Source: a virus. Taken from it: 64,000 bases of DNA. Below the pieces are notes generated by a model. The model was not told the DNA's origin and made no database searches. It saw nothing but the letters and a program-made list of their open reading frames with translations. The DNA is taken from positions 1 to 64,000 of the IMG/VR virus record IMGVR_UViG_3300025108_004223. The stretch is one strand, 5' to 3'. The number at the start of each line of letters is the position of its first letter. Positions within the stretch are counted from its first letter, which is position 1. A program made the position numbers and the translations under genes. Shown here piece after piece: positions 1-64,000 of the stretch.

Positions 1-2
1 AA

Positions 3-56
3 TACGATTTAATCAAACAGGGCAGAGCACAAGAAGTATGGGATAAGTGGAAATGA
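3..56 (+). CDS. 3' end of an upstream gene (partial)
   Basis: The reading frame is open from the window edge to a TGA at 54-56 and encodes the last 17 residues of a protein, ending in a Trp/Lys-rich tail (...EVWDKWK). The stop overlaps the ATG of the next gene as ATGA, the junction used throughout this phage, which supports both the frame and the neighbour's start. The product cannot be identified from so short a tail. Confidence 0.5.
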   Translation, partial: YDLIKQGRAQEVWDKWK

Positions 57-1621
57 GAATAATTGAAATAACATCATTATTATTTGAAAAATATATAGCA
101 GAAAAACTGCCTACTAAAGATCAAGAATCAGGTGACAAAAAAGAAAAACCCCAAGGTGTTGAAATTGCTACATGGATAGGACCAAATGCAAATACTTGGG
201 ATCCTGCACAAGCACTGTTATTTAGAAAAATGGAGAAGTTAGGATATTCTAAAGAAAAAATATTTAGTCAAACTGGAACAATAAGAATGAATAATGGGAG
301 GTTAGCTCAAGAGATAAATGATAAAGATCAAACATGGAATCCAGAATATTTAAATGACAACGGTGGATTGAATATGTATGTTTATAATAATGACAGCTTT
401 GGCGATCTTAAAGGTGCAGTTAAATTAGGTGATCTATTAGATCATCCAGGATTATTTAATGCATATCCACAATTAAAAGATACTCCTGTAATTCTTGATA
501 AATCAGGTTTAATTGGTGGTGGATCTTATAATTATAACACTGGTCTAATAAAATTAAACGTAGGTGATGGTAACGGTAATGCGATAGGTTTAAACAAAGG
601 TGCTATGGGCGATATATTAGACACATTAACACATGAAATTGGTCATGCTATTCAACATGGTCCAGAAGTGAACCATTTTTCTAAAGGTGGAAATCCAGCA
701 TCAAGCCAAATTCAGAAAATTGGAAAAAATATTGAAAGAACTTGGTCAGAAATAGCTGATAAAGAATATGATATAGGTGATTTAGGATACTATTCATTGG
801 ATGGTGAAGGTGAGGCAGAGAATGCCAATAACAGAAAAGAATACACTGACAAAGAAAGAGCTGAAAGCTACCCATCATTTAATACATTTTCGGAAGTTAT
901 AACAATTCAAGGTAATGAAATTCCACAGCATATTAAAGATAAGTTACCACCTGGCTATAAATCTGTAATAACTAAGGTAGAGAGAACAAAGAGAAATCCC
1001 ACAGGCACATATATATCATTTCCCAATCCTGATTATAAAAGGATCGAAACTAAAATTATAAATGATTACATTAAGGCAAACCCCATACCATCATATGATA
1101 ATAATATTGACCCTTACCAAGATAAGATTAATAAATTGCTAGGAATTGATACAAATGCTATTCCAGACGACCCTGCGCCAATACCAGCGCCACCAGAACC
1201 AATACCAGAACCAACACCAACACCTGCACCTGCACCTGCACCAAAACCTACACCAGCGCCTAAACCTACACCAAAAATAAAAAAACCAACTAACCCAGGT
1301 GATAGAGCAGGAATAAACAAACCAAAAGTTAATCCTAATCCTAATCCAGGAATAGATGCAACTACGCCTATTCAACAACCAGCAAAACTACCACCATCTG
1401 GTAATGCAAATATAAAAACTCCTTCGATACAAACACCACCAGTTGATAGAAATAATCCATTTCAGATGTATCCGGATAATACACAAAGCTCAACAACTAA
1501 ACCAGGAGGACATGGGAAGAATTCAATATCAACCCATCCAGAAAAACCACCAAAAGTAAATAAACAACCACCAAAAGTAAAAAAACAACCACCAGGGAAA
1601 CAAGCTAATGAACGTAAATAA
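53..1621 (+). CDS. Putative zinc metallopeptidase with Pro-rich tail and capsid-targeting-like N-terminus
   Basis: The product has 522 residues. A gluzincin-type HExxH motif (THEIGHAIQHG, His194-Glu195-His198) implies a zinc-dependent peptidase; the third ligand is not certain. Roughly residues 360-520 are low-complexity Pro/Lys/Asn sequence with repeated PAPAP and KPTPAP units, probably disordered. I chose ATG 53 over an in-frame GTG at 47 because it makes an ATGA overlap with the preceding stop and because it begins MRIIEITSLLFE, matching the short N-terminal peptide shared by many genes in the first 15 kb and ending in the L-x-E expected for T4-type prohead protease cleavage. Inference: an internal virion protein that could act on cell wall or host protein during entry. 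The family is unknown to me, and the substrate cannot be read. Confidence 0.7.
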   Translation: MRIIEITSLLFEKYIAEKLPTKDQESGDKKEKPQGVEIATWIGPNANTWDPAQALLFRKMEKLGYSKEKIFSQTGTIRMNNGRLAQEINDKDQTWNPEYLNDNGGLNMYVYNNDSFGDLKGAVKLGDLLDHPGLFNAYPQLKDTPVILDKSGLIGGGSYNYNTGLIKLNVGDGNGNAIGLNKGAMGDILDTLTHEIGHAIQHGPEVNHFSKGGNPASSQIQKIGKNIERTWSEIADKEYDIGDLGYYSLDGEGEAENANNRKEYTDKERAESYPSFNTFSEVITIQGNEIPQHIKDKLPPGYKSVITKVERTKRNPTGTYISFPNPDYKRIETKIINDYIKANPIPSYDNNIDPYQDKINKLLGIDTNAIPDDPAPIPAPPEPIPEPTPTPAPAPAPKPTPAPKPTPKIKKPTNPGDRAGINKPKVNPNPNPGIDATTPIQQPAKLPPSGNANIKTPSIQTPPVDRNNPFQMYPDNTQSSTTKPGGHGKNSISTHPEKPPKVNKQPPKVKKQPPGKQANERK

Positions 1622-1919
1622 AGAAAACATTTGGCATTTTACTTGTGATTACTGTCAAGGTTTTTGGAGTATAGCGACTATGGATGACTGGGAGCCTACA
1701 AACTTATATTGCACTCATTGTGGTGAACAAAATAAAAATGAAGGACATATTAGATTTGGAACCTCATCTTATACTAGAGCAGAAGATAGTTTTCAAAAAG
1801 AAATATGTTCATGTGGTCACAAAGTTATAGATTGCGATTGTGCACCAGGATGTAAATGTGGATGTAACAGACGTTACTTAGATTCCGAAACAAGTTTTGA
1901 TATGGAAAAATATACATGA
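1608..1919 (+). CDS. Small cysteine-rich zinc-ribbon protein
   Basis: The product has 103 residues and 11 cysteines. Two CxxC knuckles (Cys13/16 and Cys35/38) make a classic zinc ribbon. A second cluster (Cys67, 69, 76, 78, 82, 84, 86) of CxC and CxCxC pairs could bind further metal. The gene overlaps the end of the peptidase gene by 14 bases and the radical SAM gene after it by ATGA, so the three are probably translated together. The Cys-rich tail beside a radical SAM enzyme raises the possibility of a metal or Fe-S accessory role, but that is inference. No catalytic motif is visible. Confidence 0.75.
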   Translation: MNVNKENIWHFTCDYCQGFWSIATMDDWEPTNLYCTHCGEQNKNEGHIRFGTSSYTRAEDSFQKEICSCGHKVIDCDCAPGCKCGCNRRYLDSETSFDMEKYT

Positions 1920-3085
1920 CATATTCAACAGCATGTTCAAAGAGTTGGACAGACGTAAATGTAGATTTTAAACGAGGCACAGTAGGTCATTGTTGTAAGT
2001 CAGTGTATTATGACTTACCTAATGAATATACATCTAATTTTTTCACTAATAGTGAGCATATTCAAAAACGTAGACAAGATACTCTCAACGGCATTCAACA
2101 TCCAGATTGTCAAACATGTTGGAAAGATATTAAAAATGGAGTTACTCCGTTTAAGGATTGGATGAACGAATGGAAAAACTTTGACAGCGTTAAAATAGAT
2201 GAACCACAAGTTAATTACATTGAAGTTGATTTAGACAACACTTGCGATTTAAGTTGTTTATATTGCAGTGCTGATGCAAGTAGTAAGATTGCACAAGAAG
2301 AAGGTATTAAAGGCATTGATAAAACAAGACAAAAAGATATTGAAAATTTTACATATTGGTTAAAGAATACAGTTAACAATTCCAAAAGTCATATTGATAT
2401 TGCATTTTTAGGCGGTGAACCTACAGCAAGTAAATTATTTTACGAACTAATTGATTATATTGTAACATTAGATACTAGTAATGTCACAATACAAATAACA
2501 ACAAATTGTAACAGCAAAGCTCACTTATTTAAGAAATTATTAAATGCAATGGATAAATGTCAGTGTGATTGGCAAATTAATATTAGTAATGAAAGTTACA
2601 AAGACGATAGTGCGTTAATTAGATATGGATTAGATTGGGATAGATTCGAACAAAATTTATGTTCTTATGCCTCACATAAAAAAGTTAGATACATTAGTTT
2701 TGATGCTACTATGACTAGTCTTGCAATACCAACATTTACTAGATATATTCAATGGGTATTAGATACAATGGCAAACTATACTAAAAAATTCGGTATAATA
2801 GGAGATGCAGTATTTTGGCCAGGTGAGTTAGATGTAGCAATACTTCCAGAGTCTTTTAAACCCCATATGGACTCAGCAATACAATTAGTAAAAGAAAACA
2901 GATTGTCTAATTATGAAAACAAAAAAACTACTTTAACATTTCTCGAAGGAATAAAAACTCGCATTGGTTCTAACTACAAGGAAGATTATACAAATACAGT
3001 TGCACAGTTTTTAGTGCCAAAACAAAAGTATAAAAAGACAGATAAACTTATGAGATTAGTAGACTCACTAGGAGAAATAAAATGA
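1916..3085 (+). CDS. Radical SAM protein with N-terminal Cys-rich (twitch/SPASM-like) segment
   Basis: The product has 389 residues. The radical SAM [4Fe-4S] motif CxxxCxxC is at Cys110, Cys114, Cys117 (CDLSCLYC), followed by the SAM-binding GGEPT at about residue 166. Before the barrel is the segment seen in most radical SAM proteins of this window: an early CC pair (26-27), a line of R/Q-rich helix and a CxxC (DCQTCW, 65-68). That order (Cys-rich region first, barrel second) is the architecture called twitch-domain radical SAM in phage annotations. Substrate unknown. The gene is flanked by ATGA overlaps on both sides and sits among putative virion genes. Confidence 0.9.
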   Translation: MTYSTACSKSWTDVNVDFKRGTVGHCCKSVYYDLPNEYTSNFFTNSEHIQKRRQDTLNGIQHPDCQTCWKDIKNGVTPFKDWMNEWKNFDSVKIDEPQVNYIEVDLDNTCDLSCLYCSADASSKIAQEEGIKGIDKTRQKDIENFTYWLKNTVNNSKSHIDIAFLGGEPTASKLFYELIDYIVTLDTSNVTIQITTNCNSKAHLFKKLLNAMDKCQCDWQINISNESYKDDSALIRYGLDWDRFEQNLCSYASHKKVRYISFDATMTSLAIPTFTRYIQWVLDTMANYTKKFGIIGDAVFWPGELDVAILPESFKPHMDSAIQLVKENRLSNYENKKTTLTFLEGIKTRIGSNYKEDYTNTVAQFLVPKQKYKKTDKLMRLVDSLGEIK

Positions 3086-3309
3086 CACAAGACGATGTCT
3101 ATAGATTACAATATCTTGCAGGTATTATAGATAAGCAAGGTGATACTATAAAACCAACTGATGAATCCAACCTAAGTATTGTTGGAAGTGCTAAAGGTCA
3201 GTATATGCGTAAGCATAATGTTAAGCCAGGCACTGACGAGTGGTTCAAACTATGGTTCAGTAGACCAAAACTAACAGGTGAAAACCCTACACCAAAGCAA
3301 GGCGGATAA
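3082..3309 (+). CDS. Small conserved-looking phage protein
   Basis: The product has 75 residues and starts by ATGA overlap with the radical SAM gene. The first 15 residues carry the pattern RLQYLAGI, a short leucine/alanine segment that recurs at domain edges in proteins of marine T4-like phages; the rest is charged and probably partly disordered, with a basic, aromatic stretch around residues 36-60. No enzyme motif is present. Position in front of the nucleotidyltransferase gene and inside the candidate virion cluster suggests a structural or accessory role, but nothing more can be said. Confidence 0.7.
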   Translation: MTQDDVYRLQYLAGIIDKQGDTIKPTDESNLSIVGSAKGQYMRKHNVKPGTDEWFKLWFSRPKLTGENPTPKQGG

Positions 3310-3310
3310 C

Positions 3311-4861
3311 ATGTTAATTAATGAGGTAATTATCTTACAAGAAGAAAAGCTAGATATTAACTCTATTGTAACACCTGCGATCAAATACTTAGATAAAGTA
3401 TTCAAAGATAACAACTTTGAGATACGTATTGTTGGAGGTGCAGTGCGTGATATTGCATTAAATAAATTACCTAAAGATATTGACTTTGCCTCAGATGCAA
3501 CACCAGATGAAATGATTGCTATGTTTGATAAAGAAGCAATCAAATACATTCCTACAGGTTTACAACACGGAACAATAACCGCAGTAGTAAACGGAGAAGA
3601 TTTTGAAATCACAACACTAAGAGCAGACAAACAAACAGACGGCAGACATGCTGAAGTAGAGTTTGTTCGTAGTTGGGAAGAAGATGCTAAACGCAGAGAC
3701 TTAACATACAATGCTATGAGCATGGATATCGATGGCGAGCTATACGATTACCACAATGGCATGGACGACCTACAAGACAAAGTAAGTAAATTTGTAGGCG
3801 AACCAGAACAAAGAATTACAGAAGATTATTTACGTATATTACGTTACTTCCGTTTCCAAGGTAGACTATCAGAGCCTACTTGGGATAAAGATACATTACA
3901 AGCAATTAAAACGCATGCCAAAGGACTATCCGGTATTAGTGCCGAGAGAATATGGGCAGAAATGAGCAAAGCACTTTCAGGACAAAATATTGCAAGTATA
4001 TTATCAACTATGCACAAAACAGGTGTAGCACAAGTAATAGGATTAAACGTAAACAATTTAAGTGCAATAAAAGATGGCGGCAACCCAATTATAGCACTAG
4101 CACAACTAGGCAACGATTTAGACATTGCAAAGCGTTGGAAAATGAAAAATACAGAAGCAGAGTTATTGGGCTTTTTAGTTAAGAACAAAAACAATTCACT
4201 TGATCAAAAGAAAGTGGAAGATATGATTGCTGATGGTGTTAAGCGTGAATTGATTACAGCACTAGCATCAATGCAAAACAAAAACGTAAACATAGATGCA
4301 AAAGTTCCAGACTTTCCAGTTACAGGAGCAGACTTAATTGCTAAAGGCATGAAACCAGGCCCAGATTTGGGTAAAAAATTAGCACAGTTAAAGCAACAAT
4401 GGAAGGCTGGTAATTTTACTGCCACAAGAGATGATTTATTAAAAGAAGATCCAGACTTGTCTACCGAACGAGGCAGATTAGAATATTATCTAAAAAAGCC
4501 TATACCAGAAGGAATGTTAGTTAGTTTATATAAGTTAGGAAAGTTCCATCAAGGAGCAGATCCATTAGCAGAAATAGTTCCAGAACGTAATGGAGGATTT
4601 GCATTACATCCTGATAAATGGGAAAGCACATTTTACAGTCTAACAAACAAAGATTTTAAAAAGATAGGTTATTACAAACCTATGATAATAAAAGCACCAG
4701 CAAATACAATAGTTGCTGATATGGCCATTGCAAATCAATTTTATAGGACAGACGATCCTAACGAACGCAATAGACTTGCAAACGCATACAAAGACAGTAT
4801 GGGCAAAGATATTTCCAGTATGAAGATGCCTGAAGTTTTGCTAAATACTAGTAAGGAGTAA
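3311..4861 (+). CDS. tRNA nucleotidyltransferase / poly(A) polymerase-like protein with capsid-targeting-like N-terminus
   Basis: The product has 516 residues. It shows the class II nucleotidyltransferase head: GGAVRD (42-47), the metal-binding pair Asp56/Asp58 in DIDFASD, then the downstream EDAKRRDLTYNAM and EDYLRILRYFRFQGRL motifs that define CCA-adding enzymes and bacterial poly(A) polymerases. After about residue 300 the sequence departs from the family and ends in a 150-residue domain I do not recognise. ATG 3311, with SD-like aaggcgga just before it, is preferred to an in-frame GTG at 3278 because it exposes MLINEVIILQE, ending in L-Q-E. If that leader is a true targeting peptide, a tRNA-modifying or RNA-tailing enzyme is packaged in the capsid. 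The TAAATACT motif lies in its 3' end. Confidence 0.85.
   Translation: MLINEVIILQEEKLDINSIVTPAIKYLDKVFKDNNFEIRIVGGAVRDIALNKLPKDIDFASDATPDEMIAMFDKEAIKYIPTGLQHGTITAVVNGEDFEITTLRADKQTDGRHAEVEFVRSWEEDAKRRDLTYNAMSMDIDGELYDYHNGMDDLQDKVSKFVGEPEQRITEDYLRILRYFRFQGRLSEPTWDKDTLQAIKTHAKGLSGISAERIWAEMSKALSGQNIASILSTMHKTGVAQVIGLNVNNLSAIKDGGNPIIALAQLGNDLDIAKRWKMKNTEAELLGFLVKNKNNSLDQKKVEDMIADGVKRELITALASMQNKNVNIDAKVPDFPVTGADLIAKGMKPGPDLGKKLAQLKQQWKAGNFTATRDDLLKEDPDLSTERGRLEYYLKKPIPEGMLVSLYKLGKFHQGADPLAEIVPERNGGFALHPDKWESTFYSLTNKDFKKIGYYKPMIIKAPANTIVADMAIANQFYRTDDPNERNRLANAYKDSMGKDISSMKMPEVLLNTSKE
4842..4849 (+). promoter_or_regulatory. TAAATACT motif, candidate late promoter
   Basis: One of six copies of the octamer that precede gene starts in this window; here it ends 17 bases before the ATG at 4867. 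It resembles the T4 late promoter core TATAAATA. Whether it works as a promoter is inference. Confidence 0.35.
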
Positions 4862-4866
4862 ACATA

Positions 4867-6747
4867 ATGCGTATTAATGAAGTAGACAACCCAGTAACAC
4901 AGGCTGATATTGATCAGTTAGAAGTGTTTGCTGACCGTTTGTTTGCTAAAGTAGGTATTGATGTAGAATTTACTCGACACTTTTTAAATAGAGTCAATGA
5001 CGAACGTAATGTAAAACAAATTACAATGTCAGAACTTACACGACTATTCAAACAAGAATACAAACGTTGGGGCAAGCCAATTGCACAACTAGGCCCAGAT
5101 GCAGAAGCAGTAATGAGAGATATGGCAACAGATATTAATTTGCCATTTGCATTACGTTGGGATCACAAGAATAATGAATTAGATCTTATTGCTAAAACAG
5201 TAATGCGTAAAGCAAACTTCACAACATCCAACCAAGAGTTTGCAGTAGAAGGTTATCGATCTATGTTTAGGCAAAGTGCTTATGAATTAGCTGCAGATAG
5301 ATTACACAGTGTATTACAGCGTAAAGAAAAAGAAAACGGTGGTGTATTTAGACATGCACTAGGTTGGTATGCATCTAAAATTGCAAGTGGATTTAGAGAT
5401 ATTGACAGTGGAGAATTAAAAGCATACTATCAAAAGAATTATGATACAGTATTAAGCGAAAGTGACTTATCATATGCTCCAACCATGCTAATGGAACAAG
5501 CGTTACCAAATATGTGGCCAAGTAATCCACAGCAATTCCAAAGTAAATTAGGCACCCTTCCAGGCCCAGCAAATCAAGTAAGAGGAAACATTATTGAATT
5601 GTTTCCAGAACAGTTAAAAAATAATCCAAGAATAAGAATAAGTGTAGGAAACTACTTTGTAAAGAATCCAGCAATCTTCAAAGAGTTAGTTGCAGCAAAT
5701 GATAACAATGCAAGTAGATTTAGAATTCCAGGTTGGCTTAAAAAAACCGCCCCATTTGCAAAAGTATTTGGTGGAATACTAACTAGTATACTATGGCCAA
5801 CACCATTAGGAGATCCAAACGAAGCACAGACTGTAATATTATATAATATGATAGAAAGTATTATTAGAACTGATCCTGGTGCTGCAATAAACGATATTAA
5901 AGAATGGTATAAGGATCAAGGTAAAGCAGAAGATTATGTTGACGATTGGTATTATCAAAATGCAGTAAGACACCATAACAAACAAATACTAAAACAATTA
6001 GAAGGTGTAGTTGATCCTGCATTAAAAAATGCTGCAAATAAGATAGCTGAAAGAATACGTAAGGCACAAAATCAAAAAGAATTGGATGATTTAATTGGCA
6101 CAATAGATGGACCATTACAGAATGCAATTAATAACCTAGCACCAAATGTAATGACCGAGCTTCCACCCGAGGCATTGTTAAATCCTGAAACTAATACAAC
6201 AGAGTTAGGATTAAACCCACCACCATTAGAATTTGATGATCCAACTGAAATTTTTGATATACCTCCATTGGTAGATCCAGCAAAAGATAATCCACCATTA
6301 GAAATATTTCCACCAGACCCAGTTACGGAACCAAAACTACCTATAGAGCCAGCTCCAAAAGGCCCTGAGGTTGTAACTATTCCACCTAAACAACCAAAGA
6401 ATCCAAAACAAAACCCGGATAATCCAGAGGTGCCGGATAGCCCACCATCTGATCAGCCAGATATTAAAATTCCACAGCCGCTTAACGCACCTCAACAGGA
6501 CATACAGTTTATTCCACCAGCAAATGTAACTGACCCAGAAATAGCATTTCGGGATAAACCAGCTTTACCTCCAGTTCCAGTATCTGCTGCTCCGCCAACT
6601 GGCGGCGGCAATGGTAATGGTAATAAAAATAATAATAAAAAGCGTAGGAAGAAAAATGATTGGGGTAACGGTAATAGTTCAAATTATGATGATCCATTAC
6701 AACGTTGGCAAAAGAAATATGGAACATGGGAGCCTACTGACCGATGA
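4867..6747 (+). CDS. Candidate internal virion protein, Pro-rich tail
   Basis: The product has 626 residues. The N-terminal 120 residues contain a helical block (FTRHFLNRVNDERN ... ELTRLFKQEY) that I recognise as common to proteins of marine T4-like phages but without known activity. Residues 125-370 are mixed alpha/beta of unknown type, and the last ~200 residues are Pro/Asn-rich with a run of Gly and Asn before a basic, Trp-containing end. It starts MRINEV, the leader pattern of this cluster, though no perfect L/I-x-E site follows within 12 residues. SD aaggag lies at 4853-4858. The stop overlaps the next ATG. Role inferred only from context and leader. Confidence 0.75.
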   Translation: MRINEVDNPVTQADIDQLEVFADRLFAKVGIDVEFTRHFLNRVNDERNVKQITMSELTRLFKQEYKRWGKPIAQLGPDAEAVMRDMATDINLPFALRWDHKNNELDLIAKTVMRKANFTTSNQEFAVEGYRSMFRQSAYELAADRLHSVLQRKEKENGGVFRHALGWYASKIASGFRDIDSGELKAYYQKNYDTVLSESDLSYAPTMLMEQALPNMWPSNPQQFQSKLGTLPGPANQVRGNIIELFPEQLKNNPRIRISVGNYFVKNPAIFKELVAANDNNASRFRIPGWLKKTAPFAKVFGGILTSILWPTPLGDPNEAQTVILYNMIESIIRTDPGAAINDIKEWYKDQGKAEDYVDDWYYQNAVRHHNKQILKQLEGVVDPALKNAANKIAERIRKAQNQKELDDLIGTIDGPLQNAINNLAPNVMTELPPEALLNPETNTTELGLNPPPLEFDDPTEIFDIPPLVDPAKDNPPLEIFPPDPVTEPKLPIEPAPKGPEVVTIPPKQPKNPKQNPDNPEVPDSPPSDQPDIKIPQPLNAPQQDIQFIPPANVTDPEIAFRDKPALPPVPVSAAPPTGGGNGNGNKNNNKKRRKKNDWGNGNSSNYDDPLQRWQKKYGTWEPTDR

Positions 6748-6935
6748 AGATAAAAGACATACTAAAGTTACCCAATATTGAAATCGGAGATGAAATATTA
6801 GTAGGCAAATTTAAAAACCGTAAAGCAGTAGTTACAGGATTTGCAACAGATGAGAATAACCAGCCTGTGTTAAAAACAACCAAAGGCGATCAAAAACTAT
6901 TCAAACCAAGAATAGTTAAATTAATGGACAAGTAA
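6744..6935 (+). CDS. Small beta-barrel-like phage protein
   Basis: The product has 63 residues and begins MKIKDILKLPNIE, a variant of the shared leader. The remainder (GDEILVGKFKNRKA ... KLFKPRIVKL) reads as alternating hydrophobic strands with conserved glycines, as in a small SH3/KOW-like barrel, and is basic. It starts by ATGA overlap and is followed after one base by the next gene. Function unknown; nucleic-acid binding is possible given the charge, but that is a guess. Confidence 0.7.
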   Translation: MKIKDILKLPNIEIGDEILVGKFKNRKAVVTGFATDENNQPVLKTTKGDQKLFKPRIVKLMDK

Positions 6936-6936
6936 A

Positions 6937-7383
6937 ATGAAGATATATGACATCATTTCAGATAATAATTCTTTATTAGAATTAGAACAATGGGCTAAAA
7001 GACAAGTGCCGTTATTTGAAGAAGGTATGTCTACTGAGAAATTGAGCAAGTCAATTCTACAAAGAGCCTTAGATAAATTCAAAAAACAACCAGAACCAAG
7101 TGAAGAAAAAACTAAAGAAATGCAAGATTACATGGAACAGTTAGAAATGAAACTTGGTAATGAAAAAGTAGAAAAAACAACACTACAAAAATTCTTTGGT
7201 TTCTTTCGTAAGCATCCAAAATTGATAGGACTAGGTGTTATCATATTAATGTTATTGTCACCAGTATTACCATCAATTGCAGTAGTAGGATTAACTTTAG
7301 AAAAAGTCTTGTCAGTTATATTAGCAGGATTATATACAATCGACATAGCCTCTCCGGCAGTTAAAACAGCAATGGAATTATAA
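6937..7383 (+). CDS. Membrane-anchored protein with leader MKIYDII
   Basis: The product has 148 residues. The leader is MKIYDIISDNNSLLE, then a charged, helical stretch (about 30-80) and a strongly hydrophobic C-terminal third with two likely membrane helices (about residues 96-113 and 117-137). An N-terminal capsid-targeting-like peptide together with membrane helices would fit an injected protein that inserts in the host inner membrane, but this is inference. The stop overlaps the following start by one base. Confidence 0.7.
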   Translation: MKIYDIISDNNSLLELEQWAKRQVPLFEEGMSTEKLSKSILQRALDKFKKQPEPSEEKTKEMQDYMEQLEMKLGNEKVEKTTLQKFFGFFRKHPKLIGLGVIILMLLSPVLPSIAVVGLTLEKVLSVILAGLYTIDIASPAVKTAMEL

Positions 7384-8138
7384 TGAAAATATTTGAAATT
7401 ATAAATGAATGGGATTCTGGTGTTAAGAGAGTTAACACAGGCATTGATATGAAAGCTGCACTGGCTAAACGAGCTGCACAAATATCTTCACCGGGAACTA
7501 ATCCAACTTTAAGCACTAGAACAAGTGTTACTAGAAATAGTAATTCAGGCACAGGTACCACACATAAAACATTTAGTAAGTATACACAAAAGATGGGAGA
7601 CTTAGGCGGAACATCATTAAGTAAAGTAAACAATATAAAAAAGTCAGCAGATGGAGCCACAGGCACTAGCACAAAACGATTTGTTAGACCAGGCGGAGCT
7701 GGAACACAGAGCGTAACAAACGTTGGCACTGGAAAAACAACTAATACTAAGTTTCAACTAAAAGGTCCACAAAGTTGGGCATATGATAAACCAAAATTAA
7801 ATGCTTCTAAGAAAATAAAAGAAATAACATCAGATGAAAGGCGTGCTAGAAAGAAAGCATACGCACTTAAAACAATGGCAAAATACCGTAAAGCTGCAGA
7901 ACTAGGCATAGATCCGTCCAAAGTTAATCAACGCAGAGATCAACCAACTCCTGTTAAAGAAGATGGCGTAATTGTTCCAGGTGTTAACACTACTGTAGAT
8001 GTTAAGCCAGGCGAAACAGAACGTCAAGCTGCGAAATTTGGTAACGGCAAAATAAAAGAACTAATGCCCAAAGCACGTAAGAACAGCAAGCCTAACACAT
8101 TATACAACATGGGATTAGCTGAAAAGAAATCCAAGTAA
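7383..8138 (+). CDS. Basic low-complexity protein with leader ending I-N-E
   Basis: The product has 251 residues and opens MKIFEIINE, closely matching the 10-residue T4 capsid targeting sequence in length and in its terminal I-x-E. What follows is Thr/Ser/Gly/Lys-rich and strongly basic, with no recognisable domain; a helical KKAYALKTMAKYRKAAELG region lies near residue 160. DNA-binding internal proteins of T4-like heads are of this kind (small, basic, removed of their leader), so I infer an internal or head-packaged protein. No enzyme motif seen. Confidence 0.7.
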   Translation: MKIFEIINEWDSGVKRVNTGIDMKAALAKRAAQISSPGTNPTLSTRTSVTRNSNSGTGTTHKTFSKYTQKMGDLGGTSLSKVNNIKKSADGATGTSTKRFVRPGGAGTQSVTNVGTGKTTNTKFQLKGPQSWAYDKPKLNASKKIKEITSDERRARKKAYALKTMAKYRKAAELGIDPSKVNQRRDQPTPVKEDGVIVPGVNTTVDVKPGETERQAAKFGNGKIKELMPKARKNSKPNTLYNMGLAEKKSK

Positions 8139-8147
8139 GGATATAAA

Positions 8148-9368
8148 ATGTCCACTCCTAGTGACAACATAGTAAACAGATACAACAAATCGTTCTGTAT
8201 TAAACCTTTCACTGAAATATCAAATTCCGCAGTTGGACACAGGCAACTTTGTTGTAGAAGCGATACATTAATATACACAGGCGATGTTAATAGCTCATCA
8301 CTTACCGAAGACTTTTTTAATCATCCAAAAATGAATGAGGTTAGAAGAAAAATGCTCGCCGGTGAAGAAGTAGAAGAATGTTGGATATGTGCCGACTCAG
8401 AAAAAGCAAGAGGAAAATCACACAGAACATTTGTAATGCAAGAGTTTGAAAGAATGGCTCCTAAACTAACAGATGAAATATTTCAAAATGGCAAAATAGA
8501 ATTAAAGTCACTTGATATACGTTTTGGGACCAAATGTAATCTAGCGTGTGTAATGTGTGGTCCTGGTAGCAGTAGTTTAATTGCAAAAGAAGAAGAAGAC
8601 GATGAGTTTCAATTAGTTGACTTAAACGACTTTTCATTGGATGCTATTAAAAAACATTCTGAAGGTATTGTGTTATTTAAAACAACTGGTGGCGAACCTA
8701 TGTTGTTACCTGCATATAAGAAAACACTTGAGTTTTTTGTAGAAAAGGGTTATGCAAAAGATATAGAGTTCACAACTATTACAAATGGCACAATTGATTA
8801 TAGTGACCTCATGCCACTAATGAATGAATTTAAATATTTTAAAATTAGTCATAGTATAGATGCAGCAGATCAATCATATGATTATGTTAGATGGCCAGGA
8901 ACAATGTCACGTATACAGCGTATACACCAGCGTATTGTAGAGAATTCTAAACAGTATAAAAATATAAGACTTGAATTTGGTGCTACTATACATGTATTAA
9001 ACGTAGATCAAGTAGTAAAGATTAGCAAATACTTATGTGAACTTGGACAGAATACTAAAAATAATTATGCAGTTGATATGGTGCATGAACCAGACTATAT
9101 GCAACCAGGATTAGTTCCAAAAAAAGTAATAGATGAATTAGAAGAAGAATACTATGCATGGGATAAGCCAAAAGGTTATCGCAGCGGACCTGAAATAATT
9201 GATTTTATTAAAGTTTTGCGTTATAATTATGAGAAAATAAATAGTAATAAGGAACATAAACAAGAGTTACTTAATCAGCTAGAAGCCAAAACAATATTTT
9301 GGAAAGCAAAAAGAAAACTTGATGTTCGTGATTATATTCCATACTACAAGGAGATTCGAACACAATGA
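8148..9368 (+). CDS. Radical SAM protein with N-terminal Cys-rich (twitch/SPASM-like) segment
   Basis: The product has 406 residues. The cluster motif is Cys130-x3-Cys134-x2-Cys137 (CNLACVMC), followed by TGGEP at 180-184. The N-terminal part holds the shared pattern: FCIKPFTEI near residue 20, a CC pair (RQLCCRS), a helix with the NEVRRKMLAGEE signature, and ECWIC about residues 77-81 followed by a Glu-rich stretch. SD aaggata lies 10 bases before ATG 8148. The stop overlaps the start of a GNAT gene by ATGA, so the pair is probably co-translated. It may modify a peptide or small molecule; substrate unknown. Confidence 0.9.
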   Translation: MSTPSDNIVNRYNKSFCIKPFTEISNSAVGHRQLCCRSDTLIYTGDVNSSSLTEDFFNHPKMNEVRRKMLAGEEVEECWICADSEKARGKSHRTFVMQEFERMAPKLTDEIFQNGKIELKSLDIRFGTKCNLACVMCGPGSSSLIAKEEEDDEFQLVDLNDFSLDAIKKHSEGIVLFKTTGGEPMLLPAYKKTLEFFVEKGYAKDIEFTTITNGTIDYSDLMPLMNEFKYFKISHSIDAADQSYDYVRWPGTMSRIQRIHQRIVENSKQYKNIRLEFGATIHVLNVDQVVKISKYLCELGQNTKNNYAVDMVHEPDYMQPGLVPKKVIDELEEEYYAWDKPKGYRSGPEIIDFIKVLRYNYEKINSNKEHKQELLNQLEAKTIFWKAKRKLDVRDYIPYYKEIRTQ

Positions 9369-9778
9369 GAATAGTATTAAAAAGATTAAGCACTAAAGAC
9401 TTATATAAATTAACAAGCATATTAGATTATGATACTGCTACATTGGCAAACATTGCTTGGCCGTTTGACAGAAGTGTCGCAATGCAATTTATTAATGATT
9501 ACAATACCTGGGGCGTTTGGATTAATCAAGATACACTAGTTGGAGCAGTTGAAGTAAAAGAAGATTTAGAAACTGCATATTTTATTAAAAAAGGCTGGCG
9601 TAACACAGGTATAGGCTCAAGAGCTATTGAACTATGTGTAGAAGAATTTGGCGATCAACAGTTATGGTGTGTTATTAATCCAGACAATAAAGCAAGTTTA
9701 AAAGTAGCACAAAAAGGTGGATTACGAGTTAAGTTTATTGATTCAGATAAAACAGACGTAATTACTGTTGTAAAATAG
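9365..9778 (+). CDS. GNAT-family N-acetyltransferase-like protein
   Basis: The product has 137 residues, the size of a minimal GNAT fold. Seen in order: a beta strand LVGAVEVKE, AYFIKKGWRNTGIGSRAI (the Arg/Gln-x-x-Gly-x-Gly/Ala acetyl-CoA pyrophosphate loop) near residues 77-92, and the C-terminal NPDNKASLKVAQKGGLR segment typical of motif B. It would transfer an acetyl group from acetyl-CoA to an amine. ATGA overlap with the radical SAM gene upstream suggests a joint task. Acceptor unknown. Confidence 0.8.
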   Translation: MRIVLKRLSTKDLYKLTSILDYDTATLANIAWPFDRSVAMQFINDYNTWGVWINQDTLVGAVEVKEDLETAYFIKKGWRNTGIGSRAIELCVEEFGDQQLWCVINPDNKASLKVAQKGGLRVKFIDSDKTDVITVVK

Positions 9779-9786
9779 AGAATGAT

Positions 9787-10023
9787 ATGTCTAACAAAAA
9801 GATTACTCGAGAAGATCTGACTGCTACAGAAGGCCCGATGAACAATGTAGTAGACGAAGATGCAATGGTTTATGCTAAAGCAGACCCAAATAGACCTCTT
9901 GATATACATAAAGAACGTCAAGTTAGAGCTAAAAAACAAAAAATAAAGAAAAGTAGTAAGAAAGCAGACCGTAGAATTACTAAAAGTTTAATTAGGAACA
10001 TTGATAACCTTCCAAAAGATTGA
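9787..10023 (+). CDS. Small basic protein
   Basis: The product has 78 residues. The first half is acidic to neutral, and residues 45-72 are a dense Lys/Arg helix (VRAKKQKIKKSSKKADRR), suggesting nucleic-acid contact. There is a weak SD (agagaatgat) upstream. No family recognised. It lies between the GNAT gene and a leader-bearing small gene, so it may be another structural accessory. Confidence 0.6.
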   Translation: MSNKKITREDLTATEGPMNNVVDEDAMVYAKADPNRPLDIHKERQVRAKKQKIKKSSKKADRRITKSLIRNIDNLPKD

Positions 10024-10041
10024 CAAAAGAAATCAAATAGA

Positions 10042-10049
10042 TAAATACT
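10042..10049 (+). promoter_or_regulatory. TAAATACT motif, candidate late promoter
   Basis: The octamer ends three bases before the ATG at 10053, in the 29-base gap after the stop at 10023. If it is a -10-type late promoter, the transcript would begin at or inside the start codon, so it would serve either a leaderless message or the next gene at 10244. A TTGACA overlaps the upstream stop at 10020-10025, 16 bases away. Confidence 0.35.
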
Positions 10050-10052
10050 AGT

Positions 10053-10247
10053 ATGAAAATATATGACATCATAACAGAAGATGCTGATGCAGGTTCTACA
10101 ATGGCAGGTAATGTTGCCAGTGTAAGTTTTCCATTGTTTGGGAAAAAGAAGATGATCAGGCGTGCTGTTGATCCAAAAGGATATTTGGGTGACGGTAAAA
10201 TTAAAAAACAATCAACTGGATATAATACAAAGGTTAAGTTAAAATGA
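10053..10247 (+). CDS. Small phage protein with capsid-targeting-like leader (ends I-T-E)
   Basis: The product has 64 residues and begins MKIYDIITE, then DADAGSTMAGNVASVSFP, a Gly/Ala/Ser segment, and a basic tail. The first nine residues are the best match in the window to the T4 pattern MKTYQEFIAE. No SD is visible before this ATG. The gene overlaps the next by ATGA. I infer a processed internal virion protein; after cleavage about 55 residues would remain. Confidence 0.7.
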   Translation: MKIYDIITEDADAGSTMAGNVASVSFPLFGKKKMIRRAVDPKGYLGDGKIKKQSTGYNTKVKLK

Positions 10248-10543
10248 AAATTAACGAAATCAATGAATCAATATACAGTATGAATCCTGAAGAACCTATG
10301 AATCCTGAAGTATTAATACAAGGTTATGGTAGATTAAATTTAAAGCAATTAGAAGATAAAGTAGGTAAGATGTTTGACGAACTTGCTGAAAGAGCCAGAC
10401 GAGGAGATTGGGAAGGTGTGCAATACAACCTAAACAAAGGACTTGTTCAGGAATTTATTAAAACCATCAATGTAGCATATGATGAGTTAGAACAAAAACG
10501 AAGACGCGGCGGCAAGAGTAGTCGTGGCATTGAAAAGAGGTAA
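10244..10543 (+). CDS. Small helical protein with capsid-targeting-like leader (ends I-N-E)
   Basis: The product has 99 residues and starts MKINEINE. The rest is predicted helical and highly charged, with a LKQLEDKVGKMFDELAERARRGDW segment that reads as an amphipathic helix pair and a basic RRRGGKSSRG end. ATGA overlap with the previous gene; SD-like sequence before the following gene. No known fold recognised. Candidate internal virion protein by leader and context. Confidence 0.7.
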   Translation: MKINEINESIYSMNPEEPMNPEVLIQGYGRLNLKQLEDKVGKMFDELAERARRGDWEGVQYNLNKGLVQEFIKTINVAYDELEQKRRRGGKSSRGIEKR

Positions 10544-10548
10544 CGACT

Positions 10549-11718
10549 ATGAGCAAAGAGCAAAAAATTGACAATACTTTTAATAAAGTAATGGACGATA
10601 TAAACCGATTACAAAAGGCATTTCAGCCAAACAAGAATTTAGAAAAGGCTATCGCAGAGGTAGGCGGAGATATTTCTTGGTTAAAAGAAATTAACGAATC
10701 ATTTGATAAACTATACGATATGCTTGAAGAAGGGCATATGGGTGCAGTAGCACATTTACAAATGGACGAAGAATTAAGTAAGAAGAAAAAAATTAAACCA
10801 AACACACCAGTTGGTATGGTAGCAGAAGGCGTATTAGACAGTGATGATGATGACGGATTTATGGCACGTAGCCAACTATATTTCTTAGCCAGAGATGCAA
10901 TTAAATTGCACAGCGTTATAGATGATAGAGATGACTTGGAGCCATGGGTTGCAAGTAAAATTGCTCAAGCTAGTAAAGACATGGATTCAGTTCGTCGTTA
11001 CACTGAATACAATGCCATGAAAGCTGAAGTAGAACCAGAAATGCAGCCAGCACCAGAAGTAGAATCACTAGAAGAAGATCCTGAAGCACGTAAAATGCAA
11101 GTAACTAATGCTGATAGAAATGCAAATACAGAAGCATGGAAACGTTTTAGAGCAGGCGATCCAAGATATGAATATATAAAGCCTAAAGAAATTAACTTAC
11201 CAGTAAAAGAAGGCACTATGATTGGCGGACTAATGAAATATGACGGTCAACCAGAAGGCGAATATGCAGACGCAGTAGCAAAATATAAAGAGTTTATGTC
11301 TAAACCTCGTCCAGCAAGTGAAGAAACAACTGACATGGTGCAAGGTTTTGTATTTGATGATGATTTATTAGATAGCCTAGACGAAGCACAAGATAATAAT
11401 GATGTAGACGTTAGACACATTGTTCAAAGCAGATTAGAAGATTTCTTTGGTCCAGACTTTGAACTTGGGTTAGATGAAGCTATTCGTCCAGTAAGAAGTG
11501 CAGCTTCTAAACTAAACCAAATTGGACAAGGCGTTCGTAATAAAACTAATGACGAAACACCAATGAAAGTTGGCGAACAGAAAAAGAAAAAGAAATACGA
11601 AGCAGTTAAAGAAGAAACAAAATTTGATGATAAAAATGCACACAGTGAATTAAAAACAGTTGCACAGGACATGTTTAAGCATGCACTGGCAAACGCTAAG
11701 AAAAAAGCGAGGAAATAA
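10549..11718 (+). CDS. Large acidic candidate virion protein
   Basis: The product has 389 residues. A helical module around residues 100-145 (LYFLARDAIKLHSVI ... EPWVASKI ... VRRYTEYN) is a pattern I recognise from virion-linked proteins of marine T4-like phages. Glu/Asp-rich linkers separate it from a C-terminal Lys-rich helical end. It lacks the MKI leader itself, unlike its neighbours, but contains several L/I-x-E triplets that a prohead protease could cut. RBS aggtaacgact precedes ATG 10549. Function unknown. Confidence 0.7.
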   Translation: MSKEQKIDNTFNKVMDDINRLQKAFQPNKNLEKAIAEVGGDISWLKEINESFDKLYDMLEEGHMGAVAHLQMDEELSKKKKIKPNTPVGMVAEGVLDSDDDDGFMARSQLYFLARDAIKLHSVIDDRDDLEPWVASKIAQASKDMDSVRRYTEYNAMKAEVEPEMQPAPEVESLEEDPEARKMQVTNADRNANTEAWKRFRAGDPRYEYIKPKEINLPVKEGTMIGGLMKYDGQPEGEYADAVAKYKEFMSKPRPASEETTDMVQGFVFDDDLLDSLDEAQDNNDVDVRHIVQSRLEDFFGPDFELGLDEAIRPVRSAASKLNQIGQGVRNKTNDETPMKVGEQKKKKKYEAVKEETKFDDKNAHSELKTVAQDMFKHALANAKKKARK

Positions 11719-11720
11719 CT

Positions 11721-13415
11721 ATGAAAGCTGATCAATTAAACGAATTTAACAAAGCAGATTACGAAGAAAACGAATCAGTAAATCTTCACAGTGAAAATGC
11801 ATTAGAGCTTGCTAAAGAATTTGGAACACCAGAAGAAGTAGAAGCAATGCAAAGAATTATGGATCAGCACATGCGTAGAGGACACATTCTACCGCACGAA
11901 GTAGAAGAGCGTAATGCACTAACATCAAAATATTACAGCATGTTGGAGCATTCAGTTAACCCAACACTTAGATCAAAATTAGAAGGCTACAAAGTTCTTC
12001 CTCCAATGGATAAAGAAAAATATCAAGCACGTAATGGACTCGAAGGTCCATTTACTACATTAAGCGGTAAAGTAGTTTACTACGATCCAAAAGAAGGAAA
12101 GTATTACGATCCAGACACAGACATTTATCTTTCATACGATGAATTCCAACAGTATGATAACGATTACAGTGGCATGGGTGATGAAGAAGCAGATGATTTT
12201 GTTAAAGATATTAAACCAAAAGAAACTGTAAAAGGTCCAAGAGGACATTTAAGTTCTATTGTAGCTGAAGATCTTAATAAAATAGCTAGGTGGGAGAGTA
12301 AATTATCAAAGGGTGAGAAAATAAAAAGGATAACTGTTATCAAAGAAGGCCTAGATAACGATGACACACGTAATATTGCTATTCGTTGTGTTGATGAAAT
12401 GGTTAGAGAAGGCTTAATTGCTAATGACATGGATACAGATGGAGATACTGAATTTCAAATACAAGATATTATTCATGACCAAATAAACAAAGCGTTGAAT
12501 GTATCAGAAGCAGAAGTATCAGTTGACAACGCAGGCAATATAGCAGGCTACTTAAACACAATTGATGAGTATGCTGAACAGGTATCTCTAATAGACGATC
12601 AATCGCGTCCAGAAGATATTAAGGAAATGGCTTACAGAATTCAAAATGCTGTAGACGACATTAGAATGAGAGAACTTGGATTAAAGCCAAGCAATATTAG
12701 ATCTCAATTTGAATCAGTAAAAGAAGCAACACATAGTGACGCTAAACCAATTTATGATTTAGTTGGCTCATTAGGCGCAGGAAAAATTGAATTAGCACAG
12801 AATCCTATATTTCATAAGTTAGTTCGTTTCTTAGATGCTGATACTATTGAAAAGTTTGTTGCAGATTTTAGAAAGAAGTTAGACAATGGCGAATCAATAG
12901 AAGAAGCAAATGAAGGAAAACAATCAGAGAAAGTAAGAAACATTGACAATATTCTAAAGAGTATGGGTGCTGATAATCCAAGCGATATCATTGCTGATAT
13001 TATGCATTGGATTGATGCAAACCCAGATGAAGACTTAGAAAGTTTAATAAGACGAGCTAATGGTTATTACAATAATGAATTAGGTGAAACAGACATTAAT
13101 GAGTTTGGTCCAGATGAACGTTATATGAAGATTGGCAATAATACAATGATTGCAAATAGAAAAACAGGTAGTGTAAGCAGCACTTTAAGTTTAGGTGGTG
13201 ATAAAACAGCAACGGTCAATAATCACTTTAATAAAGATGGTTCACAAGGCCAAATTAGTGCAAGAGGAACAGTAGGTGGTGTAAAGTTTAAAGCCAGTAA
13301 CAACATAAACGGTAATGCACCCAAGGCAACAGCAACTCATAAAGGTGTAACTATTAATAGACAAGGTCAATTGGTTAATGCATCTAAGAAACCAAAAAAG
13401 GCGGAGAAAAAATAA
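11721..13415 (+). CDS. Large candidate internal virion protein, leader ends L-N-E
   Basis: The product has 564 residues and begins MKADQLNE, a leader-like octapeptide ending L-x-E. An early helical block (residues 25-80, with HMRRGHILPHEVEERNAL) is followed by a Tyr/Asp-rich YYDPKEGKYYDPDTDIYLSYDEF motif, long acidic helices, and a C-terminal Gly/Asn/Thr/Lys-rich beta-like repeat (about 470-550). No catalytic motif identified. Two bases separate it from the gene before, and its stop overlaps the next ATG. It could be a scaffold or an internal head protein; this rests on position and leader only. Confidence 0.7.
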   Translation: MKADQLNEFNKADYEENESVNLHSENALELAKEFGTPEEVEAMQRIMDQHMRRGHILPHEVEERNALTSKYYSMLEHSVNPTLRSKLEGYKVLPPMDKEKYQARNGLEGPFTTLSGKVVYYDPKEGKYYDPDTDIYLSYDEFQQYDNDYSGMGDEEADDFVKDIKPKETVKGPRGHLSSIVAEDLNKIARWESKLSKGEKIKRITVIKEGLDNDDTRNIAIRCVDEMVREGLIANDMDTDGDTEFQIQDIIHDQINKALNVSEAEVSVDNAGNIAGYLNTIDEYAEQVSLIDDQSRPEDIKEMAYRIQNAVDDIRMRELGLKPSNIRSQFESVKEATHSDAKPIYDLVGSLGAGKIELAQNPIFHKLVRFLDADTIEKFVADFRKKLDNGESIEEANEGKQSEKVRNIDNILKSMGADNPSDIIADIMHWIDANPDEDLESLIRRANGYYNNELGETDINEFGPDERYMKIGNNTMIANRKTGSVSSTLSLGGDKTATVNNHFNKDGSQGQISARGTVGGVKFKASNNINGNAPKATATHKGVTINRQGQLVNASKKPKKAEKK

Positions 13416-13999
13416 TGGGTATATTAAGCGATACAGTAAACGAATCTAAGAAACATTGTGGATGTGGACAAGATCCATGCGTTACATATGGTAAGCAAAC
13501 AGAAGAAGTTGTAAATGAAATAGATCCAAGTAGATCTCCATGGACACAATCAGGTAAACACCCTGGAGCTATGAATCAAGAAGAATTAGAAAGAGAAATT
13601 GCAGTGTTTAATGAACTTAGAGATAGAGGTGATCATTTATCACCTAGAGAATTAGCACAAGAAGATTCATTATATCATTATCTAGAGCAATTTAATGAAG
13701 ATGAATGTTCTACTTGTAACGGTTCAGGCTGGGACCAAAGTGTAACACCTGATGAAGATGACAGAGGTTGCGACGAATGTGGTGGCACTGGCAAGATTGA
13801 AACTGAATCATATTCTCCAGGTGACGAATACACAGATTCAGAAGGTATGGTAAGTGGATGTTGTGGTGCTCCTATGATGGACTACAACGATGGATTTGGT
13901 AGATGTTCAGATTGTAAAGAAATGGCAAGTGGTGAATCAGAAGAAGCATACTATGAAACTGCTGAAATACAAAGATTAAAAGATCTAATTAGGTATTAA
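13415..13999 (+). CDS. DnaJ-type zinc-finger protein
   Basis: The product has 194 residues with 12 cysteines. Two repeats match the DnaJ central-domain signature CxxCxGxG: Cys98-Cys101 (CSTCNGSGW) and Cys119-Cys122 (CDECGGTGK), which together form one zinc site. A third pair of knuckles (SGCCGAP ... RCSDCKE, about 150-168) gives a second ribbon, and a CGCGQDPC cluster sits at the N-terminus (18-25). There is no J domain. It ends with EIQRLKDLIRY. The start MGILSDTVNE is a loose match to the cluster leader. Role may be protein binding during head assembly; inference. Confidence 0.75.
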   Translation: MGILSDTVNESKKHCGCGQDPCVTYGKQTEEVVNEIDPSRSPWTQSGKHPGAMNQEELEREIAVFNELRDRGDHLSPRELAQEDSLYHYLEQFNEDECSTCNGSGWDQSVTPDEDDRGCDECGGTGKIETESYSPGDEYTDSEGMVSGCCGAPMMDYNDGFGRCSDCKEMASGESEEAYYETAEIQRLKDLIRY

Positions 14000-14010
14000 G
14001 GAATAATAAA

Positions 14011-15045
14011 ATGAGATTACACCATTTATTTGAAGACGAGAATGTCAAAAAAGAAATCATTGCAAAAGTAAGTGGACTAGTTGCTGACAATGAAGAAGAT
14101 GCAAAACTGTTAGATAAAATATACAGAACTTTGCACAATACAGACATTTCAGGTAAGGTTGCACAAGCATTTGCAGTTCCTACTTCAGATGATAATATTA
14201 ATCTTGAACCATTACTTAAACAACTAACACAAATTATTTTCCACGCAGGTGTTGATTATAAAAGCCTTGATGCATTCCTTAACAGATTAGAAAAAGGTAA
14301 CGTTGTAGATGTGCCTGTTCTTACTACTCCTGGAGTAGGAAGTGTAAGAGCGTTCTTTGGCGGTGATGAAACTACTACAAAAATATTTCAAGCAATGGCA
14401 ACACTAGGCGCAGGTAAAAAGCAAAAAGGCCCAGGTGAATATGCACTTGCGATGTTATCAAATCAAATTAAATTAAAACATGCTGATGGCGATATTGATG
14501 TTGCAGGCAAAGGTATAGAAGTAAAAGCAGAAACCACCTCAGGTGGTGGACGTCTTGGAGAAGGCGGTCCTACTAATGCAGTTGCAAAAGAATATTGGAG
14601 CCAAGTTCCAAGTATAGCAAATCACTTTAATCAAGGTTCAAAAGGAATGGGTATTAAAAACTTTGTTCAAGCACTGGCATTAGACTTACCGTTAAATGAT
14701 CCAGAAAAGAAAAAACAAAGACAAGATTTACTTACAAAATGGTATAGTCAGTTGTTTCCAAATGCAGGACCATTTGTTCAAGCATTTATGCAAGACGACG
14801 GAGTAGTTGCAGAAAAAATGTATGGTAAAGCAAACTTTGAATCTTACAAAAACAACTATGGATGGGACGGATTATTAAGTATTAACTTCCCTTCACTAAA
14901 ATATGTGATGGTTGCTACAGGTGATGACTTTGTTAGAATGAAAGAAGCAGGACATTTTGGTAGCTTCTCAATTAGTGTTGTGCCAAGTAGTGCAAGACCA
15001 TCAGAAGTATATTGCCAATTAAGTCTAACTAAAGCAAAAGCATAA
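14011..15045 (+). CDS. Putative PD-(D/E)XK nuclease-like virion protein, leader ends L-F-E
   Basis: The product has 344 residues and starts MRLHHLFE. In the middle, GPGEYALAML (Glu143), DGDIDV (Asp161/Asp163) and IEVKAE (Glu170-Lys172) are spaced like the E ... D ... ExK active site of restriction-endonuclease-fold nucleases, followed by a Gly-rich GGGRLGEGG loop. If correct, it cuts DNA, and its leader would place it in the capsid. The surrounding helices are not recognisable. The stop overlaps the next start as TAATG. Confidence 0.6.
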   Translation: MRLHHLFEDENVKKEIIAKVSGLVADNEEDAKLLDKIYRTLHNTDISGKVAQAFAVPTSDDNINLEPLLKQLTQIIFHAGVDYKSLDAFLNRLEKGNVVDVPVLTTPGVGSVRAFFGGDETTTKIFQAMATLGAGKKQKGPGEYALAMLSNQIKLKHADGDIDVAGKGIEVKAETTSGGGRLGEGGPTNAVAKEYWSQVPSIANHFNQGSKGMGIKNFVQALALDLPLNDPEKKKQRQDLLTKWYSQLFPNAGPFVQAFMQDDGVVAEKMYGKANFESYKNNYGWDGLLSINFPSLKYVMVATGDDFVRMKEAGHFGSFSISVVPSSARPSEVYCQLSLTKAKA

Positions 15046-15320
15046 TGTGGGATATTATTACCCAAATGGCAACCGAAAGGTTGTGGATTTACACAGCATT
15101 AGCAGGAAGTATATTTGGTGCATTATTCATTTACTGGATAAGAGACACATACATTGCCTTTTGGGCAATAAATAAGTGGGAAGCAATACTAGACTTCCTA
15201 GTCAATCGTTGGGGCTGGAGCTGGTTTAAACATAATCCAGACGCATGGAAGGCCGCTAACCCAAAACTTACAAAAAAGATAGAAGAACTAGAAGCTCGTA
15301 TTAAAAAACTAGAGAAGTAA
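15045..15320 (+). CDS. Small membrane protein with C-terminal coiled coil
   Basis: The product has 91 residues: one clear membrane helix (about 15-33), a Trp-rich juxtamembrane part (WAINKWEAILDFLVNRWGWSWF) and a C-terminal charged heptad helix (LTKKIEELEARIKKLEK). It overlaps the preceding stop by one base (TAATG). The layout of one membrane span plus coiled coil is shared by spanins and holin partners, but there is no lipobox or other diagnostic sign, so no lysis role is assigned. Confidence 0.65.
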   Translation: MWDIITQMATERLWIYTALAGSIFGALFIYWIRDTYIAFWAINKWEAILDFLVNRWGWSWFKHNPDAWKAANPKLTKKIEELEARIKKLEK

Positions 15321-15321
15321 T

Positions 15322-16101
15322 TTGAAAAAAGTTTTAATAATAGGCTGCAGCTTTTCAGCAGGCTGGTATAAGCTAGTAGACGATGGTATTACAACCCGAG
15401 AAAACGTATATCATGATTATGGATGGTATGATGAATTACCTGACGGCTATCATTATACGGTATATTCTCATCCAGGTGGCGGCTATCTAAACTATGCAGA
15501 GTTATTACATAGACTTGTTAAAACAGGAGAACTTGATCAATACTCAAGTTGCATAATTCAAGAAACGTGGGAACCACGAATTTGTTTATATGAAACCAAC
15601 GAGTATGAATTTAATAGAAAAGAAGAAAAAATACATTTTTATCTTAAACATGGTAAGAAGGATTTTATAAAAAGTATGGCCCTTGTAGAAAAAAGTCCAT
15701 TGACTTCCGAAATAGAAGATAAATTTGATATAGAACTGACTATACCATTTAAAAATTACTTGACAGATATTGGAAGTTCTGTATACTTGGATAAAGCCGT
15801 AGACAGTTCAGCAATAGCAGTAGATTATATTCTAAAACATGCAGGAATTCCTACTTATAGATTCTGTGTTAACCGACATGCTATTGATAGAAACGATTAT
15901 TCCATCAGTAATATTAATTGGCCACACATAAAACATATGAAAACGATAGATATGTGGAATGAAATGAATGAAATATTTGAACATAATTTAGTTTGGCCAA
16001 AAGGTTCAAAATTCCCAGATAGAAGAGCAGGACATTTAACGAAACATGGAACAATGTTACTTGGAAAATTAATAGCAACTAAGTTAAAGGATTTTTTGTG
16101 A
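15322..16101 (+). CDS. SGNH/GDSL-like hydrolase-related protein
   Basis: The product has 259 residues from a TTG start at 15322, one base after the previous stop. The N-terminal strand-loop VLIIGCSFSAGW corresponds to SGNH block I (nucleophile Ser in GCSFS). A Gly-rich SHPGGGYLNYAELLHRL block fits block II/III, and the C-terminal RRAGHLTKHGTMLLGKLIA supplies the His. Such enzymes are esterases or acyl hydrolases, often deacetylating glycans. Two related genes occur at 21325 and in the C-terminal half of 23409. It overlaps the next gene by four bases (GTGA). Confidence 0.65.
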   Translation: MKKVLIIGCSFSAGWYKLVDDGITTRENVYHDYGWYDELPDGYHYTVYSHPGGGYLNYAELLHRLVKTGELDQYSSCIIQETWEPRICLYETNEYEFNRKEEKIHFYLKHGKKDFIKSMALVEKSPLTSEIEDKFDIELTIPFKNYLTDIGSSVYLDKAVDSSAIAVDYILKHAGIPTYRFCVNRHAIDRNDYSISNINWPHIKHMKTIDMWNEMNEIFEHNLVWPKGSKFPDRRAGHLTKHGTMLLGKLIATKLKDFL

Positions 16102-16973
16102 AAGAAATATACCTGGTATGTACCCGTAGTGCGATTACGGCCAGTGCATTAACATATGTAATCAACTCAAGCCCAGACTTTTATAACATGTCACACAATA
16201 ACCTGTGGCTAGAAGAACACAGTGAACATTTTGGCAAAGCACATATTATAAATGATTGGTGGAATGTGCATGATCGTATTTCTAAAGCATACGATCCAGA
16301 CTTTAGAAATAACATAGTGCTATCGGAAGAGAAATTAATTGCAATTGTTGATGCATGGAATGAGTTTCCTAGTAATAAACATTTATGTTTGTTTACACAT
16401 GCTCGTAACACAGCAGACATTATGCATTATGCACAAAAAAACAATTTACCTGTTAAAGTAGTTACAACAATTATGGGTAAAAACTCCCATCATTTTATTA
16501 GTGCATTTTTACGCAGAGAATATAATGATGAAATGAACTCATTTGATGACGTATTTGAAATATGGAAATATATATACTATCAACTATCACACCAAGATGA
16601 CGTATGGCAAGAATCATATGACTATTGTTTTCAAATGTCAGACTGGTTACATAATCCAACAGACTTATACACTACACTTGGTGTAGAAATATGTGCTGAT
16701 ATTGGGCTATGGACTGACCAATACTTAAAATGGAATGATAGTGACTCTCTTGTAAACCCACAAGATGCTAGGTTCAATGATAATATAGTAACACGTATGC
16801 AACTGTTAACTTGGGCGTTTAACACCGCAACAAATCTAAATAATAGTTCTGAAAAGATTAAATTTGCTATTTTATTATACAAAATGTATAACAACAACTA
16901 CACAAAATCCCCACAACAATTTATCAAGGATGCCCAAAAAACATTGGGTATTGACTTGACAAATAACGTTTAA
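16098..16973 (+). CDS. Hypothetical protein, possibly sulfotransferase-like
   Basis: The product has 291 residues from GTG 16098, which overlaps the SGNH-like gene's stop by GTGA. The opening IYLVCTRSAITASALTYVINSSPDFYN (given as a description: strand, Ser/Thr-rich loop, helix, then a short Pro-containing turn) has the shape of the PAPS-binding start of sulfotransferase-like proteins. The genes at 28911 and 29615 begin in a broadly similar way. The remainder is Trp/Tyr/His-rich and unrecognised. No firm family. Confidence 0.5.
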   Translation: MKEIYLVCTRSAITASALTYVINSSPDFYNMSHNNLWLEEHSEHFGKAHIINDWWNVHDRISKAYDPDFRNNIVLSEEKLIAIVDAWNEFPSNKHLCLFTHARNTADIMHYAQKNNLPVKVVTTIMGKNSHHFISAFLRREYNDEMNSFDDVFEIWKYIYYQLSHQDDVWQESYDYCFQMSDWLHNPTDLYTTLGVEICADIGLWTDQYLKWNDSDSLVNPQDARFNDNIVTRMQLLTWAFNTATNLNNSSEKIKFAILLYKMYNNNYTKSPQQFIKDAQKTLGIDLTNNV

Positions 16974-16984
16974 TACGTTATTAT
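16956..16984 (+). promoter_or_regulatory. Sigma70-like promoter with inverted-repeat operator, upstream of dsbA-like gene and gp43
   Basis: TTGACA at 16956-16961, a 17-base spacer and TATTAT at 16979-16984. Between them lies a perfect 8-base inverted repeat, AATAACGT (16962-16969) and ACGTTATT (16975-16982), around a 5-base centre and overlapping the -10. A repressor bound there would block the polymerase. A strong SD (acggaggt) precedes the gene at 17018. Confidence 0.75.
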
Positions 16985-17017
16985 ATATACTAATTCAACG
17001 ATTAACGGAGGTCTAGT

Positions 17018-17272
17018 ATGACAACATTTTCTGAAGCAGACGTAAATAAATTGAAGCATCTTATTAAAGAAGGCATTCAAGTAACCCAAGAAGTAGAAAC
17101 CTTGCGAGAAGGACTTCGCGATACTGTAAAAGCAATTGCAGAAGAAATGGATATTAAGCCATCCATTCTTAATAAAGCAGTGCGTGTAGCATATAAGGCA
17201 GAGTTTGCCAAAGCACGTGATGAGTTTGATGAACTTGAAACAATTCTAACAACAGTAGGCCGCGATACTTAA
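17018..17272 (+). CDS. dsbA: DsbA-like double-stranded DNA-binding / late transcription accessory protein
   Basis: The product has 84 residues, close to T4 DsbA (89). The central and C-terminal parts (LRDTVKAIAEEMDIKPSILNK, then a Lys-rich helix and EFDELETILTTVG; both shown here only in part) follow the DsbA pattern of a short helix, A-x-x-E-x-x-[IV]-x-P/D, an N-K/R-containing helix and an acidic terminal helix. T4 DsbA binds double-stranded DNA near late promoters. It has its own promoter and strong SD, and its TAA overlaps the ATG of the polymerase gene, so it is co-expressed with gp43. Confidence 0.6.
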   Translation: MTTFSEADVNKLKHLIKEGIQVTQEVETLREGLRDTVKAIAEEMDIKPSILNKAVRVAYKAEFAKARDEFDELETILTTVGRDT

Positions 17273-19965
17273 TGAGTTATGTAGACGGTTATTTTAATAG
17301 AGATAAAGATTGTCTACACGTAGTAGAACGTGTTAACGGCGAGCGAGTATACAAAGACTTTCCTGCACGTTATCAGTTCTATTACAAAGACCCACGTGGC
17401 AAATATACAAGTATATTTGGCGATAAACTTGAGCGTGTTGTATGCAGCACAAGTAAAAAGTTTAATACAGAAAAGAAGATTCACGGACATAAAAAGTTAT
17501 TTGAAAGTGATATTAATCCACTTTTTAGATGCTTTTCTGAGAATTACGATTCCACAGAAACTCCAATACTACAAACAGCATTCTTTGATATTGAGACAGA
17601 CTTCCACCAGGAAAAGGGGTTTGCTCCACCAGAAGATCCATTTAATGCCGTAACGGCAGTTAGTGTGCATTTAAGTTGGTTAAGCAGGACTATTTGCCTT
17701 GCTATTAAACCTAATACATTGACCAAAGAACAAGCAACAGAGATATGTAATAAGTTTGATGATACAATGTTGTTTGATACTGAAAAAGAGATGCTTGAAG
17801 CATTTCTTGATTTAATTGATGACGCAGATATTTTAACTGGTTGGAACAGCGAAGGATTTGATATTCCATACATGGTGAATAGAGTTGCACGTGAATTAAG
17901 CAAAAGTCATACACGTAGATTCTGTTTATGGGAGCAGTATCCTAAACGTAGAACATTTGAGCGTTTTGGTGCAGAGAGTGAAACGTTTGATTTGTTTGGC
18001 AGAGTTCATTTGGACTATATGCAATTGTATCGTAAGTATACATATCACGAAATGCACAGTTATAGTTTGGATGCAATTGGCGAATACGAACTTTCAGAGC
18101 GTAAAGTAGATTATGAAGGCACATTGGATCAATTATATAACAATGACTTTGAAACGTTTATTGCATATTCGAGACAAGACGTTGACTTGCTAGTAAGACT
18201 AGATGCTAAACTACAATTTATTGACTTAGCAAACGTGTTAGCACACTCTAACACCGTGTTGCTACAAACAACAATGGGTGCGGTTGCACAAACAGACCAA
18301 GCGATTGTTAACGAAGCACATCAACAGGGCTTTATTGTTCCTGATAAGAAGTTTGACAAAGACACTACACAGGCTGCAGGCGCCTATGTTGCAGATCCTA
18401 AACGTGGGATGCACAAATGGATTGGCAGTATGGATTTAAACTCACTGTATCCTAGTATTATTCGTAGTTGTAACATGAGCACTGAGACTATTATTGGTCA
18501 AGTGCGTCATACATTTACACGTGAATTGCTAGACAAGGCAAAAACAATTCCAGAAGCATGGGAGGGTCGTTTTGCAACACCTGAGTATGAATTAGTTATG
18601 GATAAAGATCAAGCAGAAGTTATGCATATTGACTTTGAAGATGGAACTGGTTTTGAAGCCACTGGTGCAGAGATATATGAGATTATCTTTAACAGTGGAC
18701 AACCTTGGATTATTAGTGCTAATGGCACAATATTTACATATGAGAAAAAAGGTATTATTCCTGGACTACTAGAACGTTGGTATGCTGAACGTAAAATACT
18801 ACAAAAGAATGCCATTGATGCACGTGAAGAAGGTGGAGATAAGTTTGCGTTTTGGGATAAACGACAGTTGGTTAAAAAGATTAACTTAAACAGTTTGTAT
18901 GGTGCGTTACTTAATCCTGGCAGTAGATTCTTTGATAGTAGATTAGGACAAAGCACAACACTAACAGGGCGTAGTATTGCAAAGCATATGGCGGCCAAGT
19001 GTAATGAAATTATGGCAGGCAAATATGATCACGTAGGAGAAAGCATTGTTTATGGTGATACTGACTCCACATACTTTAGTGCATATCCTATTCTTAAGCC
19101 TGAAATAGACAAAGGTGAAATACAGTGGGATAAAGATACTATTACAAGTTACTATGAAGCAGTGTGTGAAGAAGTAAACAAGACATTTCCTAATTTTATG
19201 AACAAAGCATTTCATACAACTGTAGATTTAGGTGCAATTATTGCCGCCGGTAGAGAAATATCAGCACAGTCAGGTATCTTTATTACTAAGAAACGTTATG
19301 CAGCATTGGTATATGATAACGAAGGCAAGCGTGAAGACAAAGATGGTAAGCCAGGCAAAGTAAAAGCAATGGGCTTAGACTTGAAGCGTAGTGATACGCC
19401 AGCATTTATGCAAGACTTCTTAAGCGAATTGCTAATGACAACACTTACAGATGGTGGCGAAGAAGCAGTTATCAAACGTATTATTGAATTCCGTAAAGAG
19501 TTTCGTAGTATGGACAGTTGGAAGAAAGGCACACCAAAGCGTGTTAACAATCTAACAAAATTCCGTGGTATTGTTGCAAATTATGACAAAGTAAAGAACA
19601 AGGCTATTAGAGATGGACGTAGTGCTAAAGATATTAAGAAGCCTGCTTTACCAGGTCACGTAAGAGCAGCACTAAACTGGAATCAGTTACGTGAAATTAA
19701 TGACGACAAATACAGTATTGAGATTACAGATGGCATGAAAACCGTTGTATGCAAGCTCAAAGACAATCCTATGGGATACACAAGTGTTGGTTATCCTACA
19801 GATGAAACACGTTTACCAGAATGGTTTACTGAATTACCATTTGATGACGATTTAATGGAACATACTATTATTACTAAGAAGTTAGAAAACTTATTGGGTG
19901 TGTTAAAGTGGGATTTGGACGCAGGATCGGCTCGTAATACATTTGCTGACTTATTTGATTTTTAA
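17272..19965 (+). CDS. 43: DNA polymerase, family B, T4 gp43-type
   Basis: The product has 897 residues against 898 in T4 gp43. The 3'-5' exonuclease shows FDIET (Asp106/Glu108) and later NSEGFDIPYM and YSRQDVDLL. The polymerase shows motif A DLNSLYPSII (Asp388), motif B KKINLNSLYG and motif C YGDTDS (Asp596/Asp598). All catalytic aspartates are present, so it is expected to be active and proofreading. It lies directly behind a dsbA-like gene with one-base overlap, under the promoter at 16956. The T4 partners regA, 62 and 45 are not next to it, so the replication genes are dispersed here. Confidence 0.98.
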   Translation: MSYVDGYFNRDKDCLHVVERVNGERVYKDFPARYQFYYKDPRGKYTSIFGDKLERVVCSTSKKFNTEKKIHGHKKLFESDINPLFRCFSENYDSTETPILQTAFFDIETDFHQEKGFAPPEDPFNAVTAVSVHLSWLSRTICLAIKPNTLTKEQATEICNKFDDTMLFDTEKEMLEAFLDLIDDADILTGWNSEGFDIPYMVNRVARELSKSHTRRFCLWEQYPKRRTFERFGAESETFDLFGRVHLDYMQLYRKYTYHEMHSYSLDAIGEYELSERKVDYEGTLDQLYNNDFETFIAYSRQDVDLLVRLDAKLQFIDLANVLAHSNTVLLQTTMGAVAQTDQAIVNEAHQQGFIVPDKKFDKDTTQAAGAYVADPKRGMHKWIGSMDLNSLYPSIIRSCNMSTETIIGQVRHTFTRELLDKAKTIPEAWEGRFATPEYELVMDKDQAEVMHIDFEDGTGFEATGAEIYEIIFNSGQPWIISANGTIFTYEKKGIIPGLLERWYAERKILQKNAIDAREEGGDKFAFWDKRQLVKKINLNSLYGALLNPGSRFFDSRLGQSTTLTGRSIAKHMAAKCNEIMAGKYDHVGESIVYGDTDSTYFSAYPILKPEIDKGEIQWDKDTITSYYEAVCEEVNKTFPNFMNKAFHTTVDLGAIIAAGREISAQSGIFITKKRYAALVYDNEGKREDKDGKPGKVKAMGLDLKRSDTPAFMQDFLSELLMTTLTDGGEEAVIKRIIEFRKEFRSMDSWKKGTPKRVNNLTKFRGIVANYDKVKNKAIRDGRSAKDIKKPALPGHVRAALNWNQLREINDDKYSIEITDGMKTVVCKLKDNPMGYTSVGYPTDETRLPEWFTELPFDDDLMEHTIITKKLENLLGVLKWDLDAGSARNTFADLFDF

Positions 19966-19976
19966 TAAATAATATT

Positions 19977-20186
19977 ATGGAATATATTGGAATAATCACA
20001 ACCACAGTTTTTGTATCTATTATATGGTTCTTTATAGTTCTATTACTGGCAAAAAGAATTGGCATCAAGAAAGACGCACCCTTTTCTAAGATTATGTGTT
20101 GTCTTATTGTAATGGGTCCTATTGGCTGGGCCCTTATTTTAGTAGCAATTGCTTACGAATTAGTGGATAAATTAACTAAAAAGTAG
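19977..20186 (+). CDS. Small two-helix membrane protein
   Basis: The product has 69 residues with two hydrophobic helices (about 4-25 and 38-60) separated by a short Lys/Arg loop (KRIGIKKDAPF) and a charged tail. It follows gp43 by 11 bases and ends the transcription unit just before a terminator. Holins have this topology, but size and shape alone do not prove that role. Confidence 0.6.
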   Translation: MEYIGIITTTVFVSIIWFFIVLLLAKRIGIKKDAPFSKIMCCLIVMGPIGWALILVAIAYELVDKLTKK

Positions 20187-20218
20187 TAAAATTGCATTAA
20201 AATAATTAAAAAACTTAT

Positions 20219-20246
20219 AAACCCTTGATCTACAAGGGTTTTTTTG
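20219..20246 (+). terminator. Rho-independent terminator after the gp43 unit
   Basis: A perfect 9-base stem AAACCCTTG (20219-20227) with CAAGGGTTT (20233-20241), a 5-base loop and a T run to 20245. It closes the unit that starts at the 16956 promoter. Confidence 0.9.
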
Positions 20247-20258
20247 TCTTTCTAAAGG

Positions 20259-20287
20259 TTGACAAGCAAGACGTCTTACTGTATACT
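20259..20287 (+). promoter_or_regulatory. Sigma70-like promoter with palindromic spacer
   Basis: TTGACA (20259-20264), 17-base spacer, TATACT (20282-20287), 12 bases after the terminator. The spacer holds the perfect palindrome AAGACGTCTT at 20268-20277, starting three bases after the -35; the promoters at 48251 and 48608 have the close relative AAGACATCTT at exactly the same place. Drives the SprT-like gene at 20316. Confidence 0.85.
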
Positions 20288-20315
20288 GTATATATAGGTT
20301 AGAAAAGAGGGTTAA

Positions 20316-20789
20316 ATGACGGTTATTAACATCAAAGGTGGAACTAGAACACAAAAGAAACATACTAGAACAATGGTAGAATTTTGTTGTAAGATGTTGA
20401 TGCCTAAGATGAAAGCACTGGAAATTAATGTGCATCTTAAAGACTTTAAAGACGATAGTTCTTATGGATATGCAATAGCAAGTGATGGTGCTGACGAACA
20501 ACGTCCAAGAGAATTTGATTTAGAAATTGCTACTAACGATGTTCGTTTACGTAGGCTACTTGAAACAGTAGCACACGAAATGGTGCATGTAAAACAGTTT
20601 GCACGTGGCGATTTATATGAAAGTTCTAGAACAAACAAGCATCGTTGGAAGGGTAAATGGCAGCGTAGCCAGAAAGTATATTGGGATTTGCCTTGGGAAA
20701 TAGAAGCACATGGTAGAGAATGTGGACTATTTTGTAGATGGGCAGAACAATATGGTCATGCCAATAGAGCATGGACATACGACGACTAA
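20316..20789 (+). CDS. SprT-like zinc metallopeptidase
   Basis: The product has 157 residues. The zinc site is VAHEMVHVKQ (His87-Glu88-His91), and C-terminal WEIEAHGRE may add a ligand. The overall pattern (N-terminal basic region, central HExxH, compact size) matches SprT-like proteins found in many phages. SD agaggg precedes the start. It is the first gene after its promoter and precedes a secreted cell wall hydrolase, so it may act early on host proteins; the target is unknown. Confidence 0.75.
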   Translation: MTVINIKGGTRTQKKHTRTMVEFCCKMLMPKMKALEINVHLKDFKDDSSYGYAIASDGADEQRPREFDLEIATNDVRLRRLLETVAHEMVHVKQFARGDLYESSRTNKHRWKGKWQRSQKVYWDLPWEIEAHGRECGLFCRWAEQYGHANRAWTYDD

Positions 20790-20812
20790 ACTTAACAAGA
20801 GCAGGAGATAAT

Positions 20813-21334
20813 ATGATGAAACTTATTACTTTTTTGGTCCTAATAATTGGATTGTCAACTACAACACAAGCAGATAGCAAAACATATCGTTTTGGTGCAG
20901 ATGAATTCCCACAAGTGCATTGTTTAGCACTTAATATCTATTATGAAGCACGTGGTAGCAACTTTGCAGACCAAGTAGGTGTAGCAGATGTTGTATTGAA
21001 TCGTGTGCAAGACTCACGTTATCCGGATACAGTATGTGACGTTGTTCATCAAGGTAAGCAAAAGCCTAGTTGGCAAGACGAAACAGTTATGGTAATGGTT
21101 CGTAACAAGTGTCAGTTCAGTTGGTATTGTGATGGTAAAGCAGATTCTCCACATCAAGGAGATGCATGGGTTAATGCACAAACAGTTGCATGGAGAATTA
21201 TGCAGTTTTCAGAATATAGAGGTATCACAGAAGGTGCAACACATTATCATGCAAACTATGTTGAACCAAATTGGGCAGGATCTTTACAGTTAATAGGAAC
21301 AATAGGTAAACATGTATTCTACAGATGGAATTAA
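20813..21334 (+). CDS. SleB/CwlJ-like cell wall hydrolase (secreted)
   Basis: The product has 173 residues. Start ATG 20813 is preferred to an upstream in-frame ATG at 20771 because it follows SD aggag (20803-20807) and exposes a normal signal peptide (MMKLITFLVLIIGLSTTTQA, cut before D). The mature part has ALNIYYEARG with the catalytic Glu, VVLNRV, a Cys/Trp CQFSWYC stretch and GATHYHANYVEPNW, as in SleB/CwlJ peptidoglycan hydrolases (lytic transglycosylase type). It would cut the glycan strands after export, in lysis or superinfection control. Confidence 0.85.
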   Translation: MMKLITFLVLIIGLSTTTQADSKTYRFGADEFPQVHCLALNIYYEARGSNFADQVGVADVVLNRVQDSRYPDTVCDVVHQGKQKPSWQDETVMVMVRNKCQFSWYCDGKADSPHQGDAWVNAQTVAWRIMQFSEYRGITEGATHYHANYVEPNWAGSLQLIGTIGKHVFYRWN

Positions 21335-22011
21335 ATATGGATCATAATAATTTCAAAGAAGCCAAATATCTAAAGAGTAAATTTTTCAAAGAATTTACAT
21401 TAGGATCAGATAAGCCAGGAAAGAAAAATTGGGTAGATAACTACGAAAAGGAATTAGGGTGTGCATTAGGCTATACTAAACACAGTATTGAATACTTTAT
21501 TAATGATTGGAGATATAGAGGAAAACTAGTTCCAGAAATGGGAGCACCAGCGGCGTTTGGTTGTAGTTATACATTTGGTTATGGAAGTAATCTTCATTGG
21601 CCAGGAATGTTAGGTGTTGCTAATCTTGGGCAAAATGGTGCAAGCAATGATCAAATAACAAGACTAGCTATTACATATTGTAAAACATTTAATCCTGAAA
21701 ACATATATGTAATGTGGACGTATGGAGGCAGACGAGAACATGCAAATGGAACAGGAGTAGAAAAGTCTCTAAATACTGAACCTGGTAATGAAATTTTTGA
21801 TGCATATACAGTCCTATCAAATGATGCATCTGATCTATATAACACACAGAAGAATCAGTTACTACTAGAAAGCTTCTGTAAAGCAAATAACATTAAGTTA
21901 CATCAACTAAGTGTTGATTATTTTAACAAAGATGATTATCCATTAGCTAGAGATAATATGCATCCAGGAGCAGATTGGCATTTAAATGTTAGTGCATCAC
22001 TCTCAACTTAA
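21325..22011 (+). CDS. SGNH-hydrolase-like protein
   Basis: The product has 228 residues (an ATG at 21337 is an alternative start just past the previous stop). Block I is GCSYTFGYGS (nucleophile Ser), block II/III GVANLGQNGASNDQI with the Gly and Asn of the oxyanion hole, and block V DNMHPGADWH with the catalytic His. All four SGNH positions can therefore be pointed to. It would hydrolyse an ester, probably on a glycan or lipid. Relatives lie at 15322 and in the C-terminal half of the 23409 product. Confidence 0.7.
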   Translation: MELNMDHNNFKEAKYLKSKFFKEFTLGSDKPGKKNWVDNYEKELGCALGYTKHSIEYFINDWRYRGKLVPEMGAPAAFGCSYTFGYGSNLHWPGMLGVANLGQNGASNDQITRLAITYCKTFNPENIYVMWTYGGRREHANGTGVEKSLNTEPGNEIFDAYTVLSNDASDLYNTQKNQLLLESFCKANNIKLHQLSVDYFNKDDYPLARDNMHPGADWHLNVSASLST

Positions 22012-22789
22012 AGATTGGTTTGATAATCATACCGAACTTGGTGGATATGTTGCTAGTTGTTATGTTGACTGGAATATAGTTGCCAGTCCTATTCACGAAT
22101 TTATAAAGTTATTAGAAGCATATAAAAAAATTGAATATCTTGATATAGAAGTATTTGCACAATCTGAGGTAATGGATAATACTATGCCTGATAGATGGAT
22201 AATGGAAGATATCAGTAAAATTAAATACCTCACTGAAGAAATAATGGCAGATGCATTATTATTTCATCCACAAATTATACACGAACCATGGTTTGATAGG
22301 TATAGAGTTCATCCAGGCAGTGGCAGAGCAATAGCATTATGGTTATGTGGGTTCCAACAGTTTAAAACAATATACACACATTTCAATGAACCAGGTTTTG
22401 CTCCGCCAGGACATACCATAAAACTAGACAGGTGGGAACAATTAGCAAATGAGATTATAGTGCATGGACAATCAAATAGTTTTAGAAGCTCATACGATGT
22501 AGAAACTTTTAGAGCTTTTCCAAAATTACACAAAGATATAAAACACACAGAAGATAAAGATATTGAATGGGCTCCGAATTTTACTAGTAGTAAACCTTGG
22601 GAATTTTTAATATATAGTGAAGGTAAGCAGTTTTTAAACTTTAAAAAGGAATGGCGTTCACACAGTTATGATATGTATACAGATTTACAACATAGCATTA
22701 CACAAATTGGTAGAACTATTTTTGAATTTAAAAAGGATAAAGTAGTTAAGGTAGTTAGAGGCGATGAGGTATATAATATTGTTGACTAA
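21986..22789 (+). CDS. Hypothetical protein following the SGNH gene
   Basis: The product has 267 residues; its first ATG overlaps the SGNH-like gene by 26 bases. A repeated Trp/His pattern and the segment RYRVHPGSGRAIALWLCGF near residue 110 stand out. The latter is a short motif I associate with uncharacterised proteins in marine phages. No enzyme family recognised. It ends right at the promoter of the next unit. Confidence 0.65.
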   Translation: MLVHHSQLKDWFDNHTELGGYVASCYVDWNIVASPIHEFIKLLEAYKKIEYLDIEVFAQSEVMDNTMPDRWIMEDISKIKYLTEEIMADALLFHPQIIHEPWFDRYRVHPGSGRAIALWLCGFQQFKTIYTHFNEPGFAPPGHTIKLDRWEQLANEIIVHGQSNSFRSSYDVETFRAFPKLHKDIKHTEDKDIEWAPNFTSSKPWEFLIYSEGKQFLNFKKEWRSHSYDMYTDLQHSITQIGRTIFEFKKDKVVKVVRGDEVYNIVD

Positions 22790-22810
22790 TTTCATCTTTT
22801 CGTGTATAAT
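22782..22810 (+). promoter_or_regulatory. Sigma70-like promoter
   Basis: TTGACT (22782-22787) overlaps the stop of the preceding gene; a 17-base spacer leads to TATAAT (22805-22810). It reads into the QueD-like gene at 22902 through a 90-base leader that also holds two TAAATACT motifs. No clear palindrome in this spacer. Confidence 0.75.
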
Positions 22811-22824
22811 AATTACAATTATAA

Positions 22825-22832
22825 TAAATACT
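22825..22832 (+). promoter_or_regulatory. TAAATACT motif (first of a pair), candidate late promoter
   Basis: Lies 15 bases after the -10 of the sigma70-like promoter at 22782 and 69 bases before the gene at 22902. The pair with 22862 suggests dual early and late control of this unit. Confidence 0.45.
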
Positions 22833-22861
22833 ATGAGGACTTAATATGGATCGACCCTCTC

Positions 22862-22869
22862 TAAATACT
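22862..22869 (+). promoter_or_regulatory. TAAATACT motif (second of a pair), candidate late promoter
   Basis: Second octamer in the same leader, inside TCTCTAAATACT, 32 bases before ATG 22902 and before SD aaaggag (22888-22894). Confidence 0.45.
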
Positions 22870-22901
22870 CCGCTCCTAGTAAACACAAAAGGAGAATTCA
22901 A

Positions 22902-23390
22902 ATGAATTACAAATACGTAAGCACAAAAGAATACGTGGATCAATTTCCAGTAGCATATCGTCAGTGGAGAGCTGACAGCCATTGCAACATCATTCACGGT
23001 TATAGTTTTAGCATGAAGTTTTATTTTGGTGCTAATAGTTTAGATGCCCGCAATTGGGTAGCAGACTATGGTGGACTAAAAGAACTAAAAGGCATGTTGC
23101 AAGATCAATTTGATCATACATTATTAGTTGCTGAAGACGATCCAGAATTAGAAACATATAAATTGTTGCAAGAAAAGAATATGGCAAAGCTAACTATTCT
23201 ACCACGCTTAGGCTGTGAAGGACTTGCTGATCAATTATATAAATACGTTAACGGAATATATATTCCAGACATGTGGGGTCAATCAGAAGCAGAACGTCTA
23301 TGGTGCTTTAGAGTAGAAGTTCGTGAAACACAGACAAACATGGCATACCGTGAAGGTCACCGAGAAGATAACGAAGACCTTTTTGCATAA
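22902..23390 (+). CDS. QueD / 6-pyruvoyl-tetrahydropterin synthase-like protein
   Basis: The product has 162 residues. The N-terminal ADSHCNIIHGYSF (His27, His32) is the zinc-binding strand of the PTPS/QueD fold, and C-terminal EVRETQTN matches the family's Glu-containing substrate anchor. The usual third zinc His (HGH) is Tyr34 here. QueD makes 6-carboxy-tetrahydropterin from dihydroneopterin triphosphate, the first committed step towards 7-deazaguanine. No QueE, QueC or folE-type gene was recognised in the window, although a QueE-like step would itself be a radical SAM reaction. Strong SD aaaggag supports the start. Confidence 0.8.
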   Translation: MNYKYVSTKEYVDQFPVAYRQWRADSHCNIIHGYSFSMKFYFGANSLDARNWVADYGGLKELKGMLQDQFDHTLLVAEDDPELETYKLLQEKNMAKLTILPRLGCEGLADQLYKYVNGIYIPDMWGQSEAERLWCFRVEVRETQTNMAYREGHREDNEDLFA

Positions 23391-23408
23391 ACAGGATAGT
23401 AAATCAAT

Positions 23409-25238
23409 ATGAAAATAGCAGTAATTGGATGCGGCTTTGTTGGCGGCACTGTAGCAGACTTTCTTGAAGAACATACAGCCAAAGATGGTGTAGAAGTTAT
23501 TAGGATAGATCCTAAGTATAGTGATGCAATAACATTGGAAGATGTAACTGAACTAGATGCTGCTATTTTGTGTCTAAATGCACCTACTGATCCATCAGAT
23601 AATACAGTAGATATTAAACCTACGTATAGTTATGTAACTCAATTGAATAATAAATTTCCTGATGTGCATATTATGATTAAAAGCACAATGCCAATGTTTA
23701 CTGGTATGCATCCACAAATACAATTTGATTTAAATTGGACAGAAAATGTAGTGTTTAGTCCTGAATTCTTAAGAGCCAATCATGCCGCAGAAGATTTTAA
23801 AAATCAACAATTATTTATTTTAGGAATTTCACCATCTGTTATAACACATGATGAGCCGGCAGAAGAGAATATTGAATCAATTTTTTGGACAAATATATTT
23901 GCACCAAGTTTGCCTAACACAGAGTTCGTTTATACTGATCGAGAAACAGCAGTAATGGTCAAGTATACACATAATGCCTGGTTGGCTACAAAGGTTACAT
24001 TTTTTCACAGTCTAAGTCTAGTTATGCCTGGGCTTTCTAACTATGAAGAAATGACTAATATATTAGCTAAGTTTCCTAATATAGGACCTAGCCATATGAA
24101 AGTTCCTAATGCATTAGGTGAGCTAGGATATGAAGGTTTTTGCTTCCCTAAAGATATGAGAGCATTTAGTCAAATAACACATTCCGAGCATTCCGATCTT
24201 ATAGAAAATATTATACGAACAAACGAAATAATAAAAAAAAAGACTACCCACCCTCAAGCATTAGATAGCCGTATTTTACCCGAATTAATACCACAAGAAG
24301 ATTTTATTATATGCATTGGCACAAGCCACACTGCAGGTGAATGTGAGGGTAACCGTGTTGATTCTTATGCAATATGGGTTGAAAAGATATTAGGAATTAA
24401 GGTAATAGAAATAGGATATTCTGGAGCAAGAAATATAGATTTATTAGCATGCTTAACTGAACTAAACGATTGGGGATTTTTAAATGATCGTTGTAAGTTA
24501 GTTACTTTAGAGCCACGTGTTACTGATAGCACTATGCAAAATTCTATAGATTCTGTTATAGGTGTAGATAAAGCAATACAATATTTAACTAAAGACACAT
24601 TACAAGATTCTCATCTATGTAGAAGTTCTCTGTTAAGGCCACATGATACAGATAAAAACCAATTTAGCTGGGTATCATCAATGAGAGAGGGTATGACACA
24701 AAGGATAGGACCTACAAATATTGCAAAGGCGGCAGAGGGGTTAAAACAAAAAGTAAATAGATATGAAGATGGTAAAAAGAAAGTTGAGATAGACATTAAT
24801 TCTGAACTAATAGAAAATGTAAAACCTTGGATGAACTATATGACATATAACTTAGCATACAATAAATCTACTTTGTTAGCCGCACGTAACGATTTACAAT
24901 TAATTCAAAGTATGGCAATTATGGTTAAAAATGCAGGTATTCCATTTAGATGGTTCTTAATGGATGACAGAGAAGGACATATACATACATTAAGACATCA
25001 AATTGAAAAATCTTCCAGTATTTTTAAAGAAATGCTTTTAACTAAATCAATTCAACATTTAGTAACTGGCGGAGATAAAAGACGACCGTGGCATAAGTAT
25101 TGTGATCGAGAATTAGTATGTGAATGCTGTCATTTTTCTGCAAAAGGAAATGAGTATATTGCAAAAGAGTTTATAGCACCTGCTATAAAAAGAACATTAA
25201 ATAAAGTTTCAGGGAATGAAAATGACATACATAGTTAA
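23409..25238 (+). CDS. Fusion of UDP/GDP-sugar dehydrogenase-like domain with SGNH hydrolase domain
   Basis: The product has 609 residues. Residues 1-275 follow the nucleotide-sugar 6-dehydrogenase plan: Rossmann loop GCGFVGG (about 7-13), [19 protein letters not shown], and FCFPKDM with the catalytic Cys245. The family's C-terminal nucleotide-binding domain is missing. From about 295 a second domain begins, with [12 protein letters not shown] (block I Ser), [11 protein letters not shown] (block II) and, at the end, [12 protein letters not shown] with the SGNH His. A single frame spans both. Such a fusion could oxidise a sugar nucleotide and remove an acyl group, but this is inference. No frameshift or internal start with SD was noticed. 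Confidence 0.8.
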
Positions 25239-25584
25239 GGATGATTGTATTAAATGTAAGTATACAGATTGTGTAGCCGTTTGTCCGGTTGATTGTTTTT
25301 ATGAAGGCGAAAACTTTCTGGTAATTAATCCAGACGAATGCATTGATTGTGGCGTGTGTGAGCCCGAATGTCCAGCAGGTGCTATTTTGCCTGATACAGA
25401 GTTAGACCCCAATGATCCAATAGATTGGGTAGAGGTAAATCGTAAGTATAGTCAAATTTGGCCAGTAATAACAGAACAAATTGATCCAATGCCGGATGCT
25501 GATAAATTCAATCCAAAAGAGGGTTATGATGGGCCAAATAAATTTAGTGAATTAAGTGAAAAACCAGGAGAAGGAGATGGGTAA
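25222..25584 (+). CDS. fdxA: 7Fe/8Fe-type ferredoxin
   Basis: The product has 120 residues. ATG 25222 is chosen over 25216 because FdxA proteins start MTYIV, and SD aggga lies at 25211-25215. Two clusters are evident: [14 protein letters not shown], whose longer first spacing points to a [3Fe-4S] site, and [12 protein letters not shown], a [4Fe-4S] site. It would carry electrons at low potential. With two Fe-S assembly genes just downstream and many radical SAM genes in the window, a role as reductant for radical SAM clusters is attractive but not shown. It overlaps the previous gene by 17 bases. Confidence 0.92.
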
Positions 25585-25711
25585 AAGGAACATACCGTTT
25601 ATTATAAGCAAACGTGGAGTGCCACAAATGAAGAAGAATATGAGCCATGGAACGTTTAGAGTAAAACGTAAACCAAACAGTAAAAGAGTTACTAACGGCT
25701 CAGAGAAATAA
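25577..25711 (+). CDS. Very small basic protein
   Basis: The ORF encodes 44 residues, starting at an ATG with SD aaggag (25571-25576) inside the end of the ferredoxin gene. It is Lys/Arg-rich ([20 protein letters not shown]), so it may bind nucleic acid or an acidic partner. It fills the otherwise empty gap between the ferredoxin and Nfu-like genes; the tight packing supports it being real. Confidence 0.5.
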
Positions 25712-25722
25712 AGGAACAACAA

Positions 25723-26046
25723 ATGAGAACTACTAAAGAAATACTAAAACATGTAGACGAAGTTATGGAAAAATATGTCAACCCTAATGTAGCGATGCAT
25801 GGCGGACAAATAAACGTATTAAAGTTTGACGAAGATACCGGATTTTTACATACTCAAATGAGTGGTAGTTGCAGTGGATGTGCCAGTAGCACAGAAACAC
25901 TTAAAATGGGTGTAGAAAATACACTTATGCATTTTATTGAAGAAATCAAAGGTGTAACAAGCGAAGACGATCCAATGTTTAACGATCCATACTATGTAGC
26001 AGACCATGGAATGTTAGACGATTTCCCGCCAATGGAAAATGATTAA
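25723..26046 (+). CDS. NifU C-terminal (Nfu)-like Fe-S scaffold protein
   Basis: The product has 107 residues. The Nfu domain is complete: helix VDEVMEKYVNPNVAMHGG (region 12-29), strands and the cluster-binding CxxC in SGSCSGCASS, followed by a helix ENTLMHFIEE. Nfu proteins hold a bridging [4Fe-4S] cluster and pass it to apo-enzymes. Its tail is Asp/Pro-rich. SD aaagga supports the start. Position between a ferredoxin and an IscA-like gene suggests a phage-borne Fe-S delivery set. Confidence 0.9.
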   Translation: MRTTKEILKHVDEVMEKYVNPNVAMHGGQINVLKFDEDTGFLHTQMSGSCSGCASSTETLKMGVENTLMHFIEEIKGVTSEDDPMFNDPYYVADHGMLDDFPPMEND

Positions 26047-27018
26047 ATGAAACCAAAGATAGCACTTTGTTTTAGTGGGCAAACCAGGCATATAAATGAA
26101 CATCCTATGTTCTTGGAACAGTATAAAGAAGTTATAAGTCTATTCAGTGACTTCGACATAGACTTTTTTGGCCATACGTGGTCTGACCAGCCCAAACCAC
26201 ACCCTGATTTTTTACATGGGTATGACAAATTTATTCAAACAAATCAAGAAGAAATATGGAAGGCAGTAACCACTTTCAACCGTGGTGCGCCTTCAAGAAT
26301 GTTCTGGAACTATCTTCCTAATAGACCAGCCTGGTATGAGAACGGTGAATTTGAAGCTATGTTAAACGGTCATGGAGATTTCATGCAATGGGCAAAGGAC
26401 GTAATAAAAGGAACCCTTGGTCAAATATGGTCAGCTCATGAATGTTTTAAACTAGTGGAACAATCGGGTAAAGATTATCGTTATGTGGTTAGATTAAGAT
26501 GGGATAGCATGATACAATTACGTAAGCACATTTCTGACGAAAATAAAAGAGGTATTGAATATATATACAATCCAGAAAAGCGAAAGCATGATAAAGATTT
26601 AATAGAACTTATGGAAGTTTTTAGAACTACATTAAGAGAAATAACTTATAATAATAGACTGCCAGATACCAGAAGCCAAAAAATGTGCCTACCTGATGAT
26701 TGGGATGTTTTAGCAACAGAATGTAATTTTATTCCAAACAACAACGGAATAGTATTTGTAAACGATCACTTATTTGTAATAAAAGGAGAATCATTTATGA
26801 GATCTGGTATTGGACTTAAAGACCCTATAGAATTATTTGATAGGATAATGATGAAGAAAGACGTTACTACTCATTTTCAACCAGGGTTTAGTTCATCTCA
26901 TACCTTATGGATGGAATGGATGTTTACTTGCGGTTTTAATGTGATGCCAGCTTTACTAGACATAACAACCGCAAGTGGACTTACTAGTGCCAAACCAAAT
27001 AAAAAATGGTTCATATAA
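26047..27018 (+). CDS. Putative glycosyltransferase-like protein
   Basis: The product has 323 residues and starts directly after the preceding stop. The opening KIALCFSGQTRH and the later YVVRLRWDSMI resemble glycosyltransferase-like proteins with an S-G-Q loop and an R-x-R-x-D motif. The mid part is Trp-rich. No complete catalytic signature can be confirmed by eye, so the assignment is tentative. Neighbours are not related in an obvious pathway. Confidence 0.5.
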   Translation: MKPKIALCFSGQTRHINEHPMFLEQYKEVISLFSDFDIDFFGHTWSDQPKPHPDFLHGYDKFIQTNQEEIWKAVTTFNRGAPSRMFWNYLPNRPAWYENGEFEAMLNGHGDFMQWAKDVIKGTLGQIWSAHECFKLVEQSGKDYRYVVRLRWDSMIQLRKHISDENKRGIEYIYNPEKRKHDKDLIELMEVFRTTLREITYNNRLPDTRSQKMCLPDDWDVLATECNFIPNNNGIVFVNDHLFVIKGESFMRSGIGLKDPIELFDRIMMKKDVTTHFQPGFSSSHTLWMEWMFTCGFNVMPALLDITTASGLTSAKPNKKWFI

Positions 27019-27534
27019 ATGAATATAAAAGAATACATAAGAACAGTTCCAGATTACCCTATTAAAGGCGTAAACTTTTATGATGTAAACAGTTTGTTTG
27101 CAAGTGATTTATGGACAAGCGAAGTAAAAGATATGGCACAAACAATCAAACAAAGCATTGAGTATATGCCAACACACATTATTGGTATTGAAAGTAGAGG
27201 TTTTGTATTCGGTGCAGCATTATCACAAGAATTAGATATACCTTTTGTTATGATACGTAAAAAAGGTGCTAAATACCCAGGTAAGCTGCTAGAAGAAAGC
27301 TACGAGCTTGAGTATGGAACAGACACACTTACACTACAAGAGGGTATATTGGGTCATACAAGCAGAGTTCTTATAGCTGACGACTTAGTTGCTACAGGCG
27401 GAAGTATGAACGCCAGTAAACGCTTATGTGAGCAAACTGGCGCAATAGTATTAGGTGGAGTTACTATAGTTAACTTAAAATACCTAAACGGACAAGATAT
27501 GGAACTTTTGTCCTCAGTGGAGATAACACAATGA
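27019..27534 (+). CDS. apt: Adenine phosphoribosyltransferase
   Basis: The product has 171 residues, normal for Apt. It begins with IRTVPDYPIKGVNFYD (the family's P-x-F-P-x-x-G-I-x-F-x-D region), then GIESRGFVFGAAL, RKKGAKYPG and the PRPP loop VLIADDLVATGGS. It converts adenine and PRPP to AMP plus pyrophosphate, salvaging bases from degraded host DNA. It directly follows the preceding gene's stop and overlaps the IscA-like gene by four bases. A second, different phosphoribosyltransferase is at 42004. Confidence 0.92.
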   Translation: MNIKEYIRTVPDYPIKGVNFYDVNSLFASDLWTSEVKDMAQTIKQSIEYMPTHIIGIESRGFVFGAALSQELDIPFVMIRKKGAKYPGKLLEESYELEYGTDTLTLQEGILGHTSRVLIADDLVATGGSMNASKRLCEQTGAIVLGGVTIVNLKYLNGQDMELLSSVEITQ

Positions 27535-27917
27535 TAGATATCAGCGAAAAGGCCAAAGAATATATGAAAGGTATTGCAGATGCAGAACCAGGCAAAGTAG
27601 TATTTCTTGGAATTAAAGGTGGCGGTTGTGCTGGATTCAGTTACGACTGGTCACTAAAAGCAGAATCAGAACTTGATGAATATTCAGATGAAGTTATTGA
27701 TTTAGAAAACGGCACTAAACTTGCTATTGATGGGACAAGTTTAATGTATCTATATGGTAGTCAAATTAATCTAAAGCAAGATTTGTTCGGCACTGTATTA
27801 GAAATATCATCACCATCAGCACAAAGCTCTTGTGGATGTGGCGAAAGCATTAACTTCGATATGGAAAAAGTCGAGACTAACATGAGCAAAGTAAAAGAAC
27901 TTAAAATACCAGAATAA
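27531..27917 (+). CDS. IscA/HesB-type Fe-S assembly protein
   Basis: The product has 128 residues. The three family cysteines are present: GGGCAGFSY (about 36) and SCGCGES (about 103-105). The sequence between is the usual Asp/Glu-rich beta sandwich. A-type carriers bind iron or clusters and deliver them to target proteins. It starts by ATGA overlap with apt. With ferredoxin and Nfu 2 kb upstream, it makes three Fe-S biogenesis genes in one transcription block. Confidence 0.93.
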   Translation: MIDISEKAKEYMKGIADAEPGKVVFLGIKGGGCAGFSYDWSLKAESELDEYSDEVIDLENGTKLAIDGTSLMYLYGSQINLKQDLFGTVLEISSPSAQSSCGCGESINFDMEKVETNMSKVKELKIPE

Positions 27918-27928
27918 CGGAGATTAAA

Positions 27929-28342
27929 TTGAGTAAGAAAGTAGATCTAAACGCATACAATAATTTTGTAAAAGAAGTAACAAGTGATGCTTCAATGTCA
28001 AGTAAAGCAATGCACGAACGTATTGTAGAAATAGAAGAAACAAGTGGAGTTAACATGGCCTCGCTATTAACCGGCGGAATTGGACTAGCAAGCGAAGGAG
28101 GTGAGTTTGATGAGATTGTTAAAAAGTGCGTATTTCAAGGTAAACCAATGGATAGTGAAACTATCTTTCATGCTAAACGAGAACTTGGCGATATTATGTG
28201 GTATTGGATTACTAGTTGTAGGGCACTTAATCTTGACCCTAATGACGTAATTGCTGAGAACGTTGAAAAATTAAAAGCAAGATATCCAGGTGGTGAATTT
28301 GATGTTCACTACAGCGAAAACAGAAAAGACGGTGATTTATGA
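27929..28342 (+). CDS. mazG: MazG-like nucleotide pyrophosphohydrolase
   Basis: The product has 137 residues from TTG 27929, placed eight bases after SD cggag. The MazG metal-binding pattern is visible: LASEGGEFDEIVK (E-x-x-E-like) and KRELGDIMWY (E-x-x-D). MazG proteins hydrolyse NTPs or (p)ppGpp to monophosphates; phage copies are thought to tune host nucleotide or stringent signals. The stop overlaps the next small gene by ATGA. Confidence 0.85.
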   Translation: MSKKVDLNAYNNFVKEVTSDASMSSKAMHERIVEIEETSGVNMASLLTGGIGLASEGGEFDEIVKKCVFQGKPMDSETIFHAKRELGDIMWYWITSCRALNLDPNDVIAENVEKLKARYPGGEFDVHYSENRKDGDL

Positions 28343-28512
28343 CAGACAAAGAATACTCAGAATATGGGTATAGAGGATTAGGAGAAATAAAAGCCAAAGA
28401 CGCTGAAATCAAAAAACTTAAAGAAGAGATTTCAGAACTAAAGATTAGACTGCAACAGCAAGAAAATCAAACTAGCGTTTATATGGCAAAGGCTAACCTT
28501 CCTAACTACTAA
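28339..28512 (+). CDS. Small coiled-coil protein
   Basis: The ORF encodes 57 residues starting by ATGA overlap with mazG and ending one base before the next ATG. Residues 16-45 are a regular charged heptad helix (IKKLKEEISELKIRLQQQ), followed by a short tail. This fits an oligomerising adaptor. No further function can be read. Confidence 0.6.
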   Translation: MTDKEYSEYGYRGLGEIKAKDAEIKKLKEEISELKIRLQQQENQTSVYMAKANLPNY

Positions 28513-28513
28513 T

Positions 28514-28921
28514 ATGATCCAATATAAAGGCAAAGACTACACAGAATTAAACTTCAGTGAATGCGTGGAGTTTGAAAAAGAACTATTGCAGAAGGTTCTT
28601 ATTGCCAGCCGTGCTGGCATGGGTGATGCTATGATTGATCAATTGAATGTTTTTATTGGATTACTTAGAGATCAAAAAGCAGAATCTATTAGAAAAGAAT
28701 TTACTAAAAAAGGTGATGAAAAAGAAGATGGCATCGTGTTAGATACTGCACCACCTGAAATAGAAATAATACAACAACAACCAGAGTATCCAAGAATAAA
28801 AAAGACACAAGTAGAATTAACTAAATCTGATAAAGTAAAAATAGCCAATATGTATAAACCTAAACCTACTAGAAATCCAGAAGCGGTTAAATTAGCAGAG
28901 ATGTATAAAAATGAAAAATGA
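28514..28921 (+). CDS. Hypothetical phage protein
   Basis: The product has 135 residues. The N-terminal half (YKGKDYTELNFSECVEFEKEL and the following helix) is a compact alpha-rich domain; the second half is Lys/Glu/Pro-rich and probably disordered. I do not recognise a function. It overlaps the next gene by 11 bases. Confidence 0.7.
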   Translation: MIQYKGKDYTELNFSECVEFEKELLQKVLIASRAGMGDAMIDQLNVFIGLLRDQKAESIRKEFTKKGDEKEDGIVLDTAPPEIEIIQQQPEYPRIKKTQVELTKSDKVKIANMYKPKPTRNPEAVKLAEMYKNEK

Positions 28922-29615
28922 TATATTTGGCTGTTGGTATGAACCAGGTGATTCAGGAACGTGGTTAACATGGTTCATTAACCAACACGAAGGATTTCCA
29001 AAATATTATAAAGAAATATGCTACCAACAAGAAGGAAAAGAATTTGGTTACATACCAACTGACTACAGTTGTATGCCGGCTGATTGGGATGTTACTACTC
29101 CATTTCATAAAGTATATTTTAATCTATGCTATAAAATACTTCCGTGGCACAATCCATTTCAAACAGAAGAATGGGAATTAGATAACGAAACACCTACTGA
29201 GTTATGTATTAGATTACTAGATGAGAGTAATACTAAAGCAATAATTGTTCCTCAAGTAGAAGATAATTATGAATTATTTGCCAAAAGACTTGCATTTATT
29301 AGATCAAGATTTACAGTTGAAACTGCTTCAGAAATTTATGAAAATAGACAAAATCGCATGTATGAGTCTACAAAAATGAAAATGCAAGAGTTTGCAACAG
29401 TTCATACCATAGCAATAGATAAATTAATTTTACACAATGATAAAACTGAATACCATAAATTAATAGAAATACTTAACGTGCCTGAACTAGAAAATTGGAC
29501 TACTCATACAACCAAATATTACGATAAAATATTTTCTCCATGGAAAAATATTAGTGCTGAAAAATTAGACAGTAGAATTGAAACTATTAATGCTGTTAAA
29601 GAAAATCCATATTAA
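28911..29615 (+). CDS. SGTWLTW-family protein, copy 1
   Basis: The product has 234 residues and shares with the next gene the segment SGTWLTWFINQHxGFP close to its N-terminus, followed by a similar order of Trp- and Pro-rich motifs (KIxPWHxxF ... TKAIIVPQ/NQVIVPI) and a C-terminal VPELxNW. The S/G-rich loop near the N-terminus, strand on one side and helix on the other, is reminiscent of sulfotransferase or kinase P-loops, but the key basic residue is absent, so the activity is open. The two genes look like a tandem duplication that has diverged widely. Confidence 0.65.
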   Translation: MKNDIFGCWYEPGDSGTWLTWFINQHEGFPKYYKEICYQQEGKEFGYIPTDYSCMPADWDVTTPFHKVYFNLCYKILPWHNPFQTEEWELDNETPTELCIRLLDESNTKAIIVPQVEDNYELFAKRLAFIRSRFTVETASEIYENRQNRMYESTKMKMQEFATVHTIAIDKLILHNDKTEYHKLIEILNVPELENWTTHTTKYYDKIFSPWKNISAEKLDSRIETINAVKENPY

Positions 29616-30289
29616 TGAATACTTATTGTATATTATTCAGTAACGGCCTAAGCGGCACTTGGCTAACATGGTTTATTAATCAACACAAAGGATTTCCAGA
29701 TAGACTGGAACTTGATGTGGAATACAGTGATCCCAAACATCCAGAACGTATAACAGATTATAGCACACAGCCTAACTGGTGGTATGATAATCAGAGTTGG
29801 GAAGATTTTATAATATATTGTGAGAGACAAGATCATCCAAACGATATGGAAAATGAGCCTGATATTAGATGGGGATTTGATAAAATAGCATTTAAGGTTC
29901 AGCCATATCATGAGTTTTTCGCTCCAGATATGAATTTTGAACAATCTAAAGTAGCATGTAAACATGTGCTAGATAAGAGTAATTGTAATCAAGTAATAGT
30001 TCCTATATGCGATAAAGTATTGTATACAGAAATATATAACAGATTAATTGCAATTAGACCCTATTATACAGTTGACAAAGACCCAAAAAAGTGGTATAAT
30101 AGTGTATTGTATGAATATATTCAGCATGAACTAAAAGTGCCTTTATTATATTTAGATATAGGAAAAATACTAACCGGACATAATAATACGTATTCAGAAT
30201 TAATAAAAGCACTTGATGTTCCAGAACTAGATAATTGGAAAGATCTTGTAAATGAATGTAGAGAACAAATATATGATAATTACAAATGA
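29615..30289 (+). CDS. SGTWLTW-family protein, copy 2
   Basis: The product has 224 residues; its ATG overlaps the stop of copy 1 (TAATG). It carries the LSGTWLTWFINQHKGFP segment at about 12-28, as in its neighbour, and the C-terminal DVPELDNW. The shared N-terminus together with otherwise low identity indicates an old tandem duplication. A perfect sigma70-like promoter lies inside this gene at 30072-30100. Function unknown. Confidence 0.65.
   Translation: MNTYCILFSNGLSGTWLTWFINQHKGFPDRLELDVEYSDPKHPERITDYSTQPNWWYDNQSWEDFIIYCERQDHPNDMENEPDIRWGFDKIAFKVQPYHEFFAPDMNFEQSKVACKHVLDKSNCNQVIVPICDKVLYTEIYNRLIAIRPYYTVDKDPKKWYNSVLYEYIQHELKVPLLYLDIGKILTGHNNTYSELIKALDVPELDNWKDLVNECREQIYDNYK
30072..30100 (+). 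promoter_or_regulatory. Possible intragenic sigma70-like promoter
   Basis: TTGACA (30072-30077), 17-base spacer, TATAAT (30095-30100), a full consensus hit inside the SGTWLTW copy 2 gene and 186 bases before the DnaE-like gene. It could add transcription to the genes from 30286. Chance in AT-rich coding DNA cannot be excluded. Confidence 0.4.
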
Positions 30290-30807
30290 AGTATAGTGTT
30301 ATGAAACAAAATCAACATGGACAATCAGTAATTGATGAACTAGATATAGTTAACGGCTGGCTAAGTGGTCATAATGTAACTGATGCTATTGTTGATGAAA
30401 TTGAGCCGATAAATATATATAATGCTTGGTGTGATACATATGAGAGCAAAGACAAGATAACGGCTAAGTCGGAATATGAGAAAGATGATTACATTGAAAA
30501 ATGTATGAGTAATTGGGCTATGCCCGAGCATTACAAAGAACTAGATATAGTTAGATTCATTAATAATAGAGAGTTAACATATCAAGAACGTGATAGGGTG
30601 CATTTAGAAATTGAAATGTATCGTGAACGTGGCATGATTCCAGTGCTAAGATTTTTAGCATACTTAGTGGATTTGTGCAAAGAAAATAACATTGTATTAG
30701 GTGTTGGTCGTGGATCAAGTGTAGCAAGTTATGTATTATACTTGTTAGGTGTTCACAGAGTTAACAGCATTAAATACAATTTAGACATAAAGGAGTTTTT
30801 GAAATGA
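30286..30807 (+). CDS. Free-standing DnaE (Pol III alpha)-like fragment
   Basis: The product has 173 residues. The C-terminal 95 residues match the start of the bacterial DnaE polymerase core: a helix ending in a FLAYLVDLCKENNI segment, then VLGVGRGSSVASYVLYLLGV and NSIKYNLDIKEFL, as in the DnaE stretch with GRGSAAGSL and DPLKYNLLFERFL. The catalytic aspartates of DnaE lie further downstream and are absent, so this is no polymerase. It may bind a nucleotide or DNA, or mimic a host replisome part. ATGA overlap upstream; four-base overlap downstream. Confidence 0.7.
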   Translation: MKYSVMKQNQHGQSVIDELDIVNGWLSGHNVTDAIVDEIEPINIYNAWCDTYESKDKITAKSEYEKDDYIEKCMSNWAMPEHYKELDIVRFINNRELTYQERDRVHLEIEMYRERGMIPVLRFLAYLVDLCKENNIVLGVGRGSSVASYVLYLLGVHRVNSIKYNLDIKEFLK

Positions 30808-31241
30808 AAACAGTTAAAACAGCAAGAGGCAAAATATTAAATATGGGCGCCTTAGCAGCTCAGAATGAGGAAACTCGTGCTATTAGTAATATGCCTATAA
30901 ACGCAAGAGGTGACATTATTGATAATCGTGGCAAAGTAAAAATTGCTCGCGAAGATATTTCTAAAGAATTTTATAAAGATAATGTTCCAGGCTCAGACGA
31001 AAAAGAAATAGGCATTAAGGAAGAAATCGAAGCAAAGGAAGAAGAAGCTACATCAATTCCAGAACCTAAACCAGAACCTAAACCAGCACCAAAGAAAGCA
31101 CAACCAGTTAAAGAAGATAAACCGGTTGAAATATCACGTAATGAACGTGAACGTGCTGATGGTAGCAAATACTTTGAAGTAGAGTATATGGACGGAAGCA
31201 TGGAGGAAATTGAAATTCCTCAAAATAAAGATGAAAAATAG
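30804..31241 (+). CDS. Conserved-looking phage protein with Pro/Glu-rich middle
   Basis: The product has 145 residues. The N-terminal part (ARGKILNMGALAAQNE, NARGDIID) is ordered and resembles a conserved opening in marine T4-like phage proteins; a PEPKPEPKPAPKK linker follows, and the tail has YFEVEYMDGSMEEIEI. No enzyme motif. It overlaps the DnaE-like gene by four bases and is followed by the GroES-like gene. Confidence 0.7.
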   Translation: MKTVKTARGKILNMGALAAQNEETRAISNMPINARGDIIDNRGKVKIAREDISKEFYKDNVPGSDEKEIGIKEEIEAKEEEATSIPEPKPEPKPAPKKAQPVKEDKPVEISRNERERADGSKYFEVEYMDGSMEEIEIPQNKDEK

Positions 31242-31249
31242 GATATAAA

Positions 31250-31624
31250 ATGACTAAAGTAAAAGCAATGCGTAATAAGATCTTAGCAGAAATGATTGAT
31301 GATCCAGGTGAAGAAATAACAACTGCTGGTGGCATTATATTACTTTCTAAAGATGGCACAGAAGAAGCAGTTAGACCACGCTGGTTTAAAGTTTATAGCC
31401 TAGGCAAAGATATTAATTGGTTAACAGAAGGAGCATACGTGCTTGTTGATCATGGACGTTGGAGTAACGGAATAAAAGTAGATGAAGAATTAAAAGTCTA
31501 CTTGTTAGACAACAAAGATTGTTTAATGGTTTCAGAAGAGAATCCAATGGACAACAATAATATTATGGTTGGCAGTAAGCCAATTCGACAAAGACCCTCA
31601 GATGACGTAACTCGTCAGATATAA
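31250..31624 (+). CDS. GroES/gp31-like co-chaperonin
   Basis: The product has 124 residues, near the size of T4 gp31 (111). It follows the co-chaperonin pattern: first strand KVKAMRNKILAEMI, the flexible mobile-loop region with TTAGGIILL (GroES: T-x-G-G-I-V-L), VYSLGKDINWL, a VLVDHGRW strand and a C-terminal DCLMVSEE. T4 gp31 replaces GroES to fold the major capsid protein with host GroEL. SD agga is present. ClpP lies 600 bases downstream, making a small protein-quality group. Confidence 0.65.
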   Translation: MTKVKAMRNKILAEMIDDPGEEITTAGGIILLSKDGTEEAVRPRWFKVYSLGKDINWLTEGAYVLVDHGRWSNGIKVDEELKVYLLDNKDCLMVSEENPMDNNNIMVGSKPIRQRPSDDVTRQI

Positions 31625-31627
31625 TCA

Positions 31628-32185
31628 ATGTATAATCCAGACTGGGTAGCTGATAGACCTACACCCATAGAAAGATTAACTTGGTTGAAACGTCGTATAA
31701 ACTTTGACGTAGTTATTGATATTGGAAGCGGTGATGATACATGGTTTTTAACCAAAGTATTTCCTGAGCTACCAACTTACAAATACGACAAAGACCCAAA
31801 ATTTAATAAAAACTCAAATATTGTAGAACTAGGAGTTGATTGCTCCTTAGATGACTTACTAAAAAATGAAACATTTGAAAGTGCGTTTTATAAAATAGAC
31901 GTAGACGGTCCTGAACTAGATATATTAGACGGTTCAACTAACACTTTACAGAAAACCAGTGCAGTAATGATAGAGTGCGTATTAGATGACAATAAATTTT
32001 TAGATAGATGTCATTGGATGCGTGAAAAAGAATGGCAGCTTATTGATGTGATAGAACCAGTCTATAGAAAAAGTAATATATTGATACAGGTAGATCTTGT
32101 TTTTGTAAGACAAGATACATTTAAAATCGTAGAACGTGAGTGTTGGTTTGAAACACCTGATACTGACTATAGAATAAATACGTAA
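31628..32185 (+). CDS. FkbM-family methyltransferase-like protein
   Basis: The product has 185 residues. The SAM loop is VVIDIGSGDDTW, and the family's KIDVDGPELDILDGS with IECVL follows in the expected place. FkbM enzymes O-methylate sugars or small molecules. A TAAATAC motif overlaps its stop region. Neighbours give no substrate. Confidence 0.75.
   Translation: MYNPDWVADRPTPIERLTWLKRRINFDVVIDIGSGDDTWFLTKVFPELPTYKYDKDPKFNKNSNIVELGVDCSLDDLLKNETFESAFYKIDVDGPELDILDGSTNTLQKTSAVMIECVLDDNKFLDRCHWMREKEWQLIDVIEPVYRKSNILIQVDLVFVRQDTFKIVERECWFETPDTDYRINT
32175..32181 (+). promoter_or_regulatory. TAAATAC motif before clpP
   Basis: Variant of the octamer (TAAATACG) at the 3' end of the FkbM-like gene, 20 bases before ATG 32202; SD gagga follows. 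Candidate late promoter. Confidence 0.3.
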
Positions 32186-32201
32186 TATAAGAGGAAAATA
32201 A

Positions 32202-32840
32202 ATGAAAAATGTAAAAGGTGTAATACCAGAACCAAAAGAACAACCGGCACTACCACCTCCACCACCTATGCCTACTCCGCCAATTCCACCTAAACAACCA
32301 GGTGACTATTTGCGTGAGAATGGTGTATTGCATATGGAAGATGAATTCAATCAAAAAAATTGTATGCCTTTAGTTAAGATGATTATGGAATATAATTTAA
32401 TGCCTGCAGATAAGGCACCTAGTATTATTCATTTATACATCAATAGTCCAGGCGGACTTATTGATAGTTGTATGCATCTTATTGATGTTGTAAAACAGTC
32501 ACGCATTCCAGTTTATACATACGGAATGGGCTCAATTGCATCGTGTGGCGTTATGCTTATGATGGCAGGCGCAAAAGGACATAGATATCTCACACAAAAT
32601 ACCGCAGTTATGAGTCATGAGTTCAGTAGCGGCACACGTGGACAATATCACAGTATGGTTGAAAGCCGTAAGCATATGGATTGGACTAATGAGAAATTGT
32701 TGGAACACTACATTAAATGCACAGGTAAAAAAGAACCATACATTCGTAAACACTTACTTAAACCAAAAACAGACCATTGGCTGACTCCAGAGGAAGCAGT
32801 TAAGCATGGTATTGCTGATGAAGTTATAGAGTCTTACTAA
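32202..32840 (+). CDS. clpP: ClpP-type protease subunit
   Basis: The product has 212 residues. After a Pro-rich start (residues 8-33) comes the ClpP core: YINSPGG, GMGSIASCG with the nucleophile at Ser114, MSHEF with the His about residue 139, and HGIADEV with the Asp. ClpP forms a barrel that degrades unfolded proteins fed by a Clp ATPase; the phage copy would have to use the host ATPase unless one lies elsewhere. The Pro-rich leader is unusual and may replace the axial loop or prepeptide. SD gagga supports the start. Confidence 0.92.
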   Translation: MKNVKGVIPEPKEQPALPPPPPMPTPPIPPKQPGDYLRENGVLHMEDEFNQKNCMPLVKMIMEYNLMPADKAPSIIHLYINSPGGLIDSCMHLIDVVKQSRIPVYTYGMGSIASCGVMLMMAGAKGHRYLTQNTAVMSHEFSSGTRGQYHSMVESRKHMDWTNEKLLEHYIKCTGKKEPYIRKHLLKPKTDHWLTPEEAVKHGIADEVIESY

Positions 32841-32841
32841 A

Positions 32842-34221
32842 GTGGGCCAACTGAGAAATCCAAATCTCGAAGAAATGAAACGAGAACTCGATAATATGGG
32901 ATTCAACTCAGAGACCTTTTGCACAGCTCCATACATCAGTATTGACTTAGATCAAGATGGTGCAGTATACACTTGTTACCGAGGTAAACAAAACTTAGGT
33001 GGTTGGAAAAAGACTAGTCTTAAAGATAGTTTCAATAGTCCACAAATGCAAAAGATCCGCAGAGACTTATATGATGGCAGACAAAACAAAAACTGTCGTA
33101 GTTGTTGGGCCGCAGAGAAAAAAGGTAGCAACAGTCCAAGAGTGCATTTTTATTATGATTTCATGGATAGATACTATGAAGATAATCCTGAAGGTGCAAA
33201 AGAGTTTCTAGACAAGATTAAAGCAGATCACATTGAAGCAGATATAAGTGGATTAAAACGTGGCGAACTACGTCCAAGTAGTTTATGTAATTTACGTTGT
33301 ATGCATTGTGGCCCACACAGTAGCACTAAGTGGGTAGAAACATTATCTAAAGGTGATAATGCAAAAACCTATATGGAAAACGAAGGCTTAATGGAAAATG
33401 GCAACGGTATTATTGACAATAATATTGTAGAAACAGGACTAACAACATACTACAAAAACACATTAACAAGTGATACAGACTACGAAGAAGATTTACTAGA
33501 AGTTTTAGATTCACTTGAACATTTAAGTTTCACAGGCGGCGAGCCATTACTTACACCAGAGCATCCACGTTACTTACAGCACTTTATTGACAGTGGTAGT
33601 GCAAAAGAAATGTATTTAGAATACAACACAAATCTCAATATTAAGAATATAGAAAGGTTCTTTCCATTATGGGAACACTTTAAGCACTTACATATTAGAG
33701 CAAGTATTGATGCTAGTTTTGATACATATGAATATTTTCGCACATACGGTAAAATTGATTTACTCAAAGAATGTCTACAAAAAATACAAAAGTTTCGTTT
33801 AGATAAAATGGGTGGAAAAAGACGTATGAAAATTAATGCTACAGTAACACATAATATGTTTAGTGCATTGCGTTGGAAAGATCTTACAAAAGATTGGACA
33901 TCACATGATGTAGCATTTCACGTAAGTTTAATTATTGATCATCCTGTAAGTGTTATATACATGCCAAAAGAATTACGTGAAAAAGCAGTTGCAGAAATGC
34001 AATGGTGCTATGACAATATAGAACAATACACAGATGATGAAGACTATGTAGAAATATATAGACATCACACTGAGCAGTGTATCAAATATACAGCAGAACA
34101 AGATTACGATGGTGATAAGTTTCCTGAGCAAACTATAAAATACATCGACTTCTGTGATAAAGCCAGTGGTAAAAGCTACAAGGATTATTTTCCAGAATTA
34201 GTAAAGTATATAGATGGATAA
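32842..34221 (+). CDS. Radical SAM protein with N-terminal Cys-rich (twitch/SPASM-like) segment
   Basis: The product has 459 residues from GTG 32842 (ATG 32875 is an alternative). The N-terminal block has FCTAPYISIDLDQDGAVYTCYRG, a KIRRDLYDGR helix and NCRSCW with a Lys-rich run, the order shared by the twitch family here. The radical SAM motif is CNLRCMHC about residues 150-157, with FTGGEPLLT further on. An insertion of about 70 residues separates them. The stop overlaps the ParB-like gene. Substrate unknown. Confidence 0.9.
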   Translation: MGQLRNPNLEEMKRELDNMGFNSETFCTAPYISIDLDQDGAVYTCYRGKQNLGGWKKTSLKDSFNSPQMQKIRRDLYDGRQNKNCRSCWAAEKKGSNSPRVHFYYDFMDRYYEDNPEGAKEFLDKIKADHIEADISGLKRGELRPSSLCNLRCMHCGPHSSTKWVETLSKGDNAKTYMENEGLMENGNGIIDNNIVETGLTTYYKNTLTSDTDYEEDLLEVLDSLEHLSFTGGEPLLTPEHPRYLQHFIDSGSAKEMYLEYNTNLNIKNIERFFPLWEHFKHLHIRASIDASFDTYEYFRTYGKIDLLKECLQKIQKFRLDKMGGKRRMKINATVTHNMFSALRWKDLTKDWTSHDVAFHVSLIIDHPVSVIYMPKELREKAVAEMQWCYDNIEQYTDDEDYVEIYRHHTEQCIKYTAEQDYDGDKFPEQTIKYIDFCDKASGKSYKDYFPELVKYIDG

Positions 34222-34603
34222 AAGTTTAATACAAGAAATGCCTATTGTGATGTTAAAGCAATGGGCAAATCCATATTACAGTCCAAACGACGACTTGGCT
34301 CTTATGCAAGATATAATGGAAAATGGAATACAAGATCCTATTATATTAAGTATAGGTGTGTGGAGTAGGAAAGTTAGACTAGATACTGGCAATCATAGAA
34401 TATACTTAGCACCACGTTTAGGAATGACACACTTACCAGTAATGTGTAAAGTATGGAACTATTGTGCGTTTAGTAACAGCAATGGCGACCACAGTTTTGA
34501 CTGCGAACATATAACTGCTAAAAAAGAATGGATAGAAGAAGGATACTTTGCTAAGCCAAGCGAAGTATTAGATATAATGACACTACTAACAAACACACTA
34601 TAA
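34214..34603 (+). CDS. ParB N-terminal / sulfiredoxin-fold-like protein
   Basis: The product has 129 residues. The order DLALMQDIMENGIQDPIILSI, then a strand and LDTGNHRIYLA, matches the ParB/Srx catalytic or nucleotide-binding loop (G-x-H-R). Such domains bind CTP or DNA, or act as nuclease or kinase-like enzymes; the phage copy is too small to say which. It lies between a radical SAM gene and a GNAT-like gene with overlaps at both ends. Confidence 0.65.
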   Translation: MDKSLIQEMPIVMLKQWANPYYSPNDDLALMQDIMENGIQDPIILSIGVWSRKVRLDTGNHRIYLAPRLGMTHLPVMCKVWNYCAFSNSNGDHSFDCEHITAKKEWIEEGYFAKPSEVLDIMTLLTNTL

Positions 34604-35106
34604 TGGAGATAAAGTTGAAATCAATTAAAGACACATATGCAGATTTTTTCAAATGGGTTAAAGGCACAGAGCTTGTAGAACTAGAAAATATTAATGTAGA
34701 TGAAGATCCAGTAAGACCGGAATTAAGTCTTGAATGGCGTAAAACAAATGGGCGTAAAATCTATGGATTAAAATATCAAGATACAATAGAAGGTATTGTT
34801 TGTGTAGCATTTACCAATGATATACCTACTACCGTTAAAGAGCTAGAACTCATGAGCGAAAATGCTAGTTTAAAAAATGATTTTAATACCGCAGTTGCAT
34901 ATACTGTATGGTCACGCAAACGAGGTGCAGGCAAAGAAATAATTCACAAACTATTAAATCATGTAAAATCAAACGAAGAGATTAAAACAGTAGTTACATT
35001 GTCACCTTTAACACCAATGGCAACACACTTTCATATTAAAAACGGTGCTAAACTAAAACAAATTAGTGCTGAAACACAAAACTTTGAATATAAGATTAAC
35101 ACTTGA
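34603..35106 (+). CDS. GNAT-like acetyltransferase
   Basis: The product has 167 residues. The acetyl-CoA loop region is VAYTVWSRKRGAGKEIIHKLL (R-x-x-G-x-G/A type), then a strand TVVTLSPLTPMA and HIKNGAKL, as in the last helix-strand of the fold. ATG 34603 makes a TAATG overlap; a TTG at 34615 eight bases after SD ggag is a plausible alternative, since two other genes here use that arrangement. Substrate unknown. Confidence 0.7.
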   Translation: MEIKLKSIKDTYADFFKWVKGTELVELENINVDEDPVRPELSLEWRKTNGRKIYGLKYQDTIEGIVCVAFTNDIPTTVKELELMSENASLKNDFNTAVAYTVWSRKRGAGKEIIHKLLNHVKSNEEIKTVVTLSPLTPMATHFHIKNGAKLKQISAETQNFEYKINT

Positions 35107-35130
35107 CAAATGGGTAAAATCATATATAAT
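35103..35130 (+). promoter_or_regulatory. Sigma70-like promoter before the clamp-loader gene
   Basis: TTGACA (35103-35108), 16-base spacer, TATAAT (35125-35130). It overlaps the stop of the GNAT-like gene and lies 33 bases before TTG 35163, which has SD cggag. No palindrome in the spacer. Confidence 0.75.
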
Positions 35131-35162
35131 AGTAAGATAAAGACAGAAATACGGAGAACAAC

Positions 35163-36086
35163 TTGAAAGACTTATGGGTAGAAAAGTATCGACCGACTAA
35201 TGTTGGCGAGTATGTATTTAAAGATGATTCACAGCGTAAGCAAGTGCAAAACTGGATTGACGATGGTGGCATTCCACACTTGTTGTTTAGTGGTAGTCCA
35301 GGCACAGGTAAAACAACATTAGCAAAAGTTCTTATTGCAGAACTAAATGTAGAGAAAGCAGATGTGCTATACATTAACGCCAGTAGAGATAACGGCGTTG
35401 AAATGATTCGTAAACGTATTAGTGCGTTTAGTGAAACTATGCCTTGGGGTGAATTTAAAGTAATCCTACTTGATGAGGCAGACCATATTAGTCCTGAGGG
35501 ACAAGCGGCATTGCGTGGAGTAATGGAACAGTATCATGCAAGTGTTCGCTTTATACTAACATGTAATTATCCTAACATGATTATTCCTGCTTTACACAGC
35601 AGATGTCAAGGCTTCCATATTGAAGAACTTGACCATACCGATTTCACAGTGCGTGTAGGAGAGATCCTGGCACAAAATGCAGTTCAATTTGATATTGAGA
35701 CCTTAGACGCAATGGTCCGTGCAAATTATCCTGACTTACGTAAAACTATTAACACAGTGCAAATGAGTATTGTGGATAATAAACTCGTGATGCCCGATGA
35801 TGGTGGTAGCACAAGCGAGTGGCGATTAGCTATGGTTGAGCTATTTCGCAGTGGTAAGATTCAAGATGCACGTAAACTCATAATTAAATCTGCACGTGCT
35901 GATGAGTATACCGATATATTTACTTGGCTTTACAAGAATTTAGATCTTTATACAAAGAATGACTTTCAATACGATAGTTGTGTGTTAGCAATTCGAGAAG
36001 GTATGATTAAGCACACTCAAGTAGCAGATCCAGAGATCAATCTAAGTGCTACAATGATCGAGTTGGCTAGAACGCTAAATGAGTAG
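35163..36086 (+). CDS. 44: Sliding-clamp loader large subunit, T4 gp44-type
   Basis: The product has 307 residues (T4 gp44: 319). AAA+ motifs: Walker A SGSPGTGKTT (43-52), Walker B VILLDEADH (about 102-110), sensor 1 FILTCNYP and the SRC motif with the arginine finger (LHSRCQGF). It loads the clamp on primed DNA with gp62. TTG start with SD cggag. The next gene is not an obvious gp62, so the small subunit must be elsewhere or highly diverged. Its own promoter sets it apart from the preceding genes. Confidence 0.95.
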   Translation: MKDLWVEKYRPTNVGEYVFKDDSQRKQVQNWIDDGGIPHLLFSGSPGTGKTTLAKVLIAELNVEKADVLYINASRDNGVEMIRKRISAFSETMPWGEFKVILLDEADHISPEGQAALRGVMEQYHASVRFILTCNYPNMIIPALHSRCQGFHIEELDHTDFTVRVGEILAQNAVQFDIETLDAMVRANYPDLRKTINTVQMSIVDNKLVMPDDGGSTSEWRLAMVELFRSGKIQDARKLIIKSARADEYTDIFTWLYKNLDLYTKNDFQYDSCVLAIREGMIKHTQVADPEINLSATMIELARTLNE

Positions 36087-37134
36087 TTTAGAAAACCTCA
36101 TATTACCTGTAACATTTAATAATTGGAATACATACTCATATAGTCCAAGAGTCAATAAGGTAATAGGTCTTAGTTCAAACATGGGTGCAATGCCTACTAG
36201 TCCTTTAAGCCAATTACATCCACAATATTTTTATGATAGCAATGGTAACCCTATTGATTTACTTGATCGTTGCAAAGAAATTGACGGCAGTGCTGACTTA
36301 GAATCAGACTTAATCAAAATGCTCGAAGATGTAAAAGATATAGAAAATGAACCCATTCTCGATAGTCAATTTAATTTTACATTACCTCATGCTTTTCAAT
36401 ATGCACAAGCAAAAGATATTTCAGTAAGAAAATTTAGTATACACTATGCAGATAGTTTATGGATGGGATTACTTGACTACAAAACAAATACAAGATTTGA
36501 TCCAGATGTTACAAACTTTACATATAAAAGCAATATAAATGATATTGACTTGCTACTCAACGAGCACTTAGATCAACACATAAATTTAATAGGCACCGAC
36601 AACTATTTGTTAGCTATTATAGATGAACTAGCATTACGAAGAAATGAACAAGTTAACGAAGGTGATGCATGTGATTATTTCCTAAACAAGCCTTTTAGAA
36701 TGTTAATATTAGCTGCAGAACATGGCATAAATTATATTATGGAAAATGGATTAGAAGTTTATAAAGATCAATTATATACAGGATACATAGTAGAACGTCC
36801 AAGTAGACAAGAAGTTCCATACATTTATACAACTAGATTGTTTGATAATAGATATGCTGAGAAGTCAGCAATGGCATATGAAAAAATGTGTGAACGCATA
36901 GATATAAAACCTAACTGGAACTTGTTTGAAGAATGGCATCATCACAATTTTAAAGACTGTAATACCCATGAAGATAATCTAGTAAATACTATCAGTAGGA
37001 TATCAACCGGATATGATTTTACTAAAGCAAATTGGAATTACTTCCAACAAGCAGTATTTGAATTAGGATGCAAACAACATACAGATGAAGCCAGCAGTAG
37101 CGTTTTTAAGAAATGGATCAACAATAGAAGGTAG
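36079..37134 (+). CDS. Hypothetical protein following gp44
   Basis: The product has 351 residues and starts eight bases inside the gp44 gene, so it is coupled to the clamp loader. The position is that of gp62 in T4, but it is nearly twice as long and lacks any match I can see to that subunit. It is Asn/Asp/Tyr-rich throughout; a WEEWHHHNFKDCNTHEDN-like His cluster near residue 285 (read as FEEWHHHNF) may bind metal. Function unknown. Confidence 0.7.
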   Translation: MSSLENLILPVTFNNWNTYSYSPRVNKVIGLSSNMGAMPTSPLSQLHPQYFYDSNGNPIDLLDRCKEIDGSADLESDLIKMLEDVKDIENEPILDSQFNFTLPHAFQYAQAKDISVRKFSIHYADSLWMGLLDYKTNTRFDPDVTNFTYKSNINDIDLLLNEHLDQHINLIGTDNYLLAIIDELALRRNEQVNEGDACDYFLNKPFRMLILAAEHGINYIMENGLEVYKDQLYTGYIVERPSRQEVPYIYTTRLFDNRYAEKSAMAYEKMCERIDIKPNWNLFEEWHHHNFKDCNTHEDNLVNTISRISTGYDFTKANWNYFQQAVFELGCKQHTDEASSSVFKKWINNRR

Positions 37135-37327
37135 AGAAGTATTCCTAGTAACAATGCTAGGCAAAAACTTTATTGATTTAGATCTAGACACAGCAACAAT
37201 TGTTCCACGTGGTAATATATCTACCAGCACCGAACAATATCTTTCAGAAAAAATAAACCAGATGGTATCGGCTTATATATTTCTCGACTCAAAAGAAGCA
37301 ATGTTATTTAGAATTAAGTATACTTAA
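37085..37327 (+). CDS. Small hypothetical protein
   Basis: The product has 80 residues and overlaps the preceding gene by 50 bases in another frame, an unusually long overlap here. The opening AFLRNGSTIEGREVFLVTML and the following beta-strand-like text look like a folded domain rather than noise. A later in-frame ATG at 37157 would remove the overlap but also the best part of the sequence. Moderately supported. Confidence 0.5.
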   Translation: MKPAVAFLRNGSTIEGREVFLVTMLGKNFIDLDLDTATIVPRGNISTSTEQYLSEKINQMVSAYIFLDSKEAMLFRIKYT

Positions 37328-37345
37328 CACCTGCACCAGTAACGA

Positions 37346-37353
37346 TAAATACT
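37346..37353 (+). promoter_or_regulatory. TAAATACT motif before the ExbB/ExbD-like genes
   Basis: Lies in the 103-base gap (37328-37430), 77 bases before ATG 37431. No sigma70-like pair is visible in that gap, so this is the best promoter candidate for the proton-channel unit. Confidence 0.45.
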
Positions 37354-37430
37354 TGTAGCAATACAAAAGAATAATACTAGGGGTATTTGTTAAGTTTTGA
37401 GTTGCACATATTAAAAAAGGAAACATTAGG

Positions 37431-37874
37431 ATGAATACTCGGTTTATGATATGGTGGCTTGCTGCCGTGATACAGATTATTGGTGTAGGAGTTGCAATAG
37501 GTTTTGGCGCAGTAGATTTTTTACTAGAAGCTGATCAGACTTATTTAAGTTTTGTAACTACAACATTATGGATTATTGGAACAATAGCAATTGGCTATAC
37601 TTCGTGGCGCAAAGATAACAATTACGACTCACCCTGGTTTATAGCAGAAAGTTGTATTAGTGTCGGAATGATCGGAACACTAATTGGATTTATGTTGATG
37701 TTAAGTAGCAGTCTTGGTAATGTAGATCCAAGCAATATGGATTCAATGAAACAAGTAATTAGTGATATGGCAAGTGGTATGAGCACAGCACTTGTAACAA
37801 CGCTTTCGGGATTAGTGTTTAGCTTATTCCTTAAGATACAGATTACAATTCAAGAACACAATATGGTAGATTAA
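37431..37874 (+). CDS. MotA/TolQ/ExbB-like proton-channel subunit
   Basis: The product has 147 residues with three membrane helices (about 5-28, 38-55 and 73-95) and a fourth at the end (118-138). The family signature is clear: SVGMIGTLIGFMLML followed by MASGMSTALVTTLSGLVFSLF, as in TolQ/ExbB (G-x-x-G-T-V-x-G ... A-L-x-T-T-x-x-G-L). Such proteins form a ring around an ExbD/TolR-type peptide and use proton flow to move partner proteins. The gene at 37878 is a fitting partner. SD aaaaagg precedes the start. Confidence 0.8.
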   Translation: MNTRFMIWWLAAVIQIIGVGVAIGFGAVDFLLEADQTYLSFVTTTLWIIGTIAIGYTSWRKDNNYDSPWFIAESCISVGMIGTLIGFMLMLSSSLGNVDPSNMDSMKQVISDMASGMSTALVTTLSGLVFSLFLKIQITIQEHNMVD

Positions 37875-37877
37875 AAC

Positions 37878-38531
37878 ATGTCAAGAAGAAGAAGTGGCAA
37901 CCAGCTTGCATTTAACGACATGCTTTTTAACGTATTACTAGGATTTGTAGTCCTTTTCGTTATTGCATTTTTGTTAATTAACCCGATCACTAAAAAACAA
38001 GATGTGCCATCAAAAGCAGAAACTATGATCATAATGGAATGGGATGATCAAAGTTATACCGATATGGATTTATGGATTCAACGTGATGATAATAGTCCTG
38101 TAGGATTTAACAATAAATCAGGCCAAGGTATGAATTTAGAACGTGACGACTTGGGATCTACAAATGATAGATTTTATGTTGATGGACAAGTTCAAACTAT
38201 TAAAACAAACAGAGAAGTTGTAAATGTTAGAGGTATCGTTCCAGGTGATTATTATCCAAACATACACGCTTATAATTGGTCTGACCAACAACCTTTAGAA
38301 ATTACAGTAACAGTAATTGATGTTAATCCAGTTTATAGAGAAGTATATTCTGTGAAAGTGATGGTAAGTAAACGCGGTGATGTTGTAAGATTACCAGGAT
38401 TTACAATTGATGACAAAGGTCGTATTAGTAAAGTCTTTAATCATACAAAAACTGTAGTTCCAAATAGAGGTAGAACAAGCGATGCACAAGGCACAACATG
38501 GGGACAAAATAGCGGTCAAAGTAGTGAGTAG
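37878..38531 (+). CDS. ExbD/TolR/MotB-like partner protein
   Basis: The product has 217 residues: a basic start, one membrane helix (LFNVLLGFVVLFVIAFLLI, about 16-35) preceded by FNDML, which occupies the place of the proton-carrying Asp in ExbD/TolR, then a periplasmic domain of beta strands (residues 45-190) and a Gln/Ser/Gly-rich tail. Three bases follow the ExbB-like gene. The periplasmic domain is not one I recognise, so the effector may be new. The Asp lies just before the helix rather than inside it, which needs modelling. Confidence 0.7.
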   Translation: MSRRRSGNQLAFNDMLFNVLLGFVVLFVIAFLLINPITKKQDVPSKAETMIIMEWDDQSYTDMDLWIQRDDNSPVGFNNKSGQGMNLERDDLGSTNDRFYVDGQVQTIKTNREVVNVRGIVPGDYYPNIHAYNWSDQQPLEITVTVIDVNPVYREVYSVKVMVSKRGDVVRLPGFTIDDKGRISKVFNHTKTVVPNRGRTSDAQGTTWGQNSGQSSE

Positions 38532-38532
38532 C

Positions 38533-39789
38533 ATGCAATATATTATTGATAATATAAAAAATGCAGACTCTAAAATTGTAAACGATGTAACTATACTAGA
38601 GTTTGAAAATTTTTTCCCTCCAGAACACTTAGAACAATTAATATGGGCAACAAAGCAAACACACTTAATTGATGATGCAGAACCAGTATCCGGTTTTAAA
38701 CCTAGTGCATACGGCTTTGATAAATTACTTGATAAAGAATTATTTAGAAATATCAGCAAACAGTTTAAAAGCGAAGAATTTAAAACAACATTATTAAATA
38801 AATTTCAACTACATGATGTAGAATATTGCCAAAAGCATTTAGATGTTGATATAAGCATACACACAGATCAAGGACATCAATTTGATGATGCACACTCTGA
38901 TCAAAAGAACAATTTATTTTCATTAACCTTACAAGTATATCTACCCGAAACAGATGCAGATGCTGAATACGGAACTATATTCTACGACAACAAAGGCAAT
39001 GAACTATATCTAAGAGAATTTAAAAACAATACAGGTTATTGTTTCTTATCACACAACAACAGTTGGCATGCAGGAAAGCCTGGAATTAAACGTAATAGTT
39101 TTTTTGTAAGAATGGATATAAAGCCACACTATGAATTTAGTTCAACTGTATTCAATTACGACTCTACTATAGATACATGTTATCTTATATGGGATAAAGA
39201 CATGGAAGTTCCACGTCATTACACAGACTATTTGCTACAAGTATCTATGCTAAATGCACAAGAGCTTGGCATTGAAAACGTTGTAGTTTCACAAGATCCA
39301 TGGAAAAACAAGTGTGCATTGTTACACAAACTAAAACAACTTGGCTTTAAAAAGGCGTTTGTAGTGCTAGGTGGTGTGCATTGGGATAAAACACACGCAA
39401 TAGATTTTGCACAAGAATTAGACTTAAATGTCAGTGTATGCGGTAGAACAAACTCAGACGATGCTACACACCTGCTTAGACAGTATGCAGTAATCAATAT
39501 AAATAGTGTTATAGAATTTGAAACTGAACATCCTACACACTTTCCAAATACATCAAGATACTTTGGAGAATGCGTAGACAACAAAGACTATATTGAGATA
39601 GATGATTCACTGGCAGATATACAACATTTCTATCACATGGAAGAAGATATAGATGAATGTGACACATGGACAAGTTGGATTAGATGGTCAGATACATACG
39701 AACACGCAGATATAGATTATTTACGTAGATATAAAGAAAACAATAAGTCATTGGTAGCACTGACAAAATCAATGCACAAAGGATTATAA
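38533..39789 (+). CDS. 2OG-Fe(II) oxygenase domain protein with C-terminal domain
   Basis: The product has 418 residues. ATG 38533 is one base after the ExbD-like stop; an in-frame ATG at 38482 would create a long overlap. Residues 85-200 form a prolyl-hydroxylase-like jelly roll with an H-x-D pair (SIHTDQ, or HSDQ just after) and distal His and Arg (NSWHAGKPGIKRNSFFVR). It would hydroxylate a protein or small molecule using 2-oxoglutarate. The C-terminal 200 residues (with FKKAFVVLGGVHW) look like a separate Rossmann-like domain of unknown role. Confidence 0.8.
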   Translation: MQYIIDNIKNADSKIVNDVTILEFENFFPPEHLEQLIWATKQTHLIDDAEPVSGFKPSAYGFDKLLDKELFRNISKQFKSEEFKTTLLNKFQLHDVEYCQKHLDVDISIHTDQGHQFDDAHSDQKNNLFSLTLQVYLPETDADAEYGTIFYDNKGNELYLREFKNNTGYCFLSHNNSWHAGKPGIKRNSFFVRMDIKPHYEFSSTVFNYDSTIDTCYLIWDKDMEVPRHYTDYLLQVSMLNAQELGIENVVVSQDPWKNKCALLHKLKQLGFKKAFVVLGGVHWDKTHAIDFAQELDLNVSVCGRTNSDDATHLLRQYAVININSVIEFETEHPTHFPNTSRYFGECVDNKDYIEIDDSLADIQHFYHMEEDIDECDTWTSWIRWSDTYEHADIDYLRRYKENNKSLVALTKSMHKGL

Positions 39790-39790
39790 T

Positions 39791-40330
39791 ATGGTTTACT
39801 TAGCCGCAACATTAATTTTTATAACAAGTGTAATTACACTCTATGCTCTTATTTTAAATAAGAAGAACCCTATAGTTATGTTGTTCTTAATTCCAGCATT
39901 ACTGACATCAAGTATATATACTGGTTACTCGATTTATGTATTACAAGGAACACCTATTTCAACAGGATTGCCAACTGATACACAAGTTGAAATTGTATGG
40001 ATTGAACCTGCTAAACCAGTTATACGTTTATTACTAAGAATAGAAGGCGAGGAAACTCCTACATATTATAGTATAGATTATACAGAAAAGAATATGGAAG
40101 AATTAAACAGGGCAATGGCACAAGCAGCCGCATTAGGCAAAGAAGGTCCAGATGGTGAATTCAAAAAAAGCAACGGTGGTGAAGAATCTAATGGTGAATT
40201 CTTCTTTGTGCAAAAACCAAAATCATTTGGTCCAGCAAAAAAACAAGAAGACAATGATGATGATCCATATTCTGAAGAAAACACACTAGAACGTAATGGC
40301 ATGAGCACTGGTCATTCCGGTCAATACTAA
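39791..40330 (+). CDS. Membrane protein near the proton-channel genes
   Basis: The product has 179 residues with two N-terminal membrane helices (about 3-22 and 29-50), a beta-rich middle and an acidic, disordered tail (Glu/Asp/Asn-rich). It is in the same unit as the ExbB/ExbD-like pair, one base after the oxygenase stop, and may be a third part of that membrane complex; inference from position only. Confidence 0.65.
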   Translation: MVYLAATLIFITSVITLYALILNKKNPIVMLFLIPALLTSSIYTGYSIYVLQGTPISTGLPTDTQVEIVWIEPAKPVIRLLLRIEGEETPTYYSIDYTEKNMEELNRAMAQAAALGKEGPDGEFKKSNGGEESNGEFFFVQKPKSFGPAKKQEDNDDDPYSEENTLERNGMSTGHSGQY

Positions 40331-40345
40331 AATGAAATAATACCA

Positions 40346-40373
40346 TTGACAAATATAGCAGATCTGCTATAAT
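40346..40373 (+). promoter_or_regulatory. Sigma70-like promoter with an 18-base perfect palindrome
   Basis: TTGACA (40346-40351), 16-base spacer, TATAAT (40368-40373). The perfect palindrome TATAGCAGATCTGCTATA occupies 40354-40371, filling the spacer and covering most of the -10. This is the longest palindrome among the window's promoters. Drives the membrane protein gene at 40403 and folA-thyA. Confidence 0.85.
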
Positions 40374-40402
40374 ATAAGTAATAAGCTCTGAATAGGTAAA
40401 AC

Positions 40403-40678
40403 ATGAAAAACGTAATTAATTTTTTTAAGAAAAGCTATGCCAACGACCGCATGGCCTTTTATGCAGAAATAGTAGAAACAACGGTTCTTATTATAGCAAG
40501 TGCAGTATTAAGTTTCACAATATTAGATCCTGCTACAACAATATTCGTTCCACTTTATTTAATAGGCAGTATGTTAGCAGTTTTTAGCACATATAGACGT
40601 GGCAGCAGTGCTATTGTCTTATGTAGTTGGTTTACTGTTATGAACAGTTGGGCATTTATACAATTGTTTGTGCTATGA
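40403..40678 (+). CDS. Small membrane protein
   Basis: The product has 91 residues with two or three hydrophobic segments (about 23-42, 46-65 and 72-91). The N-terminus is basic and soluble. It starts the unit driven by the palindromic promoter and its stop overlaps the DHFR start as ATGA. Function unknown; a holin-like or channel role is only one of several options. Confidence 0.65.
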   Translation: MKNVINFFKKSYANDRMAFYAEIVETTVLIIASAVLSFTILDPATTIFVPLYLIGSMLAVFSTYRRGSSAIVLCSWFTVMNSWAFIQLFVL

Positions 40679-41151
40679 TTAAAGCAATATTGGCATGTGA
40701 TGATGCGTGGGGCATAGGTAAAGATGGAACGCTACCTTGGCCGCATAATGCCGCAGATCAAAAATGGTTTGCAGATACAACAAAAGGTGATGTTGTTGTA
40801 ATGGGTAGCACAACATGGAAAGACCCTGACATGCCCAAGCCACTACCAGGTAGATATAATGTAGTGGTAACACGTGGTGTAGCCGATGAGGCGCATTGTG
40901 TGGTTCCAATAGATAAAGCTGAAAAACTATTGGTAGAAGATTTAGAGCAAGAAGATGTTTGGATTATTGGCGGGGCTAAACTCGTAAAAGCATTGATGCC
41001 AATAATTGATGAACTATGGTTAAGTAGAATAGTAGGTGTATACGATTGTGATACACACTTACCAGAAGATGATATATTAAAAAACTACAAACTAGTTGAT
41101 GTTGATACTAGTATTAATACGTTAAGTATTGAAAAATGGAGTAAATTATGA
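40675..41151 (+). CDS. folA: Dihydrofolate reductase
   Basis: The product has 158 residues. ATG 40675 overlaps the previous stop (ATGA) and gives the usual MIKAILACDD opening; a longer frame from 40627 is out of keeping with the family. Motifs: WGIGKDGTLPWP (substrate loop), VVMGSTTW (NADPH), PLPGRYNVVVTR and IIGGAKL. It regenerates tetrahydrofolate used up by thymidylate synthase, encoded next. ATGA overlap with thyA. Confidence 0.95.
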   Translation: MIKAILACDDAWGIGKDGTLPWPHNAADQKWFADTTKGDVVVMGSTTWKDPDMPKPLPGRYNVVVTRGVADEAHCVVPIDKAEKLLVEDLEQEDVWIIGGAKLVKALMPIIDELWLSRIVGVYDCDTHLPEDDILKNYKLVDVDTSINTLSIEKWSKL

Positions 41152-42002
41152 AAACATATTTAAATGCCCTAGGACATATCCTAGCAAATGGTAAAGGCAA
41201 ACAAGACAGAACTGGAACAGGCACAAAAGGTGTGTTTGGATACCAAATGCACTTTGATTTAGAAAAAGGATTTCCTGCCGTAACAACCAAAACACTTGCA
41301 TGGAAAAGTGTTGTAAGTGAACTGTTATGGTTGTTAGAAGGTAGCACAGACGAACGTAGGCTTGCTGAGATACGCTACGGCTTACCACGTGAAGAACTAA
41401 TAGGTAAGACTACTATTTGGACGGCTAATGCAGATCAACAAGGTGTAGCACTTGGATATGAAAACACAGATACTGTTAAAGAACTAGGACCTGTATACGG
41501 CAAGCAATGGCGTGACTGTAATGGTGTAGATCAAATAGCAGAAATCATTGCACAAATTAAAGCTGACCCAGACAGCAGACGCATTATATTAGATTCATGG
41601 AACGTAAACGAAATAGACAAAATGTCACTTCCACCATGTCACACACTTGCACAATTTTATGTAGCAGATGGCAAACTAAGTTGTCAACTGTATCAACGTA
41701 GTGCAGATATGTTCTTAGGCGTTCCATTTAACATTGCAAGTTATAGTTTGCTTACACATATACTTGCAAGTATCACAGGACTAAAAGTAGGCGAGTTTGT
41801 ATGGACAGGAGGCGACTGCCATATTTACAATAACCATTTGTCACAAGTGTTACAACAGATGTCACGTAAGCCTGCTAAAGCACCTATACTAACTATGCCT
41901 GAGTTTAGTTCGTTAGAAGATGTGTTAAATAGTGGCATAGAGGATTATGCATTGGGAAACTACGCACCTCTTCCTACAATTAAAGCAGAAATGGCGGTAT
42001 AA
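41148..42002 (+). CDS. thyA: Thymidylate synthase (ThyA type)
   Basis: The product has 284 residues. Motifs in order: RTGTGTKGVFG, the ELLWLLEG segment, LGPVYGKQWR, SRRIILDSWNV, LPPCHTLAQFYV with catalytic Cys164, YQRSADMFLGVPFN and GDCHIYNNH. It methylates dUMP to dTMP with methylene-tetrahydrofolate; DHFR is translated directly before it. Full length, no missing residue noted. Confidence 0.97.
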   Translation: MKTYLNALGHILANGKGKQDRTGTGTKGVFGYQMHFDLEKGFPAVTTKTLAWKSVVSELLWLLEGSTDERRLAEIRYGLPREELIGKTTIWTANADQQGVALGYENTDTVKELGPVYGKQWRDCNGVDQIAEIIAQIKADPDSRRIILDSWNVNEIDKMSLPPCHTLAQFYVADGKLSCQLYQRSADMFLGVPFNIASYSLLTHILASITGLKVGEFVWTGGDCHIYNNHLSQVLQQMSRKPAKAPILTMPEFSSLEDVLNSGIEDYALGNYAPLPTIKAEMAV

Positions 42003-42003
42003 T

Positions 42004-42519
42004 ATGGCAGACACTTATATAACATGGGACAAATATATGTCCGATATAGAAAAATTAGCAATAAAAGTTGCCGACGATGGATATCAATTTAATCAAATAG
42101 TTTGTATAGCCAAAGGTGGATTACGTGTAGGAGATGTAATACAACGTATATCAGATATGCCTTTAGCAATCATGAGTGTTGAAAGTTATCATGGTGATGG
42201 AGTCAAAGATGAACAAGGACAAATTGTATTTGGAAACTCATTAGCAAAAACAACACCTAACCTAGGCAACAAAGTTTTATTAGTAGACGATTTATGTGAC
42301 TCAGGTGTTACAATGGAAAAATGTGTTAAGTGGTTACAGCATTATCACGGATTCTTTATTGACGATATTAAAACTGGTTGCTTATGGGTTAAAGGTGTTT
42401 CACGTTTTACTCCAGATTATTATATAGATTATTATAAAGATAGTCCATGGATACACCAGCCGATGGAAGAATACGAAAATATGGATATTAATGCATTAAG
42501 AAATAAGATAAATGGATAA
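42004..42519 (+). CDS. Phosphoribosyltransferase (Gpt/xanthine-guanine-like)
   Basis: The product has 171 residues. ATG 42004 follows the thyA stop by one base; an upstream in-frame ATG would overlap thyA by 56 bases. IVCIAKGGLRVGDVI is the family's first loop and VLLVDDLCDSGVTM the PRPP-binding loop. The N- and C-terminal parts resemble xanthine-guanine phosphoribosyltransferases, so purine salvage is likely, with hypoxanthine/guanine versus xanthine unresolved. Its stop overlaps the next start. Confidence 0.8.
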   Translation: MADTYITWDKYMSDIEKLAIKVADDGYQFNQIVCIAKGGLRVGDVIQRISDMPLAIMSVESYHGDGVKDEQGQIVFGNSLAKTTPNLGNKVLLVDDLCDSGVTMEKCVKWLQHYHGFFIDDIKTGCLWVKGVSRFTPDYYIDYYKDSPWIHQPMEEYENMDINALRNKING

Positions 42520-43042
42520 AGCAATCAGAGACAAATACTTTGGTGATAATTGGCAACCCAATTGGGATCATTATGATTATAGTGGTTGGGCTCTAGTTGA
42601 TAAAATAGATCCAGATGAAACAATATTAGACGTTGGATGTGGATTCAATTTATTTAAAGATGTCTTTGGTGACAGAGTATACGGCATAGATCCTGCAAAC
42701 AAAAAAGCAGACGAACTTGTGGGCATTATAGAATTTGAAACTGATAAGCAATGGGACGTAGCATTTGCTTTAGGTAGTTTAAACTTTGGCACAGCAAAAG
42801 ATGTTGAACCTCAAGTAGAAAAAACAATAAGTTTAGTTAAACCAGGCGGTCGTATTTACTGGAGGCAAAATCCAGGACTAGGTGATCATCCATGGAAAGG
42901 TGTAGAAGAAATACAGTTTTTTCCTTGGAGTATGCAACTTAACTACGAATGGGCAGACAAATATAAGTGTATAGTAGTTGAATGTAAATGGGATGCAAAT
43001 AGTGATAGAATCTATGCTGAATGGAAGAAATCAAGTGTATGA
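42512..43042 (+). CDS. Class I SAM-dependent methyltransferase
   Basis: The product has 176 residues. SAM loop ILDVGCGFNLFKDVFG, acidic strand end VYGIDPA, then DVAFALGSLNFG (motif IV) and VKPGGRIYWR (post-motif). It methylates an unknown target. It overlaps the phosphoribosyltransferase by eight bases and the radical SAM gene by ATGA, so the trio is probably one translational block. Confidence 0.8.
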   Translation: MDKAIRDKYFGDNWQPNWDHYDYSGWALVDKIDPDETILDVGCGFNLFKDVFGDRVYGIDPANKKADELVGIIEFETDKQWDVAFALGSLNFGTAKDVEPQVEKTISLVKPGGRIYWRQNPGLGDHPWKGVEEIQFFPWSMQLNYEWADKYKCIVVECKWDANSDRIYAEWKKSSV

Positions 43043-44031
43043 ACTGGCTAGATAAATTCGACAAGCTAAAAGTAGAAATAACCTCTCATTGTAATGCAAA
43101 ATGTCCTGGATGCACTCGAAACATAACAGGCGGCAAAAATCAACCTGATTTAAAACTAAAACATATGCCATTTGAACTATGGGAACGTATCATGCACGAA
43201 GATACAAAGGGCATGAACATAGTTGAGGTATTGTTTGATGGCACAGTTGGTGATTTTTGTATGAATCCTAAAGCTATTGATTTTATTAAAACGGCACATG
43301 ACGCACACCCTGATATGTTTTTACAAATTAATACAAACGGTGGTGCCAGAACAGAAAAATGGTGGGCAGAACTCGGCGAGGTTATTGCTGAAATTCCACA
43401 TAGAGTAAACTTTGCAATTGATGGATTAGAAGATACACATCATATACACAGACGTAATACATCATATGATATAGTTGTGCGTAACATGAAAGCATTTATT
43501 TCAACTGGTGGGAATGCTAATTGGATATTCACATACTTTGATCATAATTTACATCAATACAAAGAAGCAGAAAAACGTGCAATAGATATGGGGTGCTATT
43601 GGTTCCAAACTAGATGGAGTTGTATTCCTGGCGAAGATTTAGATACAAAAACAGATACAGAAGAATATAAAATTGGAACAGAACATATTTACGAACACAA
43701 AGAATATATGAAGCATACAAGAATTCTGAAACATATGCAACCAGAATATGATGAAGAGTCGCATATATGCCCTGCATATGCTACTTCACAGATTACCATT
43801 GACTTTCGTGGTATACTTTGGCCGTGTAGTTACATATATTCAACCGAAGTTAGAACTAGAGAATGGGCAAGTCCGTTTCGTAACGAAATGCAACACCCAG
43901 GTGAAACAATAAGTTTACATAAATATACATTATCTAATATACTCACTAATACATTTTTTAAAGACCAATTACCAGATGTTATTGCTAATAAAAAGCTAAG
44001 TATATGCAATATGTGGTGTTTTAACGACTAA
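43039..44031 (+). CDS. Radical SAM protein with C-terminal SPASM-like cluster region
   Basis: The product has 330 residues. ATG 43039 overlaps the methyltransferase stop as ATGA. The motif HCNAKCPGC (CxxxCxxC) is right at the N-terminus (about 19-26). The C-terminal part contains HICPAYATSQ, ILWPCSYIY and a terminal SICNMWCFND, i.e. five cysteines placed as in SPASM domains that hold auxiliary clusters. It differs from the twitch family (Cys region last, not first). The two genes at 51030 and 50677 together match it in order, as if one protein had been split. Confidence 0.88.
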   Translation: MNWLDKFDKLKVEITSHCNAKCPGCTRNITGGKNQPDLKLKHMPFELWERIMHEDTKGMNIVEVLFDGTVGDFCMNPKAIDFIKTAHDAHPDMFLQINTNGGARTEKWWAELGEVIAEIPHRVNFAIDGLEDTHHIHRRNTSYDIVVRNMKAFISTGGNANWIFTYFDHNLHQYKEAEKRAIDMGCYWFQTRWSCIPGEDLDTKTDTEEYKIGTEHIYEHKEYMKHTRILKHMQPEYDEESHICPAYATSQITIDFRGILWPCSYIYSTEVRTREWASPFRNEMQHPGETISLHKYTLSNILTNTFFKDQLPDVIANKKLSICNMWCFND

Positions 44032-44061
44032 TAACTAACGTTAAATCCATCAAGTTATAGG

Positions 44062-44069
44062 TAAATACT
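44062..44069 (+). promoter_or_regulatory. TAAATACT motif before the HtrA-like gene
   Basis: In the 62-base gap, 24 bases before ATG 44094. It sits in the loop of an imperfect inverted repeat GTTATA / TATAAC. Candidate late promoter. Confidence 0.4.
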
Positions 44070-44093
44070 TATAACGTATAGAATGGAATACTA

Positions 44094-45359
44094 ATGATAA
44101 AGTTAAGAACCCCATTGTTGCTTATGCTTGCAACGGTAATAGTCAGTGTCATGGTTAATGCACACTACAGAAGCATACAAGAAACATTACATGAAGGCAT
44201 TAGTTGGGTTTGGCAGAAACACAAACCAACCGGGCAGGCTATTTACGACGTAAATGCTTTTCTTTTCAACGGTAATGCGTTTGATCACGAACGTAGAATA
44301 AAAGATTACATTTACAGCACATATCCTAGTGTTGTAATGGTAAGCGTTTTCCCAAAAGAATCATCACAAAGTAATCCACTAGTTCAGCGTAAGTCTGGAC
44401 GAGGAACTGGATTCTTTGTAGCAACTGATGATACGTCAGCAACAATAATGACTAATTATCATGTTATTGATGGATACTTGGGTTCTGAAGATCTACTAGA
44501 ACTAAAAATCAATACAGCAATGGATATGTGGATGTATGATGCTGAAATTATTGGTTACGACCAGGTGGCAGACATTGCTATATTAAAAATTACTAAGCAA
44601 GATAACGAAGAATGGGAAGCATTAGAATTTGCAGATTACAAAGATATAAGCGAAGGTGATCCTGTTGTAGTTGTTGGACACGGTATGAGTATGCCATGGA
44701 CCAGCACACAAGGTATTGTTACATATGATGGAAGATTTGGACAGCGTCCTTATTCATTAATGCTACAAGTTGATGCAGTTATTAACCAAGGTAACAGCGG
44801 CGGACCTATTATAGGAGATGACGCTTTGGTTATTGGTGTGGCACAAAGTATACTAAGTCCTTCTAGACAGATTCCTGGTTGGGATGGAGTAGGATTAGCA
44901 GTTGGAATTAGACAGGCAAAACGTAGCATGGACTATATTTTATCTGATGCATATGCAGAAAAAGGATATGTTCCATATGTAGATTTATTGTTTAATAGTA
45001 AAAACTTTGAAATAGGAGATGTAGTAGATACTAAACGTAAAGACAGGCACATGTCTTATTTTATTAATCCTGAGCCTGCAGGTGTTCAAGCACCAGACAT
45101 GGAAGCACCACCAGTAAAACTAAATGCCGGACAAATAGCCGGAATGCAAGAAGGTGACATTATACTAGAGTATAACGGTGAAAATGTCTATACAGCATTT
45201 AAAATATTCGTAGAAACTATGTATGCATTACCAGGTGATACAGTAGTTATTAAAGTATTACGTGGTGAAGAAGAATTAGAATTTACACTTACTTACATAG
45301 AAACTGATTTTGATAAACTAATAGAATTAGTTAACAGTCGTCAACAAGCGTATCGCTAA
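44094..45359 (+). CDS. HtrA/DegP-type serine protease with PDZ domain
   Basis: The product has 421 residues: an N-terminal membrane anchor or signal (about 4-22), then a trypsin-like protease with His123 (TNYHVIDG), Asp160 (VADIAILK) and Ser235 (QGNSGGP), and a C-terminal PDZ domain (about 340-410; MQEGDIILEYNG, GDTVVIKVLRG). This is the DegS/HtrA plan: anchored in the inner membrane facing the periplasm, cutting misfolded or signal proteins. It is unusual in phages. TAAATACT precedes it; a palindromic sigma70 promoter follows. Confidence 0.93.
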   Translation: MIKLRTPLLLMLATVIVSVMVNAHYRSIQETLHEGISWVWQKHKPTGQAIYDVNAFLFNGNAFDHERRIKDYIYSTYPSVVMVSVFPKESSQSNPLVQRKSGRGTGFFVATDDTSATIMTNYHVIDGYLGSEDLLELKINTAMDMWMYDAEIIGYDQVADIAILKITKQDNEEWEALEFADYKDISEGDPVVVVGHGMSMPWTSTQGIVTYDGRFGQRPYSLMLQVDAVINQGNSGGPIIGDDALVIGVAQSILSPSRQIPGWDGVGLAVGIRQAKRSMDYILSDAYAEKGYVPYVDLLFNSKNFEIGDVVDTKRKDRHMSYFINPEPAGVQAPDMEAPPVKLNAGQIAGMQEGDIILEYNGENVYTAFKIFVETMYALPGDTVVIKVLRGEEELEFTLTYIETDFDKLIELVNSRQQAYR

Positions 45360-45366
45360 TAATAGG

Positions 45367-45395
45367 TTGACAAAACCACCAAGATATCTTATAAT
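45367..45395 (+). promoter_or_regulatory. Consensus sigma70-like promoter with palindrome
   Basis: TTGACA (45367-45372), 17-base spacer, TATAAT (45390-45395): full consensus. The perfect palindrome AAGATATCTT (45381-45390) abuts the -10, in another phase than the related sites at 20268, 48260 and 48617. Drives the alginate-lyase-like gene. Confidence 0.88.
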
Positions 45396-45430
45396 ATAGT
45401 TATATTTAAATTATAACTATGGAGAATAAG

Positions 45431-46822
45431 ATGAAAAAACTGTTAGTTTTACTACTATTTGCCACATCTGCATGTGTGCAAGCAACGGATAGTATCAACG
45501 CTAAATCTTGTGCAGATGGCACTATTCCTGTAAAATCTGTATCTGCTGATGGAAGCTACTATGTCTATCAATGTCCATCATTTCAAGAACCATTAATGGA
45601 CTCAATAGATAATATTGACTATTCTTATTACGCAAAATCAGATTTTGTAAATTTAAAAATTCCCGAAGATTTCCAATATATTAATACAACAAAACTTAAA
45701 TATTTGATGTCTAATAATGCATTTAGAAGGCATGCAGAAACATGGTGGTGGCCAGCCGGCGCCGCAACTTCTTGTTTTGATGCTATGAAACACTTCAAAG
45801 TAACTACAAGTGGACACGGCTTTGATCAGGTTAATGGGTGTGCTAAGGGCACAGGAGGATTTTTACAACTAGATTATCCATATGTATTAAAAAACATGTC
45901 AGATGTTATATTACACCATGCAACGCACAGAAACGTTAAAGCTCAATTCAAACCCGGAGATTCTCCCAATCATCAACACTATGCAAAGTATATGGTAATG
46001 GCCAAAACTGCTGAAATATACGCTGTATTCAAGGATTTGATGCCTTTAACCCCAGAAGAACATGAGATTATTACTGCATATTTTGATGAAATATTTATGG
46101 GTAATTTATTCCATACACAATTAAATAAGCCACAATGTAATATTAATAACCCTGAACTTGATGCGCCAATACCCTTTAAATATAGTCCTATGGGTGGATG
46201 TGGCAGTTATTCATGGCGCTTAGTTTATTCCAGTATTGCCTATTCATTATCTACAAACAACGATAAATTGTTTGAGCGAGCAAAAATGAATTTAACACAT
46301 TTACTTGGATCATTTGATAACGAAGGAATACATGTGAACCAGGCATCACGTGGCGGTAAAGCAATGGGATACCATAATGCAGTTACAGTGAGTCTAGGAA
46401 ACATATCAGAACAATTTTATGCAATAGGATATGACTTCTTAGAACATAGAATGCCAAGAAGTAATATTAAAGTAAAAGATGTATTAGATAAGCATTGGGA
46501 TTTAATGCACGACCATACATTATTAGGAAAATATGCAAAATATAGTAAAGGCATACAAGGCAGCGAACCCAATACAGATTGGCACTATGTTTCACATCTG
46601 TCAACTCCTAAAGCAATAGCAATAATGCCAAGTAGTTTGAAATGGTGGCAAGTTGCACATGCTAATACACGTTATGTCAAAGAATATAGGACACAACCTA
46701 GTATGATGCACACTAAAGAAATAGATTGGCAAGAATTGATTAACAAAAATAATGTTGGTAATTTATGGATAACTTCAGTGTTCCCATCAAAATTAATGTA
46801 TACAGTTAATGAATCTAGGTAG
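45431..46822 (+). CDS. Secreted alginate-lyase-like protein
   Basis: The product has 463 residues. ATG 45431 follows SD ggag and gives a signal peptide (MKKLLVLLLFATSACVQA). The mature part is helical; the segment GCGSYSWRLVYSSIAYSLST, then LFERAKMNLTHLLGSFDNEG and ASRGGKAMGYHNAVTVSL, follows the alpha/alpha-toroid alginate lyase pattern (N-N-H-x-Y-W ... R-G-x-x-A-L-x-Y-H-N). The final YHN is intact, while the first motif differs from N-N-H. It would cleave polyuronate by beta-elimination in the periplasm or outside the cell. It is transcribed alone, between a consensus promoter and a terminator-like stem. Confidence 0.65.
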   Translation: MKKLLVLLLFATSACVQATDSINAKSCADGTIPVKSVSADGSYYVYQCPSFQEPLMDSIDNIDYSYYAKSDFVNLKIPEDFQYINTTKLKYLMSNNAFRRHAETWWWPAGAATSCFDAMKHFKVTTSGHGFDQVNGCAKGTGGFLQLDYPYVLKNMSDVILHHATHRNVKAQFKPGDSPNHQHYAKYMVMAKTAEIYAVFKDLMPLTPEEHEIITAYFDEIFMGNLFHTQLNKPQCNINNPELDAPIPFKYSPMGGCGSYSWRLVYSSIAYSLSTNNDKLFERAKMNLTHLLGSFDNEGIHVNQASRGGKAMGYHNAVTVSLGNISEQFYAIGYDFLEHRMPRSNIKVKDVLDKHWDLMHDHTLLGKYAKYSKGIQGSEPNTDWHYVSHLSTPKAIAIMPSSLKWWQVAHANTRYVKEYRTQPSMMHTKEIDWQELINKNNVGNLWITSVFPSKLMYTVNESR

Positions 46823-46834
46823 TTAACATACACT

Positions 46835-46884
46835 ATATAGTGCCATTAAACGCTAAGTAATCGGTTGATGGCACTATATTTTGT
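46835..46884 (+). terminator. Terminator-like stem after the alginate-lyase-like gene
   Basis: A perfect 12-base stem ATATAGTGCCAT (46835-46846) with ATGGCACTATAT (46868-46879), a 21-base loop, then TTTTG. The stem is AT-rich at its base and the T run is short, so an RNA end-protecting or processing role is possible. Confidence 0.6.
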
Positions 46885-46891
46885 GAAAAGG

Positions 46892-46920
46892 TTGACAAGA
46901 TCGCATAAATATCATATAAT
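46892..46920 (+). promoter_or_regulatory. Consensus sigma70-like promoter of the 47036 gene
   Basis: TTGACA (46892-46897), 17-base spacer, TATAAT (46915-46920). Full consensus and no clear palindrome in the spacer, so it may be constitutive. The leader that follows (about 110 bases) contains a hairpin and a possible small ORF. Confidence 0.85.
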
Positions 46921-46974
46921 AGTGTATATTTAATAAAGATTTAGTAGAGTTGATTTAAAGGAGTGGGCTCAGTT

Positions 46975-47016
46975 GTGACCGCTGAAGCTCGGATCAACCG
47001 TCATAAAATCGGTCAC
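46975..47016 (+). promoter_or_regulatory. Structured leader hairpin, with possible upstream ORF
   Basis: A 7-base perfect stem GTGACCG (46975-46981) and CGGTCAC (47010-47016) encloses 28 bases in the leader of the membrane protein gene. The same bases can be read from GTG 46975 as a 29-codon ORF, ending at TAG 47062-47064 inside the downstream gene in another frame, with a good SD (aaaggag, 46957-46963). Either an attenuation-like leader peptide or an RNA control element; coding is unproven. Confidence 0.4.
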
Positions 47017-47035
47017 GTTAATATAGGAGAAATCT

Positions 47036-47257
47036 ATGTTAGACAAAATCTTAAGCGGCGTTAGAGGCGCGACAGAGGCTGGTGTATCGTTGATTGGTCT
47101 TGCTATCGTTTTACAAGTTGTATTCGGTGGTTCAGTTCCTTTCTTAGGCGGTGATGTCATTGGCACTATCATCGGCATCGTATCACAACTAGGTGGTGCT
47201 GGTTTAGTAGGTCTTATTTCTGCAGTTGTTTTGTGGAAACTATTTACACGTGACTAA
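47036..47257 (+). CDS. Small Gly-rich membrane protein, strongly expressed
   Basis: The product has 73 residues with two hydrophobic helices (about 15-33 and 41-66), rich in Gly, Val and Ile, and only a few charges (start MLDKILSGVR, end KLFTRD). SD ataggag is good and the promoter is full consensus. Base composition is visibly richer in G and C than the neighbours and the codons are those of a highly expressed gene. It is transcribed alone and closed by a terminator. Holin, pore or small membrane effector are all possible. Confidence 0.75.
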   Translation: MLDKILSGVRGATEAGVSLIGLAIVLQVVFGGSVPFLGGDVIGTIIGIVSQLGGAGLVGLISAVVLWKLFTRD

Positions 47258-47277
47258 TATTAATATATATTAATGTT

Positions 47278-47305
47278 AAAAAACCCAGCAAATGTTGGGT
47301 TTTTT
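47278..47305 (+). terminator. Rho-independent terminator
   Basis: Perfect 10-base stem AAAAAACCCA (47278-47287) with TGGGTTTTTT (47296-47305) and an 8-base loop; ends the unit of the 47036 gene. The next promoter starts six bases later. Confidence 0.9.
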
Positions 47306-47310
47306 AATGG

Positions 47311-47339
47311 TTGACAAATCCTATACTTTAGTATATATT
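47311..47339 (+). promoter_or_regulatory. Sigma70-like promoter with palindrome, before the HTH gene
   Basis: TTGACA (47311-47316), 17-base spacer, TATATT (47334-47339). The spacer contains TATACT-TT-AGTATA (47322-47335), a near-perfect inverted repeat that overlaps the -10. An HTH protein made from this promoter could regulate itself. Confidence 0.8.
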
Positions 47340-47372
47340 ATATATAAACAACAATAATAGAAAGGACATAAA

Positions 47373-47642
47373 ATGTCAAAATCTAAAAAAGCAGTAGGAA
47401 CTAAGTTCTTTAAAGAAGGAACTCAAAACCAAAAAATCCTAGCTAAATTTTGGGGCACAGGTAAAACTTTTACTATGGATACTCTAAGAGAAAAAATGGA
47501 TATCCAATCACCTGGTGCTAGACTTTCAGAATTGAAAGACGAAGGCTTTAATGTAAAAGCTAAAGCAACTGCAAATACTTCAGGTTTACAAGGTAGACCA
47601 ACTATGGAATATTCAATTCCTAGAAGAAGAACATTTGCCTAA
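47373..47642 (+). CDS. Small winged-helix-like DNA-binding protein
   Basis: The product has 89 residues. The region TFTMDTLREKMDI-QSPGARLSELKDEGFNV (about 32-61) has the helix-turn-helix spacing, with SPGARLSEL as the recognition helix, followed by a wing-like strand KAKATANT and a basic tail. It is the only HTH-type protein recognised in the window, and it is transcribed from a promoter with a palindrome, which makes it the first candidate for the factor that reads the palindromic promoters. SD aaagga is present. Confidence 0.7.
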   Translation: MSKSKKAVGTKFFKEGTQNQKILAKFWGTGKTFTMDTLREKMDIQSPGARLSELKDEGFNVKAKATANTSGLQGRPTMEYSIPRRRTFA

Positions 47643-48216
47643 TATAATTAAGCACATTATAACTTTAAATAAGCAGGGCCTTGCCCTGCTTATTTTGACT
47701 GTATTGTTAACTTTCTCACTTCCGTCAAAAGCCGATATGACAAACGAACAGTTTGCATATGAAATAAAAGGTTGTGTAGATGAGTTATATTACGATACAA
47801 ACAAATATCCAATTTCTAAACAAATTCCAATAGAACTTATTATTGCTCAAGCGGCACATGAAAGTGCATGGGGTAATAGTAGATTTGCAGTAGAAGGAAA
47901 TAATCTATTTGGTGTTAGAACCTGGAATGAAAACGATTTACAACTAAAAGCAAAAGGGGCTCCTGATGCTCCTTGGGGTTTAAAAGTATATAATAATTGG
48001 TGCGAAAGCATTGAACATTATTTTCATATACTAGATACACTTCCAATGTATGCTCAATTTAGAGAAGAACTAGAGTTTCAAAATACAATAGCTAAACAAT
48101 CAGATCCAATAAATCTTACATTATATCTCGCTCCGTGGAGTGAACAAGGACCTAAGTATGTTAGGTTGTTACAAGATATAATGGCATGTCTATACCGGAA
48201 AAACTTCTATTCATAA
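47635..48216 (+). CDS. Glucosaminidase (GH73/Bax-like) cell wall hydrolase, secreted
   Basis: The product has 193 residues from TTG 47635, overlapping the HTH gene by eight bases. A signal peptide is apparent (basic start, LALLILTVLLTFSLPSKA, cut before D). The catalytic Glu lies in LIIAQAAHESAWGNSRFA and is followed by NNLFGVRTW, the signature of mannosyl-glycoprotein endo-beta-N-acetylglucosaminidase-like peptidoglycan hydrolases. It should cut the glycan chain in the periplasm. The signal-peptide codons coincide with a perfect hairpin at 47671-47691. The start codon is uncertain because SD is weak. Confidence 0.85.
   Translation: MPNIIKHIITLNKQGLALLILTVLLTFSLPSKADMTNEQFAYEIKGCVDELYYDTNKYPISKQIPIELIIAQAAHESAWGNSRFAVEGNNLFGVRTWNENDLQLKAKGAPDAPWGLKVYNNWCESIEHYFHILDTLPMYAQFREELEFQNTIAKQSDPINLTLYLAPWSEQGPKYVRLLQDIMACLYRKNFYS
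47671..47696 (+). terminator. Terminator-like hairpin inside the hydrolase signal-peptide codons
   Basis: A perfect 9-base GC-rich stem AAGCAGGGC (47671-47679) with GCCCTGCTT (47683-47691), 3-base loop and ATTTT. It lies 29 bases after the HTH stop and would end that message, yet it is within the ORF of the hydrolase. Partial read-through could set the ratio of the two products. Confidence 0.65.
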
Positions 48217-48250
48217 CGGGTTTTTTCTTCAAAATAATTCAAAATAAAGG

Positions 48251-48279
48251 TTGACAACCAAGACATCTTGCTGTATAAT
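48251..48279 (+). promoter_or_regulatory. Consensus sigma70-like promoter with palindrome
   Basis: TTGACA (48251-48256), 17-base spacer, TATAAT (48274-48279). The spacer has CAAGACATCTTG (48259-48270), self-complementary apart from its two central bases, starting at the same distance from the -35 as in the 20259 and 48608 promoters. Drives the 48309 gene. Confidence 0.88.
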
Positions 48280-48308
48280 ATAGTTATATTACACAATAAA
48301 GGAAGGAT

Positions 48309-48602
48309 ATGAAAAACTCAAAAGCATTTTTAAACAGTTTTAAAACAAAATATATGGTTGGAATTCGTCCTAGAGAGGCGAATTGTTCACATGTTGATAA
48401 TGTTTATGTAAAAGCATTTGGTATACAAGACGCTATGAACAGAGTTGATGCCGCTATTGATCATTTAGACTGGAGAGTTAAAGATGTTATATCAGCAGGT
48501 GATGAGTTATTTGGTGATGATGAGGTATGTTGTTCTGATGGTAGAACACCAGTTAAAGAACTAGGTATTGCTACTGAATTTTTTGGAATTACTTTTTCAT
48601 AA
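48309..48602 (+). CDS. Small hypothetical protein under a regulated promoter
   Basis: The product has 97 residues, mixed alpha/beta in appearance, with SD aaggaag upstream. A helix IQDAMNRVDAAIDHLDW (about 43-59) and an acidic CCSDG turn are the only features. It is transcribed alone from a palindromic promoter, which suggests an early host-directed function; no family recognised. Confidence 0.7.
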   Translation: MKNSKAFLNSFKTKYMVGIRPREANCSHVDNVYVKAFGIQDAMNRVDAAIDHLDWRVKDVISAGDELFGDDEVCCSDGRTPVKELGIATEFFGITFS

Positions 48603-48607
48603 AAAGG

Positions 48608-48636
48608 TTGACAAGTAAGACATCTTACTGTATACT
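48608..48636 (+). promoter_or_regulatory. Sigma70-like promoter with palindrome
   Basis: TTGACA (48608-48613), 17-base spacer, TATACT (48631-48636). TAAGACATCTTA at 48616-48627 is self-complementary apart from two central bases. It starts just after the stop at 48602 and drives the run of small genes from 48682. Confidence 0.87.
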
Positions 48637-48681
48637 GTAAGTATAAAGAATAAAATTTTAACTACAAAGCGAGGAAATAAC

Positions 48682-49041
48682 ATGGAATACACAGTAACTG
48701 AAATGGAAGATATTGGAGTTAAGGCAACACAGGCTGCAAGAAATGCCGCAGGTGATTACCTTGTTGAGAAACTAGGTGGTAAAGATAATTATCCTTGTGG
48801 GTTTGCATGGGTTACTGTTTATCCTGAAAATAAGGGTAATACTAAACTAGGTAAAGCCGAAAGAGGATTACTTGAAAGTATTGGTTTCGAGAAAGATTGG
48901 ACTGGTAAAGCATATCAAATTTGGAATCCAAGTAAGGTTAATGTTCAAAATGTTGACGTTAAAGAAGCAGGTGCTCAAGCATATGCAGACATAATGAAAG
49001 CGGCTGGGTTTAAAGCATATGCTGGTTCAAGGTTAGACTAA
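48682..49041 (+). CDS. Conserved-looking phage protein (AGSRLD end)
   Basis: The product has 119 residues. CGFAWVTVYPENKGNTKLGKA (about 39-59) and the C-terminal AGAQAYADIMKAAGFKAYAGS are patterns I have seen in small proteins of many T4-like phages, without a known role. SD gaggaaa supports the start. It heads a string of six small genes that ends with the SNase-like gene. Confidence 0.75.
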   Translation: MEYTVTEMEDIGVKATQAARNAAGDYLVEKLGGKDNYPCGFAWVTVYPENKGNTKLGKAERGLLESIGFEKDWTGKAYQIWNPSKVNVQNVDVKEAGAQAYADIMKAAGFKAYAGSRLD

Positions 49042-49056
49042 TTAGGAGAATAATAA

Positions 49057-49188
49057 ATGGATTACAAGGAAAGTAAAGATATAACTAAAATAGTAGGTGT
49101 GTGTGCTGGTATTATGGCTATTATGTTTCTCACAGTTTATATTGGAAACATAGCAATACTCAGTTATTTACCTGCTGATTTCGGATAA
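49057..49188 (+). CDS. Very small membrane protein
   Basis: The ORF encodes 43 residues: a charged start (MDYKESKDITK) and one membrane helix (about 12-36, IVGVCAGIMAIMFLTVYIG). SD aggag is well placed (49044-49048). It fills the gap between two genes. Function unknown. Confidence 0.55.
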   Translation: MDYKESKDITKIVGVCAGIMAIMFLTVYIGNIAILSYLPADFG

Positions 49189-49197
49189 GGAGATAAT

Positions 49198-49335
49198 ATG
49201 GAAACCTGGGAAAAAGATTTAAATGAAAACATGAAATCAATTAGAAGCTCATATGAAAGCATTATGAGAATTGGTTACTCTATCATGGGTGTTATGATTC
49301 TTTGGATTGGCATTGAAATAGGAAAAATGTTATGA
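49198..49335 (+). CDS. Very small membrane protein
   Basis: The ORF encodes 45 residues: a charged N-terminal half (METWEKDLNENMKSIRSSYES) up to about residue 21 and a membrane helix to the end (IMRIGYSIMGVMILWIGIEIG). SD aaggag is eight bases before the ATG; the stop overlaps the next start as ATGA. These signals support translation. Function unknown. Confidence 0.55.
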   Translation: METWEKDLNENMKSIRSSYESIMRIGYSIMGVMILWIGIEIGKML

Positions 49336-49784
49336 AAAAGTTTACAATTTTAATGTGTTTAGTTTTAGCGACAGTTATTACAGGTTCTGCGTTCGCACAA
49401 TCAGTAACACTTACTGCTGAACAAGTTGAAAAGATTGAAGCACATATTATTGGACTTGATAAACAAATATCTGAGTTAACCAGAATTAAAGAGATTCAGG
49501 CTAATGCTATTAAAGAGTTAACTAAAAAGAATTTAGATCAGGCAAAACTTCTTAAACAGAAGATGTCTACTGAAGTTGAAGTTTTAAAAGTTAATTGTAA
49601 ACTTTATGAAGAACTAGTTAATGGCAAATGTAAAAGAAAAATAATTAGTTCGCCGGTGAAAATGAGTAATAGTGGTATTTGTCATACGCCAGGTAGCACT
49701 TATTATTCCAGAACTCATAATTATAAATCATACACAAGTCTTTCTGCATGTTTAAATGCAGGTGGACGTAGACCTAAAAACTAA
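49332..49784 (+). CDS. Secreted coiled-coil protein with C-terminal Cys domain
   Basis: The product has 150 residues: signal peptide (FTILMCLVLATVITGSAFA, cut before QS), a long charged heptad helix (about 27-90), and a C-terminal domain with SGICHTPGSTYYSRT ... YTSLSACLNAGGRRP, a small Cys-containing fold I know from secreted proteins near nucleases and lysins. It is likely to be periplasmic and oligomeric. ATGA overlap upstream. Confidence 0.65.
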   Translation: MKKFTILMCLVLATVITGSAFAQSVTLTAEQVEKIEAHIIGLDKQISELTRIKEIQANAIKELTKKNLDQAKLLKQKMSTEVEVLKVNCKLYEELVNGKCKRKIISSPVKMSNSGICHTPGSTYYSRTHNYKSYTSLSACLNAGGRRPKN

Positions 49785-49794
49785 AGGAGACAAT

Positions 49795-49983
49795 ATGAAA
49801 AATACAATCATAGCAATAGCAATAACATTTGCAATTATTTTTGCATTCATTAGTAGTGTTGAAGCAAAAAGGGTTCACAAGTTGGAAGATCAACTAGAAG
49901 CACATAAAATGGCTATAACATTTGCCAACAGTGCAATACATACATTTGCAGATCCTCATTTCAAAGTAGTAAGCGAAAGGTAA
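49795..49983 (+). CDS. Small secreted or membrane-anchored protein
   Basis: The product has 62 residues. ATG 49795 with SD aaaggag is preferred over an in-frame start at 49756 inside the previous gene. An N-terminal hydrophobic helix (IIAIAITFAIIFAFISSVEA) is a signal peptide or anchor; the rest is a short amphipathic helix. Function unknown. Confidence 0.6.
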   Translation: MKNTIIAIAITFAIIFAFISSVEAKRVHKLEDQLEAHKMAITFANSAIHTFADPHFKVVSER

Positions 49984-49989
49984 ATAGAA

Positions 49990-50163
49990 ATGGTAGATAT
50001 TTTAAAAGATATTGAAGTGCTAGAAAATGCACTTATTCAAATCCAAGAAGGTGCAAGCGATGAAGTATACGGTGCACTATGGAGCTTGGAAAAACTGTTA
50101 TTAGAAAAGAAGGACATAGTTGCTGAATTTGAAGCAACTGCTCCTAACACTATAGGAGGTTAG
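49990..50163 (+). CDS. Small acidic helical protein
   Basis: The ORF encodes 57 residues, ending three bases before the SNase-like gene. The sequence is acidic and almost wholly helical (ILKDIEVLENALIQIQE and LEKLLLEKKDIVAEFEA). The upstream SD is weak. It occupies the whole gap between two genes in a packed region, supporting its reality. Confidence 0.5.
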   Translation: MVDILKDIEVLENALIQIQEGASDEVYGALWSLEKLLLEKKDIVAEFEATAPNTIGG

Positions 50164-50166
50164 ACT

Positions 50167-50625
50167 ATGAGAAACATTGGTAGAGGATTAATTGTTATAG
50201 CCATTTTAATTGTTGGCTTTATAATTGCAAATCCAATATTTGCAAAAGAAGTAGAGATGGTAGAATATGATTTTCCTATCACAAGAATTATTGATGGTGA
50301 TACTGTAGCCTTTGAGGCAAACTTTTTACCTGATCCACTTAAACAAGAATTAAGTATTCGTGTATATGGTGTTGATACTCCCGAAAAGAGTTGGAGAGCA
50401 GAATGTGATGAAGAAGCATTATGGGGCGAGGAAGCCTCACAGTTTACTAAAGATATGATAAATTCAGCCACTACAATACAAGTAGCCATTTACAAATGGG
50501 ATAAATTTGGTGGGCGAGTATTAGGTGATATTATTATCGATGGAAATAGCCTAAGACATATGCTTATTGAAAACGGATTCGCACGTGAATACTATGGAGA
50601 TAAAAAGGAGAGCTGGTGCGATTAG
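50167..50625 (+). CDS. Secreted staphylococcal-nuclease-like (SNase) protein
   Basis: The product has 152 residues with an N-terminal hydrophobic signal or anchor (about 8-25). The thermonuclease pattern is intact: RIIDGDTVAF (Asp), IRVYGVDTPE (Arg35-type), WGEEASQF (Glu43-type) and KFGGRVLGDI (Arg87-type). It is a calcium-dependent phosphodiesterase acting on DNA or RNA, here likely in the periplasm, where it could destroy incoming DNA of competing phages or scavenge nucleotides. SD taggagg is strong. Confidence 0.9.
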   Translation: MRNIGRGLIVIAILIVGFIIANPIFAKEVEMVEYDFPITRIIDGDTVAFEANFLPDPLKQELSIRVYGVDTPEKSWRAECDEEALWGEEASQFTKDMINSATTIQVAIYKWDKFGGRVLGDIIIDGNSLRHMLIENGFAREYYGDKKESWCD

Positions 50626-50647
50626 CACTAGTTAAAAGGGAGACAGG

Positions 50648-50672
50648 AAAACGCCTTAACTGGCGTTTTTTT
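50648..50672. terminator. Bidirectional terminator at the convergent junction
   Basis: Stem AAAACGCC (50648-50655) with GGCGTTTT (50662-50669), 6-base loop and further T to 50672. The inverted stem also ends in T residues when read from the - strand (AAAAAAACGCC ... GGCGTTTT), so it can stop both the + strand genes and the - strand operon, which ends at 50677. Confidence 0.85.
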
Positions 50673-50676
50673 GTGA

Positions 50677-51027
50677 CTAATTATTGCTACAGTTGTTGAC
50701 ACATACCTGAGGCGGCTTGTCACTTTTCCACCCATCATAGTATATGTAAGTTTGAAATATTTCATGTGCAATAATTTCATCAAGACTATGATATTCCAAA
50801 TTATTCCAGTTAGGATCATTATTCATTAGGTCCATAATCCTTTCATCTTCAACAAATGCAATAGAGTCGTATTCTTTAACACGACCTTCGTTATTGTAAA
50901 CGTCTCGTAGAGTCCATGCATTACTGAAAAAGCAACAAGGCCATACTTTATTATCTGGAGTTACTTCCCAACGTCTTATATTTTGGATATGATCCATTGC
51001 CTTGCATTTGATATTACATTTAGACAT
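50677..51027 (-). CDS. SPASM-like Cys domain protein, partner of the radical SAM core gene
   Basis: The product has 116 residues; ATG 51027 with agga upstream lies two bases after the stop of the core gene. Six or more cysteines (CNIKC, KVWPCCFF, VCVNNC) occupy the positions they have in the C-terminal part of the one-piece enzyme at 43039 (HICP, LWPCSYIY, ICNMWC). It should bind an auxiliary Fe-S cluster, acting in trans with the radical SAM domain. It is the last gene of the - strand operon, five bases from the terminator. Confidence 0.65.
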   Translation of the reverse strand: MSKCNIKCKAMDHIQNIRRWEVTPDNKVWPCCFFSNAWTLRDVYNNEGRVKEYDSIAFVEDERIMDLMNNDPNWNNLEYHSLDEIIAHEIFQTYIYYDGWKSDKPPQVCVNNCSNN

Positions 51028-51029
51028 AA

Positions 51030-51674
51030 TCAATATCCTATATTAATTCCATTGTCGTCACATAATTTATTACATGCCTGCATATTTTCATCAGTTATTA
51101 ATCCATATGATCTATTATTGTAACGGAATATAATTCCAATATTCATATTGTCTGCTATTTGTTTAGCCAGTGTAACCTGTTGCCAATTCCAATCAAATAT
51201 TATATACAACCATTGTGCATATCCACCATTGTCAGCAAATGCTTTCATGTTGTTTATTGCACGTTCAAAATCAACACCTTCTCTATACAACCAATTAACA
51301 TCATGTGTAGCGCCATCTATTGCAAAATCTATCTTTAATCTTTTTTTATACTTTTTTGCAATCGACTCATACCAACCAGGTGCTCGTAACCCACCATTTG
51401 TTGATATAGTAACCATTGGTGCATAATTTAATGCGGTTTCGATAAAGTTATCAACTTGAGGATGCATCATAGGATCGCCAAACTCACCACAAAATTCAAT
51501 ATCATCAAGCTCTACATTTTTAAGATTAGCAAGTCTTTTTTCAAACACATTTAAGTCCATGTGCTTTAATTCAAGCCATGATTCTTTCTCACCTGTGTCC
51601 TCGTTTGTTCTAGCACAACTTCTACACTTAGCTTGGCAATAAGTGGTTAATGCAAAGTCAAAAGAATGTTTCAT
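51030..51674 (-). CDS. Radical SAM core protein without its auxiliary-cluster domain
   Basis: The product has 214 residues, about the size of the barrel alone. The CxxxCxxC motif is YCQAKCRSC near residue 12-20, followed by FCGEFGDPMMHP in place of GGEP. It stops just where the 43039 enzyme continues into its Cys-rich tail, which is encoded separately by the next gene in another frame. No slippery heptamer is seen at the junction, so it looks like a split gene rather than a programmed frameshift. Overlaps the 2OG gene upstream by ATGA. Confidence 0.8.
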   Translation of the reverse strand: MKHSFDFALTTYCQAKCRSCARTNEDTGEKESWLELKHMDLNVFEKRLANLKNVELDDIEFCGEFGDPMMHPQVDNFIETALNYAPMVTISTNGGLRAPGWYESIAKKYKKRLKIDFAIDGATHDVNWLYREGVDFERAINNMKAFADNGGYAQWLYIIFDWNWQQVTLAKQIADNMNIGIIFRYNNRSYGLITDENMQACNKLCDDNGINIGY

Positions 51675-52306
51675 CTTTCACTCAGATGATCCCTTATAAA
51701 CAAATAGCTATCATCTGTTAACTTGGCATTGACTACTAACCAAATACTATCATAATTAGTGCTACAATTAAATAATGTGTGTGCTTTTGTAGTATTCACT
51801 ACGTAACATTGTCCAATCTCAAAGTTAAGTGTTGTATCTTCTAACATAAATCTACAATGAGGCGCATTACAATTTTCTATACCCCATATAAGTCTAAAAC
51901 TAGTTTGCTCACCAAACACATGATCTCTGTGTGGCGGGAAGTATCCGCCTGGTGGCAGTTTTAGGAAGTGCGATCTAACACTCCAATCTAACATAGGACC
52001 CATTACTCGTTGTAGCTCAGAGCTGGTATTATATAATTCTGTAGGAACATTAAAATCATCTTCATGCCATGTTGTTCCATGTTCACGGTTATATTGTCTT
52101 AAACTATCTAATGCAGGACCTGGTCCACATTTGCCACGTTCGTTGAGAACACATAAGCCGTCACGTTTAATCCAATCTTTGTGTGGATTATATTGAGACC
52201 ATTTGTCGTTGTGTGGTGTAACTTCATGTAGTAATTGATCTACATCAAATTCAGCATCGATTTGATAAAAATCACCCCACTGCGTAATTTTTGAAATGTC
52301 ATTCAT
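51671..52306 (-). CDS. 2OG-Fe(II) oxygenase-like (Asp/Arg hydroxylase-type) protein
   Basis: The product has 211 residues. The iron ligands are suggested by PPHRDHV (H-x-D) and, 55 residues later, TTKAHTLFN (distal His), on a jelly-roll pattern similar to the gene at 57141. It would hydroxylate a side chain or small molecule with 2-oxoglutarate. ATGA overlap with the radical SAM core gene suggests that the two act on one substrate. Confidence 0.7.
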   Translation of the reverse strand: MNDISKITQWGDFYQIDAEFDVDQLLHEVTPHNDKWSQYNPHKDWIKRDGLCVLNERGKCGPGPALDSLRQYNREHGTTWHEDDFNVPTELYNTSSELQRVMGPMLDWSVRSHFLKLPPGGYFPPHRDHVFGEQTSFRLIWGIENCNAPHCRFMLEDTTLNFEIGQCYVVNTTKAHTLFNCSTNYDSIWLVVNAKLTDDSYLFIRDHLSER

Positions 52307-52315
52307 TTTGATTTC

Positions 52316-53152
52316 CTACTTGTCGTGTGTGTTGACATAGTTCTGCTTGAACGATGTCTGTGGATTCTCTCCGCCTTTTACACGTTTGTCTAGATGTTTT
52401 ACATATTGAATCATGCCATGATCAGAAAATGAATCTAACCTGCCTTTAAACAATCCTCTGATAATACCACGCCATACGTCTTTGATACGTTGCCAGCCTG
52501 TTAGGTTTCTTAAGTTTCCATAGTGATTAAAGTATTGACAATGTCCATGATGAACATAACCAAATATTAAGAATGGAACTCTAGTTACTATATCTGCATT
52601 ATTAACCCAACGATAATGAGTGAATGGAAAGTTTTCAATATACGTTCTCCACCCAACTCTAGGTGAGCCAAATGTATGTAGTTCTTTTGGATTATTTAAA
52701 GCACTGTCACCTCTACAACGGCTTGCTACTATAGTTGACATAGCTGCACCAAGTGAATGTCCACAGAACCAAATACTACGTTTTGATTGCTCTCTAATTA
52801 GGTCTTCTTTAATTAAATCCCATAATTTATCTACTTCGCCTTTAAATCCACCATGCACTCTGCCTATTGTTTCTGCAACAACTGGAAATGCTCTAGCGTC
52901 TGCTTTAATATCATTGTATTGTGTTGGCTGTGTGCCTCTACATGCAATCACTAAATCATGTTTATTCATAAAGCGATATGCTTCTGCGCCATCTATATTA
53001 TAAAACTCAACAGTAGTGAATCCTAATTTCCTTGCTAGTTTTTTAACCTCAGTTACTTTATAATAAGCAATCTGGGCCAGTTCTGCAAATAATAAGGCTC
53101 TTTTGTTACCTGACAGTAATTCTATTTTATTTGTTAGTTTTATGCTAAACAT
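52316..53152 (-). CDS. Class 3 lipase-like protein
   Basis: The product has 278 residues. Alpha/beta-hydrolase triad: Ser in CGHSLGAAMS, Asp in NNADIVTRVPF, His in YVHHGHC; LHTFGSPRVG also matches lipase_3. No signal peptide is seen, so it is probably cytoplasmic or virion-borne. It would hydrolyse acylglycerol or phospholipid esters. A TATAAATA-like sequence lies just before the start on the - strand. Confidence 0.88.
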   Translation of the reverse strand: MFSIKLTNKIELLSGNKRALLFAELAQIAYYKVTEVKKLARKLGFTTVEFYNIDGAEAYRFMNKHDLVIACRGTQPTQYNDIKADARAFPVVAETIGRVHGGFKGEVDKLWDLIKEDLIREQSKRSIWFCGHSLGAAMSTIVASRCRGDSALNNPKELHTFGSPRVGWRTYIENFPFTHYRWVNNADIVTRVPFLIFGYVHHGHCQYFNHYGNLRNLTGWQRIKDVWRGIIRGLFKGRLDSFSDHGMIQYVKHLDKRVKGGENPQTSFKQNYVNTHDK

Positions 53153-53157
53153 ATATG

Positions 53158-53165
53158 TATTTATA
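53158..53165 (-). promoter_or_regulatory. TATAAATA (T4-late-like) sequence before the lipase gene
   Basis: Read on the - strand, TATAAATA occupies 53165 to 53158, followed by CATAT and the ATG at 53152. It is the exact T4 late core, and reads TATAAATAC, overlapping the TAAATAC element seen elsewhere. As with the copy at 10042, it sits almost on the start codon. Confidence 0.35.
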
Positions 53166-54282
53166 CTCTACGCTTAGGTATCTTGCTATCAGCACTACTA
53201 ACACATGCTTTTGTTGTGCATAATGTAGGTTTATCAAACAATTTAAAGCCGGTTTCAATATTACCTAACGGTTGATCACCACAACTATAACTACGTTTTA
53301 TACTTCCATCTGGCTCTCTAATAATGATACCTTGGTATCCACTGTTACACATCCAGCCTTTGAAATTGTTAAAATCAAATGCATTAAAACGTTCTGCTTG
53401 GTCCATATACCATTTCTTGCCTTGTGAGTCTGTAAACTCTACTTGCATGTGCCATGGAACACTTGCATCATTTCTGCCTATTGTATAATCTGGAATTTCA
53501 AATTTAGGTTTAGGACGTTTAACTACCCTTGCTTCTGCAGCCTTTTGCTCTGTATAACTACGCTGTGGCATTCCATTGTGTAATTTTGCTTTCATTTCAT
53601 CTGTGTAACCCTCAACAACTTTACTTGCTGTTGGATCACTTTGTGGTTTGAGTGTTACGTTAATACCTTGCTTGTGAAAGAACAATGCATTATCATAATA
53701 CAAGTCAAATACTTCTGGAACCATAACCATGTTAATAGTTACCTGCACATCATGTTGTTGACATAATACTAATTTGTCTGCAAGGTCTTGCATCTTCTCT
53801 GGAGTATCAACATGCTCTACGTGTAAACTACATGTGATACTTGCTCTGTGAAAATGACTTGCATAGTCAACATATGTTTTAAACCATTTTATAGGTCTAC
53901 TACAATTGCTTGTCATGTGTATACTTGTATAGTTTGTGTTATGCACATCATCTGCTAAATGTTTTAGCATGTCTAAATAACCCGGATGGAACGTAGGCTC
54001 ACCTCCACTTAAACTAAAGTGAAAACTATTGAATCCATTCTGTCTTGCTTGGCGTTTTATCTCGTCTATTGTTTTGAGATTGAGTTCGGTAGGACGGTGG
54101 TCTTTACGGTCGCTACGGGCATAAGGCCAACAATAGCTGCATCTGTAGTTGCAGAATCTTCCCAATAGCCAACTAACTGTAAACAAATCACGATACAACA
54201 AAGTCCGCTGACCAACTTGAACCAAGTCGTCAAAAGGTATTTTTGTGAAATCATAATTACTCCAATTCAGTTCTTCACTCAT
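53161..54282 (-). CDS. Radical SAM protein with C-terminal SPASM-like region
   Basis: The product has 373 residues. RFCNYRCSYC (CxxxCxxC, about 43-51) is near the N-terminus, with LSGGEPTFHP at 91-100 and a C-terminal Cys group (WMCNSG, YSCGD, TLCTTKACV). This differs from the twitch family in that the Cys region comes last. Its motif continues WPYARSD, an uncommon loop. The gene lies between the SDR-like gene and the lipase. Substrate unknown. Confidence 0.92.
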   Translation of the reverse strand: MSEELNWSNYDFTKIPFDDLVQVGQRTLLYRDLFTVSWLLGRFCNYRCSYCWPYARSDRKDHRPTELNLKTIDEIKRQARQNGFNSFHFSLSGGEPTFHPGYLDMLKHLADDVHNTNYTSIHMTSNCSRPIKWFKTYVDYASHFHRASITCSLHVEHVDTPEKMQDLADKLVLCQQHDVQVTINMVMVPEVFDLYYDNALFFHKQGINVTLKPQSDPTASKVVEGYTDEMKAKLHNGMPQRSYTEQKAAEARVVKRPKPKFEIPDYTIGRNDASVPWHMQVEFTDSQGKKWYMDQAERFNAFDFNNFKGWMCNSGYQGIIIREPDGSIKRSYSCGDQPLGNIETGFKLFDKPTLCTTKACVSSADSKIPKRRV

Positions 54283-54294
54283 TTAAAATATTTC

Positions 54295-54852
54295 CTAATC
54301 ATGCTGTAATGGATCTACGCTCAGTTCATTAACTGATAAGTGTTCGGGCATATCAATTACATATTCTATTAAATCTACTGCTTCGTCTAGTGTCATTGTT
54401 TTACGTCCTGGGTGTTTATGTGCATGGTTCTCTAATGTGCCAAATGTAACATAACTTACCTTAGGACCACCTTGCCAAATGCTTTTTAAACCCATTGCAT
54501 TGCTTGTGCTACGCAAGGCCTTTTTTTCTTGTTGATAAAGCCAATCGCTACCCTTTGTAGCTCTGTCAGTTGTAGAGCTTAAATTGACTATATGTAGTCG
54601 TTTAAGGTGTCTTAAACTGGTTTTATAGACTACATCTAGTAGCAAGGTTTGATTGAAGTGCCATAATGCACTACAGTTAATAAAAACGTCAAAGTTAAGA
54701 GCCTTTTCTGCGAGCTTAGATCTATAGCCATTTTCAGTTAAATCGTAACCCCATGTGGTTCTACTAACAAATGTTGCATTAGGCCAGCGTTTAGCAATAG
54801 CACTTGCTACACCTTCTTCTGGATTGCCTGTGCATAGTATTGTTTTAGACAT
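54295..54852 (-). CDS. Short-chain dehydrogenase-like protein
   Basis: The product has 185 residues; ATG 54852 with SD-like aaagga (the longer frame begins with TTG at 54855). The N-terminal ILCTGNPEEGVASAIA is the Rossmann loop, VFINCSALW corresponds to the NxAG strand and HIVNLSS to the catalytic Ser strand; the YxxxK pair is probably WLYQQEKKAL. NAD(P)-dependent reduction or epimerisation of a small molecule or sugar is likely. Overlaps the radical SAM gene upstream by eight bases. Confidence 0.7.
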   Translation of the reverse strand: MSKTILCTGNPEEGVASAIAKRWPNATFVSRTTWGYDLTENGYRSKLAEKALNFDVFINCSALWHFNQTLLLDVVYKTSLRHLKRLHIVNLSSTTDRATKGSDWLYQQEKKALRSTSNAMGLKSIWQGGPKVSYVTFGTLENHAHKHPGRKTMTLDEAVDLIEYVIDMPEHLSVNELSVDPLQHD

Positions 54853-56071
54853 CAATGTATCCTTTAAACTCAGGACATGCTACAAGTAGTTCACCACGTT
54901 GTAATGTATCCATTTTTAAATTATAGTCTATAAACTGTTGCCATAGTTTGTCATGCCAATCTTCGGCTCTCATATACTTTAATGTGTCCATTACTTTGGG
55001 CCATTTCTGATAAGGCAGTAAACTTAGTATTGCTTTCTCTTTTAGTGCATTAGGTAGCACTCGTATATTCATGCAATCTGGGTGGTTAAGAATATTGAGA
55101 TAAACTTGGTCACCTTCTAACCCACGTGACTCTGCAAAATCTAACAGTTCATGTAACGCACATATGTTAAGGACTTGAACTGTGCAATGTATTTGAATAT
55201 CTACATTATCAAACGTGTTTAGCTCGTCGAAGTTTTTCTCTACTTTTTCCCAACTACTTGGATAACGGATGTATCTATCTCGGTCCCCTACTGCATCAAT
55301 ACTACAGTTAAGTTGGACCCGTTTAAACTTGCTCCAATATTCAATCATCTTAGGTGGAATGTTAGTTAGGTTAGTATTGTATTTTAATTTAATTCCACTC
55401 GCTAAATCGTTTTCAATACAGTAGTCTAGTAATTTATATTGTGATGTAGCAAGTGTAGGTTCACCACCCGTTAAATATATTTCTTGAACTGTATGTGCAA
55501 TGTCTTGAAAGTTTAGCCCAGTTTTCTTAAAGTCTGGCCATTCTGTCATTACATTCATAAATTTTAAAGTCTCACCTGTAAGCTCTACTGGTGGGTCTAA
55601 TTTTGCTGTTGGAATAACTTCGTTCCAATCTTTAATCCACATGCTACTTGCCCAAGGATTACACATTCTACATTTTAAATTACACAAGTTACCCAAACGT
55701 AAATCTACATAACGCACATCTACTGGAATCTCAGTATCTACCTTAACATCATCTGTCCACCATTTTTCATTAAAGCCTGCACGTGGACTGCGTATACCTG
55801 CATCTTCTTCACGGAAACATCTTACACACATTTCTGGTTTCTCACCATCAATAAGCTGTTGTCGTATTTTTGTGTATGTAGGACTGTTCCATACTTCTTC
55901 CAAATCGTTCTTATAAATTTTGTATGGTTTGTCTGTTTCAGGGTTTATAATTTGGTTTGTGTTAGGATTACTATTACAGCATACTCTAAACGAACCAGCG
56001 GCATTTGTTGCCACATGCATAAATGGTAATACGCAAAATGTTTTACTTGGTAATGGTTTATCTGTTTTCAT
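54845..56071 (-). CDS. Radical SAM protein with N-terminal Cys-rich (twitch/SPASM-like) segment
   Basis: The product has 408 residues. Shared family layout: FCVLPFMHV ... FRVCCNSN, a QQLIDGEKPEMCVRCFREEDAG helix-turn (shown in parts, CxxC about 79-82), then CNLKCRMC about 135-142 and LTGGEPTLA near 200. It is closely similar in pattern to the products of 60948, 62183 and 56192. The genes probably arose by duplication in this phage line. Product unknown. Confidence 0.93.
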   Translation of the reverse strand: MKTDKPLPSKTFCVLPFMHVATNAAGSFRVCCNSNPNTNQIINPETDKPYKIYKNDLEEVWNSPTYTKIRQQLIDGEKPEMCVRCFREEDAGIRSPRAGFNEKWWTDDVKVDTEIPVDVRYVDLRLGNLCNLKCRMCNPWASSMWIKDWNEVIPTAKLDPPVELTGETLKFMNVMTEWPDFKKTGLNFQDIAHTVQEIYLTGGEPTLATSQYKLLDYCIENDLASGIKLKYNTNLTNIPPKMIEYWSKFKRVQLNCSIDAVGDRDRYIRYPSSWEKVEKNFDELNTFDNVDIQIHCTVQVLNICALHELLDFAESRGLEGDQVYLNILNHPDCMNIRVLPNALKEKAILSLLPYQKWPKVMDTLKYMRAEDWHDKLWQQFIDYNLKMDTLQRGELLVACPEFKGYIDV

Positions 56072-56174
56072 TATTTTTAGTTTTTTGACCTTTTCCCGAT
56101 AGGTATTTTACAGTAGTTGGTTGACCAAATACTTTTATATATAATCGTGTAAAAAAAGCTTCTATCTTGCTCAT
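56058..56174 (-). CDS. Very small ORF between two radical SAM genes
   Basis: The ORF encodes 38 residues from ATG 56174 to a TAA inside the start of the radical SAM gene at 56071 (14-base overlap). Basic C-terminus with KYLSGKGQKTKNNENR. No SD can be clearly placed. It could be a tiny accessory protein, a peptide substrate, or not translated. Confidence 0.35.
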   Translation of the reverse strand: MSKIEAFFTRLYIKVFGQPTTVKYLSGKGQKTKNNENR

Positions 56175-56191
56175 AACATTATTATTTATTT

Positions 56192-57163
56192 TTAAATAAA
56201 ATCCTGATAGTTTGTTCCATGTATTTTATCCATAATTTTACTTTGTTCTATCAATGTCTTTCTTAGTATTCCATCTTGCATAGCATCTGGCGACATAAAT
56301 GCTGGGCTAATTACTGGTGTTGATTTATACCAGTTAATTTTATTATCCTGGCACCAAGTTATTATCTCATCTAAATTGTTACGGTTAAAAACCATTGGTA
56401 ATACTGTAACTGTTAGATTTGTATTCTTAGGTTTGTGCTTATTAAATATAACAGTGTTATTGCTTGTTGTCAACCAACTTGAACCAGGTCGTATATATTC
56501 ATATCTGTCACCTACTGCTTCTATGCTTATGTTAATATAGACTTGCTTAAATTTCTCAAAGTAATGATTCCATGCAGTCATGTCATGGCTTCCATTTGTT
56601 ATTAGATGTAATTCAATTGCTGGTGCTACATCTTCATCTATTAGTCGTTGTATAATCTTTTTTACTTGTGGTATCATAAATGGTTCACCACCTGTAAACT
56701 TTACAATTTTTGCATCTAACATAAGATGACTAAACTCTAATGATTGTTTAACCCAACCTGTATCTTTTAATTTGTCAAATTGAGGGTGCCAATTCTCTTG
56801 TTGATTTTCTTTAATTATTTTTGCCCATGTGCTACTGCTTGTTTGATTACACATTCTGCATGCAAAGTTGCAAGTGTTGTTTATTTTTAGGTCCCAATGC
56901 TTAATCCCTACTTCGTTCTCAAACTGCTCGTTATATTTCGTGCGTAAACTTTGTCCTGTTAGTTCTTCGCTTAATTTACATTCAGCACATTCGTTTAGCC
57001 ATTCTGTTTCGCTACGCTTACTCCATTCAGCATGACGTGTTTCCCAATCGTCATCCCAATATAAATTCTTTGTTCCTCTTTTTACCTGAAATGCACAACA
57101 AGGTCGCACTGCTCCAGTAGGTCCTATTGTTACACCGTTTTTAAATATCGAACATCTTGGCAT
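56192..57163 (-). CDS. Radical SAM protein with N-terminal Cys-rich (twitch/SPASM-like) segment, short form
   Basis: The product has 323 residues, shorter than its relatives. It opens CSIFKNGVTIGPTGAVRPCC, has ECAECKLSEEL (CxxC), CNFACRMC about 98-105 and KFTGGEPFM near 157. It overlaps the hydroxylase-like gene upstream by 23 bases, suggesting tight coupling. The C-terminal end is compact, without extra cysteines. Confidence 0.92.
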   Translation of the reverse strand: MPRCSIFKNGVTIGPTGAVRPCCAFQVKRGTKNLYWDDDWETRHAEWSKRSETEWLNECAECKLSEELTGQSLRTKYNEQFENEVGIKHWDLKINNTCNFACRMCNQTSSSTWAKIIKENQQENWHPQFDKLKDTGWVKQSLEFSHLMLDAKIVKFTGGEPFMIPQVKKIIQRLIDEDVAPAIELHLITNGSHDMTAWNHYFEKFKQVYINISIEAVGDRYEYIRPGSSWLTTSNNTVIFNKHKPKNTNLTVTVLPMVFNRNNLDEIITWCQDNKINWYKSTPVISPAFMSPDAMQDGILRKTLIEQSKIMDKIHGTNYQDFI

Positions 57164-57890
57164 AATTTTTGTTTACTATTTTCTTAAATTCATATGATGG
57201 TCCACCATCGAATATCATATGTATACGTGGTTCGTCACTGCGATTCCATACTGCATGATAATGACCAGTGTTTATTTTTATTGCACGACCTGGAGCATAT
57301 GGCATAGCGCCGTAATCTTGTATGACTAGTTTACACCCATCTGGATTATTAATAGCAACGTTAGTTGCTCCTAGCCCTGTTATTCGATCTCTGTCTGTAT
57401 GCGGCCTAATCCATCCGTTTGGTAGCAGGGCCATAAATCTAACACGACTAAAGTTTTCGTATAGCATTTCATCTTGCATCCACTCTTTAGTAATTGGTGT
57501 ATATCTGCTAATATCTGTCCAGTCACTTAATTCATGTTCTGCTTCGTCTGGCATTCCATAATCTTCTGGACAATTAGTATGCACACTACTCATACCATGC
57601 ACACATAAACTTAACCAGCCGCCGCCACTGTTTGCTCTGTGTAAACTAAAGCATTCAGTTTCTAGCAAGTGTATTGCTTCTGCATGTATTTCTTTCCATG
57701 GCACATTAATATCTGGTAATGTTACCCAAGGAACACGTGTGTTGTCCATTATGTCGTTAATTTCATCTGCTATAATTTGTTGTTTATCAGCATCAGCAGG
57801 ATTAGTATTTTTATTTTCGTGTTCGTAGAACCAATCTTTTGCCTCTTCGTCAATTTCTTCCCAATATGCTAATCGTTTATAAGTTTCCAT
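57141..57890 (-). CDS. Aspartyl/asparaginyl beta-hydroxylase-like 2OG oxygenase
   Basis: The product has 249 residues. The catalytic pattern is RPHTDRDR (H-x-D), NVAINNPDGCKL, INTGHYHAVWN (distal His region) and DEPRIHMIFD (2OG-binding Arg), as in the Asp_Arg_Hydrox family. It hydroxylates a side-chain beta carbon of a peptide or of a free amino acid. It precedes, and overlaps, a radical SAM gene, and follows the two paralogous genes. Second enzyme of this type in the operon. Confidence 0.8.
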   Translation of the reverse strand: METYKRLAYWEEIDEEAKDWFYEHENKNTNPADADKQQIIADEINDIMDNTRVPWVTLPDINVPWKEIHAEAIHLLETECFSLHRANSGGGWLSLCVHGMSSVHTNCPEDYGMPDEAEHELSDWTDISRYTPITKEWMQDEMLYENFSRVRFMALLPNGWIRPHTDRDRITGLGATNVAINNPDGCKLVIQDYGAMPYAPGRAIKINTGHYHAVWNRSDEPRIHMIFDGGPSYEFKKIVNKNYAKMFDI

Positions 57891-59372
57891 TTAAAATATC
57901 CCCGGTAATGTTCTCATATTTTTATACTCGTAATATTCACCGCCCGGTGTATCACCTGAAAAATATATAGTTTTGTTATTTTGCAATAACTCATTGAATA
58001 GATCAATGAATGCCACTTGAGCATCAAAGTCTGGTGAGTTAATATAGTTAATCTCATATTGCCATATATTACTTAGTTGCAATAATGCTTTACAATCTTT
58101 GCCTATTAACTCGCTTAAACGTTTCCATTCTTTTACTATATCAATTTTAATAAACTGATGATCAAGTGTTTTAATAAAGTCCCAATGCTCTAGCCATTCT
58201 TCTTCATTCTTATAACTTCTAATAAAGTCTAATGCATTTTCTTCATCATACCAAATAAATTCGTCACTTGGTAATCCTAGATCTGTAATAACATGGAAGT
58301 TATCTTTATAAAATTTTGGAAAGTCTTTACCATCCCAATTTTCTAATAGGTGTTTTGTCCACCCAATTCCAAATGGGCTAAAGTCTGTCCATAATATACG
58401 TTTTATTGTATCACGTTGATGGCTAATATGTTTAAATTGATGTAGCCCGCTACAAGGAGCAACAAGTGTGTCAATTCCTAATGGGTCACCTTGTGGCACC
58501 ATTTCTGTATTAGTAACATACATGATGTGTGTATCCATGACCTTGTATTGAAATAATTCACGCTTGTCATTATTTACTAAATTATATCCATAACTACGAC
58601 TCTCGTCAAGACTAAGTCTTGTGTTAAAGTCATAATCAAAAAACCATTCTTTTGTAAATTCTAAATCATCTTCTACATAACAACATATCTTATGTTTACG
58701 TATATCATAATCTAAGTTATGTATTGTTAACCCATTTAAAAATGCTAACGGAAATAATGTATTAAAAAAGTCATCATTAAAATCTTCTGGCTTATCAACT
58801 AGTTTCCATTGGTGGCCGGCCAACACTGCATCTTTGGCAGATACCCACATTGGAGTATAATCGTCATGCATGTGTTCAGCTGATGATCTATAACTTGGAT
58901 GTTGTTGCAATTGATCGCCAATGTTCTCTAAACTTTCAAAATGTGCTAACAAAGGTTCGAATGTTTTAAGGTTAAGAACAATACATTGCTCGTGCCATTG
59001 TGGAGCATCTGTGCCACGTTGTAATATATGTCCTGCAGCTAACCAATTAGTTTCGTTCCATTTGTTATCTATTGCATTTATTACTTCTTCGTCAAACTCT
59101 GTTTCACCTGGCCAATTTCCATCAAACCAAATCACAGCATTTTGATATCCGAGAATACATAGATGTCTGATAACATCTCCAAAAAATCCTTGACTATATC
59201 TATCACAATGCAAGAAAGAATATTCTGTGCTATTGTTAATATTGATTTGCATAAGTTTTTTCAGTTTGCCTGCATAAGCATCTTCATCTTTTAAAGCAGG
59301 ATGTAATACTTCATTGAAGAACACATGAACTATCTTATTATCTTTTAACTCTGGTTTTAATTTTAAATACAC
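57891..59372 (-). CDS. Hypothetical protein, paralogue of the 59372 product
   Basis: The product has 493 residues. Shared with its neighbour: a GYxxAxxWFxGxWPxxxEFxxxxxxxID stretch about 80-105, WLAAGHI / WILAGQL, IVLNLKTF / IIINITKW, DTLVAPCSG, and a C-terminal FFSGDTPGGE / WFSGTDIND. The pattern is that of a soluble alpha/beta protein. I am unable to name a family; glycosyltransferase-like is a guess from the strand-rich N-terminal half. One base separates it from the Asp-hydroxylase-like gene. Confidence 0.65.
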   Translation of the reverse strand: MYLKLKPELKDNKIVHVFFNEVLHPALKDEDAYAGKLKKLMQININNSTEYSFLHCDRYSQGFFGDVIRHLCILGYQNAVIWFDGNWPGETEFDEEVINAIDNKWNETNWLAAGHILQRGTDAPQWHEQCIVLNLKTFEPLLAHFESLENIGDQLQQHPSYRSSAEHMHDDYTPMWVSAKDAVLAGHQWKLVDKPEDFNDDFFNTLFPLAFLNGLTIHNLDYDIRKHKICCYVEDDLEFTKEWFFDYDFNTRLSLDESRSYGYNLVNNDKRELFQYKVMDTHIMYVTNTEMVPQGDPLGIDTLVAPCSGLHQFKHISHQRDTIKRILWTDFSPFGIGWTKHLLENWDGKDFPKFYKDNFHVITDLGLPSDEFIWYDEENALDFIRSYKNEEEWLEHWDFIKTLDHQFIKIDIVKEWKRLSELIGKDCKALLQLSNIWQYEINYINSPDFDAQVAFIDLFNELLQNNKTIYFSGDTPGGEYYEYKNMRTLPGIF

Positions 59373-60826
59373 TATTCTAATCCTATTCCTCTATTATCTG
59401 TTGCACTAAGAACAACATTTGCTGGACACATTAAATCATTATCGTTTATATCAGTTCCACTGAACCAACTATCTTCGTGTGTGCTACACACTTTTTCTAT
59501 CATTTCTATAAAACTTTTTTCTAATGCAAAAGGTTTTGCCATTAGCTTTGGTGTGATATAACTATAAATATTACTACTCCAAAATAAAGTCTTTTTATTT
59601 TTTATTTGCTTAAACATTTCAGTATGTTTGTAAATTAAATCTACATTGAAATATTGATGTTCGCATTGTTTTACTTTGTTCCAAAATTCTAACCATTTAA
59701 CTGGTCCGTCAAAATAATCAATTACTGTTGACCAACGCTCGTGTGCCATTGAACGCAATCTATCATTACAACCAGGATGTGCATGAACCCACTTATCTAC
59801 CCATGCAGGAAAATCTTCTCCATTCCAATGCGTAATAGTATCACGTTTAAATTGCACACTATCTGCATCAAAATCAAACCATACAAAACTTGTATTCTCT
59901 GTCATTCCATACTTGTAAGCATAGTATAGAAGCTTAAATCCCGCCGTGCAGCCTACATATTGATCAAACTTAGTATCTAGTGCTTGCGGAGAAATACTTG
60001 GACTGCTAGGCTCTGTATTAACAAAATATATAGGACTAGTAGGTCCGTGTATCCTATTTATTAATCTGTTACCGGTATTAGAAACAACACTAGTGTCGTA
60101 ATTTTGTCCCATAATACCTTTTTCAAATTCAACAGAACCTATATGTGCTTTTGACATAAACACATGATCCATAAGTTTGTTTGATAATCCCCATACTGTA
60201 AGATTATGTATAAAACTCCACTGCACCCAATTTGCACTAAAATTATGTTGATTTATGAATTGTTTTTCGGTTGGTGTATCTGTCCAATCCCAATCTGGAT
60301 CAATATTAAGTCTATATTTGCTATCTTCATAATCTTTGTTTGAATCATAATTTACCCAGTCTGGATGATTTTCCGATACATAAAATGGACTTAGACTTTT
60401 ATTGTCATTCCACTTTGTTATGTTTATAATGATAAATGTTCTTGTAAAATATGGGTATACATTATCATCTGCTTGTAGTTGTCCTGCTAGTATCCATTCT
60501 GGATCTTCTTTATTGTATCTATCTATTTCATCCAGTAATGATAAATTAAATTCTTCGTCGTCTGGCCAAACTCCTTCAAACCATAAACATGCATACTTAT
60601 ATCCTAACTTACCCATTGCAGTTATCCATGTTGAATCATATTGATTGTATACATTTACAATACCGCCACGTAAATGATTATTACATTCAACGTCTTGTAT
60701 GATTCCTAGTTTTTGTTTTAATATAGGTGTGTTGTTAAGTTCTTTATCTAAAGGTAAAAATGCATGAACAATAGGCCATGCTATATCTACATGGCTATAT
60801 TCCCAACTTTGTTGACCTTGTTTCAT
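59372..60826 (-). CDS. Hypothetical protein, paralogue of the 57891 product
   Basis: The product has 484 residues and resembles the next gene product over its length, with the same Trp-rich LWFEGVWPDDEEF and WILAGQL features. The start overlaps the stop of the 42-residue membrane peptide as ATGA, and the end overlaps the paralogue by one base. An old tandem duplication, now well diverged. Function unknown. Confidence 0.65.
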   Translation of the reverse strand: MKQGQQSWEYSHVDIAWPIVHAFLPLDKELNNTPILKQKLGIIQDVECNNHLRGGIVNVYNQYDSTWITAMGKLGYKYACLWFEGVWPDDEEFNLSLLDEIDRYNKEDPEWILAGQLQADDNVYPYFTRTFIIINITKWNDNKSLSPFYVSENHPDWVNYDSNKDYEDSKYRLNIDPDWDWTDTPTEKQFINQHNFSANWVQWSFIHNLTVWGLSNKLMDHVFMSKAHIGSVEFEKGIMGQNYDTSVVSNTGNRLINRIHGPTSPIYFVNTEPSSPSISPQALDTKFDQYVGCTAGFKLLYYAYKYGMTENTSFVWFDFDADSVQFKRDTITHWNGEDFPAWVDKWVHAHPGCNDRLRSMAHERWSTVIDYFDGPVKWLEFWNKVKQCEHQYFNVDLIYKHTEMFKQIKNKKTLFWSSNIYSYITPKLMAKPFALEKSFIEMIEKVCSTHEDSWFSGTDINDNDLMCPANVVLSATDNRGIGLE

Positions 60827-60951
60827 TTGATTGTCCTGTCTACTTCATATTCATCAATATACATAATTGCAAGTCCACCTGCATTACCTACTACTATCCC
60901 TAATAACAACGCAAGGAGCATAACAGAAAAAAATTGTAATGCACCTTTCAT
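60823..60951 (-). CDS. Very small membrane protein in the radical SAM operon
   Basis: The ORF encodes 42 residues: a hydrophobic helix (LQFFSVMLLALLLGIVVG, about 5-22), a Gly/Ala turn and an acidic tail (YIDEYEVDRTIK). Both ends overlap neighbours as ATGA (upstream at 60948-60951, downstream at 60823-60826), which strongly supports translation. Possible membrane anchor for the pathway, or a peptide substrate. Confidence 0.6.
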   Translation of the reverse strand: MKGALQFFSVMLLALLLGIVVGNAGGLAIMYIDEYEVDRTIK

Positions 60952-62183
60952 TTACTTTGTCTTTCGTTTTCTTTTGCTACTACATCCATACCCTCAAGTG
61001 GCATGTCCATATAATTTCTAATCATTTGTTTTAGGCTAGTATCTTGTTTATATCGTTCTTCTATATCACGTGTATACTTTCGCATACGAGCATAAATCAT
61101 ATAATCACTTTTATTGTTTTCCATGTATGTTGCAAACCTATTCATTTCAGGATGTTCTACTTCGTGGTGTCTTAACTTTTCAATAATAGCTTGCCTGTAT
61201 TCATTTTGCCACACTGCTGGTGACAAATACTTAGGTGTTTGCAATATGTTAGCAGTAATAAACTTTAGGTCAACTGGGCTATCTTTCCAAAACTGAAAGA
61301 ACTCTGGCATTTGATATATGTTGTGTGCTTGCACTGTAATACCAGCAGCAACATCAATTCCAGGTTCGTTGTTTAGTGCCATCATGTTGGCGTAAACTGT
61401 ATCCCAATCGCCGTCTTGTCTAATGTAGTTGTATACATCTCCAATACCATCCATGCTTACTTTTATATTTACGTGTTTAAATTCGTTCCATATTTTAATC
61501 AAGTCATATTTCTTAAATTTAATATAACTTAGGTTACTTGCATAACGCAAACGTATACGCTTCTTTGCTTCTGCAGGAATACCTTCCAACAAGTCGTAAT
61601 GTTCTTTGTTGATAATAGGTTCACCACCTGTAAACTGTAGTGTATGCACATGGTCCCATAGTTCAGGCCATTCATTTAAACTTGCAAACAAATCTGTTGG
61701 TCTTAGCAGTCTAGTTTCGTATCCATCTGCTTGATATTTTTTAAGTATGTCTAAGTCAGCTACACGCTTATAAGAACTATGTGTGCTACACATAATGCAT
61801 TTTAAGTTACAGAAGTTACTTACTTTAAGTTCTACCCAATAAGGCGCATTGTTAACGCTGTAATCGTTGTTTACGCTTATCTTATCTGCAAATGTATTCC
61901 AGTTGTCATGTTCCCATTGTTGACGGTTGCTAACGATTCCACTGTCCTCATTGTGCCAGCACACTGCACAGCGTTCCGGTCTTTCGTCATTTGCTAAGGC
62001 CCTTCTTAGCTCTTTATAGTTGTCGTTATTCCAGCTCTCAATTGCTGACTCGCCTGGGTTGTTCAATGGGATCTCTTGTGCTTCGCAACATGGAACCATG
62101 TCACCACCAGCACTGCCATAGATATGCATATACGGTAACATGCAAAAACTTTTGCTATTTTTGAGATCTTCTTTGTTAATCAT
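60948..62183 (-). CDS. Radical SAM protein with N-terminal Cys-rich (twitch/SPASM-like) segment
   Basis: The product has 411 residues. N-terminal block FCMLPYMHIYGSAGG ... VPCCEAQ, RRALANDERPERCAVCWHNEDSG in parts with CxxC about 77-80, then CNLKCIMC about 128-135 and FTGGEPII near 194. Start by TAATG overlap with the upstream radical SAM gene and stop by ATGA overlap with the small membrane gene. Closely related in layout to 54845. Substrate unknown. Confidence 0.93.
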   Translation of the reverse strand: MINKEDLKNSKSFCMLPYMHIYGSAGGDMVPCCEAQEIPLNNPGESAIESWNNDNYKELRRALANDERPERCAVCWHNEDSGIVSNRQQWEHDNWNTFADKISVNNDYSVNNAPYWVELKVSNFCNLKCIMCSTHSSYKRVADLDILKKYQADGYETRLLRPTDLFASLNEWPELWDHVHTLQFTGGEPIINKEHYDLLEGIPAEAKKRIRLRYASNLSYIKFKKYDLIKIWNEFKHVNIKVSMDGIGDVYNYIRQDGDWDTVYANMMALNNEPGIDVAAGITVQAHNIYQMPEFFQFWKDSPVDLKFITANILQTPKYLSPAVWQNEYRQAIIEKLRHHEVEHPEMNRFATYMENNKSDYMIYARMRKYTRDIEERYKQDTSLKQMIRNYMDMPLEGMDVVAKENERQSK

Positions 62184-63391
62184 TAGTAAGGTATATACTC
62201 TATTCTATCTTTATACTCTGCTTCACACAAAGTTTTTAATCTGCGTATGCATGGCTCGTTAAAATCAAAGCCACGTATTTTCCAAATGTGTTTTAGGTTA
62301 GCCAAGTAAGCCGCACTAAAATCTTCTACACCATTTGGCTTGCACAAGTCTTCTACTAGCTTCTTCATCTTGTTAACACGGTTGGGATTGATAACAGTTT
62401 CGTTATACTGATAACGAAATGCGTCTAGTAGTTTTTCTTTAAACCAATCAGGCCAGTGTGTAACACTAAGATTGTTTGGTTCGTATACTGTTTGTAGTAT
62501 AACATTATTTACTTTCTTTACATTGCGGGCCCAAACAACAAAGTCATATAGATATAGTATATTCATAACACTAATTGTGCATGCTATATTAACTTTAACC
62601 TTGTCTGGATACTGTTGCTTGAATGCTAACCATTTGTCTAATGTATCTTCTGTCTTTTCCCATGTGCTAGGATAACGTATCATGGAATTAAGTTCACCAT
62701 GTGCATCCATACTCATGCTAAGTGTAAGTTCCTTGAATTGGAACAATGCATCGTATTCTGCTTTCTTGGGCCACCATGTGCAATTACTAAATATTTCCAT
62801 TTGTATCTGTGGAGCCAATCCTGCGTCTGCTAATCTTACAACAAACTTCATAAACTGTGGATGTAGGAATGGTTCGCCACCTGTTACTTTCATATGCTTT
62901 AGATGTTTTAACGCATCTAAGTCAATCTCATCAAAGTTTACAACTTGATTCTTTTTTAGTTTAGCTATTAAATCAATTGCCGCTTGTGAGTTTTTGTTAA
63001 ACTTCAAGTAGTCGTCATCCCACTTGTGACTCCACTCTGGTCCACATGTTTGACAGGTCAAGTTGCATAGTCTACCCACTGTAATTTCTAAATACTCTAA
63101 ACGCACCTCATCAGTAAAGTCATTAAAGAACTCGTCTGCTTCAGTTCGCATGCTACTACCTTTGGTTTCCTCGTCTGCTTTACATTTATAACAACCTTCA
63201 TGCCATTCATTACGCATCATAGTTTCACGTATATCAGTGAACATCTCACCATACACGTTAACATGTTCCTTGTCGCTTTCTTCTAAAAATCTATCATGAA
63301 ATCTACAACATGGAGTTGTTGGAACTCCATGCATAATCATGCCTGCTTTAAAAGGATACGCACATGCGTTTTTAGGTAGTTTTTTTGACAT
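62183..63391 (-). CDS. Radical SAM protein with N-terminal Cys-rich (twitch/SPASM-like) segment
   Basis: The product has 402 residues. ATG 63391 forms TAATG with the preceding stop (a TTG at 63400 is a weaker alternative). Motifs: ACAYPFKAG ... TTPCCRFHD, an MRNEWHEGCYKCKADEETKG helix with CxxC, CNLTCQTC about 111-118 and VTGGEPFLHP near 167-176. It is the second complete gene of the operon from the right edge, next to a PLP-enzyme-like gene. Product unknown. Confidence 0.93.
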   Translation of the reverse strand: MSKKLPKNACAYPFKAGMIMHGVPTTPCCRFHDRFLEESDKEHVNVYGEMFTDIRETMMRNEWHEGCYKCKADEETKGSSMRTEADEFFNDFTDEVRLEYLEITVGRLCNLTCQTCGPEWSHKWDDDYLKFNKNSQAAIDLIAKLKKNQVVNFDEIDLDALKHLKHMKVTGGEPFLHPQFMKFVVRLADAGLAPQIQMEIFSNCTWWPKKAEYDALFQFKELTLSMSMDAHGELNSMIRYPSTWEKTEDTLDKWLAFKQQYPDKVKVNIACTISVMNILYLYDFVVWARNVKKVNNVILQTVYEPNNLSVTHWPDWFKEKLLDAFRYQYNETVINPNRVNKMKKLVEDLCKPNGVEDFSAAYLANLKHIWKIRGFDFNEPCIRRLKTLCEAEYKDRIEYIPY

Positions 63392-64000
63392 TAGAGCCAA
63401 GTGCCTTTTTGTTTATAGTTTTTAAGTGCATGTCTAATATTCACTCTATTATACACACCGTCTTTTTTAAATCGTTTCCACTGCTCTGCCTCTGGTGCTT
63501 GTGCAATGTGAATTGTATTAGTTGGTTGTAGTCCATAATGCTCACAGAGCAGTATATGTTCTTTCATATACTTCTTGGGCATAGTGTCAGGACTAAAGTT
63601 TTTCATAAGCTCGTTTGCAATGCATACATTTAAATGAATGCCATGTTTCCATTCTGTTTGCACTGCTAATGCACCTTCGTTAAGTTTGCTGAATACAATA
63701 CCTGCACGCCAGTTGCCACAGCTAAGACCTTTTGTAGTGCTGAACGCAACCATCTTAATACAATCTCTAGCCAAGTTAATCTCAATTCCATGACAAGTTC
63801 CAAACCACGCCATGTCTACAAATACAGGAATGTTATTAGCATCACAAAAGTCTAGTGTTTCTTCCATTTTGCTATGCTTTGCACCTGTGCCACTAAATGG
63901 TAAACTAATAAGCAATGCATCTCCTGTGCTTAATGGTGTGTCGTCTACATATCGCTGACCTATCCATTCTTCACCAAGTATAGCATCTCTGTTGTATGGG
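63391..64000 (-). CDS. PLP-dependent aminotransferase-like protein (5' end beyond the window)
   Basis: The frame is open from the window edge (64000) to a TAA at 63391-63393, giving 202 residues. IPVFVDMAWFGTC has the PLP-ring Asp and a following Trp/Phe, and AFSTTKGLSCGNWRAGIVF the Schiff-base Lys (TTKG) and the phosphate Arg, as in class I/II aminotransferases. The C-terminal domain is short. It would transaminate or decarboxylate an amino acid or keto-sugar. Upstream start and full family are not visible here. Confidence 0.7.
   Translation of the reverse strand, partial: PYNRDAILGEEWIGQRYVDDTPLSTGDALLISLPFSGTGAKHSKMEETLDFCDANNIPVFVDMAWFGTCHGIEINLARDCIKMVAFSTTKGLSCGNWRAGIVFSKLNEGALAVQTEWKHGIHLNVCIANELMKNFSPDTMPKKYMKEHILLCEHYGLQPTNTIHIAQAPEAEQWKRFKKDGVYNRVNIRHALKNYKQKGTWL

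Follow-up and report, generated by a model that had tools for sequence, protein, structure and literature searches.

A T4-like capsid-targeting peptide is predicted on a module of unrelated genes in a marine jumbo phage lineage

The first 15 kb of the window (the 64,000-nucleotide stretch analyzed here, positions 1 to 64,000 of IMG/VR record IMGVR_UViG_3300025108_004223) encode a series of proteins that open with a similar short peptide and continue into unrelated bodies. This peptide is probably a capsid-targeting propeptide of the kind found on T4 internal proteins (the capsid-targeting sequence, CTS), cut by a gp21-like prohead protease and loading cargo into the head. The sequence-only reading had proposed as much, and the proposal is now well supported by comparison, if short of proof: relatives that bear the module encode T4-type gp21 and gp23, gp23 carries h-x-E sites throughout the group with the tag Glu of one module protein in register with the capsid junction, and tagged genes lie in or among the virion gene clusters defined by mass spectrometry (MS) in Atu_ph07 and CBB. 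The T4 CTS and its internal proteins are known; judging from the gene sequences, the unusually large, enzyme-bearing cargo is what appears to be new.

The contig that contains the window is incomplete (126,762 bp, 180 genes, about 35% GC). We defined the tag as M-[KRL]-h-x-x-h, where h is hydrophobic, followed by h-x-E within 14 residues. Core and h-x-E together are found in 8 of the 18 genes between positions 53 and 15,045 and in 0 of the 162 remaining contig genes (Fisher p = 1.9e-9, for an interval picked after the fact), so that all eight matches fall in the first 15 kb when N-termini are compared over the whole available contig. Permuting residues 2-16 inside each protein gave 0.94 ± 0.93 matches (maximum 6 in 500 rounds), compared with the 8 of 180 observed. 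The earlier claims of a similar peptide on neighboring genes and of unrelated bodies behind it thus hold: the listed N-termini are real, and the tag sits on many body families. Clear cases number seven to eight of the 18 genes, or about seven to eleven with the looser ones; seven genes are untagged (starting at 1608, 1916, 3082, 8148, 9365, 9787, and 10549). Positions 3 and 6 of the tag are hydrophobic by definition of the core, and position 7 is mostly I, F, T, N, or V.

The module genes described here all lie on the + strand, and in the seven clear cases the peptide ends in an evident [L/I]-x-E, with the predicted cut directly after the Glu. The first (53-1621, tag DNA 53-88) encodes MRIIEITSLLFE, then a body with an HExxH motif (LTHEIGHAIQHG) and a Pro-rich tail; its homologs begin MKINEVITE or MKINEITKK. 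No Pfam family matched this protein, and its metalloprotease assignment is by the HExxH motif only. MLINEVIILQE (gene 3311-4861, tag DNA 3311-3343) precedes a CCA-adding enzyme with an extra C-terminal domain, and MKIFEIINE (7383-8138, tag DNA 7383-7409) precedes a basic, low-complexity body whose homologs start with MKIHDIITE, MKIFDIINE, or MKINDITNE. The 64-residue product of 10053-10247 (tag DNA 10053-10079) reads MKIYDIITE and then DADAGSTMAGNVASVSFP. MKINEINE (10244-10543, tag DNA 10244-10267) is joined to a 99-residue family whose body is kept among relatives while the tag varies. MKADQLNE (11721-13415, tag DNA 11721-11744) leads into a 564-residue body, of which segment 96-138 is common to Vibrio KVP40-type phage proteins; some relatives have untagged homologs (MFTMAQFEK). 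The last clear case is MRLHHLFE (14011-15045, tag DNA 14011-14034), on a candidate nuclease.

Among the untagged genes, 3082-3309 encodes a 75-residue protein whose N-terminus, YRLQYLAGI, is similar to the end of the gp22 scaffold in relatives (C-terminal ELRRLAGI), and the domain encoded by 10549-11718 occurs inside tagged fusions of related contigs G009 and G011 (MKISQINEA...). The T4-type late promoter (TATAAATA) was not found in the module, and its octamer is rarer in the window than expected by chance (4 versus 13); ATAAATACTA, which adjoins 10053, is not enriched.

Four looser cases keep the core, with h-x-E absent or shifted. The product of 4867-6747 begins MRINEVDNP, with I-N-E at residues 3-5 only, and continues into a phrog_23027-like domain (residues 11-123) and a Pro-rich C-terminus. 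That of 6744-6935 begins MKIKDILKL and has no h-x-E at the usual place, so its peptide is either targeting-only or unrelated; MKI.D[IV]L is retained in 15 homologs. MKIYDIISDNN (6937-7383, with a hydrophobic segment) has Asp at the expected Glu, and the product of 13415-13999 starts MGILSDTVNE, where a relative has MGILSDIVNE and the predicted cut again follows the Glu. In T4, residues 4 and 7 of the CTS serve targeting and residues 8 and 10 processing, and Asp at position 10 stops processing and not targeting (PMC9026906). The Asp9 of the 6937 protein, together with the cores that have no usable Glu at 4867, 6744, and 6937, would suit a retained docking peptide that holds proteins to the prohead core mostly unprocessed. 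We regard this as unlikely, since all seven clear cases have h-x-E at residues 8-12 and, in the 10053 protein, its Glu coincides with the gp23 junction.

The tag codons vary synonymously (ATA/ATT/ATC, AAA/AGA/CGT, GAA/GAG), and the likeness therefore lies at the protein level and is not a copied DNA repeat. A DNA-repeat or translation-initiation origin of the tag was rejected on codon diversity and confinement to the module. AT-rich genomes, as this one is, often have Lys/Ile-rich starts, and a shared N-terminus could arise from A-rich initiation regions or sequence bias as a peptide with no role. We consider such a by-product very improbable: other contig genes do not share the peptide, shuffles of the same composition rarely produce it, the same residues are written with different codons, and Arg is about as frequent as Lys at position 2. 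Conservation in the 14011 family argues in the same direction, for across 17 divergent homologs the tag is invariant, as conserved as the GD-x8-ExK motif and more conserved than the 30 residues that follow it.

The invariant residues of that family are E143, GD160-161, E170, and K172, which by motif only make the 14011 product a candidate PD-(D/E)XK nuclease. Its AlphaFold model (pLDDT 81.5) matched no fold in the PDB, and the only matches were uncharacterized phage proteins. The product of 3311 is, by its sequence, a CCA-adding tRNA nucleotidyltransferase (residues 15-378), with a PolyA_pol head domain (PF01743, E=8e-34) and an RNA-binding domain (PF12627, 1e-10). Its alignment to human TRNT1 (E=2e-80) starts only at residue 15, and the tag is thus an add-on. 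Homologs of the enzyme in CBB, Phosso, and Atu_ph07 are untagged, and in G010 its C-terminal domain has a tagged gene of its own. The tagged cargo as a whole comprises this enzyme, the metalloprotease-like protein and the candidate nuclease (each by motif only), several small proteins of basic or low-complexity sequence, and unknowns. When profiles built from the module were run against T4 proteins, none of IPI, IPII, or IPIII was matched. The sequence-only reading had pictured a battery of enzymes and DNA-binding proteins in the head; enzymes are indeed among the tagged proteins, as the CCA-adding enzyme attests, and DNA binding is unproven.

Close DNA relatives were absent from the phage collection, and more distant ones were found through the family B DNA polymerase gene (17272-19965, +). 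In the relatives examined, the tagged module lies directly upstream of this gene, and the tag sits on roughly 50 body families, some of them spurious. Domains shift between tagged and untagged contexts, and the comparison of sequences indicates that transfer of the tag is modular, with unrelated, reshuffled bodies sharing one tag. Related contig G013 (221,643 bp) has 15 pattern matches, a few of which (e.g., at 150227 and 217018) are probably chance. By way of comparison, there were 0 matches in S-PM2 and in related contig G002, where no such module was found. The window-derived pattern is not significantly enriched genome-wide in CBB (6 versus 3.6 ± 1.9), S-PM2, or T4; T4 internal proteins carry Thr at residue 3.

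The earlier reading had also called for a search for a gp21-like protease outside the window. On the incomplete contig that contains the window, neither the gp21 nor the gp23 family was found. Among relatives, the single contig G013 carries the tagged module together with gp21 (PF03420, E=6e-26) and gp23 (PF07068, E=1e-83), both are also present in G001 and G004, and all nine reference phages have a gp21-like prohead protease. At 51 of 51 distinct gp23 junctions, h-x-E stands ahead of a conserved GxT segment, with Leu in every junction printed; by homology with T4 gp23, cleavage would occur at this h-x-E.

The 10053 protein ties the tag to this junction. Behind its tag comes a copy of the gp23 segment that follows the cleavage site, and the tag Glu aligns precisely with that site. 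When the 18 gp23 residues behind h-x-E are used as a profile, this protein ranks best on the contig (21.2 versus 14.0 for the next protein; 0 of 20,000 shuffles), and the match begins exactly after IITE. The family comprises 28 loci, and an h-x-E likewise stands ahead of the mimic in G003, G005, G010, CBB, Atu_ph07, G001, G007, and Phosso; the profile places the mimic second in Phosso and outside the top matches in G013 and G009. The T4 analogue appears to be gp61.1, a hypothetical protein of 54 residues, which is the best T4 match to gp23 around E65 (score 82 versus 46 for the next) and aligns Glu10 on Glu65. Like the 10053 protein, CBB_293, and Phosso 449, it opens in CTS-like fashion and then copies the gp23 junction. 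The mimic sequence differs between phages, tracking the gp23 of the phage in question; in Atu_ph07 and G001, unlike T4 gp61.1, it makes up the C-terminal portion of a larger protein. The literature searched contained nothing on a likeness between gp61.1 and gp23. If the relationship is true, T4 gp61.1 would have a possible role in the head as a capsid-junction mimic.

In relatives, tagged genes lie in or among virion gene clusters. In the CDS 31-76 interval of Atu_ph07, M[KR][W/h]xxhx0-2E occurs in 12 of 47 genes, compared with 6 of 527 elsewhere, where Trp was allowed after inspection of the genes and most tagged genes are tandem paralogs. MS identified 29 products of this virion cluster, a result used here at the level of the cluster and not gene by gene (PMC6102473). 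The tagged CBB_299 (MRFSQITED) was detected by MS in CBB virions (PMC5259590 Table 4). An assignment of the tandem Atu_ph07 proteins as ADP-ribosyltransferases from a YRGM motif was dropped, as neither Pfam nor PDB sequences supported it. In G013 and Atu_ph07, the gene immediately after the portal gene is small and tagged, and relatives of it sit in head operons of Phosso and CBB. These positions, beside the portal gene and in virion clusters, and the copied capsid junction of the 10053 protein speak against docking to some other partner, such as the host membrane, a replication complex near the polymerase, or tail or neck assembly, with the proteins acting in the infected cell. That alternative draws on the adjoining DNA polymerase gene and on the resemblance of the CCA enzyme and other enzymes to intracellular functions, and to us it seems improbable.

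The closest known system for the preferred T4-type propeptide is the T4 CTS itself (MKTYQEFIAE; IPII, IPIII), likewise a short N-terminal peptide with a basic residue 2, an [L/I]-x-E end, unrelated bodies behind it, and T4-type gp21 and gp23, here in relatives of the window phage. The spacing is similar (Y4/F7/I8/E10 in T4, I3/I6/I7/E9 in the window), although the window tag is one residue shorter and its first anchor is I, L, F, or W in place of T-Y. The window also differs in that one module holds 7-11 tagged genes, that of a CCA-adding enzyme among them. T-even ip genes are similarly recognized by a shared N-terminal signal with variable cargo, and their proteins are injected and counter host defence, according to Repoila 1994 as relayed by PMC12373910. 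The characterized T4 internal proteins, however, inhibit type IV restriction enzymes, whereas the tagged set of the window phage, which belongs to a marine jumbo lineage only distantly related to the T-even phages, includes several large proteins or enzymes. The prohead proteases of phiKZ and SPN3US belong to another lineage and have another cleavage motif than the T4 type. We know of no short shared N-terminal tag of the window's kind in these phages. They resemble the proposed system in that many head proteins are processed by the prohead protease and a large load of protein is ejected, as described in PMC7411985 and PMC10052503.

During prohead assembly, the tag's hydrophobic face (positions 3 and 6-7, spaced like Y4/F7/I8 of T4 IPIII) would attach to the scaffold core and pull the protein inside. 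The gp21-like protease would then cleave behind [L/I]-x-E, at residue 8-12, as is expected for gp23, and the freed body would be carried in virions of this clade and, by analogy with T4, injected with the DNA. Movement of the tag onto new bodies would recruit different enzymes as head cargo. We advance more tentatively, as a possibility that the sequences suggest, a general cargo-loading system in which a swappable tag and a prohead protease pack a dozen or more whole enzymes per head, along with a 61.1-type protein that binds shell or protease. Enzymes that could be loaded in this way include the CCA-adding enzyme of tRNA repair, the candidate nuclease, a nucleotidyltransferase, and a HAD-type enzyme. 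Were this so, they would be delivered at the start of infection and may, for example, undo tRNA-cleaving or DNA-cleaving defences, and the 61.1-type protein would be a widespread, unrecognized head component of the T4 superfamily, binding shell or protease in place of gp23. The tag could also act as a loading signal in engineered phage heads. If the capsid-targeting explanation is true, the CTS idea would reach beyond small anti-restriction proteins and take in enzymes, one of tRNA repair among them, and the injected proteins of T4-superfamily jumbo phages, uncultured marine phages included, would be readable from 8-12 residues.

The window covers the opening 64 kb of a viral contig of 126,762 bp. 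The DNA polymerase it encodes (17272-19965) has its nearest matches in Sinorhizobium phage Phosso and Agrobacterium phage Atu_ph07 (48-50%), which places the window among T4-superfamily jumbo myoviruses, and a polymerase scan returned 47 related contigs, several of which were read full length. Gene calling relied on a simple hexamer/RBS method, which gave the tagged genes the same starts as a separate ORF listing did, except that 53 and 3311 mark ATGs inside slightly longer ORFs opening with GTG. A fixed pattern for the N-terminal tag, M-[KRL]-h-x-x-h (h, hydrophobic) plus h-x-E inside residues 3-14, occurs in 8 of 180 contig genes, compared with 0.94 ± 0.93 in shuffles preserving the N-terminal composition of each protein. 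When N-termini were compared across the whole contig, all eight matches fell among the 18 genes at 53-15045 and none among the other 162, so the shared peptide proposed by the sequence-only reading for the first 15 kb is real. The pattern was drawn partly from the window itself, against which we set the equal excess in five relatives (G001, G003, G005, G007, and G010; 6-11 observed, 0.3-1.0 expected). In the relative G002, the pattern was found in 0 of 166 genes and no tagged module was seen. The codons vary from tag to tag, so it is the peptide that is under selection.

The tag behaves as a movable leader. The block upstream of the polymerase is reshuffled among relatives: the domain that ends the 3311 protein stands alone in G010 as a gene tagged MRLHDLFE, the domains of 10549 and 11721 are fused behind a single tag (MKISQINE) in G009 and G011, and the body of 10244 carries the alternative starts MKINEINE, MRIEYITE, MRADQLE, or MRESQLAKE. 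For three enzyme families (CCA-adding enzyme, HAD-like enzyme, and nucleotidyltransferase), untagged homologs in other phages start at or near the catalytic domain, and here a leader of 9-18 residues comes first; alignment of the CCA enzyme with human TRNT1 begins at residue 15 (E=2e-80). Body identity among 17 homologs of 14011 falls as low as 22%, yet none departs from M1, R2, L3, L6, F7, or a Glu at the alignment position of E8, nor from E143 or the GD and ExK residues; conservation is 0.85 at residues 2-8 versus 0.41 at 9-40. AlphaFold models the body of 14011 with confidence (mean pLDDT 81.5) and gives residues 1-20 low confidence, as would be expected of a detachable leader.

Head genes are present in some of the relatives. 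The gp21-like protease sought outside the window (PF03420) lies beside gp23 in G001, G004, and G013; G013 carries the module, gp21, gp22, and gp23 on one contig, and its homolog of 10053 is 76% identical to the window protein. In G013 and Atu_ph07, the gene after that for the portal is short and tagged (MRFNELAQ and MKLTELFN, respectively), and related genes sit within the Phosso and CBB head operons. In relatives, the gp22 scaffold has the C-terminal sequence L-[RK]-[RK]-LAG[IL] (G001, 93372-94457; Phosso, 245307-246719), and several small module proteins start with a similar LxxLAGI segment (window 3082-3309; G007, 50197; G013, 188728), which may be a second element for docking to the core.

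An h-x-E site is present in each of the 51 distinct gp23 sequences compared, reading Leu-x-Glu in all those listed, and xxTAGATSAGNVATLNRV or a close variant comes next; this site is the homolog of the known T4 site FLTE/AEIGG (slash, cut). Proteomes were scanned with a profile limited to the 18 residues C-terminal to the cut, which leaves the Glu itself uncounted. The top match in the window contig is the 64-aa protein 10053 (21.2, next 14.0; 0 of 20,000 shuffles), and the match begins at residue 10, directly behind MKIYDIITE. A 10053-type protein also ranks first in G003, G005, G006, and G010, and the top proteins in G001 and G007 carry KLDE/ and EIYE/. First in CBB is CBB_293 (KVNE/NASSGATSAGGIASVSGG); in Atu_ph07, the next match after gp23 itself is the C-terminus of a tagged 778-aa protein (39484-41820; PITE/TSSAGSTGAGNVATTNGN), and in Phosso the mimic (331487-331684; ALFE/HASGGGTGAGSVATSV) ranks second. 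The scan did not single out the mimic in the G013 and G009 proteomes. In T4, Smith-Waterman comparison of gp23 residues 56-100 with the proteome places 61.1 (NC_000866, 18966-19130; identity confirmed) first, at 82 versus 46 for the next protein, in an ungapped alignment that sets Glu10 of MKTFKEFIKE on Glu65. In 10053, the mimics of relatives, and 61.1, and so across far-diverged phages, the tag ends at the position of a capsid protease junction. A small protein or module in several T4-superfamily phages, T4 gp61.1 included, copies the stretch of gp23 just past the cleavage site. A search of the available literature found no report of this likeness between 61.1-type proteins and the gp23 junction, and we know of none. 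The mimic may act in shell binding or in protease competition. Another T4 protein of 274 aa, presumably gp2 (NC_000866, minus strand, 76061), starts MAIFQIINE, which resembles the window tag.

The evidence on virions comes from two relatives. In Pectobacterium phage CBB, virions contain CBB_292, 294, 298, and 299, which flank CBB_293 (PMC5259590, Table 4). CBB_299 starts MRFSQITED, and a second cluster in G013 holds homologs of CBB_292, 294, and 298 plus tag-like genes. For Atu_ph07, CDS 31-76 have been reported to form a virion gene cluster, 29 of whose products were identified by MS (PMC6102473). Gene order in the record follows the CDS numbering (capsid, 215), and this cluster contains a run of genes opening MKWNDLNE, MRWEQLNE, MRWEQLTE, MKWHQLTE, MRLFQLLE, and similar. 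Tags occur in 12 of 47 genes at CDS 31-76, compared with 6 of 527 in the rest of the 400 kb read, a count in which Trp was allowed only after the tags of this phage had been seen and most tagged genes are tandem paralogs. One tandem array (MF403008, 41844-50592) comprises ~10 tagged paralogs that carry a YRGM motif (phrog_12810/phrog_11975); these are perhaps Alt-like enzymes, and Pfam gave them no support.

The 127-kb contig also encodes ~15-20 radical-SAM/SPASM-like proteins, many related to one another (window 1916, 8148, 32875, 43039, 51030, 53161, 54845, 56192, 60948, and 62183, and more along the contig), to our knowledge a very unusual number for a phage. By eye, ferredoxin-like and Fe-S assembly-like genes lie near them (25222, 25723, and 27531). 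The T4-type late promoter core TATAAATA occurs 4 times across the window against 13 expected, an under-representation that looks like avoidance of the motif where it has no function.

In the T4 capsid targeting sequence (CTS), residues 4 and 7 direct targeting and residues 8 and 10 processing, and Asp at position 10 preserves targeting and blocks processing (PMC9026906). The window tag has the same spacing of anchors and Glu, shifted one residue earlier (I3, I6, I7, and E9). From this shared spacing, we propose that the tag would target the attached protein to the core and then be cleaved; by analogy with the T4 internal proteins and Alt, delivery into the host would follow. The 6937 (Asp9) and 6744 proteins may be targeted without cleavage. 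The principle of CTS-type loading is already known: the signal led to the discovery of T-even ip genes, of which at least ten are reported (PMC12373910), and a T4 review puts the CTS forward as a general route for incorporating diverse proteins (PMC9026906). The tagged proteins are candidate processed head proteins in this clade; what is new is the lineage that carries the tagged battery, the size and enzyme content of that battery, the modified tag consensus, and the capsid-junction mimic.
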